Below, one piece after another: positions 1 through 64,000 of a stretch of 64,000 nucleotides of DNA. Source of the stretch: Methylomonas koyamae (GTDB lineage: Bacteria; Pseudomonadota; Gammaproteobacteria; Methylococcales; Methylomonadaceae); contig NZ_AP019777.1 of the NCBI RefSeq assembly GCF_019669905.1, positions 2,418,001-2,482,000 on the forward strand, given 5' to 3'. Each line of letters begins with the position of its first letter. Position 1 is the first letter of the stretch. The translations under genes and the position numbers were made by a program. The notes beneath the pieces were generated by a model. That model ran no database searches. It was not told where the DNA came from and saw only the letters and a program-made list of their open reading frames with translations.

Positions 1-2
1 AC

Positions 3-3000
3 GACAACGCGGTCGACTGGTTGTATGGCGACTTCGGCACCGGCGGTAACGAAGCCGGCTCTGGCCGCGACCACTTGTTCGGCCAGGGCGGCAACGACCT
101 GCTGTACGGCGAAGGCAACGACGACTTGATCGAGGGTACTGCCGGATTCAACCAAAACGAGACCTCGGGCGGTGCCGGTAATCTGATCGATTTCGGCAAT
201 GCCGGCGACAATGCCGCTTTCGCGGCGCCGGCTGCAACCCCGGCCCCGGCGTTGCACGCAATCGATTACAGCAATAGCCGGGCCGCGGCCAGCTTGCCGG
301 ATTACGCCGTGCAGCGCGGCCGCTGGGCCGATCTGGCCGGCGCCGCCGGCGAAGACGGCTTGTCCGGCAGCGGCGGACTGTCCACCGATCCGGCAATTGC
401 GGTAGCGGCGTCCGGCTCGCAATTCATTGCCTGGACCGACACCCGCAGCGGCAACCCGCAAGTCTTGGTGGCGCAATTGGTCGGCGGCGCCTGGGTGCAA
501 CTGGGCGGCAGCGCCAGCGGCGATGCGCTCGGCGCCGGCGTGTCCAAAACCGTCGCCGAAGCGGCGCGGCCCAGCATTGCCATAGACGCCAGCGGCGCGC
601 CCGTCGTAGCCTGGACTGCCGAGCACAACGGCCAGCGCGACATTCGCGTGGCCCGCTGGAATTCCGCCGCCGGCACCTGGGAAGCCTTGGGCACCTCGCT
701 GGCCGAGGCCGGCATTTCCGCGACCGGTACTGCCGGCGCGGCCAAATTGGTGGTTACCGCTAACGGCCCGGTGGTCGCGTGGCTGGACGGCAGTGCCGGC
801 GCCCAGCGCCTGTATGCCCGCAGCTTCGTCGGCGGGGTCTGGCAGGAAAGCGCGGCCGGTTCGGCCAGCGGCAACGGCATCGCCGGCGGCACGCTCAGCG
901 CCGATCTGCGCGATCTGGCCCTGGCCAGCGACGGTAACCGGGTCGCTGTGGCCTGGAGCGAGATGGTGTCCGGCGTCCGCCAAATTTATCTGCGCGAACT
1001 GAGCGGCGGCGCCTGGAACGCGCTGTCCGGTTCGGCCAGCGGCAGTGGCGTCAGCGGCATCGCCGATCCGGACTTGGCCGGCAGCATCAGCCACAACGCG
1101 ATGCCGAGCTTGAGTTATTTCAACGGCCAGTTGTTCGCCGCTTGGCAAACCCATTCCGACCAAGGCGCCGCCGTCGCGGTGGCGACCTTTGCCAATACCC
1201 CGGCCCGCACTCTGGCGCTGGTCGATACCATCGCCGCACCGGAATTGCCGGCCTCGCCGTCGCTCAGCGCCGGCGGCGATGCTTTGCGTTTGTTGTGGGT
1301 GCGGCAACCGCTGGAAAATCAACCAACCGATCTGTACGCGATGCGCTACAACGGCAGCCATTTCGTTGCCGAATTGCCTGGCGAAGCCAGCCCCGGCGGT
1401 TTCAGCCGCAGCGGCGGTATCGCCACGCAACTGGTTGCCGCCACCGACGCAACCGGCCGGACCAGCGTGGCCTGGCTGGATGCGATCAGCGGCCAGCCGG
1501 AAATTCATGCCCGCGGCATGAGCGCGACGGTAAGCCGCACTTTCTACGCCAATAGCGTCACCGGCATTCAGGCGATTCTGGACGGCAACGATTTGGCCGC
1601 CGGCGACTTCATCGTCGTCAACGGCAGCGTCAACGGCGACGTAACGATTGCAGCCGGCGATGCCGGCGTGGCCATCGTCGGCGCTCCGGGTTCGCGCATC
1701 GTCGGTTCGGTGACGGTAGCGGCCGGGGCCAATAACGTCCTGCTGCAAGGTCTGGACATTTCCGGCACGGTGACGGTGCAAGGCGCCAACGGCTTTACCT
1801 TGACCGAATCCAAAGCCGGCGCGGTAACGCTGCAAGGCGGCGCCAACGCCCAGATCACCGCCAACCAATTGAGCGGCAATCTGACGCTGCAGGGCGCGGT
1901 CAACGCTGCGTTGATCGATTCCAACCGGATCAATGCGGCCACCGGCCTGGATCTGCAAGCCGGTGCCGCGGTCAGCAATTTGACCGTCAGCCGTAACAAT
2001 TTCCAAGGTACCAACGGCATCGCGTTAAACGCCGCAGCCAGCGGCCGCATCCGCGACAACAGCATCAGCGCCAGCGCGACCGGTCTGAATATCGCCGCTG
2101 CGTTCAGCGGCTTGATCGACGGCAACCGGATCGCCAATGCCGGCGTCGGCGTGCGCTACGATGCCGCAGCGGCATTGGCCGGCAACACCATCAGCAACAA
2201 CACGGTCGGCATTCGGACCACGGTGGCCGGCAACAGTACCGGTTTGGGTTTCGTGGCCGGTTCCGGCGTCAACGACTTGGTCGGCAACGCGACCGGCATT
2301 CAGGCCGTGGCCGCCCAATTCCAGCAACAGCACGTGCGCGGCGGCAACGTCGGCGTGACCGGCTCCGGCATTATCGGCGGCACCTCGTTGGATCTGGCCA
2401 ACCTGATCGAAGGCGCTGCTACTGGTATCGCCAATTTCACCGGTATCGTTCAATACAGCCGGATCAGCGGCAACGGCGTCGGTATCGACGTGACCTCGGC
2501 CATGAGCGGTTTGAAAGTCTGGCACAACCTGATTTACCGCAATACCACCGCGGCATTGCGGATCACCGGTGCCAACGATATCCGCATTTACCAAAACACC
2601 TTCTACGCGCCCAGCGGCGACAACATTCGGATTCAGGGCGCCAGCGCCAACGTCGAGATTCAGGGCAACATCCTGTGGGCGGAAGCCGGATACGACATTT
2701 ACGTCGCCAACGACTCGCAATCCGGCTTCTACAGCGACTACAACAATCTGTACAAAACCGGCAGCGGCAAACTGGTTTATTGGACCAAAGACTTCGCCGA
2801 CGTATTGGATTGGCAGGCCGACGTGGCCCGCTACGATTTGCATTCGATCGGCGCCACCGTGGTCAATCCGAAATGGGCGGAACCGCGTTTCGTCGACCGG
2901 GCGGCCGACGATTACCGCCTGTACGACGTGGTGGCCGGCTTGCGCTTCACCAGCCCGGACCTCGACGCCTCCAACGTCCTGCTCGACCAGGCGGTACCGC

Positions 3001-6000
3001 CGCATTACCTGAATCTGATCAACAACAGCGGCTTCGAAACCGGTCTGAACGGCTGGACCGTCAACAACGGCGGCGCCATCAAAACCGGTTCGCCGTCAGC
3101 TTACGAAGGTAGCCAGTATTTCAACGCCGGCAATATCGAGCAAGGCTTTGCCGAGCAAAGCATCAACCTATTGACGGCCGGATTCACGGTACAACAGATC
3201 GATTCCGGCCTGCTGGACTTAGCCTTCGGCGGCCGGGTCCGCGCCGCGGCCGAGGCGCCGCGCGATGCCGGTAGCGTGTCCTTGATTTTCCTCGACGCGG
3301 CCGGCAACGAATTGCGCCGGCAGGATGTCGAGGCGTTGAATACCGCCGACCGCTGGGAACTGGTCGGCGCCAGAGTTACCGCGCCGGTCGGCGCCCGCTT
3401 CGCGGTATTGCGTTTCGCCGCCGACCGCAACAGCGGCAGCAGCGACGACGTTTGGTTCGATACCGGCTTTGTCTACCAGGTGGCCGACAGTTACGTCGCC
3501 AATCTGGGCGCATACGGCGCCGGCACCCACGAGCCGGCGACCACGACCGCACCGCGCATCGAATTGCGCTTCCCGGACATGTACACCGATTGGGAGAAAA
3601 ACGAACCGGTGGCGATCCGTTGGGAAACACTGAACAATCTGGCGAATTCGCCGGTGCGCATCGATCTGTTGCAAGACACCGCCGACGGTCCGCGGCTTGT
3701 AACCAATATCGTCGCGTCTACCCCGGACGACGGCAATTTCATCTGGATTCCGGCCAACAGCGGTATCGACTTCGGTACCAAAGGCTTGCGCATCCAGGTC
3801 TCGCTGGTCAATGCGCCGGCGGTGATCGACCGTAGCCAGGAAACCTTCAGCGTACCGGAAGACGGCCAAAATTACTACGTCGACGACCAAAGCAACGTCG
3901 GCGATGCCTATACGCCGGGCGCGGTCGGCGACAACCGCAACACCGGCAAGACCGCCGCCACGCCGAAACCGAATCCGGTCAACGTGTTCCGCGCTTACGA
4001 TCTGAAAGCCGGCGACACGCTGTATATCGACACCGGCGATTACCCGATGATCGATCCGATCGCGGTGTCCGGCACCGTCGACGTCAGTCTGGTCGCGGGT
4101 CCGGGCATGGGCCGCGACGAGGGCTTCACCATCACCGGCCCGGCCGACACCAGCCTGATCGCCAAATTGTTCCCGGCCATTCCGGGCGACCGCAGCCGGG
4201 CTTTGATCGACTTGAACGACGCCGACTTCGTCAGCGTCAACCATTTGACCTTGCAAAATGCCCAGCGCGGCCTGTACGTTCACGACGGCTCCGACAGTTT
4301 CAGCGCCAGTTACCTGACCGCCAGCGGCCACGCCCAGCAGGGTATTTCTATCGCCACCGCCTCGCAGTTCGGCGATCTGGACCATCTGGCCAGCTTCAAC
4401 AACCAGGCCGGCGGCGTCGTGGTCAGCGGCAACATCCGCGCGCTGACCAATTCCGTGGCTTATGCCAATACCGGCGACGGTTTCAACGTCAGCGGCGCTA
4501 TCGAAACGGCCAGCGCAAACATCGCCTACAACAACAGCGATTGGGGCTTCGAGTTCAGCCAACCGGGCGCGGCGGCCATCGTCCGTAACCAGTCCTACAA
4601 TAACCGGGCCGGCATCCACGTCAGCAACAGCAGCGCCGGCATCGCCCGGATCGGCGACGACGATCTGGCGGCCGGCAACGGCAACCTGGTCTACAACAAC
4701 CGCGACGGCGGCATCTACGCCTACTACGGCGCGCTGGTGGCCGGCAACACGGTTTATGGCCATCTGACCAGCGGCGCCTGGGGCATTTACGGCTACAGCA
4801 ACGTCACCACTCGTTCCAACGTGGTCTACGGCAATACCCAGGGGATTTACGCCTGGTTCGGCAGCGTCGAAACCAATCGGGTTTACGCTAACAGCGCCGA
4901 CGGCGTGCGCACCGAGAATTCGGATGTGGTCGGCAACGTAATTTATTCGAATGCGGTCGGCTTGCGCGTCGGCCAGAATTACAACACGCCGCGTACCGGC
5001 CGTAACAACCTGATTTACGCCAATAGCCAAGCCGGGGCCTTGCTCAGCGGCGACCGTTTTACCTTTATCAATAACACCGTGGTGCAACCTCTGGGCGATG
5101 CGCTGCGGGTCAGCGACGCCAGCAACACCGGCGTGTTCAATAACATTATCGGTGCGGACACCGGTTATACCATCAGCGTGGCGTCCAACAGCCAAGTCGG
5201 TTTCCAAGCCGATTACAACTTGTTCCTGCCGCGCAGCTCCGGCGTATTCGGCCAATGGCAGGGCATCGACCGGGCCAACCTGACCAGTTGGCGCTCCGCC
5301 TCGTTCACCGACGCCAACAGTCTGGTGGCCGACCCGCATTTCGCCGACGCCGATGGTGCCGACAACCAATTGGGTTATGTCGATGTCACTCAAGACGGCC
5401 GCGACGACGATTTCCACGAAAGCAGCGCTTACGGCGGCTTTGCCGGCGGTAGCGGTTTGGCGCCGGTGCGTAGCACGACGACCAATCTGCCGGTCATGAT
5501 TGCCGCCTCGGCTTTTACCGCCACCGTGCAATCGGCTGCCATCGACCGCGGCCGCGCCAGCGACGCTTACGCCAACGAACCGGCGCCGAACGGCGGTTAC
5601 ATCAACATCGGTGCCTACGGCAACACGGCCCAGGCCGGCCGCAGCCCGGCGCAGTACATCACCGTGTTGTCGCCTAACGGCGGCGAACGCATCGGCCAGG
5701 ACAGCGCGGTCGAAATTCGCTGGCGTTCGTTCGGCTTCGGCGGCAACGTCAACATCGAATACCGCGGCGGCAGCGCTGGCGATTTCACCACGCTGGCCAG
5801 CGGCGAAGCCAACGACGGCAGTTTCAACTGGGCGGTGAATGCCGGCCTGTTCAACGCCGCCAGCGATTACCAAATCCGGATCAGTTCGGTCGACGTTCCG
5901 GCCATAGACGATGCCAGCGACAGTAATTTCTCGGTGATCGCCCCGATCACTTACTACTACGTCAACGACAATTCGCTGACCGGCGACGAATACACCAGCG

Positions 6001-9000
6001 CGGTCGGTAACGACGCCAACGACGGCTTGTCGCCGGACCAACCGAAGGCGTCGATCCGTGCAATTCTCGATACCTACGATTTGAAACCGGGCGACGTGGT
6101 GCTGGTCGATGCCGGCTTATACAGCCTGGGCACCAACATCTTTGTTACCGCCCAAGACAGCGGCGTAACGATTCGCGGTGCGGTGGAACACGAGACGCGT
6201 TTGGACCGTGGCAACAAGAACAGCGGCGCTTACGTATTCGAGTTGCAAGGAGCGGACGACGTCAGTCTGGAGCACTTATCGATCACCGGCGGTTACGGCG
6301 GCATCCAAGCGGCCAACGGCCAGGACAGCGACCACCTGAGCCTCATCGACAGCCGGGTGTGGAACAACAACTACGCGATCAGCATCGACACCAGCAACGA
6401 CTTCTTCGTACTGAGCGGCAGCGTGGTCGAATACAGCGCCAACCGCGGCGTCTACGTCAACGGCAGCGATGCCTTGATCGAAGGCAACGAAATCGCCCGC
6501 AACAGCGGCTGGGGCATCGACATCAGCGGCTCGCGCGGCCGGGTGCTGAACAACAGCGTCTACGCCAACAGCAGCGGCGGCATCAACGCCAGCGTCAACA
6601 ACGGCTGGAACAACCGCATACTGGTGCAAGGCAACCGTTCCTTCGACAACGCCAGCGGCACCAACATCGCCGGCTACTACAACAGCGAAGTGCGCGGCAA
6701 CGAAGTTTGGGGCAGCGCCTACGGCATCGCCGTCTACTACGGCGCGCAAGCCACAGGCAACCAAGCCTGGGGCAACACCACCGGTCTGTACGGCTACAGC
6801 AACGCCATCGTGCAAGACAACCGGGTCTGGGCCAACGGCACCGGCATCACGCTGTACTACGGCAGCACCGCCCAAGGCAACCGGGTTTACGGCAACAGCG
6901 GCGCCGGCGTCTACGTCAGCACCTACGACAACCTGGTGACCAACAACGTCATCGAAGCCAACGGCGGCGCCGGCGTGCAACTGGACGGCGCCTACCAATC
7001 CGGCAGCCGCACCCGGGTCGAAAACAACACCATCGTCGCCACCGGCAGCGCCTCGGCGATCCAAGTGCAGGGCAGCAGCACCAATATCCGCATCCGCAAC
7101 AACATCCTCGACGTGCGCGGCAGCGGCTATGCCCTGAACGTCGCCAGCGACAGCCAACAAGGCTACCTGAGCGACTACAACCTGTTCATGCTCGGCGCCA
7201 GCGCCAAACTGGCCTACTGGGAAGACCGGCCGTTCGCCAACCGCACCGACTGGTTCTACGAAGTCGGCCAGGACCGCAACAGCCTGACCGCCGACGCCCG
7301 CTTCATCGACATCGACGGCGCCGACGGCGTGGTCGGCTGGGACGGCAGCGTAGTCACGGGCAGCGCGCGCATCGTCGACGACGGCGATCCGACCTTCGCC
7401 ACGACCGGCAGTTGGACCACCGTTGCCAGCAACGGCAGCACCCAGCCGCGCGGCGGCGACGTCCGCAACAGCGCGGCCGGCGACGGCAGCAGCCAGGCCA
7501 GCTGGAGCTTCGACGGCCTGAGCGCCGGCTACTACCGGGTGGCGGCGACCTGGCCCTACCAATGGCAAAGCTCGCCCGGCTTCAGCGGCAACTCCAACTA
7601 CCGCATCTACGACGGCGACGTCGTGGTCGGCTCCGATGTGGTCAACCAATATGCCAATGCCGCCTCGGCGTCCAACGGCTATAGCGCCGACGGCAGCAAC
7701 TGGGACGTACTGGGCGTAGTGCGCATCAGCGGCGCCAGCCTGAAAGTCGTGCTGGACAACCTGGCCAACGGCATCGTGCTGGCCGACGCAGTGCGGATCG
7801 AACGCCTGAACGGCGACTTCGGCCAGGACGACGACCTGCACCTGCAAAACAGCTCTCCGGCCATCGACCGCGGCGACCCGAACAGCCCCAACCTGAGCGA
7901 ACCGCGGCCGAACGGCGGCCGGATCGACCTGGGTGCCTACGGCAACACCAGCCAAGCCAACGTCAGCCCGGATCCGTTGATCCAGATTCTGAGCCCGAAC
8001 GGCCTGGAGAAATTCGAAACCGGCGTGCCGGTCACCGTCAACTGGCGCAGCGACGGCCTGTTGCCGTACGACAGCGTGTTCCTGCTGGATACCGGCCAAG
8101 ACACCGGCACCGGCGTCGACAACTGGCAGGCACAACAAGGCTACCGGACCGACGGCAACAACAACTACGGCAGCATTGCCGCCGGTACCGCCATCGACCT
8201 GAGCGGCGCCGGCGCCAATGCCGCGCCGGAAGCGGTCTACCGCAGCTACGCCTACACCCAAAGCGGCGTCGGCAGCAAACTCGGCTACACCATTGCCGCT
8301 CAAGACGGCGGCTACCAACTGGTGCTGCACTTTGCCGAACCGAGCAACGTTGCCATCGGCAGCCGGCTGTTCGACATCGTCGCCAACGGCACCACCATTG
8401 CGACCAACGTCGACGTGCGCGCCCTGGCCGGCGGCATCAACAAAGCCCTGGTGCTGAGCTACGACATCAACGTAACGGGCGGGCAAGGCCTCAACGTCGA
8501 ACTGGTCAACCGCAGCAACAGCAACGCCGCCTTCCTGAACGGCCTGGAACTGCGCCAAGCCAACGCCAACGGCGTCGCCAACCCGGTACTGAGCCTGGAA
8601 GCCTCCACCGACAACGGCGCCAGCTGGACCACCGTTGCCACCGGCTTGACCATGGACCGTTACGGCCGCGGCCAGACTACCTGGACGCCGACCGACGAAA
8701 CCGTCGGCAACACGGCCTTGCTGCGGATCAGCGCGACGATCAACCCGATTAGCGGCAGCATCACGGTCAACGACACCAGCGACGAAGGCTTTTTGATCGC
8801 CAACGCCGGCAAGGCGTATTACGTCAACGACGGCAGCACGGTTGGGGACGAATACACCACGGCGGTAGGCGACAACGCCAACAGCGGCAAAGACCCGAAC
8901 CGGCCGATGGCCAGCTTGGCGGCCTTGCTGCGGGCTTACGACCTGGATGCCGGCGACGTGATCTACGTCGACAGCGGCAACTACAGCCTGGCGACCAACA

Positions 9001-12000
9001 TCGTCCTCGGCAGCCAAGACAGCGGCGTAACGATCAAAGGTGCGGTGGAACACGAGACGCGTTTGGACCGTGGCAACAAGAACAGCGGCGCTTACGTATT
9101 CGAGTTGCAAGGAGCGGACGACGTCAGTCTGGAGCACTTATCGATCACCGGCGGTTACGGCGGCATCCAAGCAGCCAACGGCCAGGACAGCGACCACCTG
9201 AGCCTCATCGACAGCCGGGTGTGGAACAACAACTACGCGATCAGCATCGACACCAGCAACGACTTCTTCGTGTTGAGCGGCAGCGTGGTCGAATACAGCA
9301 ACAACCGCGGCGTCTACGTCAACGGCAGCGATGCCTTGATCGAAGGCAACGAAATCGCCCGCAACAGCGGCTGGGGCATCGACATCAGCGGCTCGCGCGG
9401 CCGGGTGCTGAACAACAGCGTCTACGCCAACAGCAGCGGCGGCATCAACGCCAGCGTCAACAACGGCTGGAACAACCGCATACTGGTGCAAGGCAACCGT
9501 TCCTTCGACAACGCCAGCGGCACCAACATCGCCGGCTACTACAACAGCGAAGTGCGCGGCAACGAAGTTTGGGGCAGCGCCTACGGCATCGCCGTCTACT
9601 ACGGCGCGCAAGCCACAGGCAACCAAGCCTGGGGCAACACCACCGGTCTGTACGGCTACAGCAACGCCATCGTGCAAGACAACCGGGTCTGGGCCAACGG
9701 CACCGGCATCACGCTGTACTACGGCAGCACCGCCCAAGGCAACCGGGTTTACGGCAACAGCGGCGCCGGCGTCTACGTCAGCACCTACGACAACCTGGTG
9801 ACCAACAACGTCATCGAAGCCAACGGCGGCGCCGGCGTGCAACTGGACGGCGCCTACCAATCCGGCAGCCGCACCCGGGTCGAAAACAACACCATCGTCG
9901 CGACCGGCAGCGCCTCGGCGATCCAAGTGCAGGGCAGCAGCAGCAACGTCCGCATCCGCAACAACATCCTCGACGTGCGCGGCAGCGGCTATGCCCTGAA
10001 CGTCGCCAGCGACAGCCAACAAGGCTACCTGAGCGACTACAACCTGTTCATGCTCGGCGCCAGCGCCAAACTGGCCTACTGGGAAGATCGGCCATTCGCC
10101 AACCGCACCGACTGGTTCTACGAAGTCGGCCAGGACCGCAACAGCCTGACCGCCGACGCCCGCTTCATCGACATCGACGGCGCCGACGGCGTGGTTGGCT
10201 GGGACGGCAGCGTAGTCACGGGCAGCGCGCGCATCGTCGACGACGGCGACCCGACCTTCGCCACGACCGGCAGTTGGACCACCGTTGCCAGCAACGGCAG
10301 CACCCAGCCGCGCGGCGGCGACGTCCGCAACAGCGCGGCCGGCGACGGCAGCAGCCAAGCCAGCTGGAGCTTCGACGGCCTGAGCGCCGGCTACTACCGG
10401 GTGGCGGCGACCTGGCCCTACCAATGGCAAAGCTCGCCCGGCTTCAGCGGCAACTCCAACTACCGCATCTACGACGGCGACGTCGTGGTCGGCTCCGATG
10501 TGGTCAACCAATATGCCAATGCCGCCTCGGCGTCCAACGGCTATAGCGCCGACGGCAGCAACTGGGACGTACTGGGCGTAGTGCGCATCAGCGGCGCCAG
10601 CCTGAAAGTCGTGCTGGACAACCTGGCCAACGGCATCGTGCTGGCCGACGCAGTGCGGATCGAACGCCTGAACGGCGACTTCGGCCAGGACGACGACCTG
10701 CACCTGCAAAACAGCTCTCCGGCCATCGACCGCGGCGACCCGAACAGCCCCAACCTGAGCGAACCGCGGCCGAACGGCGGCCGGATCGACCTGGGTGCCT
10801 ACGGCAACACCAGCCAAGCCAACGTCAGCCCGGATCCGTTGATCCAGATTCTGAGCCCGAACGGCCTGGAGAAATTCGAAACCGGCGTGCCGGTCACCGT
10901 CAACTGGCGCAGCGACGGCCTGTTGCCGTACGACAGCGTGTTCCTGCTGGATACCGGCCAAGACACCGGCACCGGCGTCGACAACTGGCAGGCACAACAA
11001 GGCTACCGGACCGACGGCAACAACAACTACGGCAGCATTGCCGCCGGTACCGCCATCGACCTGAGCGGCGCCGGCGCCAATGCCGCGCCGGAAGCGGTCT
11101 ACCGCAGCTACGCCTACACCCAAAGCGGCGTCGGCAGCAAACTCGGCTACACCATTGCCGCTCAAGACGGCGGCTACCAACTGGTGCTGCACTTTGCCGA
11201 ACCGAGCAACGTTGCCATCGGCAGCCGGCTGTTCGACATCGTCGCCAACGGCACCACCATTGCGACCAACGTCGACGTGCGCGCCCTGGCCGGCGGCATC
11301 AACAAAGCCCTGGTGCTGAGCTACGACATCAACGTAACGGGCGGGCAAGGCCTCAACGTCGAACTGGTCAACCGCAGCAACAGCAACGCCGCCTTCCTGA
11401 ACGGCCTGGAACTGCGCCAAGCCAACGCCAACGGCGTCGCCAACCCGGTACTGAGCCTGGAAGCCTCCACCGACAACGGCGCCAGCTGGACCACCGTTGC
11501 CACCGGCTTGACCATGGACCGTTACGGCCGCGGCCAGACTACCTGGACGCCGACCGACGAAACCGTCGGCAACACGGCCTTGCTGCGGATCAGCGCGACG
11601 ATCAACCCGATTAGCGGCAGCATCACGGTCAACGACACCAGCGACGAAGGCTTTTTGATCGCCAACGCCGGCAAGGCGTATTACGTCAACGACGGCAGCA
11701 CGGTTGGGGACGAATACACCACGGCGGTAGGCGACAACGCCAACAGCGGCAAAGACCCGAACCGGCCGATGGCCAGCTTGGCGGCCTTGCTGCGGGCTTA
11801 CGACCTGGATGCCGGCGACGTGATCTACGTCGACAGCGGCAACTACAGCCTGGCGACCAACATCGTCCTCGGCAGCCAAGACAGCGGCGTAACGATCAAG
11901 GGCGCAGTGCAGCCCGGACACGCCAGCGTGCTGGATCGCGGCAACGTCAACACCGGTGCTTACGCCATCGATTTGCAAGGCGCCGATAGCGTGACCTTGG

Positions 12001-15000
12001 ACCATCTGGGCATGACCGGCGCCAATATCGGCGTTTACGCCAGCAATTCCGCCGATTCCGACGCCGTTACCGTTAAGGACAGCCGGATTTGGGGACACAA
12101 CCAATACGGTTTGTATATTAACGCCGGCAACGACAACTTCACGCTGTCCGGCTCGCAAGTGTTCGGTACCACCACTTACCACGGCGTGCACGTGCTGGCT
12201 TCCGGCGCCCGGATTTTGAATAACGACGTCTACGGCAACGCGCAATTGGGTATCTACAGCGGATACAACGGCAGCGGCACCGCGGTTCGGATCGAGGGCA
12301 ACAAGGTCCACGATAACGCCGGCAGCGGTATAGACGCAGATTACAATACCGATATCGTCGGCAATGAGGTTTTCAACCAGTTGAACAACGGCCGCTACGG
12401 TATCGTCATTGCTAATAGCGCCCGCGCCAGCGCCAACTTTGTCCACCACAACGATGCCGGCATGAACGTTACCTATAGCGCTGTGGCGGCCGGCAACGAG
12501 GTGTACGCCAACACCAAGAGCGGCATCTCGCTGTATTCGGCGACCGCGCGCGGCAACCGGGTCTACAGCAACTCGACCGGTATGGTCGATACCGGCTACG
12601 CCACGATCGAGAACAACGTGGTTTACGCCAATACCAATATCGGTATCCAGTTCACCGGTACCCATACCGCGAGCGACGCCAACCAGGTGACCCGCAGCAA
12701 TACGCTGTACCAGCCGGTCGGCGATGCGATTCTGATCGGCAGCGGCGGCAGTAACGTGCAGTTGCACAACAACATCGTCATGGTCGATGCCGGTTTCGGT
12801 ATCAATGCCGCGACAGTCGCCAACCTGGTGCAATCCGACTACAACCTGTTCCATCTGACCCAGGCCGGCGCTCGCACCGGTTTGTGGGGCGCGGCGCAAC
12901 AGGCCAGCCTGGCCGATTGGCGCACTGCCAGCAGCAAGGATGCGAATAGCAAGGCCGGTAATCCGTTGTTCCTGGATATCGACGGCGCCGACAACGTGCT
13001 GGGCGAGAAAGGTTTGGTGGCCGGCAACGGCTTCGACGACAACTTCGGATTGCGCGCCAATTCTGCGGCGATCGATGCGGCCAATATGTATACCGCGACC
13101 GCGACCGATATCGACGGACTGGCCCGCCGCGACGACCCGAGCGTGGCCAACAGCGGCGACGGCTTACCGTTATACGTCGCCACTGCCCAAGCCGGCAGCA
13201 GTTTCGCCAACGTCGGCACCAAGCTCAACCTGCGGCAAAGCGATTACGCGACGACCTACACGATACCGTTCGCCTTCCCGTTCTACGGCAAGACATACAC
13301 GACGGCCTATATCAACTCGAACGGTTTTATCCAGTTCGGTTCGTCGACCAACGCCTATAACGGCAATAACAGCAATACGCTGGACGGTTTAATCAACAAT
13401 GTGCGCATCGCGCCGCTGTGGGATAACCTGTCGACCTCGGTCGCCGACACTAGCCGCGACGTCTACGTCGATGCCACGGTCGCCAACCAGTTGACCGTGC
13501 GCTGGGCTGCGGTGGTCGAAGGCACCAATAATCCGGTCAATTTCTCGGTAACGTTGTTCAGCGACGGCCGCTTCCGCTTCGATTACGGTCCGAGCGCGAG
13601 CGGTTTGACGCCGACGGTCGGCGTCTCTGCGGGTAACGGCCAAACCTATGTGTTGGCGCCCTACGACGGCGTCAGCGATTTGTCGGCGGTGGCGTCGCTG
13701 GAGTGGGCGGCTACGCCGGGATTGAATTATTACGATATCGGTGCTTACGAGTTTCTCGGCAATTCCAACGATACCATCGCACCGCAAGTGGTTTCGATCA
13801 GCCAATTGCCGACCGACGGCGGCACCACCTCGGCCGCATTCAGCAGTTTGCAGATCGATTTCAGCGAAGCGCTGGACCGGATCAGCGCCCGCAGTCCGGC
13901 CAACTACGAATTGTTGGCGGCCGGTGCCGACAACAACTTCGGCACGCCGGACGATACCCGGATTGCGGTTAAACCCGGCTATTCGTTCCCGGAAACCAAT
14001 TTGACGCTGCAATTGACCGACGGCGTATTGGCGGAAGGTAAGTACCGGCTGCGCCTGTCCGGCACCTTGGGCATCTTCGACACGGCCGGCAATTTGCTGG
14101 ACGGCAATGCCGACGGCGTCGCCGGCGGCGATTATCTGCGCGAGTTCACGATAGACCGCTCCGGCAACCAACCGCCGACTGCAACCGATGCGGTCGCCAG
14201 CGTCAACGAAAATAGCAGCGTATTGATCACGCTGGCCGGTACCGATCCGAACGGCGATCCGTTGTCTTTCAGTTTGGTCGGCTCGCCGTTGTACGGCGCG
14301 TTGTCGGATTTCGACCCCGCCACGCGCACGGTACGTTATACGCCGAATGCGAATTTCAACGGCACCGACAGTTTCAAATTCCGCGTCGACGACGGTAGCC
14401 TGGGCACCGACGACGGCAACGTCATCGTCAATGTGTTGCCGGTCAACAGCGCTCCGGTCGCGTTGGGCGCCAGCGCCGCAACCGACGAGGATACGGCAGT
14501 GCAAATCCTGCTGCCGGCAACCGATCTGGAAACGACACAGCCGCAACTGAATTACGCGCTGGGCAGCGCGCCGGCCCACGGCAGCCTGATCCAAGGTAGT
14601 AACGGCTTGTGGACGTATACCCCCGATGCCGATTTCCAAGGTACCGACAGCTTCACCTACAGCGTGACCGACCGCGGCGATCCCGACGGTTCGCCGGGCA
14701 ATGCGCTGACTTCGGCGCCGGCCACCGTGACGATTACCGTGCGGCCGGTCAACGACGCGCCGCGGATACCGGCCATCGCCGCGCAAAACGTGGCGGAAGG
14801 CGACACGCTGACCTTTAATATCGCTGCAAACGATCCGGACAATGCCAGCTTGACTTATAGTCTGGTGGGCACGCCGCCGGCGGGGGCCAATATCGATTCG
14901 GCTACCGGCTTATTTAGCTGGACGCCGACCGACGGCAATAGCGTGCAGACCTTCACGGTACGGGTCAGCGACGGTGTGCTGGCGACCGAGGCCAACTTCG

Positions 15001-18000
15001 ACGTCAACGTCGGCAACGTCGCGCCGAGCTTAACCTTGACCGGAGCGGCCAACGTGGATTTGGGGCAATCTTACGCAGTGACTTTCTCGGCGACCGACCC
15101 CGGTACCGATACCGTCTCCGCTTGGCTGGTCAATTGGGGCGACGGTTCGACGACCGCTTTGGCCGGTAACGTCTCAGGCGCCAGCCATACCTACTCGCAG
15201 GGCGGGCAAATGGCGGTTACCGTCACGGCCACCGACGAAGACGGCAGTTACGTTTCGTCGCCGTTGGCCGTCAAAGTCATCGTGCCGAACCGGGCGCCGG
15301 TGGTGCCGGCCGGGCAAACCGCCAGCACCAATGAAGACCAGTCCGTGACCTTTACGTTGGCCTACGGCGATCCCGACGGCGATGCGTTGACGGTGGATTT
15401 CGCCAGTTTGCCGCAACACGGCAGCCTGAGTGGCTTCAACCCGGCAACTCGCCAGTTGACTTATACGCCGGACCAAAACTTTAACGGTAGCGACGGCTTC
15501 CGGATCACGGTCAGCGACGGCAAGGGCGGTACTACCAGCGCCGATATCAACCTCAATGTGGTGCCGGTAAACGACAACCCGGTGGCCGGCAACGATAGCT
15601 ATAACGTGCATGGCGGCCAAACCCTGAACATCGCGGCGCCGGGCCTGCTCGCCAACGACAGCGATGGCGACGGCGATGCGTTGCAGGTGCAGTCGATCGA
15701 TATCACCGGTGTCCAAGGCGTCGTCGACGCCTCCCCCGACGGCCATTTCAGCTTCAAGCCGAGCGCGGGATTCAGCGGCGATACCAGCTTCAAGTACACG
15801 GTGATCGACGGTTTCGGCGGCAGCGCCCAGGGTATTGTTACGATCAGCGTGACCAATACCGCGCCGGTGGCCGTCAATGACAGCTACACGATGCGTCCTG
15901 GCCAAACCCTGAACATCGCGGCGCCGGGCCTGCTCGCCAACGACAGCGATGGCGACGGCGATGCGTTGCAGGTGAAATCGATCGATATCACCGGTGTCCA
16001 AGGCGTCGTCGACGCCTCCCCCGACGGCCATTTCAGCTTCAAGCCGACCGCGGGATTCAGCGGCGATACCAGCTTCAAGTACACGGTGAGCGACGGTTTC
16101 GGCGGCAGCGCCCAGGGTATTGTTACGATCAGCGTGACCAATACCGCGCCGGTGGCCGTCAATGACAGCTACACCATGCGTCCTGGCCAAACCCTGAACA
16201 TCGCGGCGCCGGGCCTGCTCGCCAACGACAGCGATGCCGACGGCGATGCGTTGCAGGTGAAATCGATCGATATCACCGGTGTCCAAGGCGTCGTCGACGC
16301 CTCCCCCGACGGCCATTTCAGCTTCAAGCCGACCGCGGGATTCAGCGGCGATACCAGCTTCAAGTACACGGTGAGCGACGGTTTCGGCGGCAGCGCCCAG
16401 GGTATTGTCACGATCAGCGTGACCAATACCGCGCCGGTGGCCGGTAACGATAGTTACAGCGTACAAGCGGGTCAGACCTTAACCATTGCGTCACCGGGAC
16501 TGTTGGTCAACGACAGCGATGCCGATGGCGATACGTTGTTCGTGCAATCGGTCGATACCGCCGGTTTGCAGGGCAGCTTGAATTATGCGTTCGATGGTAA
16601 TTTCAGTTTCACGCCAAACGCCGGCTTTAGCGGTGCGACCAGCTTCAAGTACACGGTTAGCGACGGTCTAGGCGGTAGCGCGGTAGGTGTTGTGGCAATC
16701 GATGTCGCTGCGCCCGCTACGTTGAACGTGACCTCTTTCACTCAGACCGATTCCGGTCTCAGGGTGCGTTTCAGCAGGGCTCTGGACGTCAGTGTCTTGA
16801 ATCTTTACAACGGCGAACCCACCGGCTTGGGCGCGCCGGATCTGACCTTGATTGGCCCAGACGGCAAGCCGGTAGTAGGCAGCCTGATTCTCGACAACGA
16901 TCATGCCGGTTTCACCTTTCTGCGCAGCGGCGGACCGTTGGCGGCAGGTAACTATGGTTTGACGTTGGTTTCCAGTGGCGCTGGTTTCAAAGACTTGAGC
17001 GGATTGCTGCTGGACGGTAACGGCGATGGCTCGGCCGGCGACAACTATCTGCATGCTTTCACGGTAACATCGAAGGGCGCGGCGGTGTTGTCGGTCGGCG
17101 AAATTGCTCGCGGCCCAGGACAAACTCTGGCTAACCCGTCGAATGGCTTCAACTTCCCGATCACGCTGGAAAATGCCGCCGGCGCCACGAGCCTGGCGTT
17201 TACGTTGAACTACAATCCGGCTTTGCTGACTGTGAACGGTTTTTCCGGCGGCAATTTGCCGGCTGGCAGTCAGGTCGTGACCGATACCACGGTAGCTGGC
17301 CAACTGAGGGTAACGATAAACGCGGCCGTGGCATTGCCGGCCGGCAAGCTGATATTGGGTAATCTGGAGGCGACAGTGCCGACGGCGGCGGTTTACGGCG
17401 CCAAGGACATGCTACGTTTGAGCGATGTATCGCTCGACGGTGGCGCCCGGCAGTTGAAAACCGACGACGGTCTGCATGTGGTGGCCTTCATCGGCGATGT
17501 CACTGGCGACGCCAATTACACCACGCTGGATTTCCAACGCATGAATCGGGTTCTGCTCGGGCAGGATAGCGGTTTCGGTGCCTGGCCGCTGGTCGATCCG
17601 TTGATCGTCGGCGACGTCAATCCGAACGGCAAATTGCAATCGGCGGATGCGCTAAAACTGGCCTACCAAATCGGCGGTACGCCGCAGAAGGACATTCCGC
17701 CGATACCGGCCGGCCTACCGCCGCTGGTATTCGCCGGCGCGGACCCTAAAGTCAGTTTGGGCACGGTCTCGGCAATTGCCGGCAGTCGGGTGTCGGTACC
17801 GGTCACTATCGATACCACGGCCGGTTTGGAGTCGATCCAAATGACCGTGCGTTACGATGCGCAGAAATTGGGCTTGGTCGAGGTGCAAAAAACCGCATTG
17901 ACCGCCGGCTTCGTTTACACCGTGGTGCAGAATAATCCGGGCGAACTGCGCATCGATGCCAGCGCGCTAAAACCCTTGGCCGATGGCAATGGCGTCTTGT

Positions 18001-18329
18001 TCGAGCTGAATTTCGCCGTTGCCGCCAGTGCGCGAGGCTCTGCGGCCTTGGATTTCGTCTCGGTCAGGCTGAACGATACCTGGCTGACGGTCGATCCGTT
18101 GCCGGTAGCCGGCGCCGACCCGACCGACGGACTGATCGAAATTGCCGCACCGGCGCCGGCTCGGCAACCGACACTGGCGTTGCGGCAGGGTGCCAGAAGT
18201 TTCGACCTCGGTAAATCCGGCCAACATCCGTGGTTGAGCGAATGGTTGAATCCGTCGGAAAAAGACACGGCCAAAGCCAACGATTGGAGTATTTCGGCCA
18301 AACGTCCAATTAAATCGAAATTGCACTAA
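3..18329 (+). CDS. Giant modular surface/secreted protein (partial, 5' end outside window)
   Basis: The frame is open to the left edge, so the start is missing; about 6,108 residues are visible. Numbering by base: RTX-type GGxGxD calcium-binding repeats (3-140); seven AW-motif repeats resembling a sialidase/propeller fold (about 305-1550); a right-handed beta-helix (1550-3000); a carbohydrate-binding-like module opening with NSGFETGLNGW (3006-3485); a Kre9/KNH-like module (3550-3855); further beta-helices each introduced by a YYV(D/N)D...GD linker (3870-5640, 5950-7370, a duplicate, 11900-13060); golvesin-like and malectin-like modules; a PFYG...NSNGFIQFG nidogen-like module (13170-13720); an SbsA-like Ig module; cadherin-like, He_PIG and PKD modules (14170-16715); another SbsA-like module; cohesin-like (17090-17480), dockerin-like DVTGD/DVNPNGK (17485-17700) and a second cohesin-like module (17710-18150); then a short basic tail. 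It is extracellular by composition and has almost no cysteine. The following genes suggest a dedicated exporter. Substrate or partner is unknown; adhesion, S-layer-like or polysaccharide-binding roles are inference. Confidence 0.9.
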   Translation, partial: DNAVDWLYGDFGTGGNEAGSGRDHLFGQGGNDLLYGEGNDDLIEGTAGFNQNETSGGAGNLIDFGNAGDNAAFAAPAATPAPALHAIDYSNSRAAASLPDYAVQRGRWADLAGAAGEDGLSGSGGLSTDPAIAVAASGSQFIAWTDTRSGNPQVLVAQLVGGAWVQLGGSASGDALGAGVSKTVAEAARPSIAIDASGAPVVAWTAEHNGQRDIRVARWNSAAGTWEALGTSLAEAGISATGTAGAAKLVVTANGPVVAWLDGSAGAQRLYARSFVGGVWQESAAGSASGNGIAGGTLSADLRDLALASDGNRVAVAWSEMVSGVRQIYLRELSGGAWNALSGSASGSGVSGIADPDLAGSISHNAMPSLSYFNGQLFAAWQTHSDQGAAVAVATFANTPARTLALVDTIAAPELPASPSLSAGGDALRLLWVRQPLENQPTDLYAMRYNGSHFVAELPGEASPGGFSRSGGIATQLVAATDATGRTSVAWLDAISGQPEIHARGMSATVSRTFYANSVTGIQAILDGNDLAAGDFIVVNGSVNGDVTIAAGDAGVAIVGAPGSRIVGSVTVAAGANNVLLQGLDISGTVTVQGANGFTLTESKAGAVTLQGGANAQITANQLSGNLTLQGAVNAALIDSNRINAATGLDLQAGAAVSNLTVSRNNFQGTNGIALNAAASGRIRDNSISASATGLNIAAAFSGLIDGNRIANAGVGVRYDAAAALAGNTISNNTVGIRTTVAGNSTGLGFVAGSGVNDLVGNATGIQAVAAQFQQQHVRGGNVGVTGSGIIGGTSLDLANLIEGAATGIANFTGIVQYSRISGNGVGIDVTSAMSGLKVWHNLIYRNTTAALRITGANDIRIYQNTFYAPSGDNIRIQGASANVEIQGNILWAEAGYDIYVANDSQSGFYSDYNNLYKTGSGKLVYWTKDFADVLDWQADVARYDLHSIGATVVNPKWAEPRFVDRAADDYRLYDVVAGLRFTSPDLDASNVLLDQAVPPHYLNLINNSGFETGLNGWTVNNGGAIKTGSPSAYEGSQYFNAGNIEQGFAEQSINLLTAGFTVQQIDSGLLDLAFGGRVRAAAEAPRDAGSVSLIFLDAAGNELRRQDVEALNTADRWELVGARVTAPVGARFAVLRFAADRNSGSSDDVWFDTGFVYQVADSYVANLGAYGAGTHEPATTTAPRIELRFPDMYTDWEKNEPVAIRWETLNNLANSPVRIDLLQDTADGPRLVTNIVASTPDDGNFIWIPANSGIDFGTKGLRIQVSLVNAPAVIDRSQETFSVPEDGQNYYVDDQSNVGDAYTPGAVGDNRNTGKTAATPKPNPVNVFRAYDLKAGDTLYIDTGDYPMIDPIAVSGTVDVSLVAGPGMGRDEGFTITGPADTSLIAKLFPAIPGDRSRALIDLNDADFVSVNHLTLQNAQRGLYVHDGSDSFSASYLTASGHAQQGISIATASQFGDLDHLASFNNQAGGVVVSGNIRALTNSVAYANTGDGFNVSGAIETASANIAYNNSDWGFEFSQPGAAAIVRNQSYNNRAGIHVSNSSAGIARIGDDDLAAGNGNLVYNNRDGGIYAYYGALVAGNTVYGHLTSGAWGIYGYSNVTTRSNVVYGNTQGIYAWFGSVETNRVYANSADGVRTENSDVVGNVIYSNAVGLRVGQNYNTPRTGRNNLIYANSQAGALLSGDRFTFINNTVVQPLGDALRVSDASNTGVFNNIIGADTGYTISVASNSQVGFQADYNLFLPRSSGVFGQWQGIDRANLTSWRSASFTDANSLVADPHFADADGADNQLGYVDVTQDGRDDDFHESSAYGGFAGGSGLAPVRSTTTNLPVMIAASAFTATVQSAAIDRGRASDAYANEPAPNGGYINIGAYGNTAQAGRSPAQYITVLSPNGGERIGQDSAVEIRWRSFGFGGNVNIEYRGGSAGDFTTLASGEANDGSFNWAVNAGLFNAASDYQIRISSVDVPAIDDASDSNFSVIAPITYYYVNDNSLTGDEYTSAVGNDANDGLSPDQPKASIRAILDTYDLKPGDVVLVDAGLYSLGTNIFVTAQDSGVTIRGAVEHETRLDRGNKNSGAYVFELQGADDVSLEHLSITGGYGGIQAANGQDSDHLSLIDSRVWNNNYAISIDTSNDFFVLSGSVVEYSANRGVYVNGSDALIEGNEIARNSGWGIDISGSRGRVLNNSVYANSSGGINASVNNGWNNRILVQGNRSFDNASGTNIAGYYNSEVRGNEVWGSAYGIAVYYGAQATGNQAWGNTTGLYGYSNAIVQDNRVWANGTGITLYYGSTAQGNRVYGNSGAGVYVSTYDNLVTNNVIEANGGAGVQLDGAYQSGSRTRVENNTIVATGSASAIQVQGSSTNIRIRNNILDVRGSGYALNVASDSQQGYLSDYNLFMLGASAKLAYWEDRPFANRTDWFYEVGQDRNSLTADARFIDIDGADGVVGWDGSVVTGSARIVDDGDPTFATTGSWTTVASNGSTQPRGGDVRNSAAGDGSSQASWSFDGLSAGYYRVAATWPYQWQSSPGFSGNSNYRIYDGDVVVGSDVVNQYANAASASNGYSADGSNWDVLGVVRISGASLKVVLDNLANGIVLADAVRIERLNGDFGQDDDLHLQNSSPAIDRGDPNSPNLSEPRPNGGRIDLGAYGNTSQANVSPDPLIQILSPNGLEKFETGVPVTVNWRSDGLLPYDSVFLLDTGQDTGTGVDNWQAQQGYRTDGNNNYGSIAAGTAIDLSGAGANAAPEAVYRSYAYTQSGVGSKLGYTIAAQDGGYQLVLHFAEPSNVAIGSRLFDIVANGTTIATNVDVRALAGGINKALVLSYDINVTGGQGLNVELVNRSNSNAAFLNGLELRQANANGVANPVLSLEASTDNGASWTTVATGLTMDRYGRGQTTWTPTDETVGNTALLRISATINPISGSITVNDTSDEGFLIANAGKAYYVNDGSTVGDEYTTAVGDNANSGKDPNRPMASLAALLRAYDLDAGDVIYVDSGNYSLATNIVLGSQDSGVTIKGAVEHETRLDRGNKNSGAYVFELQGADDVSLEHLSITGGYGGIQAANGQDSDHLSLIDSRVWNNNYAISIDTSNDFFVLSGSVVEYSNNRGVYVNGSDALIEGNEIARNSGWGIDISGSRGRVLNNSVYANSSGGINASVNNGWNNRILVQGNRSFDNASGTNIAGYYNSEVRGNEVWGSAYGIAVYYGAQATGNQAWGNTTGLYGYSNAIVQDNRVWANGTGITLYYGSTAQGNRVYGNSGAGVYVSTYDNLVTNNVIEANGGAGVQLDGAYQSGSRTRVENNTIVATGSASAIQVQGSSSNVRIRNNILDVRGSGYALNVASDSQQGYLSDYNLFMLGASAKLAYWEDRPFANRTDWFYEVGQDRNSLTADARFIDIDGADGVVGWDGSVVTGSARIVDDGDPTFATTGSWTTVASNGSTQPRGGDVRNSAAGDGSSQASWSFDGLSAGYYRVAATWPYQWQSSPGFSGNSNYRIYDGDVVVGSDVVNQYANAASASNGYSADGSNWDVLGVVRISGASLKVVLDNLANGIVLADAVRIERLNGDFGQDDDLHLQNSSPAIDRGDPNSPNLSEPRPNGGRIDLGAYGNTSQANVSPDPLIQILSPNGLEKFETGVPVTVNWRSDGLLPYDSVFLLDTGQDTGTGVDNWQAQQGYRTDGNNNYGSIAAGTAIDLSGAGANAAPEAVYRSYAYTQSGVGSKLGYTIAAQDGGYQLVLHFAEPSNVAIGSRLFDIVANGTTIATNVDVRALAGGINKALVLSYDINVTGGQGLNVELVNRSNSNAAFLNGLELRQANANGVANPVLSLEASTDNGASWTTVATGLTMDRYGRGQTTWTPTDETVGNTALLRISATINPISGSITVNDTSDEGFLIANAGKAYYVNDGSTVGDEYTTAVGDNANSGKDPNRPMASLAALLRAYDLDAGDVIYVDSGNYSLATNIVLGSQDSGVTIKGAVQPGHASVLDRGNVNTGAYAIDLQGADSVTLDHLGMTGANIGVYASNSADSDAVTVKDSRIWGHNQYGLYINAGNDNFTLSGSQVFGTTTYHGVHVLASGARILNNDVYGNAQLGIYSGYNGSGTAVRIEGNKVHDNAGSGIDADYNTDIVGNEVFNQLNNGRYGIVIANSARASANFVHHNDAGMNVTYSAVAAGNEVYANTKSGISLYSATARGNRVYSNSTGMVDTGYATIENNVVYANTNIGIQFTGTHTASDANQVTRSNTLYQPVGDAILIGSGGSNVQLHNNIVMVDAGFGINAATVANLVQSDYNLFHLTQAGARTGLWGAAQQASLADWRTASSKDANSKAGNPLFLDIDGADNVLGEKGLVAGNGFDDNFGLRANSAAIDAANMYTATATDIDGLARRDDPSVANSGDGLPLYVATAQAGSSFANVGTKLNLRQSDYATTYTIPFAFPFYGKTYTTAYINSNGFIQFGSSTNAYNGNNSNTLDGLINNVRIAPLWDNLSTSVADTSRDVYVDATVANQLTVRWAAVVEGTNNPVNFSVTLFSDGRFRFDYGPSASGLTPTVGVSAGNGQTYVLAPYDGVSDLSAVASLEWAATPGLNYYDIGAYEFLGNSNDTIAPQVVSISQLPTDGGTTSAAFSSLQIDFSEALDRISARSPANYELLAAGADNNFGTPDDTRIAVKPGYSFPETNLTLQLTDGVLAEGKYRLRLSGTLGIFDTAGNLLDGNADGVAGGDYLREFTIDRSGNQPPTATDAVASVNENSSVLITLAGTDPNGDPLSFSLVGSPLYGALSDFDPATRTVRYTPNANFNGTDSFKFRVDDGSLGTDDGNVIVNVLPVNSAPVALGASAATDEDTAVQILLPATDLETTQPQLNYALGSAPAHGSLIQGSNGLWTYTPDADFQGTDSFTYSVTDRGDPDGSPGNALTSAPATVTITVRPVNDAPRIPAIAAQNVAEGDTLTFNIAANDPDNASLTYSLVGTPPAGANIDSATGLFSWTPTDGNSVQTFTVRVSDGVLATEANFDVNVGNVAPSLTLTGAANVDLGQSYAVTFSATDPGTDTVSAWLVNWGDGSTTALAGNVSGASHTYSQGGQMAVTVTATDEDGSYVSSPLAVKVIVPNRAPVVPAGQTASTNEDQSVTFTLAYGDPDGDALTVDFASLPQHGSLSGFNPATRQLTYTPDQNFNGSDGFRITVSDGKGGTTSADINLNVVPVNDNPVAGNDSYNVHGGQTLNIAAPGLLANDSDGDGDALQVQSIDITGVQGVVDASPDGHFSFKPSAGFSGDTSFKYTVIDGFGGSAQGIVTISVTNTAPVAVNDSYTMRPGQTLNIAAPGLLANDSDGDGDALQVKSIDITGVQGVVDASPDGHFSFKPTAGFSGDTSFKYTVSDGFGGSAQGIVTISVTNTAPVAVNDSYTMRPGQTLNIAAPGLLANDSDADGDALQVKSIDITGVQGVVDASPDGHFSFKPTAGFSGDTSFKYTVSDGFGGSAQGIVTISVTNTAPVAGNDSYSVQAGQTLTIASPGLLVNDSDADGDTLFVQSVDTAGLQGSLNYAFDGNFSFTPNAGFSGATSFKYTVSDGLGGSAVGVVAIDVAAPATLNVTSFTQTDSGLRVRFSRALDVSVLNLYNGEPTGLGAPDLTLIGPDGKPVVGSLILDNDHAGFTFLRSGGPLAAGNYGLTLVSSGAGFKDLSGLLLDGNGDGSAGDNYLHAFTVTSKGAAVLSVGEIARGPGQTLANPSNGFNFPITLENAAGATSLAFTLNYNPALLTVNGFSGGNLPAGSQVVTDTTVAGQLRVTINAAVALPAGKLILGNLEATVPTAAVYGAKDMLRLSDVSLDGGARQLKTDDGLHVVAFIGDVTGDANYTTLDFQRMNRVLLGQDSGFGAWPLVDPLIVGDVNPNGKLQSADALKLAYQIGGTPQKDIPPIPAGLPPLVFAGADPKVSLGTVSAIAGSRVSVPVTIDTTAGLESIQMTVRYDAQKLGLVEVQKTALTAGFVYTVVQNNPGELRIDASALKPLADGNGVLFELNFAVAASARGSAALDFVSVRLNDTWLTVDPLPVAGADPTDGLIEIAAPAPARQPTLALRQGARSFDLGKSGQHPWLSEWLNPSEKDTAKANDWSISAKRPIKSKLH
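6152..9013 (+). repeat. Tandem 2,862-bp repeat, copy 1
   Basis: First copy of an in-frame direct duplication (954 codons) in the giant gene. One unit carries a beta-helix, a golvesin-like module, and a KNH-like module split by a malectin-like module. Comparison with the second copy shows a scatter of substitutions in the first half (for example near 6172, 6410, 6440, 7080, 7206) and none that I could spot in roughly the last 1.4 kb. The sequence upstream of 6152 is only a diverged relative of the corresponding stretch, so the copy boundary is fairly sharp. Confidence 0.93.
9014..11875 (+). repeat. Tandem 2,862-bp repeat, copy 2
   Basis: Second copy, exactly 2,862 bp downstream of the first and in the same reading frame. 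It is followed by about 25 bp of a third start (to about 11900) that then diverges into an older, clearly homologous beta-helix. The near-identity indicates recent duplication or ongoing gene conversion. An assembly error in copy number cannot be excluded from sequence alone. Confidence 0.93.
15615..16443 (+). repeat. Three tandem 285-bp repeats encoding 95-residue cadherin-like modules
   Basis: Units begin at 15615, 15900 and 16185, each opening with GGCCAAACCCTGAACATCGC. The second and third units differ at only a few bases; the first has a few more changes. The encoded unit carries LNIAAPGLLANDSDGDGDAL and ends in VTNTAPVA, the tandem cadherin-like (Big_9) pattern. A fourth, diverged unit follows to about 16715. 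Low synonymous divergence suggests homogenisation by recombination. Confidence 0.92.
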
Positions 18330-18343
18330 TAGCATAATTGGCT

Positions 18344-18410
18344 CGAGTCCCGTTGCGCGCTGCCGGTCGAACCCGCAGGTGCGGTTCGGACTCGGCGTCG
18401 GCTATTTTTA
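18344..18410 (+). terminator. Probable terminator after the giant gene
   Basis: Outer stem CGAGTCC (18344-18350) pairs with GGACTCG (18388-18394). An inner imperfect stem (CGAACC with GGTTCG) lies between them. A T-rich CTATTTTTA follows at 18402-18410. A second GCCGC/GCGGC hairpin follows at 18420-18438. The 244 bp up to the next gene show nothing else clear. Confidence 0.45.
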
Positions 18411-18573
18411 CACTGCACCGCCGCTAGGGCAGGGCGGCTAGCCGTTTTGTGGTATAAGTCGTTAATGTTTTGGCGGTGATATTAGTTGGCGCATTTTATG
18501 CTAAGCAATGGTGCCAAGCGGCTACCGACGGGCCATACCAGTTTTTCAAAAGAATCGATCAAACGGAGTTTTT

Positions 18574-19194
18574 ATGCTTAACAGACATGCCAAATTCAGT
18601 TCCTTGTTATTTCCGCTGTTAGCTGCCGCGGCCTTGGTATTGGCCGCACCGGCGGCACGGGCCGCGATCAGCATCACCCCGCACGATGTGGCGGGCGCTC
18701 CCGGCAGCAATGTCGACGTTACCTTCGACTTCGATTTCGGCGCTAACACTTTAATTTCCTCTTTTGATTTGGGTCTGGTGTTCGATCCTGCGTTATTGAC
18801 CTTGCTGGACGGCGATTTTTACCAGAATGGCGCGCCGGTTGATGCACTGAACGGGCTTGATGCTGCCGGCACTTTGATACCGAATTTCGACCTGAGTAAC
18901 GGCTCCATCGGCGTAGCCTGGTATGCATTGGATTCCAACTTTCAACCGTTACCGCCGCTGGCTTTGTCGGGAACTTACTCGCTGCTGTTGAGCGTCCAAC
19001 TGATCGACAATTTTCCGATCGGTCAAGATACCTCGGTGGCGCTAACGTTGGACGCAAGCGATGAAAACTTGAATCCGATCGACACCATATCCAAAATTGC
19101 CAATGTTGCGGCAGTACCGCTACCGCCATCTTTGCTGATGATGCTGTCCGGCTTGGGCATGTTGGCCGTTTCCCGAGTCCGCCGTTCAGTTTAA
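18574..19194 (+). CDS. Exported cohesin-like protein with VPLP/PEP-CTERM-type C-terminal sorting signal
   Basis: 206 residues. I chose ATG 18574 because it has a GGAG site 6 bases upstream and gives a clean signal peptide (basic start, then a leucine/alanine-rich core ending in ARA-A); the upstream extension to 18508 looks untranslated. The mature part is one beta-rich domain resembling a cohesin fold, with a SSFDLGLVFDPALL stretch. The C terminus is VPLPPSLLMMLSGLGML followed by SRVRRSV: a VPLP motif, a hydrophobic helix and a basic tail. This is the exosortase-recognised pattern known as PEP-CTERM/VPLPA-CTERM. It lies between the giant gene and the export genes, and its fold resembles the cohesin-like modules at the end of the giant protein, so an accessory surface role is plausible (inference). 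No exosortase gene is in the window. Confidence 0.82.
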   Translation: MLNRHAKFSSLLFPLLAAAALVLAAPAARAAISITPHDVAGAPGSNVDVTFDFDFGANTLISSFDLGLVFDPALLTLLDGDFYQNGAPVDALNGLDAAGTLIPNFDLSNGSIGVAWYALDSNFQPLPPLALSGTYSLLLSVQLIDNFPIGQDTSVALTLDASDENLNPIDTISKIANVAAVPLPPSLLMMLSGLGMLAVSRVRRSV

Positions 19195-19200
19195 CCGGAC

Positions 19201-21105
19201 ATGAGTGGCTCCGCCCAGCGCGGATCCGCTGCCGTAGTCGGAACGGTCAGTCCCGAATCCCGCGCGGATTCGGGATTTTCCAGCGCCGGTGCCGCACAGG
19301 GCGCGGCCGATGACTTTTGGTCGCAGTTGGTCCATGCCCAAACCTCCGAACAATTATGCCGTGCCTGGTTAGGCATTCTGTGCCAATGGATACCTAGGGC
19401 GCAGTCCGGTATTTTGCTGTTGCACGACGAAGGCGACAATTATGCGCCGGCCGCGGTCTGGCCCGATCCGCAGCGCGATATGTCGTTTCTGGCCGAAATC
19501 GCCCAAGACGCATTGGTCGAACAGCGCGGCATCGTCCGCAACGATGCCGCCGGCTTGACCCAATGTGCCTATCCCCTGCTATCCGCCGAAGAAACCTATG
19601 GCGTCGTCGTGTTGCACGTAGCCGGCGGCGGCGATGCGGCGATGCGCGACGCTTTACGCTTACTGCACTGGGGCGCGGGATGGTTGGTGGGTTTGTTCGA
19701 CCGTCGCCATCTGTTGGATCGGGACCTGCGCCTGAAGCAGTCCGCGTTATTGCAGGATTTACTGCTCGGCGTATTGGCTGAACCGGCCCCGGATGACGCT
19801 GCACGCTGGATCGTCAACCGCCTGGCCGCTGCGGTGCCGTGCCGGCTTGCTGTCATCGGCCATTGCGACGCGTCCGGCCAGCACATCGAATTGGCTAGCG
19901 TGTCGGCCAGCGCCAGTTTCGAGCCGCGTTCCAACCTGATGGCCGCCGCGCGCGAAGCGATGCGGGAAGCCTTGTTGTCCGGCCAGGCCTTGGCCCATCC
20001 TGCCGCCGAAACCGGCGATAGCGCTACAATCTCTTTTAATGGCGTCGCCGATTATTGCCGGGAAGCCGAAGCGCCGGCCGCGGTAGTACTGCCGCTCAGC
20101 CAGCGCGGGCGCATGGTCGGGGCCTTGCTGCTGGACTTGGCTGCCCAACCCGCCCCGGCCGAGCTGGAATTTTTCCGCACGCTGGCATTGGCGTTGGCGC
20201 CGGCGCTGGATTTACACGCGCTCGCCGCCCGCGGTTTGGCGGCTCACGGCCGCGACAGCCTGAAGCGGATGCTGGCCGACTGGCTGGGTCCTAGTCATCC
20301 GGGTTTGAAATTTGCCGGCACCTTGGCCGTGATCGGTTTGTTGCTGGCGGCGACGGTACCGGTCGATTTTCGGGTGCGGGCGCCGGCGACGGTGGAAGGC
20401 AAGGTGCAACGCGTGGTCGCCGCGCCGTTTGCCGGCTTTATCCAGGAAGCCTATTTGCGGGCCGGAGATGCGGTCAAGCAGGGCGACATCTTGGCCCGGC
20501 TGGACGAGCGCGAATTGCGTTTGGAAGAATCGCAATGGGTGGCTCAGGCGGAACTGGCCGAACGTAAACTGCGCGAAGCGATGGCGAAAGGCATCGCCGT
20601 GACAGTCAGGCTGGCGCAAGCCGAGCTCGACGAAGCCCAGGCGGAACTGGCTTTCGTGCGCAGCAAGTTGGCGCGGGCCACCGTCGTCGCGCCCTTCGAC
20701 GGCGTCATCGTCAAAGGCGATCTGTCGCAACAGCAGGGCGCACCGGTCGAACAAGGTAAAGTCTTGTTCGAGGTGGCGCCGATGTCGGCCTGGCGGGTGG
20801 TGTTGAAAGTGGACGAGCGCGACATCGTTCATGTCCGCGAAGGTGAGCAGGGCGAATTGGTGTTGACCGGCTTGCCCGGCGAGCGTTTCGCGCTGAAGGT
20901 CAACAAGGTTGCGCCGGTGGCGTTGGCGGAAGACGGCCGTAACAGTTTCCGGGTCGAAGCGGCCGTGCTGGGCGAGAGCCGCGGCGTACAGCCGGGCATG
21001 GAAGGCGTCGGTAAACTGGCAGCCGGCGAGCGGACCTTACTCTGGATTGCACTGCACCGGGTGTTCGATTGGGCGAGGTATACGCTATGGACACTGGGCT
21101 GGTAA
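19201..21105 (+). CDS. GAF-domain HlyD-family membrane fusion protein
   Basis: 634 residues, beginning 6 bases after the previous stop. The N-terminal 370 residues are cytoplasmic, with two GAF-like segments (about 50-170 and 190-340; LLLHDEGDNYAPAAVWPD in the first). One membrane helix follows (about 373-393), then a periplasmic HlyD-type half: a biotinyl-lipoyl piece (VVAAPFAGFIQEAYLRAGD), a helical hairpin (about 440-500), the second lipoyl piece (ATVVAPFDGVIVKGDLSQ) and a beta-barrel (VLKVDERDIVHVREGEQG). HlyD proteins bridge an inner-membrane exporter to the outer membrane; the GAF extension is unusual and could sense a cytoplasmic ligand. Its last 19 bases overlap the next gene, so the two are translationally coupled. 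The exact cargo is inferred from the neighbouring giant gene. Confidence 0.85.
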   Translation: MSGSAQRGSAAVVGTVSPESRADSGFSSAGAAQGAADDFWSQLVHAQTSEQLCRAWLGILCQWIPRAQSGILLLHDEGDNYAPAAVWPDPQRDMSFLAEIAQDALVEQRGIVRNDAAGLTQCAYPLLSAEETYGVVVLHVAGGGDAAMRDALRLLHWGAGWLVGLFDRRHLLDRDLRLKQSALLQDLLLGVLAEPAPDDAARWIVNRLAAAVPCRLAVIGHCDASGQHIELASVSASASFEPRSNLMAAAREAMREALLSGQALAHPAAETGDSATISFNGVADYCREAEAPAAVVLPLSQRGRMVGALLLDLAAQPAPAELEFFRTLALALAPALDLHALAARGLAAHGRDSLKRMLADWLGPSHPGLKFAGTLAVIGLLLAATVPVDFRVRAPATVEGKVQRVVAAPFAGFIQEAYLRAGDAVKQGDILARLDERELRLEESQWVAQAELAERKLREAMAKGIAVTVRLAQAELDEAQAELAFVRSKLARATVVAPFDGVIVKGDLSQQQGAPVEQGKVLFEVAPMSAWRVVLKVDERDIVHVREGEQGELVLTGLPGERFALKVNKVAPVALAEDGRNSFRVEAAVLGESRGVQPGMEGVGKLAAGERTLLWIALHRVFDWARYTLWTLGW

Positions 21106-23267
21106 CTGCCGATTCGACGCTGGGCAGCCAGCTGGTCAACAGCCATTGGTACCGGGTCGGCGGCTTGGCGCCGCGCTTGCGCGACACCTTGCGCATCCAT
21201 CCCCAATACTGGCGCCGGCAGTTGTGGTACGTAGTCGAAGACCGCATCAATGCCCGCTACCACCGTTTCGACCGTCAGGCATACCGCATCATCCGCTTAC
21301 TGGACGGCCGTACCACGCTGCAACAACTGTGGCTGAGACTGGCAGCCGAAGCCGGCGAGCATTTGCCCAGCCAGGAAGAGATACTGAGTTTACTCGGCCA
21401 ATTGCACAGCCTGGATTTATTGGCTAGCGACACCTTGCCGGACTTGGGCGAATTGGCCGGCCGCGGCCGCAGCCAGACATGGCGCAAGCGGGCGGCGAGC
21501 TATTTCAACCCGTTGGCGATCAGAATCCCGCTGTTCGACCCCGACCGTTTTCTGGAGCGCGCCGCCAAGCGGCTGGCACCGTTGCTGAACTGGCGCGGCG
21601 CGGCGCTCTGGCTGGCCTGTGTGCTACCGGCCCTGGTATTGGCCGCGTCGCATTGGCGAGAGCTGACCAATAATTTCGGCGAAAGGGTTATGGCCCTGGA
21701 TAACCTGCTGATGCTGGCGGTACTGTTCCCGTTGGTCAAAATTCTGCACGAACTCGGCCATGGCTTGGCCTGCAAGCGCGGCGGCGGCGAGGTTCACGAT
21801 TTGGGCATCATGCTGTTGCTGTTTTTGCCGGTGCCGTATCTGGAAGCCTCCAGTTCCTGGACCTTTCCCGACAAACGCGCCCGGATGCTGGTCGGTGCCG
21901 CCGGCATGCTGGTCGAAGTCTGGCTGGCGGCGCTGGCGTTCTACCTGTGGCTATGGCTGCAGCCGGGTATGGCCAAAGCCCTGGCGTACGACTTCACGGT
22001 GCTGGCCAGCGTCACTACCGTGTTGTTCAACGCCAATCCTCTATTGCGTTACGACGGCTATTACATCGCCAGCGACGCGCTGGAAATTCCCAATCTGGCG
22101 CAACGCGCCGGCCGTTGGTGGGCGTATCTGTTCGAACGCCGTCTGCTCGGCCGGCGTTACGCCGATTCGCCGGTGCAAGCGCCGGGAGAAGCGTTCTGGT
22201 TCACGTTGTATTCGCCGTTGTCGTTTCTGTACCGGACCTTCGTCATGTTCTCCATCGCCGTGTTCGTCGCCGGGCAATATTTTGCGGTCGGCGTATTGAT
22301 CGCCGTGTGGAGTATCGCGGCCAGCATTGCGCTGCCGTTATGGCGGGCGCTTACCTGGCTGGCGCGAAATTTCGCCGGCGGCGGCATCGACAGCCGGCCG
22401 CGGCGGGTGATCTTGACGCTGGCCGCCGGGCTGGGTTTGTTCTTGTTCGCGCTGCCGTTACCGCACCATACCCAAGTCGATGGCGTACTATGGTTGCCGG
22501 ACAGTGCCGTGGTCAGGGCGGGCCAAACCGGATTTGCCGAACGGGTTTCGGCGGCCAGCGACAGCGAGTTGCAGCCGGGCGAAACCGTCCTGGAATTGGC
22601 CGATCCCGGTCTGGCGGCCGAATTGGCGGCACAAACCGCCCGCACCGAGGCCGCGCAAGTGCGTTACGATGCCGCCCGGTTGGAAGACCCGGCCGCCGGC
22701 GAACGGTATGCAGCGGAATTGCGCCGCGAACAAAAAGCCCTGGCCCATTTGGCCGAGCGAAATGCGCGGCTGACCGTAAAAAGCGCGAGCGGCGGCCGGC
22801 TCTGGCTCAGCCAAAGCGAGGACATGCCCGGCCGCCACTTTCGCCAGGGCGACGTGCTCGGTTACGTGATTCCGCCGGCACCGCCGCGGATCCGCATCAT
22901 CGTCGACCAGTCGGACGAAACGCTGATCCGCGAACACACCCGTTCTGTGCGGGTAAAGCTGCCGTTTGCGGCGGCCAGTTTGTGGCCGGCGACGATACTG
23001 CGCAGCGTGCCGGCCGCTTCCAACGAATTGCCAAGCGCCGCGTTGGGGCGTTCCGGCGGCGGCGAAATCGCCACCGATCCGCGCGACGACAGCGGCCGGC
23101 GTGCGTTGACCAGCCATTTCGAATACGAGCTGGGATTGCCCGACGATTTTCCTTACCGCTTGATCGGCAGCCGGGTCAGCGTCCGTTTCGAGCATCCGTT
23201 GGAGCCGGTGGGCAAGCGCATTTGGCGCGGCTTACGCCGTCTGTTTCTGGCGCATTTCCACTCCTGA
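21087..23267 (+). CDS. PqqD-like / M50-like metalloprotease-fold / HlyD-like membrane protein
   Basis: 726 residues from ATG 21087, preceded by GGGCGAGG; an upstream TTG (21069) is possible but less likely. Residues about 50-115 look like a PqqD-type winged helix (FRLLDG-like YRIIRLLDGRTTLQQLWLRL). A polytopic membrane domain follows, carrying the zinc motif HELGH (residues 221-225) and the second-site motif NANPLLRYDGYY typical of M50/site-2-protease relatives. After the last helix (about 440-455), a periplasmic lipoyl/HlyD-like portion begins at HTQVDGVLWLPDSAVVRAGQ. Related proteins usually sit beside HlyD proteins in export clusters. It overlaps the upstream HlyD gene by 19 bp and is followed closely by a SecA paralogue. 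Proteolytic activity is possible because the HExxH motif is intact, but it is unproven. Confidence 0.85.
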   Translation: MDTGLVTADSTLGSQLVNSHWYRVGGLAPRLRDTLRIHPQYWRRQLWYVVEDRINARYHRFDRQAYRIIRLLDGRTTLQQLWLRLAAEAGEHLPSQEEILSLLGQLHSLDLLASDTLPDLGELAGRGRSQTWRKRAASYFNPLAIRIPLFDPDRFLERAAKRLAPLLNWRGAALWLACVLPALVLAASHWRELTNNFGERVMALDNLLMLAVLFPLVKILHELGHGLACKRGGGEVHDLGIMLLLFLPVPYLEASSSWTFPDKRARMLVGAAGMLVEVWLAALAFYLWLWLQPGMAKALAYDFTVLASVTTVLFNANPLLRYDGYYIASDALEIPNLAQRAGRWWAYLFERRLLGRRYADSPVQAPGEAFWFTLYSPLSFLYRTFVMFSIAVFVAGQYFAVGVLIAVWSIAASIALPLWRALTWLARNFAGGGIDSRPRRVILTLAAGLGLFLFALPLPHHTQVDGVLWLPDSAVVRAGQTGFAERVSAASDSELQPGETVLELADPGLAAELAAQTARTEAAQVRYDAARLEDPAAGERYAAELRREQKALAHLAERNARLTVKSASGGRLWLSQSEDMPGRHFRQGDVLGYVIPPAPPRIRIIVDQSDETLIREHTRSVRVKLPFAAASLWPATILRSVPAASNELPSAALGRSGGGEIATDPRDDSGRRALTSHFEYELGLPDDFPYRLIGSRVSVRFEHPLEPVGKRIWRGLRRLFLAHFHS

Positions 23268-23291
23268 CCGGCCGGCCCGCGGAGCGCTACT

Positions 23292-25337
23292 ATGAACGAC
23301 GCCAGGATTTCGAATGTTGGGCAATGGCCGCCTGCCCAGGTTCGTTTGGCGGCGCGTATTTTTCCGGAACGGGCCGATACCGCCGATTCCGGCTTGGACC
23401 GCTGGGTGACGGGGTGGTGGCAAGGCAAACTGCGCACCTGGTATCCGCGCCAACGCGAACGCCTCCGCTTCCGCGACGCGGTGGAAGCCGAAGCCGCAGG
23501 CTTGGGGCTGGAACGGTGGGACGACGCCAGGCTGCAACGCGAAAGCCGGCCGGCGGCCAGAAACGCCTTCGTCGGTAAAGATTTCGCCAGCGGAGCGCTG
23601 GCCTTGGCACTGGTGCGCGAAGCGGCCCGGCGCCGGTTGGGGCTGTTGGCACATCCGCCGCAATTGCTGGCGGCCTGGAAATTGTTATGCGGGCACTTAA
23701 TCGAGTTCGATACCGGCGAAGGTAAAACTCTGACCGCCGCGCTGGCGGCCTGTCTGGCGGCGCTGGCCGGCGTGCCGGCGCACGTGGTGACGGTCAACGA
23801 TTATCTGGCGCAACGCGACGCCGAGAAAATGCTGCCGCTGTTTGCCTTTTTCGGTTTGAGCGTCGGCGTGGTCCACGGCGGCGTGGCCCAAAACGACCGG
23901 GCACATCAATATGCCCAGGATTTGACCTACTGCACCAATAAGGATTTGGTGTTCGATTACCTGCGCGACCGGGTCAACGCCGGCGGCATCAACAGCCCGG
24001 CGCAACTGGCGGTTCGGCGTTTGCACCAGCCGCAGCGCGGCGAGGAGCGGCTGCGGCTGCGCGGCTTGCATTTTGCGATTGTCGACGAGGCCGACAGCAT
24101 ATTGATCGACGAAGCGCGCACGCCGTTGATATTGTCGGCACTGAGCGATCGCGGCGCCGACCGGGATGTGTTTGCACAGGTATTGAATGTTGCCGAACAA
24201 TTGCAGCAAGATTTGCACTTCCGGCTGATCGGCGCGCAGCGGATACCGGAATTGAGCAAGGAAGGCCGCCTGTACTTGGCGCAATTGGCCGAAGACTACC
24301 TGGCCGAGTCAGGATCGCGGCGTAAAGTCCTGGACGAATTCTGGCAGCTGGATTGGGTCCGCGAGCATTACGTGCTGCAGGCGTTGCGGGCGATCTACGT
24401 CTACCGCCGCGACCAACATTACGTCGTGCTGGACGGCAAGATCGTGATCGTCGACGAGTTCACCGGGCGTCTGTTGCCGGACCGCAGTTGGGAGCAAGGT
24501 CTGCACCAACTGGTCGAGGTTAAGGAGGGCTGTGCCGCCACCGGCCAAAACCGGACGCTGGCGCGGCTGACCTACCAAGTGTTTTTCGGCCGTTACCTGC
24601 GTTTGGCCGGCATGAGCGGAACCTTGCGCGAAGTCGCGGCGGAGATGGCGGCGGTGTACCGGGTGCCGACCTTGCGGGTCGAACCGAACCGGCCCTGCCA
24701 GCGCATCGAACGGCCGAGCCTATTGCTGCGCGACGCCGAGGCCAAACACGCGGCGATTGTCGATGAAGTCCGGCAGATTTTGACGCAGGGCAGGGCGGTA
24801 TTGATCGGCACGCGCTCGGTGATGGCCTCGCTGGCGATTTCCCGCGCCTTGGCCGGCGCCGGTATCGTCCACAAGGTCCTGAATGCTTTGCAGGACGAAG
24901 ACGAAGCCAGTTTGGTGGCCCAGGCCGGCCAACCCGGTGCGGTTACCGTGGCCACCAACATGGCCGGCCGCGGTACCGACATCCCGTTGGCCCCGGCGGT
25001 AGCCGAACGCGGCGGTTTACACGTCGTACTGAGCGAATGGCACGAGTCGGCGCGGATCGACCGCCAATTGTTCGGCCGCTGCGCCCGCCAAGGCGATCCG
25101 GGCAGTTGCCGCGCCATCGTCGCGTTGGACGACGAACTGCTGCAGCATTACGCTTCGGCGCTGGCCAACTGGACCGCGCTGCAATGGCCGGGATCGCCGC
25201 CGGCGTCCGCGGTCAAGCTGCTCAGGCGGACGATGCAGCGCAAGGCCGAGGCAGCCAATGCCGCGCAACGGCGGGCGACGATGCGGCAGGACCGGCAGAT
25301 GCGCCGGCAATTGGCGTTTTCCGGCGCCACGGAATGA
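23292..25337 (+). CDS. SecA-like translocation ATPase (short paralogue)
   Basis: 681 residues, with GGAG 8 bases before the ATG. SecA signatures appear in order: Walker A TGEGKT at residues 141-146, VHVVTVNDYLAQRDAE-like AHVVTVNDYLAQRDAEKM, YCTNKDLVFDYLRDR, Walker B with DEADSILIDEARTPLI, VIVDEFTGR, GMSGT, NMAGRGTDI and an arginine-finger region QLFGRCARQGDPGS, where housekeeping SecA has GRSGRQGD. It is about 220 residues shorter than normal SecA. There is no C-terminal cysteine-rich zinc/SecB-binding tail, and the N terminus before the motor is atypical. It is encoded between an M50/HlyD protein and another HlyD protein. A specialised motor feeding the giant neighbour into an export channel is the best explanation; it is not the housekeeping secA. 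Confidence 0.9.
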   Translation: MNDARISNVGQWPPAQVRLAARIFPERADTADSGLDRWVTGWWQGKLRTWYPRQRERLRFRDAVEAEAAGLGLERWDDARLQRESRPAARNAFVGKDFASGALALALVREAARRRLGLLAHPPQLLAAWKLLCGHLIEFDTGEGKTLTAALAACLAALAGVPAHVVTVNDYLAQRDAEKMLPLFAFFGLSVGVVHGGVAQNDRAHQYAQDLTYCTNKDLVFDYLRDRVNAGGINSPAQLAVRRLHQPQRGEERLRLRGLHFAIVDEADSILIDEARTPLILSALSDRGADRDVFAQVLNVAEQLQQDLHFRLIGAQRIPELSKEGRLYLAQLAEDYLAESGSRRKVLDEFWQLDWVREHYVLQALRAIYVYRRDQHYVVLDGKIVIVDEFTGRLLPDRSWEQGLHQLVEVKEGCAATGQNRTLARLTYQVFFGRYLRLAGMSGTLREVAAEMAAVYRVPTLRVEPNRPCQRIERPSLLLRDAEAKHAAIVDEVRQILTQGRAVLIGTRSVMASLAISRALAGAGIVHKVLNALQDEDEASLVAQAGQPGAVTVATNMAGRGTDIPLAPAVAERGGLHVVLSEWHESARIDRQLFGRCARQGDPGSCRAIVALDDELLQHYASALANWTALQWPGSPPASAVKLLRRTMQRKAEAANAAQRRATMRQDRQMRRQLAFSGATE

Positions 25338-26212
25338 CCAAAACCAATGAGGTTAACCAGAGAATGAAGCAAGCTACAGCGATGTCGGGCGGACGTTACC
25401 GATGGGTTTCCGGATTACTGTTGGCTGCCTGGATACCGGCGTTCGCGGCCGAGGTGCCAGGGCAAGCCACCTTCGATTGCCTGATCGAGCCGTCGCAGTT
25501 GCTCGAAATCCGCAGCCCGGTCACCGGCTTGATCGACCAAGTCCACGCCGGCCGCGGCGATACGGTCAAGCGCAATACGCCGTTGGTCAGCCTGGAATCC
25601 AGCGTCGAGCGTGCCGCGGCCGAACTGGCCGGGGTCCGGGCGGCGATGAACGGCCCATTGGCCGTCGCCGAAAGCCGTCTGGCCCATGCCATTCAAAGCT
25701 TGAACCGGCGAAACGCGCTGGCGCAGAAGAATTACAGCTCGGCGCAGGAACGCGACGATGCCGAGGCGGAAAAAAACGTCGCCCAGGCGGAGTTGCTGTC
25801 CGCCCGCGAGAGCAAGCAGGTGGCCAAGCTCGAACTGGCCTACGCCAACGCCCAATTGGGGCTGCGGGTAATCCATAGCCCGATCGACGGTATCGTCACC
25901 GAACAATTGATGTACCCCGGGGAAGTGGTCGAAGTCGGCGGTACCACGACTACAATTTTGAAATTAGCCCAGATCGATCCGTTACGGGTGAAAATGATAT
26001 TGCCTTTGGCCTATTACACCCGGGTCAAACCGGGGATGCGCGCCGATATCGTCCCGGAAGCGCCGCTGGAGGGCCGCTATAATGTGGCGATCAATCTGGT
26101 GGACCAAGTCATCGACGCCGCCAGCGGCACGTTTCAGGTCCGCGCCGATTTATCCAATCCGTCCGGCAACCTGCCCGGCGGGGTCAAATGCAAGGCGACG
26201 CTGGCGTTGTAA
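25334..26212 (+). CDS. Periplasmic HlyD-family adaptor protein
   Basis: 292 residues from ATG 25334, which overlaps the SecA-like stop as ATGA. A second candidate, ATG 25364, has GAGG 11 bases upstream and gives a shorter signal peptide. The segment VSGLLLAAWIPAFAAEV is a signal sequence. The mature protein has the membrane-fusion layout: lipoyl half (LEIRSPVTGLIDQVHAGRGD), a coiled-coil hairpin rich in Ala, Glu and Lys (about residues 100-180), the second lipoyl half (VIHSPIDGIVTEQLMYPGEV) and a beta-barrel. It is the fourth tightly packed gene of the export cassette. No transmembrane helix is seen apart from the signal, so it would be a soluble periplasmic partner of the two membrane-anchored HlyD-like proteins. 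Confidence 0.87.
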   Translation: MTKTNEVNQRMKQATAMSGGRYRWVSGLLLAAWIPAFAAEVPGQATFDCLIEPSQLLEIRSPVTGLIDQVHAGRGDTVKRNTPLVSLESSVERAAAELAGVRAAMNGPLAVAESRLAHAIQSLNRRNALAQKNYSSAQERDDAEAEKNVAQAELLSARESKQVAKLELAYANAQLGLRVIHSPIDGIVTEQLMYPGEVVEVGGTTTTILKLAQIDPLRVKMILPLAYYTRVKPGMRADIVPEAPLEGRYNVAINLVDQVIDAASGTFQVRADLSNPSGNLPGGVKCKATLAL

Positions 26213-26290
26213 TCGATATCCGCAGCAATTCCGGCGGCGGGTCCGGCTAAAATCACACGCAGTAAAATAACTTAACCAGGAGAATGAGCA

Positions 26291-27091
26291 ATGGCAACGC
26301 AATTACTGATTTACGAAAAAGTCGTACCGGTTTCCAAGGACCGCCACACCGGCTGGTCGGTCAAGGCCGGCAACGAGTATTCTTTTGCCAAACACGTCAA
26401 TTCGGTGCCGATTTTGGCCGTCGAGTTCGCCAGTGCGGCCGACGAATACACTATCGTATTTGCCGGTAACGAAGAAGGCACGATGCCTATCGTGCTGCTG
26501 GGGATCAAGGAACGGGAAAACCTGTTCGTCAACGAAGCCAACCACTGGGACGCCAAATACGTGCCGGCCTTTCTCCGCCGTTATCCGTTCGTGTTCTCGG
26601 AAAGCGAAGACCGCTCGACGTTTACCTTGTGCATCGACGAGGATTTCGTCGGCTGCAACCAAGAGAATAAAGGCGAGCGCCTGTTCGATGCCGAAGGCGA
26701 AAGAACCCAATATCTGGACAACATGCTGCGTTTCGTCAACGAATACCAGGGCCAAAACCTGAGAACCCAGGCATTTTGCCAGAAACTGCGCGAACTGGAT
26801 TTGCTGGAGCCGATGCAGGCCGAATTTACTTTGACTTCCGGCCAACGTTCGCGCCTGGCCGGATTCTTCGCGGTAAACCGCGAACGCCTGAAACGCCTGG
26901 CCGACGAGCAAGTGATCGATTTGTTCAAACTCGACGAATTGGAATTAATTTATCTGCACCTGCAATCGATGCGCAACTTTACCGGCATGTTGGAACGCAG
27001 TGCAGCGCACAATCCGGCGCCGGCCGCCGACGGCGACAAACCGGCCGAGGAAGCGGCTACCGGCCATGCGCCGGACGAAAAATTGCATTGA
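26291..27091 (+). CDS. SapC-family protein
   Basis: 266 residues; ATG 26291 is preceded by AGGAG. The opening VPVSKDRHTGWSVK, the FAKHVNSVPILAVEF block and the FLRRYPFVFSE block match the SapC family, first noted beside S-layer genes of Campylobacter fetus. There is no signal peptide or membrane helix, so it is predicted to be cytoplasmic. The C-terminal tail (from about residue 238) is low-complexity and rich in Ala and Pro. It is 78 bases after the periplasmic adaptor, probably in the same transcription unit. The family has no firmly established biochemical role. Its association with S-layer or giant surface proteins supports the idea that the whole cluster builds a surface layer (inference). 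Confidence 0.85.
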   Translation: MATQLLIYEKVVPVSKDRHTGWSVKAGNEYSFAKHVNSVPILAVEFASAADEYTIVFAGNEEGTMPIVLLGIKERENLFVNEANHWDAKYVPAFLRRYPFVFSESEDRSTFTLCIDEDFVGCNQENKGERLFDAEGERTQYLDNMLRFVNEYQGQNLRTQAFCQKLRELDLLEPMQAEFTLTSGQRSRLAGFFAVNRERLKRLADEQVIDLFKLDELELIYLHLQSMRNFTGMLERSAAHNPAPAADGDKPAEEAATGHAPDEKLH

Positions 27092-27192
27092 TAGCGGTTG
27101 TAATTCGGTAAGGGATCGCAGCAATTCTGAGATTTTCTGACCGACGCAGCATCGAGGGAACTACCGAGCTATGACGTTGCTGCCCCGGCTGG

Positions 27193-27885
27193 TCAATGGC
27201 CGGGAACGGTCAACGACTTGCCGTTGTCGGCGGCGCCGAGTTTCAGCAAGAACGGCACCGCCGCCTCGGCCCAACTTTCCGCTGTCGGGTAATGCGCGGC
27301 AGCGGCACCGAAACAGGCCTGCAACATATCGGTGTCGATAATCCCCGGATTCAGCGCGACGGCCACCATGGTTGCGGGCAGTTCGGCGGCCAAGGCCTTG
27401 GTCAGCCCTTCTATGGCCCATTTGCTGGCGCAGTAGGGTGCTACGCCGGCCGCCACGCTGCGGCCCCATCCGGAACTAAAGTTGACGCAAACGCCGCGCT
27501 GCCGTTCCAGCATCGCCGGCAGGAATTGGCGGATAACGTTGGCGACGCCCTTGATGTTGATATCGACCAGCGCATCGAAACCCGCGGCCGGGATTTGCCA
27601 TAACGGCTGCACCGGGTTGATGACCGCCGCGTTGTTCAGCAACAGGTCCGGAGCGCCGAACTCGGCGATGGCCGCTTGCGCCCACGCCGCCACCGCTGCG
27701 TCTTCAGCGACGTCGACCGTATCGAACCGGTGGTTGCTGCCGCATGCGGCAGCCAACTCGGCAATAGCGCCGGCGGAACGGCCGCAGCCGATGACGCGGT
27801 GGCCCAGAACGGCGAATTTCTCGGCCATAGCCCGGCCCAGGCCGCGAGTGGCACCGGTAATGACGACAGTCCTGGCTTCAACCAT
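27193..27885 (-). CDS. Short-chain dehydrogenase/reductase
   Basis: 230 residues, classical SDR length. It shows the NAD(P)-binding TGATRGLG near the N terminus, the NNAAV motif, the catalytic serine in SSGWG and the catalytic YCASK. The arginine in TGATRG and RS after VIGCG suggest NADP preference (inference). The ATG overlaps the last 8 bases of the upstream histidine-kinase gene, so the two are translationally coupled. The substrate cannot be told from sequence. Confidence 0.88.
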   Translation of the reverse strand: MVEARTVVITGATRGLGRAMAEKFAVLGHRVIGCGRSAGAIAELAAACGSNHRFDTVDVAEDAAVAAWAQAAIAEFGAPDLLLNNAAVINPVQPLWQIPAAGFDALVDINIKGVANVIRQFLPAMLERQRGVCVNFSSGWGRSVAAGVAPYCASKWAIEGLTKALAAELPATMVAVALNPGIIDTDMLQACFGAAAAHYPTAESWAEAAVPFLLKLGAADNGKSLTVPGH

Positions 27886-29266
27886 CAGCGTTCCCGCCAG
27901 TGTCGTTGGTTTGTTCGGCGTCTACCGGCAGCTCGATGCGTAGCGTCGTACCGCTGCCAATGCTGCTGCGTACCGTGATTTCGCCGCCGTGCTTTTTGAC
28001 GATGCCGTAGGAAATCGTCAAGCCCAGCCCGGTGCCCTTGCCGACCGGTTTAGTCGTATAAAAGGCATCGAAAATTCGGCCCAATTGCTCGTCCGTCATC
28101 CCGCAGCCGGTATCGCCGATTTCGATCCAAACCTTGTCGCCGCCGCTGCCGGTGGCAACCGTGATTACGCCGTGTTTATCGATCGCATATGCGGCGTTGA
28201 CCAGTAAATTGACGAAGACCTGATTCAACTGCGAGGGCAGGCAATTGACCAGCGGCAGCTCGCCGTAACGTTTGACGACGTCCGCCTTGTATTTCAATTC
28301 GTTGTAAACGATGTTCAACGCGCTATCCAGACCGGCGTGCAAATCCGCCCACTGCCAGGCGTCGTTATTGCGTTGCGGATAGGAAAAGTCTTTCAAATCC
28401 TGAACGATTTTGGTGACCCGGTTGATCCCGTCCAGCGATTCTTCCAGTAACTCCGGCGCATCGCGGCGCAGGTAATCGAGGTCGATCCGGCGCTTGACCG
28501 CGCCGATAGCGGCCAGCAGACCGGCATCGACGACGGCCGCTTCGGCCTTTTGGTAAGCGTCGGCCAGATCCAGTAAATCGGCGATATAGCGTTTCAGGGT
28601 ACTCAGGTTGGATTTGACGAATCCGACCGGATTGTTGATTTCGTGGGCGACGCCGGCGGCCAATTGGCCGATGGACGACATTTTCTCCGATTGCAGCAAC
28701 TGGGCCTGGATGTCCTGCAGCTGGTGGTTGGTCGCATCCAACTGCCGATTTTGCATGACGATGAACTGCATGACGTCCTGGGTTTGTTTCACCAATTGCC
28801 ACTGCCTGACCATGGCGTTTACCACTTGGCGCACGACCAAATCGGAAACCGGCTGCTGCAAAATCAGCAACTGGTCGCTTTCGCCCAGTTTTTCGGCGAT
28901 CTGCGGCCAATCCAAGCCTGGATCGGCGTTACAGAGCACGGCATTCAATCCGGAATCCGCTTCCCACAAACGCTTTATCAAGGCCACGCCGTTCGCTTGC
29001 CGCAACGGATGCGACACAAAGGCCAAGTTGAACGGGGCGTTGTTGGCCAAACCTGCGGCGATGGCCTGTTCCGCACACTCTGGCGTATCGGCCCAACGCA
29101 CCAGATAATTCGGTTGTCCGCCGATTTCGCCGCTATCGGCAACTTCCGCCAGATTGAATAGCCGGTTCAAACGAATTGCCAGTTCGGCATCGGTAGCGAC
29201 CACCAGTATCGCCGGCCTATCGGCGTCGATCACCAGGATTTTCGATAAGTTGTCGTCGTCGCTCAT
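27878..29266 (-). CDS. Sensor histidine kinase with N-terminal pseudo-receiver
   Basis: 462 residues. Residues about 8-150 have a receiver-like fold, but the position of the phospho-accepting aspartate reads AFVSHPL (serine) and the conserved lysine position reads LQQP. A coiled coil (about 165-195) leads to the H-box GQLAAGVAHEINNPVGF, followed by an N-box (NQVFVNLLVNAAYAI), G1 (DTGCGM), F-box and G2 (GKGTGLGL). No membrane segment is present, so it is cytoplasmic. The phosphotransfer partner is not encoded next to it; the adjacent gene is an SDR enzyme. The architecture (receiver, coil, HisKA/HATPase) recurs in proteobacteria as RNA-polymerase-independent signalling kinases whose inputs are unknown. 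Confidence 0.88.
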   Translation of the reverse strand: MSDDDNLSKILVIDADRPAILVVATDAELAIRLNRLFNLAEVADSGEIGGQPNYLVRWADTPECAEQAIAAGLANNAPFNLAFVSHPLRQANGVALIKRLWEADSGLNAVLCNADPGLDWPQIAEKLGESDQLLILQQPVSDLVVRQVVNAMVRQWQLVKQTQDVMQFIVMQNRQLDATNHQLQDIQAQLLQSEKMSSIGQLAAGVAHEINNPVGFVKSNLSTLKRYIADLLDLADAYQKAEAAVVDAGLLAAIGAVKRRIDLDYLRRDAPELLEESLDGINRVTKIVQDLKDFSYPQRNNDAWQWADLHAGLDSALNIVYNELKYKADVVKRYGELPLVNCLPSQLNQVFVNLLVNAAYAIDKHGVITVATGSGGDKVWIEIGDTGCGMTDEQLGRIFDAFYTTKPVGKGTGLGLTISYGIVKKHGGEITVRSSIGSGTTLRIELPVDAEQTNDTGGNADG

Positions 29267-29432
29267 TTCGTCGCCTTAAGAATCCGGCGGAACTTGCGCC
29301 GTATCATCCCGCCGGTTGGCGGCTGTGCGACTGATTATAGTAAAAAGCCATGCCGCGGCATCCTGCCGGCAGGGCCAAACCGAAGCGGCTGGCGAAACGG
29401 ATAGCGGCACCGATCGCGGCCTTAGCGAGACG

Positions 29433-30608
29433 CTAATCGCCGGCCACCGTATCCACCAATAAAATGCGCTCGTGGTCCAGCCGCAGCGCCAGAGTTTTAC
29501 AGAGCTGGCTGGTCTCGAAATCGCGGTAACGTTCGGAGGTGACGATCCGGTCGCGGTCGCCGCAGTTTTCCAGCGCCAGCATTTGAAAGAAATACGGCCG
29601 CCAGGACCAGTTGAAGCCGATCTTGCGCGGATCGGTGAACCATTGGTTTTCGCTGAAATTGAAATCCGGCGAAATCTGGTCGCCGTGGTTGTTGCACAGG
29701 TAAAACCGGATCACGCCGCTTTGGGTGAAATTCCAACTGACCAGCTCGTTCAAGTTGAAATCGTCCTGCAGCGCTTCGGCCAAGCGGTAAATCAGGGCTT
29801 TGGTGGCATTGATCGCGTTGATTTCCTTTTGTACCCGCGGCAGCGTGTTCTTGACGAATTTGCCGCGCAACGAGGCCGCGTGTTGCTCGAAACTGTTGAC
29901 GGGCAGGAAATCGGCTTTGGCTTTGGCAAACAAAAAGCCCTGCATGAATTGGGCGCCGCAATTCAAGCCGAATAAAAACTCCTCGTCGCTTTCCACGCCT
30001 TCACAGACGATACGGGCGCCGGTACGTTGGCCGAGGCGCGACATCAGATGGACGATGTCGGTGGCGATGCTGCTGCCTCGGGCGGCGCGCTTGAACAAAC
30101 GCATATCGATTTTGATGATGTCGGGCTGGATCGCGATGACCCGTTCCAGTTGCGATGAGCCGGCACCGAAATCGCCGATCGCCACCCGCAAGCCGTGTTT
30201 GCGGTAGCGCTGCACGATCTGTTTCAACTTGTGCGGATCGACGTGGGCATCGGAAATTTCGACGACGATGCGCTGGCGGTCGATATTCAACTCTTCCAGC
30301 ATGCGCAAGGTCGGCAGCGCATTGAGCTGGCGCAAGTTTTCGATCCAGGCCGCCGAAATATTCAGCGCCAGATAGGTTTGGCGATCGGCCTGTTGCGAGA
30401 ACTTCTCCAAGGCCTGCCAGCGTACCTGCCGGTCCAGCTCGGTACGCCGCTTGATGTCCAGCTCGGCCGAAGAGAACAGGGCGCCGGCGGAAACCACGTT
30501 GCCTTTGGCGTCGTATTGGCGGGCCAACGCTTCGTAACCGACGATTTTGCTGCTGGCTATCGCGATGATGGGTTGAAAATAGGGAAATAGCGTTGATTTT
30601 TCTGGCAT
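29433..30608 (-). CDS. EAL-domain protein with C-terminal sensor-like region (possibly inactive phosphodiesterase)
   Basis: 391 residues. An EAL domain (about 1-245) starts with PYFQPI and has the EALAR, NISA, KIDM and CEGVE motifs. The usual DDFG metal motif reads GDFGAGSS, so one metal-binding aspartate is missing, and the E(I)TE position reads EISD. The C-terminal 140 residues have aromatic-rich QWFTDPRKIGFNWSWRPYF, resembling the Cache/PAS-like tail of YkuI-type EAL proteins. Cyclic-di-GMP binding is therefore more secure than hydrolysis. The gene begins 19 bases after nasA, so it may be the last cistron of the nitrate operon; a link of nitrate status with c-di-GMP would be inference. Confidence 0.83.
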   Translation of the reverse strand: MPEKSTLFPYFQPIIAIASSKIVGYEALARQYDAKGNVVSAGALFSSAELDIKRRTELDRQVRWQALEKFSQQADRQTYLALNISAAWIENLRQLNALPTLRMLEELNIDRQRIVVEISDAHVDPHKLKQIVQRYRKHGLRVAIGDFGAGSSQLERVIAIQPDIIKIDMRLFKRAARGSSIATDIVHLMSRLGQRTGARIVCEGVESDEEFLFGLNCGAQFMQGFLFAKAKADFLPVNSFEQHAASLRGKFVKNTLPRVQKEINAINATKALIYRLAEALQDDFNLNELVSWNFTQSGVIRFYLCNNHGDQISPDFNFSENQWFTDPRKIGFNWSWRPYFFQMLALENCGDRDRIVTSERYRDFETSQLCKTLALRLDHERILLVDTVAGD

Positions 30609-30627
30609 GGTCCTTGTGCGCGTCGAG

Positions 30628-33309
30628 TTAACCGGGCTGGGGTAAAAACTCCTTCAATTCGGCGACGCAGGAACCGCAGCCGCTGCCCGCTCCCAGGCAG
30701 GCGCTGATGGCCGCCACGCTTTGTAACTTTTGGGTTTGCACCGCTTGTTGAATGGTTTTTTCGCCGACATTGAAACACGAACAGACAATTCGGCCAATAT
30801 CGGCTTCGCCTTTCGGCGGTTGGCCGCTGAGCAAGGCCAGGCGTTCGCTCCGGCTCAGTTCCGGTTTCGGGAACAGGCTGCACAGCCAACCCGGTTCCGG
30901 CAACTCGAAATCCGGCCCGACCAACAGGCAGGCTTGCAGCCGATTGCCGGCCAAATAGGCGCAGCGGTAGTAACCGGCTTGCAGATCGCTGTATTCCAAC
31001 CAGTCGCCGGCGCCGGCGATGCCGTTTTCGCTAAACAACTCCCGGCTCCATTGGCGCCAGTCTTTACCGGCGCCGCTGCCGGCCAGTTCGTAACGGTAAA
31101 ACTGTTCGCCGCGAATCTTGACCTGGTACTCGCAATCCCGGATCGCCAACGGTTGCCGGGCCAATATCGTCGCATACCAAGTGGCCGGCCACGCCGAAAT
31201 TCGCACCGGCGTCTGTTTGCTTTCCGGCTGGCCGGAGTAGGGGTCCACTACCGGGTTGACCAAGGCGCCCATCCGGCCGTGGCTGCTGACTTGCCCGGTC
31301 CAATGCATAGGCACGAACAAGCTGCCCCGGCGTTGGCCGGCGCCGATCTCGACTCGGGCCAGCATTTGTCCCCAACGGCTTTCGATACGAGCCAGACTGC
31401 GGTTTTTGAGTTGTAAGCGCTCGGCGTCGGCCGGTTGGATTTCGACGAAGGGCTCCGGCCGGTGCGCGTTCAGTTTGGCGGCCAAACCGGTGCGGGTCAT
31501 CGTATGCCATTGGTCGCGCAAGCGACCGGTATTCAGCGTGAACGGGTAGTCGGCGTCGACCTTATTCCGCGGCCCTTGTGGTGCGACCGGAATGAATCTG
31601 GCTTTGCGGTCGGCGGTATAAAAAAGTTTGTCTTCAAACAACTGCGGACTGCCTTGCGGCCGCTCGCGGGTCACCGGCCATTGCACCGGTTGCAAGCCAT
31701 CGAATTCGGTTTGGCCGATCGTGGCGAAGGCCGATAAATCGAAGTCGCGCAGTTGGTGTTCGCTATCGTTTTCGAACGCCGACAGCGCGGCGTGTTCGCG
31801 AAAGATTTCGGCGCTGGATTGGTAGGCGAAGGCGTCGGCAAAGCCCATGCGCTGCGCTACCCGGCTAATGATCCACCAGTCGTGGCGGGCTTCGCCGGAG
31901 GCGGCGAACAACGGCCGTTGCCGCGAGATGCGCCGCTCCAGATTGGTCACGGTACCGTCTTTTTCGCTCCAGCCGGTGGCCGGCAACAACACGTGCGCAA
32001 GTTGGGCCGTATCGGTATTGGCGATGCAATCCGATACCACGACCAATTCGCAGCGTTGCAGCGCCTGTTTCACCCGATCGGCGTCCGGCATCGACACCAC
32101 CGGATTGGTGGCCATGATCCAGACCGCCTTGACCCGGCCGTCGCCGATGGCCTCGAACATCTCCACCGCTTTCAGTCCGGGTTTGTCCGCCACCCGCTCG
32201 CTGTGCCAAAACCTGCCGACCCGGTCGACGTGGGTCGGATTGTCCAGATCCATATGCGCCGCCAGCATATTGGCTAGGCCGCCGACTTCGCGGCCGCCCA
32301 TCGCATTGGGTTGGCCGGTGAACGAAAACGGCCCCATGCCGGGTTTGCCCAGCCGGCCGCTGGCCAGATGGCAGTTGATGATGGCATTGCATTTGTCCGA
32401 TCCGGAGCTGGATTGGTTGATGCCTTGCGAATAGACCGTGACAGTGCGTTCGGTGCCGGCAAACCAGGCGAAAAATTGGCCGACATCGGCCGGGTCCAGC
32501 TCGCAACCGGCGGCGACCGCGGCCACCGAGCCGGCACTGGTTTCGGCTTGGTGCAAGGCCTCGGCGAAACCGTTGGTGAAATTGGCGACGTAGTCTTTGT
32601 CGATTCGGCCGTCGCGCTGCAAGTAGCACAACAATCCGTTGAACAGTAGCGCGTCCATGCCCGGCTTCAACGGCAAATGCAGGTCGGCGATATCGCAACT
32701 GGCGGTGCGACGCGGATCGACGACGACGACTTTCAACTTCGGATTGTTATCCTTGGCCTTGCGGATGCGTTGAAACGCAATCGGGTGGCACCAGGCGGCG
32801 TTGGAACCAACCAGCACGATCAAATCGGCCAGTTCCAGGTCTTCGTAGCTGCACGGCACGGTATCAGCACCGAAAGCGCGTTTATAGCCGACCACGGCCG
32901 ACGACATGCACAAACGGGAGTTGGTATCGATATTGGCCGAGCCGATGAAGCCTTTCATCAGCTTGTTGGCGACGTAATAGTCTTCGGTCAGCAATTGGCC
33001 GGAAATGTAAAACGCCACGGCATCGGGGCCGTGTTTGGCGATGATTTGGCGGAAGCGGCCGGCGACGTGGTCCAGCGCCGTGTCCCAATCGCAACGCCGG
33101 CCATCGACGGCCGGATAAAGCAGACGGTTTTCCAGCGTGACGGTATCGCCCAGCGTGGCGCCTTTCGAACACAGTTTGCCGAAGTTGGACGGGTGGTCGG
33201 GATCGCCTTTAATGGTGACCCGGTGTGCGGCCGGATCGTCGACCGTGGCTTCGATGCCGCAGCCGACGCCGCAATAAGGGCAGGTGGTTTTGACGGTTGG
33301 TAGGCTCAT
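30628..33309 (-). CDS. nasA: Assimilatory nitrate reductase, catalytic subunit
   Basis: 893 residues. The N-terminal [4Fe-4S] motif CPYCGVGC...C (LCSKGATLGD) begins the molybdopterin oxidoreductase fold. The molybdopterin-guanine-dinucleotide-binding C-terminal domain is recognisable from TLNTGRLRDQWHTMTRTG. A final BFD-like [2Fe-2S] domain has CSCFNVGEKTI and GCGSC, as in Klebsiella-type NasA. It reduces nitrate to nitrite in the cytoplasm using electrons from the flavoprotein encoded 10 bases upstream. It is the last obvious nitrogen gene of the operon; no sirohaem nitrite reductase (nasD/nirB full length) is in the window, so nitrite must be reduced by an enzyme encoded elsewhere. Confidence 0.95.
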   Translation of the reverse strand: MSLPTVKTTCPYCGVGCGIEATVDDPAAHRVTIKGDPDHPSNFGKLCSKGATLGDTVTLENRLLYPAVDGRRCDWDTALDHVAGRFRQIIAKHGPDAVAFYISGQLLTEDYYVANKLMKGFIGSANIDTNSRLCMSSAVVGYKRAFGADTVPCSYEDLELADLIVLVGSNAAWCHPIAFQRIRKAKDNNPKLKVVVVDPRRTASCDIADLHLPLKPGMDALLFNGLLCYLQRDGRIDKDYVANFTNGFAEALHQAETSAGSVAAVAAGCELDPADVGQFFAWFAGTERTVTVYSQGINQSSSGSDKCNAIINCHLASGRLGKPGMGPFSFTGQPNAMGGREVGGLANMLAAHMDLDNPTHVDRVGRFWHSERVADKPGLKAVEMFEAIGDGRVKAVWIMATNPVVSMPDADRVKQALQRCELVVVSDCIANTDTAQLAHVLLPATGWSEKDGTVTNLERRISRQRPLFAASGEARHDWWIISRVAQRMGFADAFAYQSSAEIFREHAALSAFENDSEHQLRDFDLSAFATIGQTEFDGLQPVQWPVTRERPQGSPQLFEDKLFYTADRKARFIPVAPQGPRNKVDADYPFTLNTGRLRDQWHTMTRTGLAAKLNAHRPEPFVEIQPADAERLQLKNRSLARIESRWGQMLARVEIGAGQRRGSLFVPMHWTGQVSSHGRMGALVNPVVDPYSGQPESKQTPVRISAWPATWYATILARQPLAIRDCEYQVKIRGEQFYRYELAGSGAGKDWRQWSRELFSENGIAGAGDWLEYSDLQAGYYRCAYLAGNRLQACLLVGPDFELPEPGWLCSLFPKPELSRSERLALLSGQPPKGEADIGRIVCSCFNVGEKTIQQAVQTQKLQSVAAISACLGAGSGCGSCVAELKEFLPQPG

Positions 33310-33319
33310 TGGCTAATGC

Positions 33320-34543
33320 TTAAGCGGCTGCGGCTAAAGGCGTCTGACCGAATATCAGGCGGTCGCGGATCGCGGCAATCGGCGTTTTCTGTTTGACTAA
33401 ATTCAAATACCAGGCGCTGTCGCTGGTGTCGCCGTACAGGATCACGCCGACCACGATATCGCCGCGCAATACGATTTTCTTGTAGACGCCGAGGCCGTGG
33501 TCGATCAATTGCAATACTTGGCAATCGGCGTCGCCTTCGAAATCGCCGACCGAGAACAAGTCGATGCCGGTGACTTTCAGCATTGTCGCTGAGGACAGGG
33601 TTTGGTAAATGCTGCCGGCATGGCCCGACAATTGGCGGGCGCAGACTTTGGCCTGTTCGTAAACCGGCGCGACCAGGCCGAACAATTCGCCGCGGTGTTG
33701 CACGCATTCGCCGACCGAGAAAATCCGCGGATCGCTGGTTTGCATCAGGTCGTCGACGATGACGCCGCGCTCGCACTCCAAACCGATGCGTTCGGCCAAG
33801 GCGATGTTCGGTTTGATACCGGTCGACATCACCAGCAAATCGGCTGCCAGCACCTCGCCGTTGCTGAGTTGCACGGCCTGGATCTGGCCGTCCTCGCCGA
33901 GAATGCGGCTTATCGTGCAGCCCAGATGGAAATCGATGCCTTTGCCGGCCAGTTGCTGCTGTAAAAATCCGGCCGCTTGCCGGTCCAGTTGCTTGTTCAG
34001 CAGGTGGCCGGCGCGGTTGACCACGCTGACTTGCATGCCGCGTTGCAACAGGCCGTTGGCGGCCTCCAGACCGAGCAAGCCGCCGCCGAGAATGACTGCG
34101 TGGGTTTTGCTGGCGGCCGCGGCAATCATGGTTTGCACGTCGGCGATGTCGCGAAAGCCCAATACGCCGCGCAAATCGCGGCCGGGAATATCCAGCATCA
34201 ACGGCAGGGAACCGGTGGCCAGCAGCAAATAATCGTATTCGGCTTCGGTACCGTCCTTAGCTACCACGCGGCGCCGGCTGCGGTCGACGCCGACCACCGC
34301 CTTATCGGTGCCGCAATGCAGCGTGATGCCGTGTTTGCGGTACCAATCGAAGTCGTGAATCATGATCTCGGCGATGCTTTTGGCACCGAACAGCACCGGC
34401 GTCAACATGATCCGGTTGTAATTGCCGTGCGGCTCGGCGCCGAACACGGTAATTTGATAGCGTTCGGGCGCCAATTGCAGTAATTCGTCGACGGTGCGCA
34501 TGCCCGCCATGCCATTGCCTATGACTACCAGTTTCAGTTTCAT
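33320..34543 (-). CDS. NirB/NasB-like FAD-NAD(P)H oxidoreductase (electron donor for NasA)
   Basis: 407 residues from ATG 34543; a TTG five codons earlier is possible. Two dinucleotide-binding motifs are visible: GNGMAGMRTVDEL at the N terminus (FAD) and ILGGGLLGLEAANGL in the middle (NAD(P)H). The HGNYNRIMLTPVL block is typical of the flavoprotein half of NirB and of NasB. The protein ends where NirB would continue into its [2Fe-2S] and sirohaem domains. It should pass electrons from NAD(P)H to the BFD-like cluster of NasA. Position between porin and nasA supports this. The symbol nasB would suit but is left blank because naming differs between organisms. Confidence 0.88.
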   Translation of the reverse strand: MKLKLVVIGNGMAGMRTVDELLQLAPERYQITVFGAEPHGNYNRIMLTPVLFGAKSIAEIMIHDFDWYRKHGITLHCGTDKAVVGVDRSRRRVVAKDGTEAEYDYLLLATGSLPLMLDIPGRDLRGVLGFRDIADVQTMIAAAASKTHAVILGGGLLGLEAANGLLQRGMQVSVVNRAGHLLNKQLDRQAAGFLQQQLAGKGIDFHLGCTISRILGEDGQIQAVQLSNGEVLAADLLVMSTGIKPNIALAERIGLECERGVIVDDLMQTSDPRIFSVGECVQHRGELFGLVAPVYEQAKVCARQLSGHAGSIYQTLSSATMLKVTGIDLFSVGDFEGDADCQVLQLIDHGLGVYKKIVLRGDIVVGVILYGDTSDSAWYLNLVKQKTPIAAIRDRLIFGQTPLAAAA

Positions 34544-34606
34544 GTCTTTATCTAACAACGCAAGTGATAGCCGAACCGGGCGGACGACGCCCGGTCGGCC
34601 GGGGTT

Positions 34607-35926
34607 TTAGAAGCTGACGTTGGCTTGCAGCCAGATTTTTTGGGTATCGGTAAACGCCGCGTTTTCGGTGTTGAAATTGGCGTACTTGGCCAACAGCGTG
34701 TAGTGTTTGCCGAATTTTTTCAGGATCGAGAAATCCCATTCGCTACCGTACTCGATGCCGCCGGTATCGTCGTAGAAGTCGTGGTAGACGCCGGTGACGA
34801 TCAGACTGTCGTTCATCATTTTGTAGGTCGCGGTGGCAAACACGTCGCGGATACCGGCGGCCGGCGTGGTTAGGAACAAATCCGCCCAACCCTGGAAGGC
34901 ATGGTTGGTGCCGAGCGGGGTCTGGAAGGATTTGTAGGTGCTGCCGTTGGTGCTGGCGACGTTATTGGTGTAACCGTAACCGTTGAGCTGTTCGACGGCG
35001 CCTTGCAGACTCAGGTTGAAGCCGCTGACACCGCCCATGAAGTTGAAGCGGTCGGCTTGGTAATGGTTGGGGTTGTCGCCGTAGTCGAGCTGGTTGCTCC
35101 ATTCCGCGGTATACAGAAAATTCAATTTATCGAAAAACTGCGGCGATTTACCGTCGAAGCGCAAGCCGTAGGTTTGCGACGATTTGTGGTAGTTCTCGCG
35201 TTGCCGGTAGTCCAGCCAATAGCCGTAACCGATCAGGTTGCCCCAATCGCTGACCTTGTAGTTCAGGTTCAGGATCGGCGCGTTGATGGTTTCGGTTTCG
35301 CCGAAGATGTTCTGGATGTGGTCGAGATAACCGGCGTTGACCGTCAGACCGAACAAGGTTTGGTTGTTGTGGGTCAACAAGATCGAATCGTAAGTCATCT
35401 CCATTTGCCGCCAACCGACGTTGCCGATGAAGCGGTCGTCGTCTAACTTAATCCGTTGCCGGCCGACTTTGACCAAGGTATCCGGGATGCCTTTGTAACT
35501 GAGCCAGAACTGGTTCAATTCGCTACGGTCGGGGTCGGCGACCAGCGAATAGTCGCGGTGGCGGTTGGTGGTGGTGCCGCCTTGGTCGTAGTCTTCCTGC
35601 AACGCATAGTTGCCTTCGTATTCGACGTAGGCCTGAAAGTCGTAGAAGGTCGGCGACAGCAACCCCAGCCGCAGGCGGGCGGTGTTGGCGTTGGCGGTCT
35701 CGACCCGGCGCGGCGCTTTGCCCGGTATGACCGGACCTTGGTCCTGGTCGACGTTTTCCCAGCGGTAGTTCAAGTCCAGTTTTACCGCGCCGTTGCTGCC
35801 GTAATGGTAAAAGTTCAGCGCGTCTTCCACCTCCTTGGTCAGATCGGCGGATACCGGTGCGCTGGCGCTGGCGATGGCCATCGACAGCAGCGTGGCGGAC
35901 GGGAATTGGTTTTTCTGCAATGGCAT
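34607..35926 (-). CDS. Alginate-export-family outer-membrane porin, probably for nitrate
   Basis: 439 residues with a signal peptide (MPLQKNQFPSATLLSMAIAS, cut near SA-D) and a C-terminal phenylalanine after alternating hydrophobic strands, the mark of a BAM-inserted beta-barrel. Aromatic-rich repeats such as NFLYTAEWSNQLDYGDN and the RQRIKLDDDRFIGNVGWRQ block fit the alginate_export porin family. It sits inside the nitrate operon between the ABC ATPase and the flavoprotein, so nitrate or nitrite passage across the outer membrane is the likely job (context inference). Confidence 0.8.
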   Translation of the reverse strand: MPLQKNQFPSATLLSMAIASASAPVSADLTKEVEDALNFYHYGSNGAVKLDLNYRWENVDQDQGPVIPGKAPRRVETANANTARLRLGLLSPTFYDFQAYVEYEGNYALQEDYDQGGTTTNRHRDYSLVADPDRSELNQFWLSYKGIPDTLVKVGRQRIKLDDDRFIGNVGWRQMEMTYDSILLTHNNQTLFGLTVNAGYLDHIQNIFGETETINAPILNLNYKVSDWGNLIGYGYWLDYRQRENYHKSSQTYGLRFDGKSPQFFDKLNFLYTAEWSNQLDYGDNPNHYQADRFNFMGGVSGFNLSLQGAVEQLNGYGYTNNVASTNGSTYKSFQTPLGTNHAFQGWADLFLTTPAAGIRDVFATATYKMMNDSLIVTGVYHDFYDDTGGIEYGSEWDFSILKKFGKHYTLLAKYANFNTENAAFTDTQKIWLQANVSF

Positions 35927-35965
35927 AAAAGCCCCCTTGGCAATTAATAACGAGTAAGCGAAAAA

Positions 35966-37720
35966 TCAGTGGGTGTGGTCGCATTCGGACAGGAAGGTCA
36001 ACAGACTCTCCCGGTACCGGTAATAATCCTGATGTTCGAGCAAGGCTTTGCGGCTGCGCGGTCGGGGCAGGTCGATCTCTTGGATCTTGCCGATTTTGGC
36101 GTGCGGGCCGTTGGTCATCATCACCACCCGGTCGGCCAGCAGAATGGCTTCGTCGACATCGTGGGTCACGACGATGGCGGTAACGTGGGTGCGTTCCCAG
36201 ACTTCCATCAACACTTCCTGCAATTCCCAGCGGGTCAGCGAATCGAGCATGCCGAAAGGTTCGTCGAGCAACAGCAGTTTCGGCGACAAGGCAAAGGCGC
36301 GGGCGATGCCAACCCGCTGGCGCATGCCGTTGGACAGGTCGGCGGCTTTTTTGAACATGCTGTCGGCCAGACCGACCCGGGTCAGGTAATACTCGACGAT
36401 GTCCTCGCGCTCGTCCTGGCTGGCGTGCGGATAGACCTTATCGACGCCGAGCATGACGTTGTCGAACGCGGTCAGCCAAGGGAACAGGCTGGGCGCCTGG
36501 AATACCACGCCGCGGTCCGGGCCGGCGCCGGTGATTTCGCGGTTGTCCAGAATAATGCCGCCTTCGGAGATTTCGTTGAGGCCGGCAGTCATCGACAACA
36601 CCGTGGATTTGCCGCAACCGGAATGGCCGATGATCGAGACGAATTCGCCTTTTTTCATTTTCAGATCGAAGCCGTCGACCACTTTGACCGTGCCGTTGCC
36701 GTCCGGGGTCGGATAGATTTTCGACAGGTTGGAAAACTCCAGGTAGCGCGGTCGGCCCAGATCGGCCTGGCTCGGTTTCAGCGCCGAAGTATCCAGTTTC
36801 CAGTCGTTGCTGGTATTCGGGCGCACGTCGGGCAGCTTCAGTTTGTCGCCGATTTCGGCTTGAGTTTTTTGCAGGCCGATATCCATCAGGTAGCGGGTAA
36901 TTTCGGCGCGAAGGCGTTTAAATTCCGGATCGTGGTTCAAGGCGGTGCGGTCGCGCGGCCGCTGCAAATCGATGACGAAATCCCGGCCGAAAGTGGCATC
37001 CGGACCGGGTTTCAGCGGAATCACCCGGTCGGCCATGTAGATGGCTTCATCGACGTCGTTGGTGATCAGAATCACCGTCTTCCGGTCCTGTTCCCAGATT
37101 TGCAGAATTTCGTCCTGCAAATTGCCGCGGGTCAACGCGTCCAATGCGCTGAGCGGTTCGTCCAGCAGCAGGATGTCCGGGTTAGCCGCCAGCGCACGCG
37201 CCACGTTGACGCGTTGGCGCATGCCGCCGGACAGTTCGCCCGGTTTTTTGTCCATCGCCCGGCCCAGATTGACCATGTTGACGTATTTCTCGGTATGGGC
37301 CCGGCGTTGCTGCGGCGTCCAGTCCTTGAAGATCGCATCCACCGCCAGCGCCACGTTTTCGTAGACGGTCAGCCACGGCATCAACGAGTAATTTTGGAAT
37401 ACCACGCCGCGGTCCGGCCCCGGCTCGCGGATGGCCTGGCCGCTTTTCAGCAGTTCGCCGCTGTCCGGATAGATCAGGCCGGCGATCAGCGACACCAGCG
37501 TGGTTTTGCCGCTGCCGGAAAAACCGACGATGGCGATGAATTCGCCTTCCTTGATGTCCAGGTCGATGTCTTTCAGAATCGAAGTCCGGCTGTTGCCCTC
37601 GCCGTAGGATTTGCAGACGTTTTTCAGTTCCACCAACGGTTTGATCGGATCGTTGGCCGGGGAAACGGTAGCGTGTTTATGCATGGAAAGTTCGATGATT
37701 TTGGCTTGGGCTGCGTTCAT
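35966..37720 (-). CDS. nrtC: Nitrate ABC transporter, fused tandem ATPase (NrtC-NrtD in one chain)
   Basis: 584 residues from ATG 37720, which has AAGGA 7 bases upstream; the gap to the nrtB stop is 10 bases. It contains two complete NrtC/D-type ATPase domains. Domain 1 (about 30-265): Walker [10 protein letters not shown], signature LSGGMRQR, Walker B LLLLDEP, but the switch histidine position reads ITNDVDEA. Domain 2 (about 325-570): GHSGCGKST, signature [20 protein letters not shown], and a normal VTHDVDEA. The linker is about 60 residues. In cyanobacteria NrtC and NrtD are separate and NrtC carries a solute-binding domain; here neither is true. The asymmetric catalytic sites suggest only one fully active ATP site. 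It powers the NrtB permease. Confidence 0.92.
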
Positions 37721-37730
37721 GGCGGCGTCC

Positions 37731-38744
37731 TTAAGCTTTTTGGAACGAGAACAGGTTTTGCAGCGAATGCATGATGCGGTCCAGCGCAAAGCCGATGATG
37801 CCGATCGTGAACACGGCCACCATGATCCGGCTCAGCGAATTGGAACTGCCGTTTTGGAATTCGTCCCAGACGAATTTGCCCAGGCCGGGGTTCTGCGCCA
37901 GCATTTCGGCGGCGATCAGCACCATCCAGCCCACGCCCAGCGACAAGCGCATGCCGGTAAAGATGAAGGGCAGGGCGGACGGCAGGATGATGCGTTTGAT
38001 TTGGGTCGGCCAATCCAGGCGCAGCACCTTACCGACGTTGACCAGGTCGCGGTCGATGGACGATACGCCGACGGCGGTGTTGATCAGCGTCGGCCATAGC
38101 GAGCACAGCGTCACGGTAATGGCCGATGTGATGAAGGATTTCTCGAACCAGGAGTCTTCGCTGGTGACGTACGCCGCGCTGACCACCAGCGTCACGATAG
38201 GCAACCAAGCCAGCGGCGACACCGGTTTGAAGATTTGGATCAGCGGGTTGAACGCGGTATTGATGACCGGGCTCATGCCGCACAAGATGCCGAGCGGTAC
38301 CGCGATCAAGGTTGCAATCACAAAGCCGGCAAATACCGTACGCAGGCTGGTCAGGATTTTGTCGAAATAGGTCGGCTTACCGGTGTAAGGGCGAATTTTG
38401 ATTTCGGCGTGCGGATCTTCGGCCAGTTTGTCCTTATTGCGTTGTTCCTGGCGTTGGTAGAACTCGGCTTTTTTGGTCTGCTCGGAGACGTGTTCTTCGA
38501 TCAAGCCGCCGACTTCGCCCCAGACTGCGGCCGGGCCGGGAATCGCGCCCAAGCTGGTTTTGACGCCGGACGCGGATACGCTCCACAGCCCCAGGAACAT
38601 GGCGAAGGCGATGAACGGAACGCCCATGACCAGAAACAATTGGCGCATTTGCTGGGCCGGATTCTCGCCGGCGGCAATTTTCACCAGCGGCACGAACCAA
38701 GTCAGACCGGTGATGTTGAAGAACTTAATCAGTTTGTTAGCCAT
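37731..38744 (-). CDS. nrtB: Nitrate ABC transporter permease
   Basis: 337 residues. The N-terminal helix (about 35-58) is followed by a charged stretch with [16 protein letters not shown], then the transporter core with about five more helices. The coupling-helix motif for the ATPase is in the [15 protein letters not shown]... region, before [13 protein letters not shown]. It belongs to the NrtB/SsuC/TauC class of inner-membrane permeases. It lies between nrtA (115 bases upstream) and the fused ATPase gene (10 bases downstream). Confidence 0.92.
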
Positions 38745-38859
38745 CGCGCTTACCTATCGAAAGGTTATCAATCAATTCGGGTTTATTTTTTTGCTTGCGG
38801 GGGTAAAAATGCGTCCTTGCACTAACCACTTCCTTTTCAGAGCACCCACCAAGGTTCGG

Positions 38860-40254
38860 TTAATCCACTACTTTGCCGCCGGAGACGGTTTGCTTGCCTT
38901 TCAGGCCAATCGGGAACTTGGCCAGATAATCGTTAGGTTTGTTGGCGTCGAACGGAATTTTGTCGATGAAGAAGTTTTGCGACGGCTTGATGCCGGTATC
39001 GGCCGGAAAGTCTTCGGCCTTGGCCTTGCCTTCCGCCACCAGTTCTTTCGCGGCTGCCAGATAAATGTCAGGGCGATAGACTTTTTTCGCCGTTTCCAGG
39101 TACCAGTTATCGGGTTTGTATTCGTTGATCATGCCCCAGCGGCGCAATTGGGTCAGGTACCAGACCGCGCTGCTGTAAGACGGATAGCTGGCGCCGTGGC
39201 GGAAAAAGGTGTTGAAGTCGGGCAGCGAGCGTTTGTCGCCTTTTTCGTATTCGAAGGTGCCGTTCATACTGGCCGCCAATACCTCGACGTCGGCGCCGAC
39301 GTATTGTTTTTGCGATAGCATTTCGATAGCTTCCTTGCGATTTTTGTTGTTTTCGGCATCCAGCCACATCGCGGCGCGAATCAAGGCCTTGGTGACGGCT
39401 AAATAGGTGTTGGGGTATTTTTCCGCCCAGGCTTGGGTCACGCCGAAGACTTTTTCCGGCGTGTCTTTCCACAGTTCCTCGTCGGTGATCACCGGTACGC
39501 CGATGCCTTTAAATACCGCTTGTTGGTTCCAGGGTTCGCCGACGCAGTAGCCGAAGATGGTGCCGGACTCCAGCGTGGCCGGCATTTGCGGCGGCGGCGT
39601 CACCGACAGCAAGGCGTCGGCGCCGATTTGGCCGGAAATGTCTTGCGGCGGCGAATAGTAGCCTGGGTTAATACCGCCGGCCGCCAGCCAATAACGCAGT
39701 TTGATGTTATGGCTGCCGGCCGGGAAGGTCATCGCCATATTGAACGGCTTACCTTCGGTTTTGTATTTATCGACCACCGGCTTTAAATAATCCGCTTTGA
39801 TCGGATGTACCGGTTTGCCGCCGTCCATCGGCACATTGGCTTTCATCTGTTTCCAGATATCGTTCGATACGGTAATCGCGTTGCCGTTAAACCCCATGCT
39901 GAAGGCGGTGACAATATCGGCCTTGGTGCCGAAGCCGATGCCGGCAGCCAAAGGAGCAGGCGCCAGCATATGAGAACCGTCCAATTCGCCATTGACCACC
40001 CGGTCCATCACCACTTTCCAGTTGGCTTGAGCCTCCAATTGCACGAACAGGCCTTCCTCTTCGAAAAAGCCTTTCTCGGCGGCGACCGCTAACGGCGCCA
40101 TGTCGGTCAATTTGATAAAGCCGAACTTCAAATCCTCTTTCTCGGGTTTGGCACCGGCCTGCAATGGATTGGAAAAACTCATTCCGGCCAGCGCTATCGC
40201 GGTGGCGACGGCAGCAAACAGTTTCTTCGGAGCGGGCTTCTGGGCTGGTTTCAT
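38860..40254 (-). CDS. nrtA: Nitrate-binding protein of the ABC transporter
   Basis: 464 residues from ATG 40254, with AGGA 6 bases upstream. The N-terminal hydrophobic segment (LFAAVATAIALAGMSFS) is an export signal. KFGFIKLTDMAPLAVAAEKG and GGINPGYYSPP are typical of NrtA/CmpA solute-binding proteins. The length and fold match periplasmic NrtA. It is first in the operon, right behind an intrinsic terminator in the leader. Nitrate rather than bicarbonate is preferred as substrate because nasA follows in the same operon. Confidence 0.93.
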   Translation of the reverse strand: MKPAQKPAPKKLFAAVATAIALAGMSFSNPLQAGAKPEKEDLKFGFIKLTDMAPLAVAAEKGFFEEEGLFVQLEAQANWKVVMDRVVNGELDGSHMLAPAPLAAGIGFGTKADIVTAFSMGFNGNAITVSNDIWKQMKANVPMDGGKPVHPIKADYLKPVVDKYKTEGKPFNMAMTFPAGSHNIKLRYWLAAGGINPGYYSPPQDISGQIGADALLSVTPPPQMPATLESGTIFGYCVGEPWNQQAVFKGIGVPVITDEELWKDTPEKVFGVTQAWAEKYPNTYLAVTKALIRAAMWLDAENNKNRKEAIEMLSQKQYVGADVEVLAASMNGTFEYEKGDKRSLPDFNTFFRHGASYPSYSSAVWYLTQLRRWGMINEYKPDNWYLETAKKVYRPDIYLAAAKELVAEGKAKAEDFPADTGIKPSQNFFIDKIPFDANKPNDYLAKFPIGLKGKQTVSGGKVVD

Positions 40255-40288
40255 GTCGGTTCCTGTCAACGATTAAGAAGTTGGGGCC

Positions 40289-40341
40289 AAAAAAAAGGCG
40301 TCCGCGTGAGGATTCGATAAAGAATCCTCACGCAAGACGCC
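40289..40341 (-). terminator. Intrinsic terminator in the nrt leader (attenuator)
   Basis: Read on the minus strand, GGCGTCTTGCGTGAGGATTC pairs with GAATCCTCACGCGGACGCC across a short loop, then eight T residues follow (40296-40289). It lies about 35 bases before the nrtA start and points into the operon, so it would stop transcription unless overridden. This is the arrangement seen in nasF/nasR-type nitrate leaders. Confidence 0.85.
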
Positions 40342-40353
40342 TTTGTCTGGTTT

Positions 40354-40383
40354 GCTCAACAATGAGCGGTTAAATCAGTAACC
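40354..40383 (-). promoter_or_regulatory. Two leader hairpins, candidate ANTAR antiterminator target
   Basis: On the minus strand, GGTTA/TAACC (40383-40368) encloses CTGATT, and GCTC/GAGC (40367-40354) encloses ATTGTT. They are adjacent and just ahead of the terminator. ANTAR proteins such as NasR bind two hairpins with loops having A at position 1 and G at position 4. The second loop matches; the first shows A..G only if its top A-T pair is opened. No ANTAR gene lies in the window. Confidence 0.5.
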
Positions 40384-40408
40384 CTGCTTTGGGTGTTGGT
40401 AAACCCTA

Positions 40409-40424
40409 AGCAACTGGAGTGCCA
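40409..40424 (-). promoter_or_regulatory. Sigma-54 (-24/-12) promoter of the nrt-nas operon
   Basis: On the minus strand TGGCAC (40424-40419), five bases, then TTGCT (40413-40409) matches TGGCAC-N5-TTGC exactly. Predicted start is near 40398, which places both leader hairpins and the terminator inside the transcript. Confidence 0.78.
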
Positions 40425-40563
40425 TTTCTCGCGTTATCAGTGAAATTAATTTAAAGATCAATTAAAACAATGCTTTGAAAATATATTGCCGAGAGTTTTT
40501 CGAAAAGCACGGTCTTTGTTATTAGGCACCAGGGTTTAGAGCGGATACCAGTTTGGGTATTCC

Positions 40564-40578
40564 GCACTCCAATGGTGC
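40564..40578. promoter_or_regulatory. NtrC-like binding palindrome
   Basis: GCACTCCAATGGTGC fits GCACY-N5-RGTGC, the NtrC site. It lies about 140 bp upstream of the -24 element, a normal enhancer distance. An adjacent hairpin-forming sequence (GCGGATACC...GGTATTCCGC, 40541-40565) abuts it. Confidence 0.62.
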
Positions 40579-40875
40579 GGATAAATGATGGTCAAAACGG
40601 TGCAAACCCAACTTGACTACCGGCCAAGCTGGAGCAGGCTTGAATTGAGCGGCAATTCGGTCAGGTTTTGCCAGGTTTCGAACGCAGTTGGTTTAGTTCC
40701 CGCTCGGCCATCGGCTTGGCGGATTTCGCCTTCGAAAAAAGGCTTTCATATCGAATCGATATTTATATAGAATATTTTCCGGCTGCCGGGGCGAGCCGCT
40801 GCGGAGATGCCCCAGCGGCGGCATATGTTCTATGGCACCTCTTGGCAAAACGGCAATTTTATCGGGAGACCTACT
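40579..40875. other. Intergenic region between nrt enhancer and lipoprotein gene
   Basis: No gene is supported here. It has a TATAGAAT-like -10 near 40765-40775 and a GCCGCTG/CAGCGGC hairpin (40795-40819) ahead of the lipoprotein gene. Confidence 0.4.
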
Positions 40876-41235
40876 ATGACTCTGAAGCAAAAAACCATAC
40901 TCATGATTGCTGTGAGCTTATTGACGGCCTGCTCCGGCGATGCGCTGATCAAGCCGCAATCCTGGGCTCAGGCGGTGCAAACCGCGGAAAGCCGCGATGC
41001 CCATTTACGGCTTGCCAACCATTACGAAGAAATCGCCGGAACCTTGGAAGCGGATGCGCAAGAAGAGCGGGAAATGCTCGACCAATATCTGGCCAAGCCT
41101 TGGAAATATGGCAAACGTATCCAGGATTTAAAGTCGCAGGCGGAAGCGATGATCCGCGATCTGGGGAAAGCCGCGGCAGAAAGCCGCCATTTGGCCGACT
41201 ACCACAGGCAAATGGCCGCTGAGGAACGCGATTAA
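40876..41235 (+). CDS. Small predicted lipoprotein
   Basis: 119 residues from ATG 40876 with GGGAG upstream. The signal peptide ends in LLTACSG, a lipobox with Cys at about residue 19. The mature part is mostly charged alpha-helix (EEIAGTLEADAQEEREMLDQ and QMAAEERD) with coiled-coil character. The family is not identified; it resembles small uncharacterised periplasmic lipoproteins. Convergent with the carbonic-anhydrase gene. Confidence 0.75.
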   Translation: MTLKQKTILMIAVSLLTACSGDALIKPQSWAQAVQTAESRDAHLRLANHYEEIAGTLEADAQEEREMLDQYLAKPWKYGKRIQDLKSQAEAMIRDLGKAAAESRHLADYHRQMAAEERD

Positions 41236-41311
41236 ACTGGCTATCGCTACGGGTTTACCTCAGGCGCGCGCCGCTTGAGTTGCATTGGATCTGGGGTAAG
41301 AAGGGCGTTGA

Positions 41312-41339
41312 AAGATAGCAGTTGCTTAACTGCTATCTT
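41312..41339. terminator. Bidirectional stem-loop between convergent genes
   Basis: A perfect 12-bp stem, AAGATAGCAGTT with AACTGCTATCTT, around GCTT. It sits between the convergent lipoprotein and carbonic-anhydrase genes; only short T tracts flank it. Confidence 0.6.
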
Positions 41340-41358
41340 GAATCGAACTAATTTTACT

Positions 41359-41937
41359 TTAGCTGGCTTGGCCGGCGGCAGTCGCTTCCGGCACTTCCAG
41401 TAAACGTCCGGTTTTGACGTCGTAAACGTAACCGTAAACCGGAATGTAACTCGGTACCAGCGAGTGGGCTTTGATGCGTTTGACGTCTTCCAACACACTT
41501 TCGGCCTGGTTTTTTATTGTCAGCCAATTGATGTATTTGCCGTCGGTGGAACCGGGACCGTCGCCGCTGTCGTGCCAGCCGCTGGCATCTACGCTGGCGG
41601 TTTTCAGGCTGCTGGCCAGCAAATCGCTCATGATGTCGTTGGTGAAGGTTTCCATGCCGCAGTCGGTATGGTGAATGACGAACCATTCCTTAGTACCCAG
41701 CAATTTATAGGAAATCACCAGGGAACGGATGGCGTCGTCGCTGGCGCGGCCGCCGGCGTTGCGGATCACGTGGGCGTCGCCTTCGGATAAGCCGGCGTAT
41801 TTAGCCGGGTCCAGGCGGGCATCCATACAGGTCAGGATGGCGAATTGGCGAGCGGGCGGCATCGCCAAACCGCCTTTATCGAAACTGGACGCGTATTCGC
41901 GGTTGGCTAGGAGTACTTCGTTGTGAATTTTGCTCAT
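41359..41937 (-). CDS. Beta-class carbonic anhydrase
   Basis: 192 residues from ATG 41937, with GAGG upstream. Zinc ligands are C37 in CMDAR (with the D39-R41 dyad), H90 and C93 in [17 protein letters not shown] is the conserved loop. It interconverts CO2 and bicarbonate in the cytoplasm. The upstream intergenic region contains a 19-bp palindrome (42052-42070) and then the IS256 island, which separates it from the LysR gene at 44256; the two were perhaps divergent neighbours before insertion (inference). Confidence 0.92.
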
Positions 41938-42055
41938 AATAACCTCGGTGGGTGAAAAAACGTCTGGCCGAAACTGCTGAGCCAGACGGTGTAACAACTA
42001 TCTCCACGGCAAATTTTAACGAAGCGCGAAAATGGTTTAAAGATGCTGAAAAGTT

Positions 42056-42068
42056 TATAAAATATAAA
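42056..42068 (+). repeat. AT-rich 13-bp direct repeat, left copy (part of a palindrome)
   Basis: TATAAAATATAAA recurs exactly at 44217-44229, so the two copies bracket the IS element and the recombinase remnant. Here it is part of AGTTTATA-AAA-TATAAACT (42052-42070), a perfect inverted repeat. It may be an att-type core, a regulator site, or chance in AT-rich DNA. Confidence 0.5.
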
Positions 42069-42111
42069 CTCACAGTATAAAATAAAGTATTTGACATCAA
42101 CCACTTAGAAC

Positions 42112-43440
42112 GAGGGTGTAAGAATTTTTGTGTAAACGGCCATTAGGCAGGAAACTGCCCTTACTTTGAGGAGTAACTATGACCTTACCAAAAGCCATCC
42201 CAACCGACCTAATTGATACCTTATTGTCGGGCTATCAAAAACCTGAAGACCTGCTGGGCGAAAATGGCCTGCTAAAACAACTCACCAAGGCCTTGGTCGA
42301 GCGAGCCTTAGAAGCCGAAATGACTGAACATTTAGGCCATGCCAAGCATGAGTCAGTCTGCAACGCCACCGGCAACACCCGCAATGGCAAGAGCCGTAAA
42401 ACCCTCAAAGGCGATTTTGGCGCATTGCCGATTGAGATTCCCCGTGATCGTCATGGTCAGTTCGAGCCGCAAATCATTGGCAAACACCAATCCCGCTGGA
42501 CGGGCTTTGATGACAAGATCATTTCACTCTATGCCCGAGGTCTGACCGTCAGGGAAATCCAGAGCCATCTGGAAGAACTGTATGGCACTGAAGTTTCACC
42601 CACCTTGATCTCCTCGGTGACGGACGCCGTGATTGAGGAAGTCAAAGCCTGGCAATTGCGGCCGCTTGATCCGGTTTACCCCATCGTTTATCTCGATTGT
42701 ATCCACGTCAAAGTGCGCGATACCGGTGCCGTTCGTGTCAAGGCCGTTTATCTGGCCATAGGGATTAACCTGCAAGGAGAGAAGGAAGTGCTGGGCTTGT
42801 GGATCGCCCAAACCGAAGGCGCCAAGTTTTGGTTACAGGTCGTGACAGACCTCAAGAATCGCGGCGTGCAAGACATCTTCATTGCCTGTGTCGACGGTTT
42901 GAAAGGCTTCCCGGAAGCGATTGAAACCGTCTATCCACACGCCGCCGTCCAACTGTGTATCGTCCACCTAGTCCGCAACAGCCTGAACTATGTCAGTTGG
43001 AAAATGCGTAAACAGATCGCCGGCGATCTCAAACGAATATACCAATCCGCCAGCGTCGTTGAAGCAGAGCAAAGGCTGGCTGAGTTCGAGACGCAGTGGA
43101 ACGAGGCCTACCCGCCCATTGCTCAAATTTGGCGACGTAATTGGGATAGAATCATTCCCTTCTTCGACTATCCGCCCGAGATACGCCGCATCATTTACAC
43201 TACGAATGCGATCGAGTCGGTGAACATGAGTTTGCGGAAAATCACCAAGAATCGCGGCTCATTTCCCAGTGATGAAGCCTTGTCGAAATTGTTCTATTTG
43301 GCCCTGATGAATATCAGTCAAAAATGGACCATGCCGTTGCATGACTGGAAAGCGGCTTTGAATCGGTTTAGCATTCAGTTTGAAGACAGGATGCCCAATC
43401 GATAATTAAATCCCGTTTACACAAAATTCAGGACACCCTC
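42112..43440 (+). mobile_element. IS256-family insertion sequence
   Basis: 1,329 bp. Terminal inverted repeats: GAGGGTGTAAG...TGTGTAAACG (42112-42138) against the reverse complement of 43414-43440; about 21 of 27 positions agree. It encodes one intact transposase. The 8-9 bp outside each end (CTTAGAAC left, CAAGCTGA right) do not match, so no target duplication is visible. This suggests loss or rearrangement of one flank after insertion. Confidence 0.88.
42179..43405 (+). CDS. IS256-family transposase
   Basis: 408 residues, full length. DDE catalytic positions fall in YLDCIHVKVRD, CVDGLKGF and the TTNAIESVNMSLRK segment that carries the glutamate. The N-terminal MTEHLGHAKHE and ATGNTRNGKSRKT stretches are family hallmarks. 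A GAGGAG site precedes the ATG. The gene is intact, so the element may still move. Confidence 0.95.
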   Translation: MTLPKAIPTDLIDTLLSGYQKPEDLLGENGLLKQLTKALVERALEAEMTEHLGHAKHESVCNATGNTRNGKSRKTLKGDFGALPIEIPRDRHGQFEPQIIGKHQSRWTGFDDKIISLYARGLTVREIQSHLEELYGTEVSPTLISSVTDAVIEEVKAWQLRPLDPVYPIVYLDCIHVKVRDTGAVRVKAVYLAIGINLQGEKEVLGLWIAQTEGAKFWLQVVTDLKNRGVQDIFIACVDGLKGFPEAIETVYPHAAVQLCIVHLVRNSLNYVSWKMRKQIAGDLKRIYQSASVVEAEQRLAEFETQWNEAYPPIAQIWRRNWDRIIPFFDYPPEIRRIIYTTNAIESVNMSLRKITKNRGSFPSDEALSKLFYLALMNISQKWTMPLHDWKAALNRFSIQFEDRMPNR

Positions 43441-44139
43441 CAAGCTGAAGAGGAAAAGCTGTTAAAAGAACTTGATCCTTCAAGAAACATTGTCAATGAA
43501 AACGACAATTTAATTCGATCTTATCAACAAGACAACTATGACCTTTGCATACTACTGCTTGACACTGGCGCAAGGCTGTCAGAGATAACTACTTTACGTT
43601 GGGAAAACATTAACTTAAAAACTGGCACAATCTCGCTTTATCGCTCAAAAGTTGGAAATGAAAGCATCTTGCATATGACTGACAGAATTAAAAACGTTTT
43701 GAACAGACGTATGAAATCTCGTTCAAGCGAATTCATCTTTACTGACAGAAATGGAAGCAGTAAAAAATCAGTTGCTGGAATTCGCTCTGCTATAAAAAGA
43801 GCTGGCTTAGAGGACTGCACACTTCATACGATGCGGCACACAGCAGCAACACGGCTTGTACAGGCAGGAATGCCACTTTATGAGGTGTCAAATATCTTAG
43901 GCCACAGCAACATTTTAATGACGGCAAGGTATGCTCACTTAGCAAAAGCTGATGTCTCAAAACGTGCCAGAGACATATTAAATGGCGACAACCATACATC
44001 TTATAAAAACCAATCAACTTCAAAAAAACCTGAAAAATATACACATTTTTATCAGGCTGGAACCCAATCAGACCCGTACAGTAGCTTGATGGATTTGGAC
44101 CTCCCAATACCCGATAATTTCAGCATTTCAACAAAATGA
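43441..44139 (+). pseudogene. 5'-truncated tyrosine recombinase/integrase
   Basis: An open frame runs from the IS right end to a TGA at 44137-44139, with no start at the edge. It encodes the catalytic domain: GARLSEITTLRW (Arg), HTMRHTAATRLVQAG (H-x-x-R) and LGHSNILMTARYAHL (His and the nucleophilic Tyr). The N-terminal arm-binding and core-binding part is missing and is not found left of the IS. The stretch is much more A+T-rich than its neighbours, a sign of foreign origin. Confidence 0.88.
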
Positions 44140-44216
44140 TTGAAAATCAATTAGTTATGAAAAGATTTTTGAGCTTATACGCTGATATAAGATTATACGT
44201 TGAGCTTTTTAAATGA

Positions 44217-44229
44217 TATAAAATATAAA
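44217..44229 (+). repeat. AT-rich 13-bp direct repeat, right copy
   Basis: Exact copy of 42056-42068, lying between the recombinase stop and the LysR start. Two further short direct repeats, TTATACGCTGA (44175-44185) and TTATACGTTGA (44193-44203), lie just upstream with an 18-bp period. Confidence 0.5.
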
Positions 44230-44255
44230 TCTCAAGTTTATAAAGCGCCGGACAG

Positions 44256-45140
44256 ATGGATAAGTTTAACAATATGCGGGTATTTTGCCGTATCGTCGAA
44301 TTGGGAACCTTTTCCGCCGTCGCCCGCGAACTAAAGCTCTCCACCATGATGGTCAGCAAATATATCGCGCAATTGGAGGCATCGTTGGGCGTGGTTTTGT
44401 TGCACCGGACCACGCGCAGCTTGAGCCTCACCAGTGCCGGCGAAGCCTATTACCACCGCAGCAAACAGTTGCTGGAGGATTTGGCCGATCTGGAATCGTC
44501 GACGGCGCAATTGGGGGAGCGGGTCAAAGGTACCATCAAAATCAGTGCGCCTATCGATTTCGGCGGCATGTATATGGTGCCGGCCATCGAGGCTTATTTA
44601 AAAAAGTATCCGGAAGTCAGAATCTTGATGTCTTTGGATAACAAGCCGCCCAACTTGCGGGTAGGCAGCTTCGATATTTCGTTGTTGGTCACCGATACCC
44701 TGGATCCGGGGGTGGTGGCGCGGAAGATAGCGGAAACCGAATTAGGCACCTATGCCGCGCCCAAATATCTGGCGGAGAAAGGTTGTCCGCAAACGATTGA
44801 TGAATTAAGCGGCCACCAATGCTTACATTACGTGGATACTCCGCACGGCGATTATTGGCTGTTCGACGTGAACGGCGAATTGAAACGGGTCAAATCCGAC
44901 TGGATGCTGGCCTCCAACAACGGCCGGGCATTGTGCCAAGCCGCGGCGATGGGGATGGGCATCGTCCAGGCACCGCGCTTATCGGTTGCGCCGCATTTGC
45001 AAAACGGCGAGTTGGTCGAGATTTTGCGCGAATACCGGCGGCCGGCCTTGGCGATATACGCCACTTATTTACAACGCCGGTTCTACCCGGCCAAGTTGAC
45101 CACGTTCATCAATTTTCTGCTGGCTTATTTCGGGCAATAG
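44256..45140 (+). CDS. LysR-family transcriptional regulator
   Basis: 294 residues. An N-terminal winged helix-turn-helix (FSAVARELKLSTMMVSKYIAQLE) leads to the substrate-binding domain beginning at GTIKISAPIDFG. Members of this subgroup often control nearby divergent genes; here the nearest leftward gene is carbonic anhydrase beyond the mobile island. The ligand is unknown. Confidence 0.9.
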   Translation: MDKFNNMRVFCRIVELGTFSAVARELKLSTMMVSKYIAQLEASLGVVLLHRTTRSLSLTSAGEAYYHRSKQLLEDLADLESSTAQLGERVKGTIKISAPIDFGGMYMVPAIEAYLKKYPEVRILMSLDNKPPNLRVGSFDISLLVTDTLDPGVVARKIAETELGTYAAPKYLAEKGCPQTIDELSGHQCLHYVDTPHGDYWLFDVNGELKRVKSDWMLASNNGRALCQAAAMGMGIVQAPRLSVAPHLQNGELVEILREYRRPALAIYATYLQRRFYPAKLTTFINFLLAYFGQ

Positions 45141-45268
45141 CCTCAGCTTGTACTTTCGGACAATGTGGCAACTTGTCGCGTGACAATATGCCGCATTCTT
45201 AATATAAGAAATTACTGATAATATACGCGCCATTGCAGAGATGTTCAGTGCAATAACTTCCTCCCCTC

Positions 45269-45296
45269 AAATCCGGCTTATAGCCGGATTTTTTTT
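45269..45296 (+). terminator. Intrinsic terminator after the LysR gene
   Basis: AATCCGGC-TTATA-GCCGGATT followed by a run of T to 45296. It is strongest on the + strand. The convergent lnt gene ends at 45306. Confidence 0.85.
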
Positions 45297-45305
45297 GCCT
45301 GTCAG

Positions 45306-46880
45306 TTAGGTTTCGCCCGCGCTAGCGCCGGATTTTCCCGCCCTCTCCCATAAACCGGCCATGGTTAACACGATCAAACCGCCCCAAAGCAGCCCCGGCA
45401 TTAGATAGAAATGGCGTTGGTAAAATGTGCTAGCGGGTTGTTTCAAGAACGGGACGTGGTAGCTGCCGGCCCAGCTTTTGTTCAGAGGCGACAACGGAAA
45501 CACCTCGCCATCGGCTAGAGCGACCGTGGAAATGCCGGTGTTGGTGGCGCGCAGCACCGGCCGCCTGAATTCAACGCCGCGCGCCAGCGTCATATATAAA
45601 TGTTGGTAAGGCTCTTGCCAGGTGCCGTACCAGGAATCGTTGGTGACGTTGACGATAAACTGCGCTCCCAGATCGGCCAGCCCTTTGGAAAACTCCGGGA
45701 ATAAGCTTTCGTAGCAAACTTGCGGCCCCATGTCGAAGCCGTTCAAGTGCAGCAACAGGGTCGGTCCCGGCCCGCGGCCGAATTGGCTAACCATCGGTAA
45801 CGCGGTTTTCAACCACGGCAACACGTCGGCGAACGGAATGTATTCGCCCAGGGCCAATAAGATGGTTTTGCTGTAATGCGGCTCGGTGACCGTGCCGGTT
45901 TCGTCGACGACAAACAAGGAATTGGTGATGGCATTATGCTGGTCTTTGGCGTATGCGCCGGTCAGCAAGGCCAATTGCCGATTGCGTACAAAGGTTTGTA
46001 ATAGTTCGGCGTACTGCGATTGGTTGTATTCGCCGCCTAACAGGGCCGGGAATGCGGTTTCCGACCACATAACGAAGTCGACGTCCGGATTTTCCGCCAA
46101 ACCGGCGTCGGTGGCCTGGAAATATTGGGTCAAAATTTCCGCGCGATAACCTTTGCCGTGTTCCATCGACTGTTTTTGCAGGTTACCGATATTGGCTTGC
46201 ACCAGCAACACGTCCAACGCACTGTCGGCAGCCGGCAACCGCTGTTTCAACCAACTTCCGCCGGCATTCAGCCCGGCAAAGCCAAGCACGATTGCGAATG
46301 CCGCGGCTTTGCCGCCGCGCTGCCGCCGATTGTCCCAAGCGTACAGCGCCGCCAGATTGGCCAGTACGGTCAGCATGCTTAAACCGGCGAAGCCGACGAT
46401 TTCCGCCCATTGGTACAGCGGAAAACCGGCACCGTACCAGCTATAGCCGAAATTCCATTTGAACAGCATCGGTACGTAAAATTCGGCCAATGCGGTGATG
46501 GCGGCCATCAGCGCCATCGATATTCCGGGGCCAACGCCCAGAATTCGGCGAGCATAAAACCATGCCAATCCGGCAATCGGTAAGAACAGGTGGCCGAATG
46601 CGGCGAAGATCAGCATACCGATGCCGGCGACCAGCCAATTGACATTGGCGAATTCGTGCAGGGTGTAGGTCACCCAGTTGAAGCCGATCAAGGTATAAAT
46701 AAAGCTGGTCAGCACGCCGCTAAGCAAGACCGGCCGCAGCCGTTGTTGGCCTTGCCAGAACCGCCAAAGCGGCACGAAACAGAATAAGGAAGCCCAGGGA
46801 GGGAAGGGGATGTAGCTGGTACCGATGAAAATGCCGGATAACACCGGCAGCCACCATGGCGATCGAAAGGCCTGCCTCAT
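45306..46880 (-). CDS. lnt: Apolipoprotein N-acyltransferase
   Basis: 524 residues. About six to eight N-terminal membrane helices (PVLSGIFIGTSYIPFPPWA onward) precede a carbon-nitrogen hydrolase domain. The catalytic Glu lies in MWSETAFPALL, the Lys in GAYAKDQHN, and the Cys in QVCYESLFPEF. It adds the third acyl chain to lipoproteins in the inner membrane. A single C-terminal helix (LLWGGLIVLTMAGLW) closes the protein. Standing alone here, apart from the usual ybeX neighbours. Confidence 0.93.
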   Translation of the reverse strand: MRQAFRSPWWLPVLSGIFIGTSYIPFPPWASLFCFVPLWRFWQGQQRLRPVLLSGVLTSFIYTLIGFNWVTYTLHEFANVNWLVAGIGMLIFAAFGHLFLPIAGLAWFYARRILGVGPGISMALMAAITALAEFYVPMLFKWNFGYSWYGAGFPLYQWAEIVGFAGLSMLTVLANLAALYAWDNRRQRGGKAAAFAIVLGFAGLNAGGSWLKQRLPAADSALDVLLVQANIGNLQKQSMEHGKGYRAEILTQYFQATDAGLAENPDVDFVMWSETAFPALLGGEYNQSQYAELLQTFVRNRQLALLTGAYAKDQHNAITNSLFVVDETGTVTEPHYSKTILLALGEYIPFADVLPWLKTALPMVSQFGRGPGPTLLLHLNGFDMGPQVCYESLFPEFSKGLADLGAQFIVNVTNDSWYGTWQEPYQHLYMTLARGVEFRRPVLRATNTGISTVALADGEVFPLSPLNKSWAGSYHVPFLKQPASTFYQRHFYLMPGLLWGGLIVLTMAGLWERAGKSGASAGET

Positions 46881-47004
46881 ATCTATTCCGTATGCCGCTT
46901 AAACCTACGATTGTAACCGATAGCCGTCGGCGCTCTGCCCGGTTTAGCGGAATCGGGCCGTTCAGCGTGGTGTAGGTAGGATGGGACGGACTCGCGGTTG
47001 CGCT

Positions 47005-48180
47005 TTAATGCGCCGGAAGCGTTAACGGCTCGACGGCTGCGGGACTCAGGTAAAAGTAGCCGTCGCCATGGCTGATTACGCGTTGGTAGGGCAGATCGTC
47101 CAGCTCGGCCAGATAAACGATGGCGTGGGTTTTGATCAGGCAATAGACGATGTCGCCTTCGCCCAGGCCCATGTTCGAGCAAGCGCCTGGTGTGATCTCC
47201 GCCAACAAGGTCCCGCCGCAATCGATTTGCACGATCAGGCTTTCGCCGTTGGGGATCAAGGCGCAGATCCGGCCCTTGAGTTGGTTTTGAATGGAAATGC
47301 CGTCGATATAGGCGCGCGACAACGCAATATCGTTGGCGCGAATCGAAATCTGGGTTTGGCTGCCGACCGCAAAGTTCGGGCGTAACGGCAATATCAGCGT
47401 GGCGCCGGCGCTGTCGGCCAGACTGCAACCGGCTTGAAAGTCATGGTGGCGGATGGTGATGGGCAGGATATTGTCGATTTGGCGGACGCCGAGATAGCGC
47501 AACACGCCGTGTTGTTTGGCGATGTCGCGGAGCGAACCGCTACGCATGACTTGGCCGTGTTCGAGCACCACCAGTTGGTCGGTAAGCTCGATGATTTCAC
47601 CGACCGACTGGCTGGCGTACAGCACCGGCAGGCCGAATTCGTCCAGCAGCCGTTTCAGTATCGGCAGCAATTGCATCCGGTAAGCGTCGCCAATCGTGGC
47701 GAAGGTTTCGTCCAACAGCAGCAATTTCGGCGATTTCAGCAGGGAACGGGCTAACGCCACCCGCTGCCGTTCGCCGCCGGACAGTAGCTGGACCGGATTA
47801 TCCAGAATGCCGCCCAACTCCAGCAGATTGATCAGATAATCGGGCTTGAACAAGCGCCGTTGCTTTAAGGTACGAAAATAAGTCGCCTGCAACGTGTTGC
47901 GCACCGTTTCGGCGATGTCGGCGCAATCGGTTTGCAGCACGGCGCCGATCGGCCGCTGTTCGCGCGGCATGACGATGCCTTTTTTGCTGTCGAACAAAAT
48001 TTTGCCGTTCAAACTAATGTGGCCGCTTTGCGGTTGCAAGGTGCCGGCGATCAAGCTGAGCAGCGTGCTTTTGCCGGCGCCGGATTTGCCCAGCAAACCA
48101 ACGCTGGCATCGTCTATCGACATTTGCGTGGCCAAATCGAAATGGCCGCGCCGCAGTTTTACATTTACGTCCAACAACAT
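47005..48180 (-). CDS. modC: Molybdate ABC transporter ATPase (degenerate catalytic motifs)
   Basis: 391 residues: an ATPase domain (Walker A GLLGKSGAGKST, signature LLSGGERQRVALARSL) and a C-terminal Mop/TOBE domain from about residue 285 (GRICALIPNGESLIVQI). Walker B reads LLLLDETFATIGD instead of [12 protein letters not shown], and the switch-histidine position reads ASQSVGE instead of VSHSLDE. The protein is otherwise colinear with ModC. The modB permease expected beside it is absent. It follows a Mop-protein gene by 33 bases. Confidence 0.9.
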   Translation of the reverse strand: MLLDVNVKLRRGHFDLATQMSIDDASVGLLGKSGAGKSTLLSLIAGTLQPQSGHISLNGKILFDSKKGIVMPREQRPIGAVLQTDCADIAETVRNTLQATYFRTLKQRRLFKPDYLINLLELGGILDNPVQLLSGGERQRVALARSLLKSPKLLLLDETFATIGDAYRMQLLPILKRLLDEFGLPVLYASQSVGEIIELTDQLVVLEHGQVMRSGSLRDIAKQHGVLRYLGVRQIDNILPITIRHHDFQAGCSLADSAGATLILPLRPNFAVGSQTQISIRANDIALSRAYIDGISIQNQLKGRICALIPNGESLIVQIDCGGTLLAEITPGACSNMGLGEGDIVYCLIKTHAIVYLAELDDLPYQRVISHGDGYFYLSPAAVEPLTLPAH

Positions 48181-48212
48181 ACTGACCTCAGCCTAAAAAT
48201 GCCGGAACTCGA

Positions 48213-48641
48213 TCAATTTTGCACCGCCAGAATAACGGCGCCGGCCTTGAATATCGCCGTGGCCGGTTTGCCCGCGCGCAGCCCTAATGTTTCCACGCTA
48301 TCGTTGGTCACCGTTGCCACGACGATTTCGCCGCCTTTGAGTTCGATGTCGATTTCGGAATTGACCGCACCGGATTTGACGGCAACGACGGTTCCGGCGA
48401 GTTGGTTACGTGCGGAAATTTTATAACCGCCGAACTCGGTGACGACGATGATCTGCGGAGCTTTCACCAAAGCGGTAACTTCTACGCCGACTTCAATTCC
48501 GAGCGTTGCCACCGAATCTTTAGTGATCGATGCGACGAGACTGGCGCCGCCTTGCAAGCTCAGGTAAATCTCGGCATTAACTGTGCCGATCAGTACTTGT
48601 TCGACTTTGCCGCGAAATTGGTTGCGTGCACTGGTTTTCAC
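48213..48641 (-). CDS. Two-domain molybdopterin-binding-type (Mop) protein
   Basis: 142 residues made of two tandem Mop domains: MKTSARNQFRGKVEQV and KISARNQLAGTVVAV each start a repeat of about 70 residues. These bind molybdate or tungstate oxyanions and serve as storage or buffer. It is a soluble cytoplasmic protein with no membrane segment. It occupies the place where modB normally lies, between modA (41 bases upstream) and modC. Confidence 0.92.
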   Translation of the reverse strand: MKTSARNQFRGKVEQVLIGTVNAEIYLSLQGGASLVASITKDSVATLGIEVGVEVTALVKAPQIIVVTEFGGYKISARNQLAGTVVAVKSGAVNSEIDIELKGGEIVVATVTNDSVETLGLRAGKPATAIFKAGAVILAVQN

Positions 48642-48682
48642 ATAAGGTTCCGGTTGTTCAATGGTGCGCTGCGGAAAGGGTT

Positions 48683-49453
48683 TTATTTCGCCGGGGGCAG
48701 CGCATAGCCGTACTTTTCAATGATGGCCAAAGCCTGATCGGATTTCAGGAACTCTAACAAGGCTTGGGCCGCAGGATTTTCGGCGCCGTTTTTAAGCAAT
48801 ACCGCATCTTGCAGAATAGGCTGATAAAGTTTTGCCGGAACCGTCCAGCCCGAACCGGATCCGATCTTGCCGTTTTCAATTACTTGGGACAGGGCGACGA
48901 ACCCTAATTCGGCGTTGCCGCTACTGACGAATTGGTGGGTCTGGGCGATATTCTCGCCTTGTACGAATAAGGGTTCCAGCTTGCTCAGCAGCCCGAGGTT
49001 CTGCAATGTTTCGACCGCTGCCGCACCGTAGGGAGCGAGTTTAGGATCGGCCAGCGCCAGGTGTTTGAAATTGCCCGAATTCAATACTTGGCCCTGGGAA
49101 TCGACAAAATCCGGATTAGCCGACCACAACACCAATTTGCCGATCGCATAAGTAAAGCGGCTACCGGCCACGGCCAACCCGGATTCCTCGAGTTTTGCCG
49201 GGCTCTTATCGTCCGCCGACAAGAACACTTCGAACGGTGCGCCGTTTTCGAATTGCGCGACAAATTTCCCCGACGAGCCAAAAGACAATTTCGCCGTATG
49301 CCCGGTGGATTTCTCGAACGCTTCGGCGATTTCGGTCATCGGCTTGGTGAAGTTTGCCGCTACGGCGGCCAAAGCCGTGGCGGCATTGACGGCCTGACTG
49401 GCAACGAATAGCCCGACGATTACCAATAACCGGCGATTTTCAATAAAACCCAT
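48683..49453 (-). CDS. modA: Molybdate-binding periplasmic protein
   Basis: 256 residues with a signal peptide (LLVIVGLFVASQAVNAATA). LAAVAANFTKPMTEIAEAFE and FLSADDKSPAKLEESGL are ModA signatures, as is LPPAK at the end. It delivers molybdate to the inner-membrane permease. It is first gene of the mod cluster, behind a ModE-like palindrome. Molybdenum is needed by NasA in this window, through MoeA and MobB. Confidence 0.92.
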   Translation of the reverse strand: MGFIENRRLLVIVGLFVASQAVNAATALAAVAANFTKPMTEIAEAFEKSTGHTAKLSFGSSGKFVAQFENGAPFEVFLSADDKSPAKLEESGLAVAGSRFTYAIGKLVLWSANPDFVDSQGQVLNSGNFKHLALADPKLAPYGAAAVETLQNLGLLSKLEPLFVQGENIAQTHQFVSSGNAELGFVALSQVIENGKIGSGSGWTVPAKLYQPILQDAVLLKNGAENPAAQALLEFLKSDQALAIIEKYGYALPPAK

Positions 49454-49494
49454 TTTTGCCCTCCGTATTTTTGGTTGATCGGCTTAGTGTATAT

Positions 49495-49518
49495 CGTTGT
49501 ATACAAATGTAAACAACG
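49495..49518. promoter_or_regulatory. ModE-like operator upstream of modA
   Basis: CGTTGTATAC-AAAT-GTAAACAACG: 10-bp arms with one mismatch. It is 42 bases upstream of the modA start and has the CGnTnTATA...TAnAnCG look of ModE sites. No modE gene is in the window. Confidence 0.55.
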
Positions 49519-49920
49519 TTTGCTTGGGAAAGTCGCCGGAATCTGCGGACCGACCACGCCTGTAAATCGAAAATGGCCTTTATATTGTGATGGAATTTGA
49601 ATCGGTAACTAGATATAGGTTTTACGGATCAGGCAAGCACAGATAAATCAATCATTGGTTAACAAACTGTTTTTGTAATAGAAACGGCGGTTTATGATCG
49701 GCAAAGCCGCCGCAGGCCTAGTGCATCAGTCATTATCCGACAAGCAGACTAAGGAACTTGCGAAATTGTCCGGCTTATATAACGTTTGCCATTGTTCCAA
49801 TGGCTTCCGCAATCCATCTAAGCGTCAAGAATGGTGAAGTGAAATTAGCAGCCTTGTTAAAATGCTGCAGTCTTCGACCTTTCGGGCTTGGTTTTTTAAA
49901 ATCGATTAAGGAATTTGCAC
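49519..49920. other. Intergenic region between mod operon and MFS gene
   Basis: Divergent promoter region of about 400 bp, A+T-richer than its surroundings. A GGCGG/CCGCC hairpin lies at about 49686-49712. No gene, RNA or repeat is supported. Confidence 0.4.
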
Positions 49921-51315
49921 ATGGCAGGATTTTTCTCGAAACAGCGCATTATCGCCCGGCCTGGCTACAGCCGTTGGCTGGCGCCGCCGGCGGCATTGTC
50001 GGTGCATCTGTGTATCGGCCAGGCTTATGCTTTCAGCGTATTCAACGATCCGTTAACGCGTATTATCGGCATCGACGCATCGACGGCGGACGATTGGAAA
50101 TTGACCGAGTTGGGCTGGATTTTCAGCTTGGCGATCGTATTTCTGGGCTTGTCTGCGGCATTCGGCGGCAAATGGCTGGAAAAAGTCGGCCCGCGCCTGA
50201 CCATGTTCGTTGCAGCCTGCTGTTTCGGCGGCGGATTTTTGATCGCGGCACTCGGGGTCAAGCTGCATCAAATCGGTTTACTTTACCTGGGCTACGGCGT
50301 GATCGGCGGCATCGGTCTGGGCCTGGGTTACGTGTCGCCGGTTTCGACCTTAATCAAATGGTTCCCGGACCGGCGCGGCATGGCGACCGGTATGGCAATC
50401 ATGGGCTTCGGCGGCGGCGCCATGATCGGTGCTCCGTTATCGGTGTTGTTGATGGATAAGTTCAAATCCGCGACTTCGGTCGGCGTGATGGAAGCCTTTC
50501 TGGTGATGGGCGGCTTGTATTTTTGTTCGATGCTGATCGGCGCCCTGACTATCCGCATTCCGCCGGAAGGTTGGCAGCCAGCGGGTTGGACGCCGCCGGT
50601 TGCCGCCAACAAAATGATTACCGACAAACACGTGCATATCGACCAGGCCCTGAAAACGCCGCAGTTTTATTTGTTATGGCTGGTGTTGTGCTTGAACGTC
50701 AGCGCCGGCATCGGCGTGTTGGGGCAGGCATCGGTGATGATTCAAGAAATGTTCAAAGGCTTGGTGACGCCGGCCGCCGCCGCGGGCTTCGTCGGCTTGC
50801 TCAGTTTGTTCAACATGGGCGGCCGTTTCTTCTGGTCGTCGGCGTCGGATTATTTGGGCCGCAAACATACTTACATGATCTTTTTTGCGGTCGGCGCGGT
50901 GCTCTACGCAACGATTCCATCGATGGGCATGGCCGGCAACATGGCAATGTTCGTGTTGCTGTATGCGCTGATCATGAGTATGTACGGTGGTGGATTTTCG
51001 ACGATTCCGGCCTATCTGGCCGATATTTTCGGCACCCGTTTCGTCGGCGGCATTCACGGCCGTTTGTTAACCGCCTGGTCCACGGCTGGCGTGCTGGGTC
51101 CGGTGTTGGTGAATTATCTGCGCGAATATCAGATCGGCCAGGGCGTGGCCAAAGCCGAAGCCTATAACATGACGATGTACATCATGGCCGGTTTGTTGTT
51201 AGCGGGATTTGCCGCCAATCTGGCGATTCGGCCGGTGCATGAAAAGCACCATATGAAACACGGCGATTTCGACGAGCTGGATGGCATTTATCCGGTCGGC
51301 GACTCAGACCATTAA
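49921..51315 (+). CDS. OFA-type MFS transporter (oxalate/formate antiporter family)
   Basis: 464 residues; ATG 49921 has AAGGA 8 bases upstream (a TTG six bases earlier is possible). Twelve membrane helices; the loop VSTLIKWFPDRRGMATGMAI is the conserved OFA motif, and FIWSSASDYLGRKHTYMIFF-like sequence follows helix 8. Family members exchange organic anions such as oxalate and formate across the inner membrane. The true substrate is not evident. A 42-residue partner is encoded 20 bases downstream. Confidence 0.88.
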   Translation: MAGFFSKQRIIARPGYSRWLAPPAALSVHLCIGQAYAFSVFNDPLTRIIGIDASTADDWKLTELGWIFSLAIVFLGLSAAFGGKWLEKVGPRLTMFVAACCFGGGFLIAALGVKLHQIGLLYLGYGVIGGIGLGLGYVSPVSTLIKWFPDRRGMATGMAIMGFGGGAMIGAPLSVLLMDKFKSATSVGVMEAFLVMGGLYFCSMLIGALTIRIPPEGWQPAGWTPPVAANKMITDKHVHIDQALKTPQFYLLWLVLCLNVSAGIGVLGQASVMIQEMFKGLVTPAAAAGFVGLLSLFNMGGRFFWSSASDYLGRKHTYMIFFAVGAVLYATIPSMGMAGNMAMFVLLYALIMSMYGGGFSTIPAYLADIFGTRFVGGIHGRLLTAWSTAGVLGPVLVNYLREYQIGQGVAKAEAYNMTMYIMAGLLLAGFAANLAIRPVHEKHHMKHGDFDELDGIYPVGDSDH

Positions 51316-51335
51316 CACCAATAACGGGGGGAACG

Positions 51336-51464
51336 ATGAACGACTCGCAAGACACTAAACCGTCCAGTCGGTTGGCCGTAGCGTTATTCTGGCTTTACGT
51401 TTTGTTGCCGCTGTCCTGGGGCGTTTGGTCGACGGTGAAGAAGGCGCTGGCGCTTTTCGCTTGA
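51336..51464 (+). CDS. MFS transporter small subunit (42 residues)
   Basis: Begins MNDSQDTKPSSRLAVALFWL and ends STVKKALALFA: a short polar start and one membrane helix (about residues 14-34). A strong G-rich site (CGGGGGGAACG) precedes the ATG. Very small single-helix proteins of this type are encoded beside OFA-type MFS genes in many proteobacteria. The role is presumably as an accessory subunit of the adjacent transporter. Confidence 0.8.
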   Translation: MNDSQDTKPSSRLAVALFWLYVLLPLSWGVWSTVKKALALFA

Positions 51465-51521
51465 TCCGGCCCAGCGATCTTTGCTGCCCCGGCACTGGCA
51501 CCAGCGCCGGGAGATTCGGAC

Positions 51522-52856
51522 TTAACGGGACTCGGAATTTTTCGTGCCGGCTGCTTGCCGCAAATATTGGTTGACCACTTCCAGATCGACTTCGCTCAAA
51601 CTGCCGGCCGCTTCCTTCAATTTGATGCCGTTGATTAGATAATCGTAACGGCTTCTGGCGTAATCGCTTTTGGCTTTATACAGGTTGCGTTGCTCGGTCA
51701 ATACGTCGACCATCGTGCGGGTACCGACTTCAAAGCCGGCTTCAGCGGCTTGTACCGCCATGTCTGCGGATTTGCTGGTGGCATCCAGCGCTTTGACCCG
51801 GCTGATGCTGGAAACCATGCCACGAAATGCGTCTTTGACGCCGCGGGTCACGCTACGCTTGACCTTGGTCAGGTCTTCCTTGGCGGCTTCGTATTCATGT
51901 TCGGCTTGGCGTACCCGTGACGACACGCCGCCGCCTTCGTACAGCGGCAGATTCAACTGCAAGCCGAAACTTTCGCTATTGCCGCGCAGACCGTAACGGT
52001 TACCGGTGTCCATATCGCCGTATTGGGCGACGATATCCAGCGTCGGCATGTGCTTGGACTCCTGCAAATCGATGTTCTTTCTGATGTATTCGGCCTGGTT
52101 GATTTGGGCCACGATCGAAAAATTGTTGCTCTCGGCGGAATTGGCCCAGGACGACAAATCTTCCGGCTCCGGCGGCGATAGCGGAATTTCCGGCTGTAAG
52201 CCGTCCAACTCGGCGGCGTTGTCGCCGACGATTTCGCGCAAGGCCTCCTTGCTGTTGTCGAGCAGGTTTTGCGCTTCGATTTCGCTGGCCAGCGCCCGGT
52301 CGTAACCGGCTTGGGCTTCGTAGACGTCGGTAATGGCAATGATGCCGACATCGAACCGCTGCTTGGCTTGTTCCAATTGTTTTTCGATGGCTTTCTTTTC
52401 GGCGACCGCAAATTCCAGGTTGTCTTGCGCCGCCAGTATGTTGAAGTAGGCCTCCGCGGTGCGCCGCATTAAATTCTGGTATTTGGCCTGAAATTGGGCT
52501 TCGGCCTGGGCGATTTTATTGTCGGCTTGATCCAATTGCACCCAGTGTTCCCAGTGAAACACCGGTTGTTTTAGGTTGAAGCCCAGCTTGCTGTCCCAGT
52601 AGTGCTGCAACGTGGTACCCAAGAAACTGGTACTTTCCAGGCGGTTACGGCTGCTGTTGGCACTGAACGAGAGATTCGGCAACATTTGGGCAATACTTTG
52701 CGACTTGATTTCGGCCGTCGCCAGTTTGTTGATATCCGAGCTTTTGAAATCGGGATCGTTGGCTTTTGCCAATTGGAAGGTCTCCAGCAAATCCTGGCTG
52801 AATGCCAACTTTACCGGGATTAACGCCACCAAAAGCGTGCATAACGTTCTTGTCAT
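51522..52856 (-). CDS. TolC-family outer-membrane channel protein
   Basis: 444 residues from ATG 52856; the signal peptide is MTRTLCTLLVALIPVKLAFS with cleavage before Q. The duplicated TolC layout is visible: long alpha-helical stretches (NDPDFKSSDINKLATAEIKS; EYEAAKEDLTKVKRSVTRGV) flank beta-barrel strands such as NLPLYEGGGVSSRVRQ and EAGFEVGTRTMVDVL. It forms the outer-membrane exit duct of type I and RND exporters. No exporter gene is adjacent; it could serve HlyD-type systems encoded elsewhere, including the cassette at 19-26 kb (inference). Confidence 0.9.
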   Translation of the reverse strand: MTRTLCTLLVALIPVKLAFSQDLLETFQLAKANDPDFKSSDINKLATAEIKSQSIAQMLPNLSFSANSSRNRLESTSFLGTTLQHYWDSKLGFNLKQPVFHWEHWVQLDQADNKIAQAEAQFQAKYQNLMRRTAEAYFNILAAQDNLEFAVAEKKAIEKQLEQAKQRFDVGIIAITDVYEAQAGYDRALASEIEAQNLLDNSKEALREIVGDNAAELDGLQPEIPLSPPEPEDLSSWANSAESNNFSIVAQINQAEYIRKNIDLQESKHMPTLDIVAQYGDMDTGNRYGLRGNSESFGLQLNLPLYEGGGVSSRVRQAEHEYEAAKEDLTKVKRSVTRGVKDAFRGMVSSISRVKALDATSKSADMAVQAAEAGFEVGTRTMVDVLTEQRNLYKAKSDYARSRYDYLINGIKLKEAAGSLSEVDLEVVNQYLRQAAGTKNSESR

Positions 52857-53004
52857 TGCGGTATCTCGTACGGACAGGTAAAAATAAAACGGCATTATCG
52901 CCTAAAATAGCGGAGCCACAGTGTTTAATTAAATAAGAATGCCATAAGGTTAGGCACACATTATTTATTCGTCAAAACCAAACTGAAACCTGAAAAGAGC
53001 CACT

Positions 53005-53886
53005 ATGAGCCAGAAAATCACTAAAGCCGTTTTCCCAGCCGCCGGCCTAGGCACCCGTTCCTTGCCGGCAACCAAGGCCGTCGCCAAGGAGATGTTGCCT
53101 ATCGTCGACAAGCCGTTGATCCAATATGCAGTCGAGGAAGCGGTCGCGGCCGGCATCGACACCATGGTGTTCGTAATCGGCCGTAACAAGGAATCCATTG
53201 CCAACCATTTCGATAAATCCTACGAACTGGAAAAAGAACTGGAGAAAAGCGGTAAGACCGGATTGCTAAACATGTTGCGCGACTTGCTGCCGCCGCACGT
53301 ATCCTGCGTATTCGTGCGCCAAGCGGAAGCCTTGGGTTTGGGCCATGCCGTGCATTGCGCCAAACCGGTGGTCGGTAACGAACCGTTCGCGGTTATTTTG
53401 CCGGACGACCTGATCGAAGACGGCAGCCGTGGCTGTCTGAAGCAAATGGTGGATCTGTTCGAAAAAGAGCAATCCAGTATCCTCGGTGTAGAGCGGGTCG
53501 ATCCTACAGAAACCCATAAATACGGCATCGTCGAGCACAGCGAAACCGCGCCGCGGGTCGGTAAGCTCAGTTCCATTGTCGAAAAACCGAAACCGGAAGT
53601 AGCACCATCCAATATTGCGGTGGTCGGCCGCTACATCCTGACGCCGGCGATCTTCCAGAAAATCGAGAGCACCGGCCGCGGCGCCGGCGGCGAAATTCAG
53701 TTGACCGATGCCATTGCCGCGCTGATGAAAGACGAACAAGTCCTGTCTTACGAATTCGAAGGCAACCGTTACGACTGCGGTTCCAAATTCGGTTTCCTGT
53801 TAGCCAACGTCGAGTACGGCTTGTTACACCAGGAAATCAACCAAGAGTTCGGCCAATATCTGAAACAACGCGCCGCTAAAATCTGA
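53005..53886 (+). CDS. galU: UTP-glucose-1-phosphate uridylyltransferase
   Basis: 293 residues. The nucleotide-binding PAAGLGTRSLPATKAVAKEM motif and VEKPKPEVAPSN catalytic segment are those of GalU. It makes UDP-glucose for polysaccharide and trehalose/LPS synthesis. It has an own promoter region with GAGCC before ATG. Confidence 0.95.
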   Translation: MSQKITKAVFPAAGLGTRSLPATKAVAKEMLPIVDKPLIQYAVEEAVAAGIDTMVFVIGRNKESIANHFDKSYELEKELEKSGKTGLLNMLRDLLPPHVSCVFVRQAEALGLGHAVHCAKPVVGNEPFAVILPDDLIEDGSRGCLKQMVDLFEKEQSSILGVERVDPTETHKYGIVEHSETAPRVGKLSSIVEKPKPEVAPSNIAVVGRYILTPAIFQKIESTGRGAGGEIQLTDAIAALMKDEQVLSYEFEGNRYDCGSKFGFLLANVEYGLLHQEINQEFGQYLKQRAAKI

Positions 53887-53895
53887 CGATGGCGT

Positions 53896-53923
53896 CCGGA
53901 ACGGCTAGCCGCAGCCGTTCCGG
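53896..53923. terminator. Shared terminator hairpin between galU and the DMT gene
   Basis: CCGGAACGGCT-AGCCGC-AGCCGTTCCGG: 11-bp perfect arms. It overlaps the 3' end of the convergent gene. No T tract follows in either direction, so it may act by blocking or protecting ends. Confidence 0.5.
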
Positions 53924-54798
53924 GCTTGCCGTCGGTTTACCGTTTCGTAAATCAACAGAGCCAACATGATCAGTGCCGTGCCGGCCAAAGTGGTCGGCGT
54001 GATCGGTTCCTGATTCACGCTATAACCCAAAAACAGCGACATTACCGGCGTCAGCAGATTCATCATCGCGACGTTGGTCGCCTGCATGTTGTTCAGCACG
54101 AAGTAATACAGCGCAAACCCCAGCGTGGTGGCGATCACGCCGAGGTAGATGATCGAATACAGCGCCTTTGGCTCGATGTTTTGCGGGAATAGCAAGCCGT
54201 CCATACCATACCAAGTCGCCAGGTACAGCGGCACCGCAAGCGATAAGCCGCCGGTGACCAACGGCAACGCTCCAAGACCGGCATCGATTTGTTTGACCCA
54301 CACCGCGCTCGCGGCATGGATGAAGGTGGCGGCCAGCACGCCGATCAGGCCGGCCATTGCTTGCTGATGCAATTCCAGCGCCGAATTGAACATCACCAGC
54401 AGGCCGCAAACCCCCAGGCTGTAAGCGAACAATTTGCCCCAACCGAGGCTGCGTTCTTTCAAGTAGGCTGCCGCCATGAACGCGGTCATGAACGGGCTGA
54501 GGCCGAAAATCACCGAAATCCAGCCGGAAGGCACAAATTGCGCCGACCAATAGGTTACCAACATGCTACCGTATAGTTGTACCGCCACGGCGAAATAGCT
54601 GGCCAAAGCCGGCCGGTGCAACGGTATCGGCTGCCGCAACACTAAACTTAACAACAGCAGGCAACTGAGGCCGATGCTCATCCGCGCCGCGGCGCCGAAT
54701 ACGAAGCCGGCGCCTATACTGCTCCATTGGATGGCCAGCGGCGTCGTGGTCCAGATCAACACCACGCCGATATAGGCCAGGCCGAGGCGAAGTTTCAC
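53905..54798 (-). CDS. EamA-family (DMT superfamily) inner-membrane transporter
   Basis: 297 residues, about ten membrane helices in two EamA halves (LAYIGVVLIWTTTPLAIQWS first; GLIGVLAATFIHAASAVWVK second). The family exports amino acids, nucleotides or other metabolites. The substrate is unknown. It starts 1 base before the acs stop, so it may be cotranscribed with acs. Confidence 0.88.
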   Translation of the reverse strand: MKLRLGLAYIGVVLIWTTTPLAIQWSSIGAGFVFGAAARMSIGLSCLLLLSLVLRQPIPLHRPALASYFAVAVQLYGSMLVTYWSAQFVPSGWISVIFGLSPFMTAFMAAAYLKERSLGWGKLFAYSLGVCGLLVMFNSALELHQQAMAGLIGVLAATFIHAASAVWVKQIDAGLGALPLVTGGLSLAVPLYLATWYGMDGLLFPQNIEPKALYSIIYLGVIATTLGFALYYFVLNNMQATNVAMMNLLTPVMSLFLGYSVNQEPITPTTLAGTALIMLALLIYETVNRRQARNGCG

Positions 54799-54799
54799 C

Positions 54800-56740
54800 T
54801 TAGGGCAATTTCAAGCGGTTGGCGATCAATTGTTCGACCACCGACGGATCGGCCAAAGTCGAGGTATCGCCCAAGTCGTGAAATTCGTTGGCGGCAATCT
54901 TACGCAGAATTCGGCGCATGATTTTACCGGAGCGGGTTTTAGGCAGGCTAGGCGCCCATTGGATCAAGTCGGGCAGCGCGATGGCGCTGATTTCTTCGCG
55001 AACCAAGTCTTTAAGTTCGCCCTTCAGGCTACTGCTGCCTTCGATGCCCACGTTCAACGTGACGTAGGCATAAATACCTTGGCCTTTGATTGGATGCGGA
55101 AAACCGACCACAGCGGCTTCGGCCACCAGATCGTGCAAGACCAGTGCGCTTTCGATTTCGGCGGTTCCAAGCCGGTGGCCGCAGACGTTCAGCACGTCGT
55201 CTATCCTGCCGGTGATCCAGTAATAGCCGTCTTGATCGCGGCGGGCGCCGTCGCCGGCAAAATAGTAGCCGGGAAACTTGCTGAAGTAGGTGTCGACGAA
55301 ACGTTGGTGGTCGCCGTAAATAGTGCGGGCCTGGCCCGGCCAGGGATGGGTCAGCACCAGGATGCCTTCGGCTTCGCCTGCCAGTTCGTGGCCGTCCTGA
55401 TCCAGAATGGCCGGCTGTACGCCGAAAAAGGGCAAAGTGGCCGAACCCGGTTTCAAGGTTGTAGCACCGGGTAGCGGTGTGATTAAAATGCCGCCGGTTT
55501 CGGTTTGCCACCAGGTGTCGACCAGCGGGCAGCGCTTGTTGCCGACCACGTGGTAATACCATTCCCAGGCTTCCGGATTGATCGGTTCGCCGACGCTGCC
55601 GAGAATACGCAGCGAGGTGCGTTGGGTACGATTGACGAATTCGTCGCCCTGCGCCATCAGCGCCCGGATCGCGGTCGGCGCGGTGTAAAAAATATTAACC
55701 CGGTGCTTGTCGATGACTTGCCAGAACCGGTCCGGATGCGGATGGGTCGGTACGCCTTCGAACATCAGCGTCGTCGCGCCGTTGCACAACGGACCGTACA
55801 ACACGTAGGAATGGCCGGTGATCCAACCGATATCGGCGGTACACCAATAGATATCGCCTTCCTGGTAGTCGAATACGTATTTGTGCGTCATTGCCGCGTA
55901 CAGCAAGTAACCGCCGGTGGTATGCAACACGCCTTTCGGTTGGCCGGTGGAGCCGGAGGTGTAGAGGATGAACAAGGGATCTTCGGCGTCCATCATTTCC
56001 GGCGGACACTCGGCGGAAGCGGTCGCCATCGCCGTGTGGTAACAAATATCGCGTTCTTCATGCCAGGGGATATCGTGGCCGGTGTGTTTGATGACGATGA
56101 CTTTGCGCAAATTCGGACACTGGTCGGCGGCTTTGTCGACGTTCAGCTTGGAATGGACAATTTTGCCGCCGCGGTAGCTCTCGTCAGCGCAAATCAATAA
56201 GCGGCAATCGGCGTCGATTATCCGATCGCGCAACGCATCGGCCGAAAAGCCGCCGAAGACGATGGAATGCACCGCGCCGATCCGCGCACAGGCCAGAATC
56301 GCTACCGCCGCTTCGGCGATCATCGGCAGATAGATGCAGACCCGGTCGCCTTTTTCGACTCCTTGCGCTTTCAAGACATTGCCGAATTTGCAGACCTGCT
56401 CGTGCAATTCGCGGTAGGTCAGCGTGCGGCTGTCGGCAGGATCGTCGCCTTCCCAGATCACGGCGATTTGGTCGGCGCGCTTGGCTAGATGGCGGTCCAG
56501 ACAGTTGACGGTGACATTCAATTTGCCGCCGACAAACCATTGAATTTCGCCTTTGGGGTAGTCGTATTGCAGTACTTTGTGCCACGGTTCTTGCCAATCC
56601 AAAAACAGTTCCGCTTGTTCGGCCCAAAAAACCTCCGGTTGCTCTACCGATTGCCGGTACAACCGCTGATATGCCGCTGCATCGATATGTGCGCTGGCCG
56701 CAATCTTGGCCGGCACCGGGTAGGTTTTTTGATCTGACAT
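54800..56740 (-). CDS. acs: Acetyl-CoA synthetase
   Basis: 646 residues, full length. The AMP-binding loop [15 protein letters not shown], the WWQTETGG motif, and the acetylatable lysine region [12 protein letters not shown] are all present. It activates acetate with ATP and CoA. It is expected to be controlled by lysine acetylation at the Lys of SGK. Confidence 0.96.
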
Positions 56741-56755
56741 GTTTTACTCCTTGTG

Positions 56756-57715
56756 CTAAGTCTGGTTACTGGGCGGCGTATCGATGCCGACGCTGCGAAT
56801 TCCGCTTAAACGTTCCGGTACCCAATGGGCAACGGCCCAATCCAATATTGCCGGAATTTCGGCCCGTTTCAGCGTTGGCGGCGGATTTTGTCCGAGTAAG
56901 CTTAGCAGCATGAACAGCGTTTGGTTCGCCGACGTCGCCGCCACCGCTTCCGCGCGGCTTTGTTTACTGAGTTTTTGTCCGGCGCGATCGACGATGATCG
57001 GCAGATGCAGGTACTCCGGCACCGGGTAGCCGAGCAATTTTTGCAAGTATATTTGTTTCGGTGTCGAATCGAGCAAGTCGCAGCCGCGTACGACGTGGGT
57101 GATGCCCTGCCGGTAATCGTCCACCACGACGGCCAATTGGTAGGCGACGATCAGATCCTTGCGCAAGATAATAAAGTCGCCGTGCCGTTCGCCGATATTT
57201 TCCCGGATTATGCCTTGCAATCCGTCGACGAATTCGATTTCAGCCGGTGAAGTCTTGACCCGCAGCGCCGCGGGTTGATCGGTTGGATAGTGCCGCGTCC
57301 GGCAATAGCCCGGATAAATGGGACCGGCTTCAGCCAATAAACTGCGGCTGCAACTGCAGGAATAGAGCAGATCGCGCTTCTTTAAATCTGTGATTGCTTG
57401 TTGGTATTGCAGCGCATGCCGGCTTTGAAAATCGGCTTCGCCGTCCCAATGCAGGCCGAAAGCCGCCAGACAATCCATAATCCGTTCCGCCGCGCCCGGC
57501 ATGTTGCGCGGAGTATCCAAATCATCGATGCGCAATAGCCAGCGGCCGTTTCGGCGGCGGGCGTCGAGATAACTGGCCAGGGCCGTGTATAGAGAACCGA
57601 GATGGAGCGGGCCGGTGGGCGAGGGGGCAAACCGGCCGATATACGGAGGGGTGGAACGGGAATCTAGCCTAATTGTTTTTCCCTGATTTCGTCCAATGTC
57701 TTGCAATCGATGCAC
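56756..57715 (-). CDS. gluQ: Glutamyl-Q tRNA(Asp) synthetase
   Basis: About 319 residues if ATG 57715 is used. The class I motif is [15 protein letters not shown] and the KLSKQSR (KMSKS-like) motif is present; a zinc-binding CSCS...YPGYCR cluster is typical of GluQRS, which lacks the anticodon-binding domain of full GluRS. It glutamylates the queuosine of tRNA-Asp. The ATG lies inside the end of dksA (52-bp overlap); no ATG occurs between there and the conserved YIGRFAPSP, so the start is uncertain. Confidence 0.9.
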
Positions 57716-58095
57716 AAGGTCGCGGTCGGGCGTGCCTCAAGGCGGCGAATACCGATTTCGATACCGCAGGTTTCGCAGTAGCCGTAGTTGCCGGACTCGA
57801 TTTCTTTCAGCGCCTCATCGATCTTCTTGATCAATTTGCGCTCGCGGTCGCGGGTACGCAACTCCAGGCTGAATTCGGACTCTTGCGTGGCACGGTCGTT
57901 AGGATCCGGAAAGTTTGCCGCTTCGTCCTGCATGTGGTGAACGGTACGGTCCACTTCCATCATCAGTTCGGACTTCCATTTGTTCAAAATGGCGGAAAAA
58001 TGTTTTAACTGCGCTTCGTTCATGTACTCTTCGCCTTCTTTTTCCTCATAAGGCTTAAAAGTAAATTCCGCTGCGGCAGGGTTAGAGTTGTTCAT
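57664..58095 (-). CDS. dksA: RNA polymerase-binding regulator DksA
   Basis: 143 residues from ATG 58095 (a 41-codon upstream extension is untranslated in appearance). The acidic tip of the coiled coil is [13 protein letters not shown], and the zinc finger is CETCG...CIDCK. It works with ppGpp at stable-RNA and amino-acid promoters. It is followed directly by gluQ, a standard gammaproteobacterial pairing. Confidence 0.95.
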
Positions 58096-58206
58096 CCAAT
58101 GACTCCTGGCGGTCTGAAAAAATCGGGGCTTTTTATCAGAATAGCCGGGGGCAGGCAAGAAGTTTGTTATTATGCCAAAGCTTTGCCACCAACCGGATAC
58201 TGGATT

Positions 58207-59370
58207 ATGAAACAGCACATCGCCGACAGGATGCGCGGCATTAGTTCGTTTTATGTGATGGAATTATTACAGCGCGCCAAGGAGTTGGAGCGGCAGGGCA
58301 GAGACATCGTTCACATGGAAATCGGCGAACCGGATTTCGCCACGCCACCGCTGGTGTTAGAAGCCGGCAACCGTTTTTTGGGCAAAGGCGAAGTCAAATA
58401 TACTGCCGCGGCCGGCTTGCCCGAACTGCGCGCCGCCGTGGCCGATTTCTACCGTGCGCAATACGGAGTCGATCTGGACCCGCGCCGGATATTCATCACT
58501 CCCGGCGCGTCCGGCGCCTTCCTGCTGGCGTTTGCCGCCAGCCTGAATCCCGGGGAACGGGTTCTAATGGCCGATCCCTGCTATCCCTGCAACGATAATT
58601 TCGTCAGATTGTTCGATGCCCGCACCCATTTCGTCCCGGTCGGCGCCGAAACCGACTACCAACTGAATGCCGAGCTGATTCGCCGGCACTGGCAACCGCA
58701 ATGTAAAGGTGCGCTGATCGCTTCGCCGTCCAATCCGACCGGAACTATGATTGGCAATACCGATTTGCAAGCGGCGATAGCGGAAGTTAGAGCGCTGGAC
58801 GGCTGCTTTTATTCCGACGAAATTTACCACGGCCTGGTATACGGCGATCCGGCCGCCAGCGCTCTGCAATTCAGCGACGAAGTCTTCGTCATTAACAGTT
58901 TTTCCAAATTTTTCGGCATGACCGGTTGGCGGGTGGGCTGGCTGGTGGTGCCGGACGAGTTCGTCGATGCGGTGGAAAAATTGGCGCAGAATATTTTCAT
59001 CGCCACGTCCACCCACTCCCAGTATGCGGCGCTGGCGTCGTTCAATCCGGAAAACATGGCCGAGTTGCTGCGGCGGCGCGACGAGTTGGCTGGGCGCCGC
59101 GACTTTCTCTACGATAAATTGCTGAGTTTGGGTTTTAAAATCGCCTGCAAACCGCAAGGTGCGTTCTACATCTACGCCGATTGCAGCGAATTCTGCGACG
59201 ATAGTTTCGAATTTGCCAAGCGCCTGTTGGAAACCGAAGGGGTGGCGGTAACGCCCGGCAAGGATTTCGGCGCACATCTGGCCAATCGCCATATTCGGTT
59301 TGCATATACCGCTTCAGTCGATAGAATGGCCGCCGCGCTCACCAGACTGGAACGATTCATATGCCGATAA
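58207..59370 (+). CDS. Class I pyridoxal-phosphate aminotransferase
   Basis: 387 residues from ATG 58207. The internal aldimine lysine lies in [25 protein letters not shown] and [11 protein letters not shown] are family motifs, and a C-terminal arginine (HIRFAYT) binds the substrate carboxylate. It is of the aspartate/alanine aminotransferase type; the amino acid is not resolved. Its end overlaps the rhodanese gene by 10 bp, so they are coupled. Confidence 0.9.
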
Positions 59371-59684
59371 GCCAATACACGCCGGAACAACTTCGCCAAC
59401 GTTTACAGGATGAGGCACCAGTCATGTTGCTCGACGTGCGCGAGCCGCATGAATTCGCTTATGCCAAAATTGCCGGCAGCGTATTAATTCCATTACAGCA
59501 AATACCGCAAAGGCAGGACGAGATACCGTCCGATCGGGATATCGTCGTCATTTGCCACCACGGCATGCGCAGCCAACAAGCCTGCAATTACTTGCAACAC
59601 GCCGGTTTTCAACGTTTGATCAATCTGCGCGGCGGTATAGACGCGTGGTCGTTAGTCTGCGATTCTTCAGTTCCACGCTATTAA
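59361..59684 (+). CDS. Single-domain rhodanese-like sulfurtransferase
   Basis: 107 residues. LLDVREPHEFAYAKI and the active-site loop CHHGMRS (persulfide-forming Cys) are clear. The short form resembles GlpE-like rhodaneses that move sulfane sulfur in the cytoplasm. Coupled to the aminotransferase by overlap. Confidence 0.92.
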   Translation: MPISQYTPEQLRQRLQDEAPVMLLDVREPHEFAYAKIAGSVLIPLQQIPQRQDEIPSDRDIVVICHHGMRSQQACNYLQHAGFQRLINLRGGIDAWSLVCDSSVPRY

Positions 59685-59698
59685 TAAAAAATAACTTT

Positions 59699-60427
59699 AT
59701 GTTTTTAAAAGAATTCTATGCAATCCAGGACGGCTGTGTCGCCATCAGCGCCGCACAAGCCAGTATGTTCGCCAAAGAAGTGGCGCACGACTTCAATCCG
59801 CTACACGACGAAGATGCCAAACGTTTTTGCGTACCCGGCGATTTGCTGTTTTCCTTGGTGCTGGAAAAGTACGGCCTCAGCCGCAATATGCATTTCACGT
59901 TTTCCGGGATGGTCGGCCACGGCGTATTGTTGAATTTTCCCGACAGCGACGCGGAACGGATCGATGTCACCGATAACCAGGGAAAAACCTATCTGCAAAT
60001 CGAACGTTCCGGCGAGGTGACGCGGGACGCCGATTTAATCGAAACATTGATCCGCGATTACGTGGCGTTCTCCGGGCAGAATTTCCCTTACGTGTTGGTA
60101 CCTTTGCTGGCCAAAGAAAAGGTGATGTTCAACATCGACCGGCCGTTAGTCATATACGAAAGCATGACTTTAAACCTGAGTCGGCTGGATTTCGTGAAGC
60201 CCAAGCTGGAAATGCTGGAGCCGAAAATGGAAGTCAACGGCAAGCGCGCCACGGCTTATCTGTATTTTCAAATTCAGGCGAACGGCGAGGTCGTCGGCTC
60301 CGGATTCAAGAAACTGGCCGTCAGCGGCTTGCGCGATTACGAGGCCGAACCGATGCAGGCCTTTGTCGACGAATATCTGGCCCGCAAGCACGGTTATTTA
60401 GGCGAACTGGCGGCGGCCAGCGCTTAG
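59699..60427 (+). CDS. DUF3581-family protein
   Basis: 242 residues from ATG 59699. FAKEVAHDFNPLHDEDAKRF and VPGDLLFSLVLEKYGLS are the recognisable conserved block, similar to hot-dog-fold (MaoC-like) hydratases with the D..H pair. No signal or membrane segment. Function is not established. It follows the rhodanese gene by 14 bases. Confidence 0.8.
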   Translation: MFLKEFYAIQDGCVAISAAQASMFAKEVAHDFNPLHDEDAKRFCVPGDLLFSLVLEKYGLSRNMHFTFSGMVGHGVLLNFPDSDAERIDVTDNQGKTYLQIERSGEVTRDADLIETLIRDYVAFSGQNFPYVLVPLLAKEKVMFNIDRPLVIYESMTLNLSRLDFVKPKLEMLEPKMEVNGKRATAYLYFQIQANGEVVGSGFKKLAVSGLRDYEAEPMQAFVDEYLARKHGYLGELAAASA

Positions 60428-60485
60428 TTTATTGGCCCCACGCAAACGGCGCAGATACGGTTCCCCGCCGTTTGCAGAATAGACG

Positions 60486-61730
60486 TTACAACTCGAGCGT
60501 AAACGGCTCCACCAGCACCCAGTCGCCGCGGCTAACGCCATCGCAGTCGGCGTCCAGCACGATAAAACAATTGGCCATACTGGCAACTTTCAGTTGGTGG
60601 GAGTCTTGCGGTCCGGCCGTTGCTACCGTGAGCTCGCCGTTCTCGCCCTGTTTCAAAATACCGCGCTGGTATTCGCTGCGGCCCGGTACTTTGCGCAGTT
60701 GGCTGTCGCTCCGAACCCGTAACTGTAACGGCGGACGAGGTAGGTCGCCGAGCAGGCAGTCGAGACCGGGTTTTACAAATTTGTGGTAGGTGACCAGCAC
60801 CGCGACCGGATTGCCGGGTAAACCGAAATACCAGCAGTCGCCTATCTTGCCGAAGGCCAACGGCTTGCCGGGTTTGATCGCCAGTTTCCAGAAATTGACT
60901 TGTCCGCATTTTTCCAAAACCTGCTTGACGTAATCGGCGTCTCCCACCGACGCGCCGCCGGTCGACACCAGGGCGTCGTGGTTCGCCGCGGCACCGATCA
61001 ACGTGGCCTCCAACGCCAGCGGATCGTCTTTGACCGTGCCCAGATCATGGACTTCGAAGTTCGGGTCGTCCAGCATGGCCGCCAGCAAATACCGGTTGCT
61101 ATCGTAGATTTGGCCGACATCCAATTCGGCTCCGAGCGGCGCCAATTCGTCGCCGGTGGAAAAAAAGCCGATCCGCAGGCGGCGCCTGACCTTGACTGCA
61201 GCGATGCCGGCCGCAGCCAATAAGCCGATATCGCGCGGAGTCAGCTTTTTCGGCGCCTGCAACAGCAATTCATCGGCTTTGAAGTCGCTGCCGGCCGGGC
61301 GGATATTCTTTTGAAAAAGGCACGGCGCGAAAAACGAAATCTGATCGGCCTCGGCACCGGTTTGCTCTTGGGCGACCACGCTGTCGGCCGCGTCAGGAAC
61401 CACGGCGCCGGTGAATATGCGTACGCATTCGCCCAGGCCGAGCGTCCCGTTAAACGGTTTGCCGGCCCAGGCAGTGCCGACCATGCGTAGGCGGAAATCG
61501 GCTGCTCCGGATAGGCTGGCGGCGGCGAAGGCGTAGCCGTCCATTGCCGCATTCCGTTGCGGCGGCATGTCGATTGCCGCAAAGACGTCTTCGGCCAAGG
61601 TTCGCCCTAAAGCCCGATTCAAGTCGACGATTTCCGCGCCGGATACCGGCTGCATGGTTTGACTGATTCGCGACAGTGCCTGCTCGGCGGAAAGCAGCGC
61701 GTTTTGCGGGGGGAAGCAGATATCGTTCAC
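60486..61730 (-). CDS. moeA: Molybdopterin molybdenumtransferase
   Basis: 414 residues. Domain order of MoeA: N-terminal part with MDGYAF, the MogA-like core with STGDEL, TGGASVGDADYV, and the GLPGNPVAV segment, then the C-terminal beta domain. It inserts molybdenum into adenylated molybdopterin. It overlaps mobB by 4 bp. Confidence 0.95.
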   Translation of the reverse strand: MNDICFPPQNALLSAEQALSRISQTMQPVSGAEIVDLNRALGRTLAEDVFAAIDMPPQRNAAMDGYAFAAASLSGAADFRLRMVGTAWAGKPFNGTLGLGECVRIFTGAVVPDAADSVVAQEQTGAEADQISFFAPCLFQKNIRPAGSDFKADELLLQAPKKLTPRDIGLLAAAGIAAVKVRRRLRIGFFSTGDELAPLGAELDVGQIYDSNRYLLAAMLDDPNFEVHDLGTVKDDPLALEATLIGAAANHDALVSTGGASVGDADYVKQVLEKCGQVNFWKLAIKPGKPLAFGKIGDCWYFGLPGNPVAVLVTYHKFVKPGLDCLLGDLPRPPLQLRVRSDSQLRKVPGRSEYQRGILKQGENGELTVATAGPQDSHQLKVASMANCFIVLDADCDGVSRGDWVLVEPFTLEL

Positions 61731-62254
61731 TGGGAATGGCTCAAAAATGGGTGCAGGATAAAATCGGCTATGGCTTTAGGATCGTTTAAATCCAAACAGG
61801 GTCGGTCGGGCGGAGTCGGCAACGGCCGATCGCTGGCTACGGCGATGATCCACGGATCGTGCGGGTACAGTAAGGGCTTACCCAGTGCCGGTCGATGCAA
61901 CTCGATTTTCGGAAACGTTTCGTCTCTGAATCCCTCCACCAACACTAAATCGAGTTGGATGCCGGACAAAGCGGCCAATTGATCGGCCAATTTCACGTCG
62001 GCGGTTGGCGGCAGTTCTTCCACGATTGCGCGCCGATATTGCGAGACCAGCAGCACCGGGCTTGCTCCGGCTTTTCTCAACTCGAAGCTGTCCTTACCGG
62101 GTTTGTCGATTTCGAAATCATGGTGGCTGTGCTTGATCACACCGATTCTTAGCGCATGCGCTTTCAGCAACGGGATCAATTTTGCCAACAGTGTGGTTTT
62201 GCCGGTGCCGCTGAAGGCTGCAAAGCCCAGGACCGGAGGGCAAGAAAGGGGCAT
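61727..62254 (-). CDS. mobB: Molybdopterin-guanine dinucleotide adaptor protein
   Basis: 175 residues. P-loop GFAAFSGTGKTTLLAKLIP near the N terminus, then VIKHSHHDFEIDKPGKDSF and LVLVEGFRDETFPKIE, all MobB signatures. It helps deliver GTP to MobA for MGD cofactor formation, the cofactor form used by NasA. Confidence 0.95.
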   Translation of the reverse strand: MPLSCPPVLGFAAFSGTGKTTLLAKLIPLLKAHALRIGVIKHSHHDFEIDKPGKDSFELRKAGASPVLLVSQYRRAIVEELPPTADVKLADQLAALSGIQLDLVLVEGFRDETFPKIELHRPALGKPLLYPHDPWIIAVASDRPLPTPPDRPCLDLNDPKAIADFILHPFLSHSQ

Positions 62255-62331
62255 GAGAAATTCGTCGTTAACCTAACCGGCGCTATTCTAAGTTATTATG
62301 CCGGCCGGTGTAGAGAAAGGACCAGACTGGA

Positions 62332-62820
62332 ATGGTACGGATCGGAATACTGTTGGCGCTGATAATCGGAGTTTTGGCCTACCGCTGGTACACAACGACG
62401 CCGTCGGCTGCGCTTCGTCGCCAATTTCGCCGCGTTCTTTGGATTCTGGCGGTCGTCTTGCTGGCGCTAGCGTTGTTGACCGGGAAACTGAACGGTTTGG
62501 TCGCGTTGTTGGGCGTGCTGCTGGCATTTATAGTCAGACTCATGCCGGTGCTAATGAACTATGCGCCGCAACTGCACCGGCTGTGGCGGATATTCAAGGA
62601 AAGTCCGGATGATCGCCGTCGCCAGCCGCCCCGCGCGCCAGGGCCTGACATGACTCGAGAGCAGGCTTTGCAAATCCTCGGTTTAAAGCCCGGTGCCACC
62701 GAACAGGAAATTGTCGCCGCCCACCGTATCTTGATTGCCAAAATGCACCCCGATCGCGGCGGCTCCGATTATTTGGCTGCACAAATCAACCTGGCTAAAA
62801 AAATCCTGCTCGGCCGCTAA
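62332..62820 (+). CDS. Membrane-anchored J-domain protein
   Basis: 162 residues. Two N-terminal membrane helices (IGILLALIIGVLAYRW and the segment from VLWILAVVLLALALL to LLAFIVRLMPV) precede a C-terminal J-domain-like part with the HPD motif in AKMHPDRGGSDYLAAQINLA. This shape resembles TIM14/DjlC-type co-chaperones that recruit DnaK to the membrane. It is not a full DnaJ (no zinc or G/F region). Confidence 0.85.
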   Translation: MVRIGILLALIIGVLAYRWYTTTPSAALRRQFRRVLWILAVVLLALALLTGKLNGLVALLGVLLAFIVRLMPVLMNYAPQLHRLWRIFKESPDDRRRQPPRAPGPDMTREQALQILGLKPGATEQEIVAAHRILIAKMHPDRGGSDYLAAQINLAKKILLGR

Positions 62821-63273
62821 TTTGGCTTGCCGGCTGGCGCGCAATTGGTTTTTCGAGATGCGGCTTGTTTTAGATAAGCGTGAGATCCGTCACTATCTTT
62901 TTTCGATATTTTAGTGCTGGCTCGAATTTTTACCGGTTTAGCGTCGGAGGCGGCGGCAAAAGCGAACGCGGCACAGATTAAAATAAAATTAAAAAAAGAG
63001 ATGTGTGCCGCAAAAAAAGCAATAAATTCAATTTATAACACGAAACTTTTAAAGTTATACTGCGACTCGCCGTTAAGGTCAGTGGCCGTATCGACCCTCC
63101 AACAATAAGCATGGCCGGCCACTTGGAGACCCGGGTTTTCAAGTTACTTAACCAACGAAAACAGGGCGCTTCGGGCCAAAGGCATAAAGAGGTTTTAAAA
63201 AGGAAGAACGGTTATCCGGCTGGATAATAAATAATAATTGAATCGGCAAGCCAAAATACCTGGGAGATTAATC
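62821..63273. other. Long rpoS leader and intergenic region
   Basis: About 450 bp with no convincing gene. It holds the hairpin at 62873-62903, a poly-A/T-rich middle (62985-63060) and a short palindrome TGGCCGGCCA (63113-63122). Long untranslated leaders controlling translation are common for rpoS; no sRNA site can be shown here. Confidence 0.4.
62873..62903 (+). terminator. Weak terminator after the J-domain gene
   Basis: GATA-AGC-GTGA / TCAC-TATC stem with an internal bulge, followed by TTTTTT (62898-62903). Confidence 0.4.
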
Positions 63274-64000
63274 ATGATGGAAGAAACTTTAGACGTAATA
63301 AAAGATATGGATATTCCGGATTTTATTTCTTTTGAGGATGTGGAGGACGAAGTAGTTGAAGTCGATCCTACCGAAACTTTCAAACTTGCAGAGATAGAGA
63401 GCAACGATTCGCAGAGCGACAGCGGCTTCGACGCGACGCGCGCTTATCTCAACGAACTCAGTAAATCCCAGTTATTGACTGCCGACGAGGAAAAAATATA
63501 CGGCAAACGCACCCAGCAGGGCGACCCGCAAGCACGAAAAATCATGATCGAAAGCAATCTGCGCTTGGTGGTCAAGATTTCCCGCCGCTATTTGAACAGA
63601 GGCTTACCGTTGCTCGATTTGATCGAGGAAGGCAACCTGGGTTTGATCCGGGCCGTAGAAAAATTCGATCCGGACCGCGGTTTCCGTTTTTCCACCTATG
63701 CCACTTGGTGGATTAGACAAACCATCGAGCGGGCGATTATGAACCAGACCCGGACGATTCGTTTGCCGATCCACATCGTCAAGGAAATGAATATCTATCT
63801 GAAAGCGCAACGGAATCTGGCGCAACAGCTTGACCACGAACCGACGGTCGACGAAATTGCCAAACATCTGGACAAACCGGCGAAAACCGTCAGTAAAATG
63901 CTGAAACTGAACGAACGGGTGACATCGGTCGACGTTTCTTTCGGTAAGGATTTCGATAAACCGTTGCTGGAAACCATATCCGAGGAAGAAAGCCGTAATC
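63274..64000 (+). CDS. rpoS: Stationary-phase sigma factor RpoS (3' end outside window)
   Basis: 242 residues visible; the ATG is preceded by GGGAG (a second ATG follows directly). Region 1.2/2.1 ([38 protein letters not shown]), region 2.3-2.4 ([20 protein letters not shown]) and region 3 ([32 protein letters not shown]) are closest to RpoS rather than RpoD or RpoH. The acidic N terminus also fits. It directs general stress and stationary-phase transcription. The common nlpD-rpoS arrangement is not present. Confidence 0.94.

Follow-up and report, generated by a model that had tools for sequence, protein, structure and literature searches.

A candidate dedicated export module for LEPR-XLL giant proteins, carrying a SecA-like ATPase, in Methylomonas koyamae and other bacteria

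Known systems and the Methylomonas koyamae locus

The HlyB-HlyD-TolC set carries out type I secretion, and SecA2 systems of the SecA2-only type work through the housekeeping SecYEG. We compare with such systems a gene module found in a window of 64,000 nucleotides of Methylomonas koyamae (NZ_AP019777.1, positions 2,418,001 to 2,482,000 of the forward strand), the window being the whole stretch of DNA that was analysed. The tie of this module to giant proteins with a LEPR-XLL N terminus is well supported, and we consider it likely that the module is a dedicated export system for them. HlyD-type adaptors are common to the module and to type I secretion and tripartite efflux pumps; unlike these, however, it has a SecA-like ATPase and no ABC, RND or MFS transporter, its leader is N-terminal, and its three adaptors differ from one another, a protease being joined to one of them and GAF domains to another. 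With accessory SecA2 systems it shares a SecA paralogue that has the motor domains and the preprotein clamp, and a large surface substrate, but its SecA-like protein has no scaffold, wing or finger, falls under the SecA2 family cut-offs and is tied to M50-HlyD proteins, and SecY2 is absent here. As in RiPP leader readers and M50 proteases (daptide, NF041824; YydH/LiaK, NF058609), a PqqD/RRE-type domain, recognised by its fold, and an M50 domain are joined in one protein, which nevertheless scores under those families' cut-offs, is fused to HlyD and has a giant protein as its linked substrate. Finally, the N terminus of the giant scores above the cut-off for LEPR-XLL proteins (NF012209). One paper describes a giant protein of Vibrio that combines LEPR-XLL and RTX domains (PMC10868602), and another uses LEPR-XLL as a transcript label (PMC9611531). 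We found in the open-access literature neither a function or machinery for LEPR-XLL (NF012209) nor a description of an export system of this kind; a dedicated exporter of LEPR-XLL giants is thus apparently undescribed.

Table 1. Features of the giant gene and the adjoining operon (window positions)
Feature	Position	Strand	Remarks
Giant exoprotein	1..18329	+	10,759 aa in total; frame open from base 3, C-terminal 6,108 codons in the window
Tandem array in the cadherin-like part of the giant	15579..16681	+	285-bp unit x 3.9
Small PEP-CTERM-like protein, 228 aa	18508..19194	+	Weak cohesin similarity; both matches under Pfam cut-offs; between giant and operon
GAF-GAF-TM-HlyD adaptor, 634 aa	19201..21105	+	GAF and HlyD by Pfam/NCBIfam; TM by eye; conserved neighbour
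PqqD/RRE - site-2-type protease (HELGH ... NPLLRYD) - HlyD adaptor	21087..23267	+	726 aa from ATG (727 modelled)
SecA-like ATPase, 681 aa	23292..25337	+	Both motor domains and preprotein clamp; ends in first scaffold helix
HlyD-like adaptor, 292 aa	25334..26212	+	N terminus signal-peptide-like (by eye)
SapC family protein (PF07277)	26291..27091	+	241 bits

An earlier note, made from the letters of the window, had described a giant gene followed on one strand by GAF-HlyD, PqqD-M50-HlyD, SecA-like, HlyD and SapC genes, and all its coordinates are confirmed (Table 1), including the overlaps of 19 bp between the GAF-HlyD and M50 genes (21087-21105) and of 4 bp between the SecA-like and HlyD genes (25334-25337), and the gap of 24 bp ahead of the SecA-like gene (23268-23291). 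Its statement that neither an ABC exporter nor SecY2 is present also holds: Pfam/NCBIfam searches of the operon genes turned up no ABC exporter, and SecY has one match in the genome. That accessory SecA2 systems use SecY2, as the same note had it, is incomplete, the SecA2-only type using SecYEG, and SecYEG is therefore a possible channel here despite the absence of SecY2. The operon has no TolC-type gene; by our count, about 21 OEP open reading frames (ORFs) lie elsewhere in the genome.

Once joined with the preceding stretches, the giant ORF starts at C1:2404050 (window -13950), 13,950 bp before the window. RTX repeats lie in the middle of the encoded protein, which also contains beta-helix, malectin, cadherin-like, Big_9 and PKD domains; towards its C terminus there are two stretches that resemble cohesin. 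Its N terminus, which the earlier note had correctly guessed to be of LEPR-XLL type while seeing only the other end, matches NF012209 with 30.6 bits (cut-off 17), the single match in the genome; the first 80 residues include LEQRLLLS in a basic stretch, and no hydrophobic signal peptide was found in them (15-residue Kyte-Doolittle mean, maximum 0.57). The same simple scan found none in the other giants examined (the N-terminal table covers 26 of the 48 loci, read on one strand). In the phylum sample described below, LEPR-XLL open frames reach 19,427 codons. By eye, a stretch between the two cohesin-like stretches looks dockerin-like, judged by what we take to be the dockerin motif. The 228-aa PEP-CTERM-like protein, whose gene was absent from the earlier note, is a possible anchor partner; the genome has two exosortase matches.

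The SecA-like ATPase

The SecA-like protein of the window matches SecA_DEAD (272 bits) and the preprotein-binding and P-loop models, with no wing or scaffold match in Pfam/NCBIfam. This composition is general: SecA_DEAD, PP_bind and the P-loop are present in all 63 relatives, and SecA_SW (wing/scaffold) in one of them. Past the RQG motif, SecA-like proteins have 74-84 residues (54/57 measured), as compared to 311-343 in 19 canonical SecAs, and the range aligned to Bacillus subtilis SecA chains (762-802 residues) stops at about residue 612. From the short tail and the end of the alignment it follows that most of what we take to be the scaffold, wing, two-helix finger and linker is missing. The AlphaFold2 model (pLDDT 89.4, pTM 0.89) resembles SecY-engaged SecA, which is closest in rmsd (6itc, 3.3 A; 5eul, 3.1 A). 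In a tree made up of SecA-like proteins and canonical SecAs alone, the 57 SecA-like proteins form one clade apart from the 19 canonical SecAs (support 0.985), and against the SecA2 families TIGR03714, TIGR04221, TIGR04397 and NF012136 the window protein reaches 340-443 bits, below the cut-offs of 725-1100. The genome encodes two SecA_DEAD proteins, this one and a full-length SecA (C1:1528206); with the latter in place and the SecA-like group separate in the tree, we rejected the idea of a disrupted housekeeping SecA. Two homologues, in genome G236 and in Seongchinamella unica (L125), have lost the GEGKT, DEAD and RQG motifs and kept the gene position.

The SecA-like protein may power transport. 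In a route of the SecA2-only type, the giant would pass through SecYEG, with the SecA-like protein as a specialised motor or receptor helped by the housekeeping SecA, and the M50, HlyD and TolC components would process it and move it across the periplasm. We regard this as a real possibility, albeit one that we would not bet on. The genome has a single SecY; the SecA-like model is nearest to SecY-engaged SecA, a likeness that would fit SecYEG too; and genomes with no SecA-like protein, or with an ATPase-dead one, could lean on the housekeeping SecA. However, the two-helix finger is what SecA inserts into SecY, and the SecA-like proteins are those without scaffold, wing or finger, as the SecA_SW count and the length past RQG indicate; moreover, a simple scan showed no hydrophobic signal peptide in any giant examined.

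Distribution and gene order

Co-occurrence in other genomes, which the earlier note had named as a check on its export reading, was found in two samples. The class sample comprised 229 genomes (the window's and 228 others); SecA-like proteins scored at least 374 bits, ahead of canonical SecAs at 344 or less, and close M50 proteins at least 541 bits, one of the 16 being split over two contigs. Carriers numbered 12 for SecA-like, 17 for LEPR-XLL and 16 for close M50. With the window genome excluded, SecA-like occurred with M50 in 11/11 genomes (0.7 expected) and with LEPR-XLL in 9/11 (0.8 expected), and M50 with LEPR in 12/15; the two SecA-like carriers lacking LEPR are 75% (G008) and 95% (G179) complete. 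One genome (G081) has its SecA-like and M50 genes on different contigs, with no M50 beside the SecA-like gene. The phylum sample, which overlaps the class sample in part and whose carrier lists were compiled by hand, held 349 genomes (348 others). Here the best SecA-like match of a genome scored from about 360 bits upwards, canonical SecAs reaching 340 at most, and close M50 proteins from 443 upwards (next, 374); there were 35 carriers of SecA-like, 39 of close M50, 41 of LEPR and 29 of all three. Excluding the window genome, 33 of the 34 SecA-like carriers had M50 and 28 had LEPR.

The SecA-like gene is found without LEPR in 2/11 (class) and 6/34 (phylum) genomes, and 7/16 and 12/40 LEPR genomes, respectively, have no SecA-like match (window genome excluded); LEPR-XLL is the wider set, which speaks against a simple model. 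Nine of 40 LEPR genomes in the phylum sample (window's excluded) are without close M50 and eight of the nine have a distant M50; three LEPR genomes (G213, G076, G429) showed no M50 match at the thresholds used, in a first pass that scored three or four candidates per genome. Close M50 with no match in the SecA-like range was seen in five phylum genomes (G230, G236, G290, G404, G548) and four class genomes (G052, G094, G190, G206). Of these, G404, a genome of two contigs, has a LEPR giant, HlyD, M50 and GAF-HlyD together and no SecA-like gene, and G548 has the rest of the operon with a LEPR giant. Because of these nine genomes and the two ATPase-dead homologues (G236 belonging to both sets), the SecA-like ATPase cannot drive all systems of this kind: either the housekeeping SecA takes its place or the motor can be dispensed with.

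We also scanned genome contigs with an M50 profile. The best 80 loci, of more than 594 matched stretches, lie, by their record titles, in Alpha-, Beta-, Gamma- and Deltaproteobacteria, Nitrospira and one Omnitrophota MAG, the last with the GAF-HlyD and M50 part of the module; as these are the closest loci, the counts say nothing on distant M50 relatives. Together with ten loci of the class sample, 80 of 90 have GAF-HlyD, M50 and SecA-like in this order on one strand (the motif-less L125 being tallied as SecA-like), with median gaps between matched regions of 16.5 bp and 8 bp, respectively. Six lack SecA-like: L093, L105, L109 and L146 stop at or soon after M50, and L121 and L129 have no such gene despite sequence to spare. 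The four lacking GAF-HlyD (L099, L104, L131, L152) begin within about 420 bp of M50. Distances among SecA-like proteins correlate with those among M50 proteins (r 0.918 over 56 loci; 0/2000 permutations as high). By our own composition filter, giant-like ORFs at least 600 aa long occur in 42/80 loci and in 2/20 arbitrary 20-kb regions; the giant is upstream in 27 of the 45 loci having at least 5 kb there, and downstream in seven more. Thioclava pacifica DSM 10166 (L139) and Marinobacterium mangrovicola DSM 27697 (L142) are among the carriers in which a giant adjoins the module. TolC-type ORFs were found at 19/99 loci, a few of the 99 being flank pieces without the module, versus 1/20 controls; seven share 4 bp with the start of GAF-HlyD, and one, in G077, shares 4 bp with the end of the SecA-like gene. 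An extra HlyD-type ORF follows the SecA-like gene in at least 30/80 loci, a lower bound since the models used had been made for other members. DUF3467-like ORFs occur in 20/80 and SapC in 14/80, and GGDEF, GGDEF-EAL or histidine-kinase genes at the three loci scanned for such a neighbour. The co-occurrence and synteny counts led us to reject a chance neighbourhood.

The loci that have no SecA-like gene also raise the possibility that the M50-HlyD/GAF-HlyD/TolC set is the exporter alone, the SecA-like protein being an optional accessory for the longest substrates. The longest LEPR ORF per genome indeed has a median of 6372 aa in the 37 genomes that have the SecA-like gene and of 3709 aa in the 18 that lack it (p 0.037). 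However, this length effect is weak, takes no account of relatedness and is blurred by contig ends, and the SecA-like gene is present in 33 of 38 close-M50 genomes of the phylum sample (window genome excluded); we find this alternative rather unlikely. Less likely still is that the giant leaves through a type I system of the usual kind, encoded at another place in the genome, and that the module modifies, processes or anchors it. An LssB-type ABC gene with an OEP ORF nearby (C1:867692-873079) and the RTX repeats in the middle of the giant would agree with such a role, but this ABC, the sole one above the LssB cut-off, lies about 1.5 Mb from the module, ABC-size ORFs (called by motif) are not enriched near modules (3/99 loci versus 4/20 controls), and the conserved element of the giants is N-terminal.

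The M50 protein, the leader and a proposed export route

Returning to the module as exporter, its M50 protein falls just under the Pfam cut-offs in the window (PqqD 22.4 bits, cut-off 23.4; M50 26.7, cut-off 27.2; HlyD 19.0, cut-off 22.2), and 43 of 65 relatives match PqqD at E 0.01. A fold search with the predicted structure identified the PqqD domain as a winged-helix RRE fold, like that of RiPP leader readers, a likeness absent from the earlier note; the M50 membrane part was not among the best matches listed by that search. H222, E223, H226, N318, P319 and D324 are invariant in the 65 M50 proteins, comprising HExxH and a third-ligand aspartate, with catalytic and ligand roles that we presume for each residue. 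The M50 and HlyD proteins may form an inner-membrane path.

The leader varies with the M50 protein. Among 48 LEPR loci with DNA at hand, a part of all LEPR matches that includes one likely wrong frame (L244), the residue after LEPR-x-LL is Ser in 38, Ala in two and Asn in one where the genome has a close M50, Asp in 5/5 where it has a distant M50 only, and Ser in both cases with no M50. Families f109 and f193 each hold both kinds of leader, each leader matching its machinery. Thus, leader variants appear to match the M50 subfamily. At 14 inspected loci, six of the seven giant-like ORFs with a visible start bear LEPR-XLL or a close variant; the seventh (L127) is on the opposite strand. Six plasmid records were picked among 25 listed of 132. 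Five have an annotated giant gene upstream of the module, all five starts carrying the LEPR-XLL motif, three without that name; the sixth has an unannotated open frame of 2,424 codons there. That the module is instead a RiPP-like peptide maturation and export system, beside giants by happenstance, is very improbable: the RRE fold and the similarity of the M50 protein to daptide and YydH/LiaK proteins point that way, but the match to NF041824 (161.8 bits) is well under its cut-off of 300, that to NF058609 is also under cut-off, and both the strong tie to LEPR giants and the match of leader variants to M50 subfamily argue against it.

A bolder reading, which we place somewhat short of an even chance, is a new kind of secretion system: a RiPP-type reader would recognise the LEPR-XLL leader, a finger-less, SecA-derived motor would drive the giants through an M50/HlyD/TolC conduit across both membranes, and leader and reader would have coevolved, giving at least two subtypes. 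Five steps can be proposed. The giant bears a basic N-terminal LEPR-XLL leader and, by hydropathy scan, no hydrophobic signal peptide; the M50-HlyD protein would read this leader through its RRE-like PqqD domain, as fold and covariation suggest; the SecA-like ATPase would clamp the unfolded chain and feed it; the periplasm would be crossed through a tube of the three HlyD-type adaptors, with exit by a TolC-type channel, for which some operons have genes; and the site-2-type protease, with its catalytic residues conserved, may cut the leader or free the product. The inner membrane would be crossed by either SecYEG or the M50/HlyD complex. The complete sequence of steps is doubtful enough that we put it forward as a working scheme. 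The export reading of the earlier note, in which the SecA paralogue energises a non-ABC route, gains from there being one conserved module, tied to LEPR-XLL giants and with TolC-type genes in some operons; a universal role for SecA does not stand, given the SecA-less genomes and the ATPase-dead homologues.

Current annotation scatters the module; on the six plasmids, the SecA-like gene is labelled prepilin peptidase, DEAD/DEAH box helicase, hypothetical protein or SecA. If the reading is correct, the module would supply the exporter for LEPR-XLL giants, which are among the longest bacterial proteins known; SecA would have been reused outside its usual role, and leader recognition of the RiPP type would be linked to protein secretion.

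Variants of the module

At two loci, one of them from Seongchinamella unica (L125), the SecA-like gene keeps its place in the operon and its product lacks the GEGKT, DEAD and RQG motifs; with these motifs missing, both homologues are predicted to be ATPase-dead relatives of SecA. A second subtype, with a distant M50-HlyD, was found in G224 (locus L073), G177, G259, G273 and G394; no SecA-like match was obtained in these genomes, and LLD or LFD replaces LLS in their LEPR motif. In G224, a gene for a TolC-family outer-membrane channel (OEP) and two HlyD genes adjoin the distant M50-HlyD gene.

Module copies and flanking genes

The SecA-like/M50 pair occurs in three copies in genome G240 (contigs C1, C25 and C29), all adjoined by a LEPR giant, and in two in G233 (C1), one of which has such a giant beside it. 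The ShlB/FhaC-type transporter and large ORFs between the LEPR giant and the module in G106 suggest two-partner secretion beside the module, and the unannotated frame upstream of the Pseudohalocynthiibacter plasmid module is probably its giant. GAF-HlyD is often preceded by a roughly 105-aa DUF3467-like protein (present at L059, L060, L062 and 20 loci among L078-L157; the Pfam test covered L060 only), perhaps, at a guess, a chaperone.

Coordinates of the features discussed
Feature	Position	Remark
SecA-like homologue	L258:8742-10694
SecA-like homologue	L125:11934-14111
ShlB/FhaC-type transporter, large ORFs	L062:388-11514	G106
Open frame	L163:1-7272	at least 2,424 codons
DUF3467-like ORF	L059:14868-15176
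DUF3467-like ORF	L060:5078-5398
DUF3467-like ORF	L062:11561-11878
Giant-like ORF (L170)	G000:C1:914955-920000	at least 1,681 codons
OEP ORF	window:51522-52895	opposite strand
Molybdopterin enzyme	window:30628-33309	C-terminal BFD domain
Small PEP-CTERM-like protein	window:18508-19194	weak cohesin-like domain
Cohesin-like domain	window:17748-18038	C terminus of giant

The window and its genome

A further giant-like ORF (L170), about 45 kb from the sole ABC over the LssB (type I secretion) cut-off in the M. koyamae genome, is perhaps a type I substrate. Within the window, the OEP ORF lies about 24 kb downstream of the module, any link between the two being hypothetical, and the gene for the molybdopterin enzyme, which resembles assimilatory nitrate reductase (NasC-like) or formate dehydrogenase, adjoins an EAL and a histidine-kinase gene.

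A dockerin-like stretch, seen by eye, accompanies the cohesin-like domains of the giant and the small PEP-CTERM-like protein; together they may form a cohesin-dockerin surface anchor.
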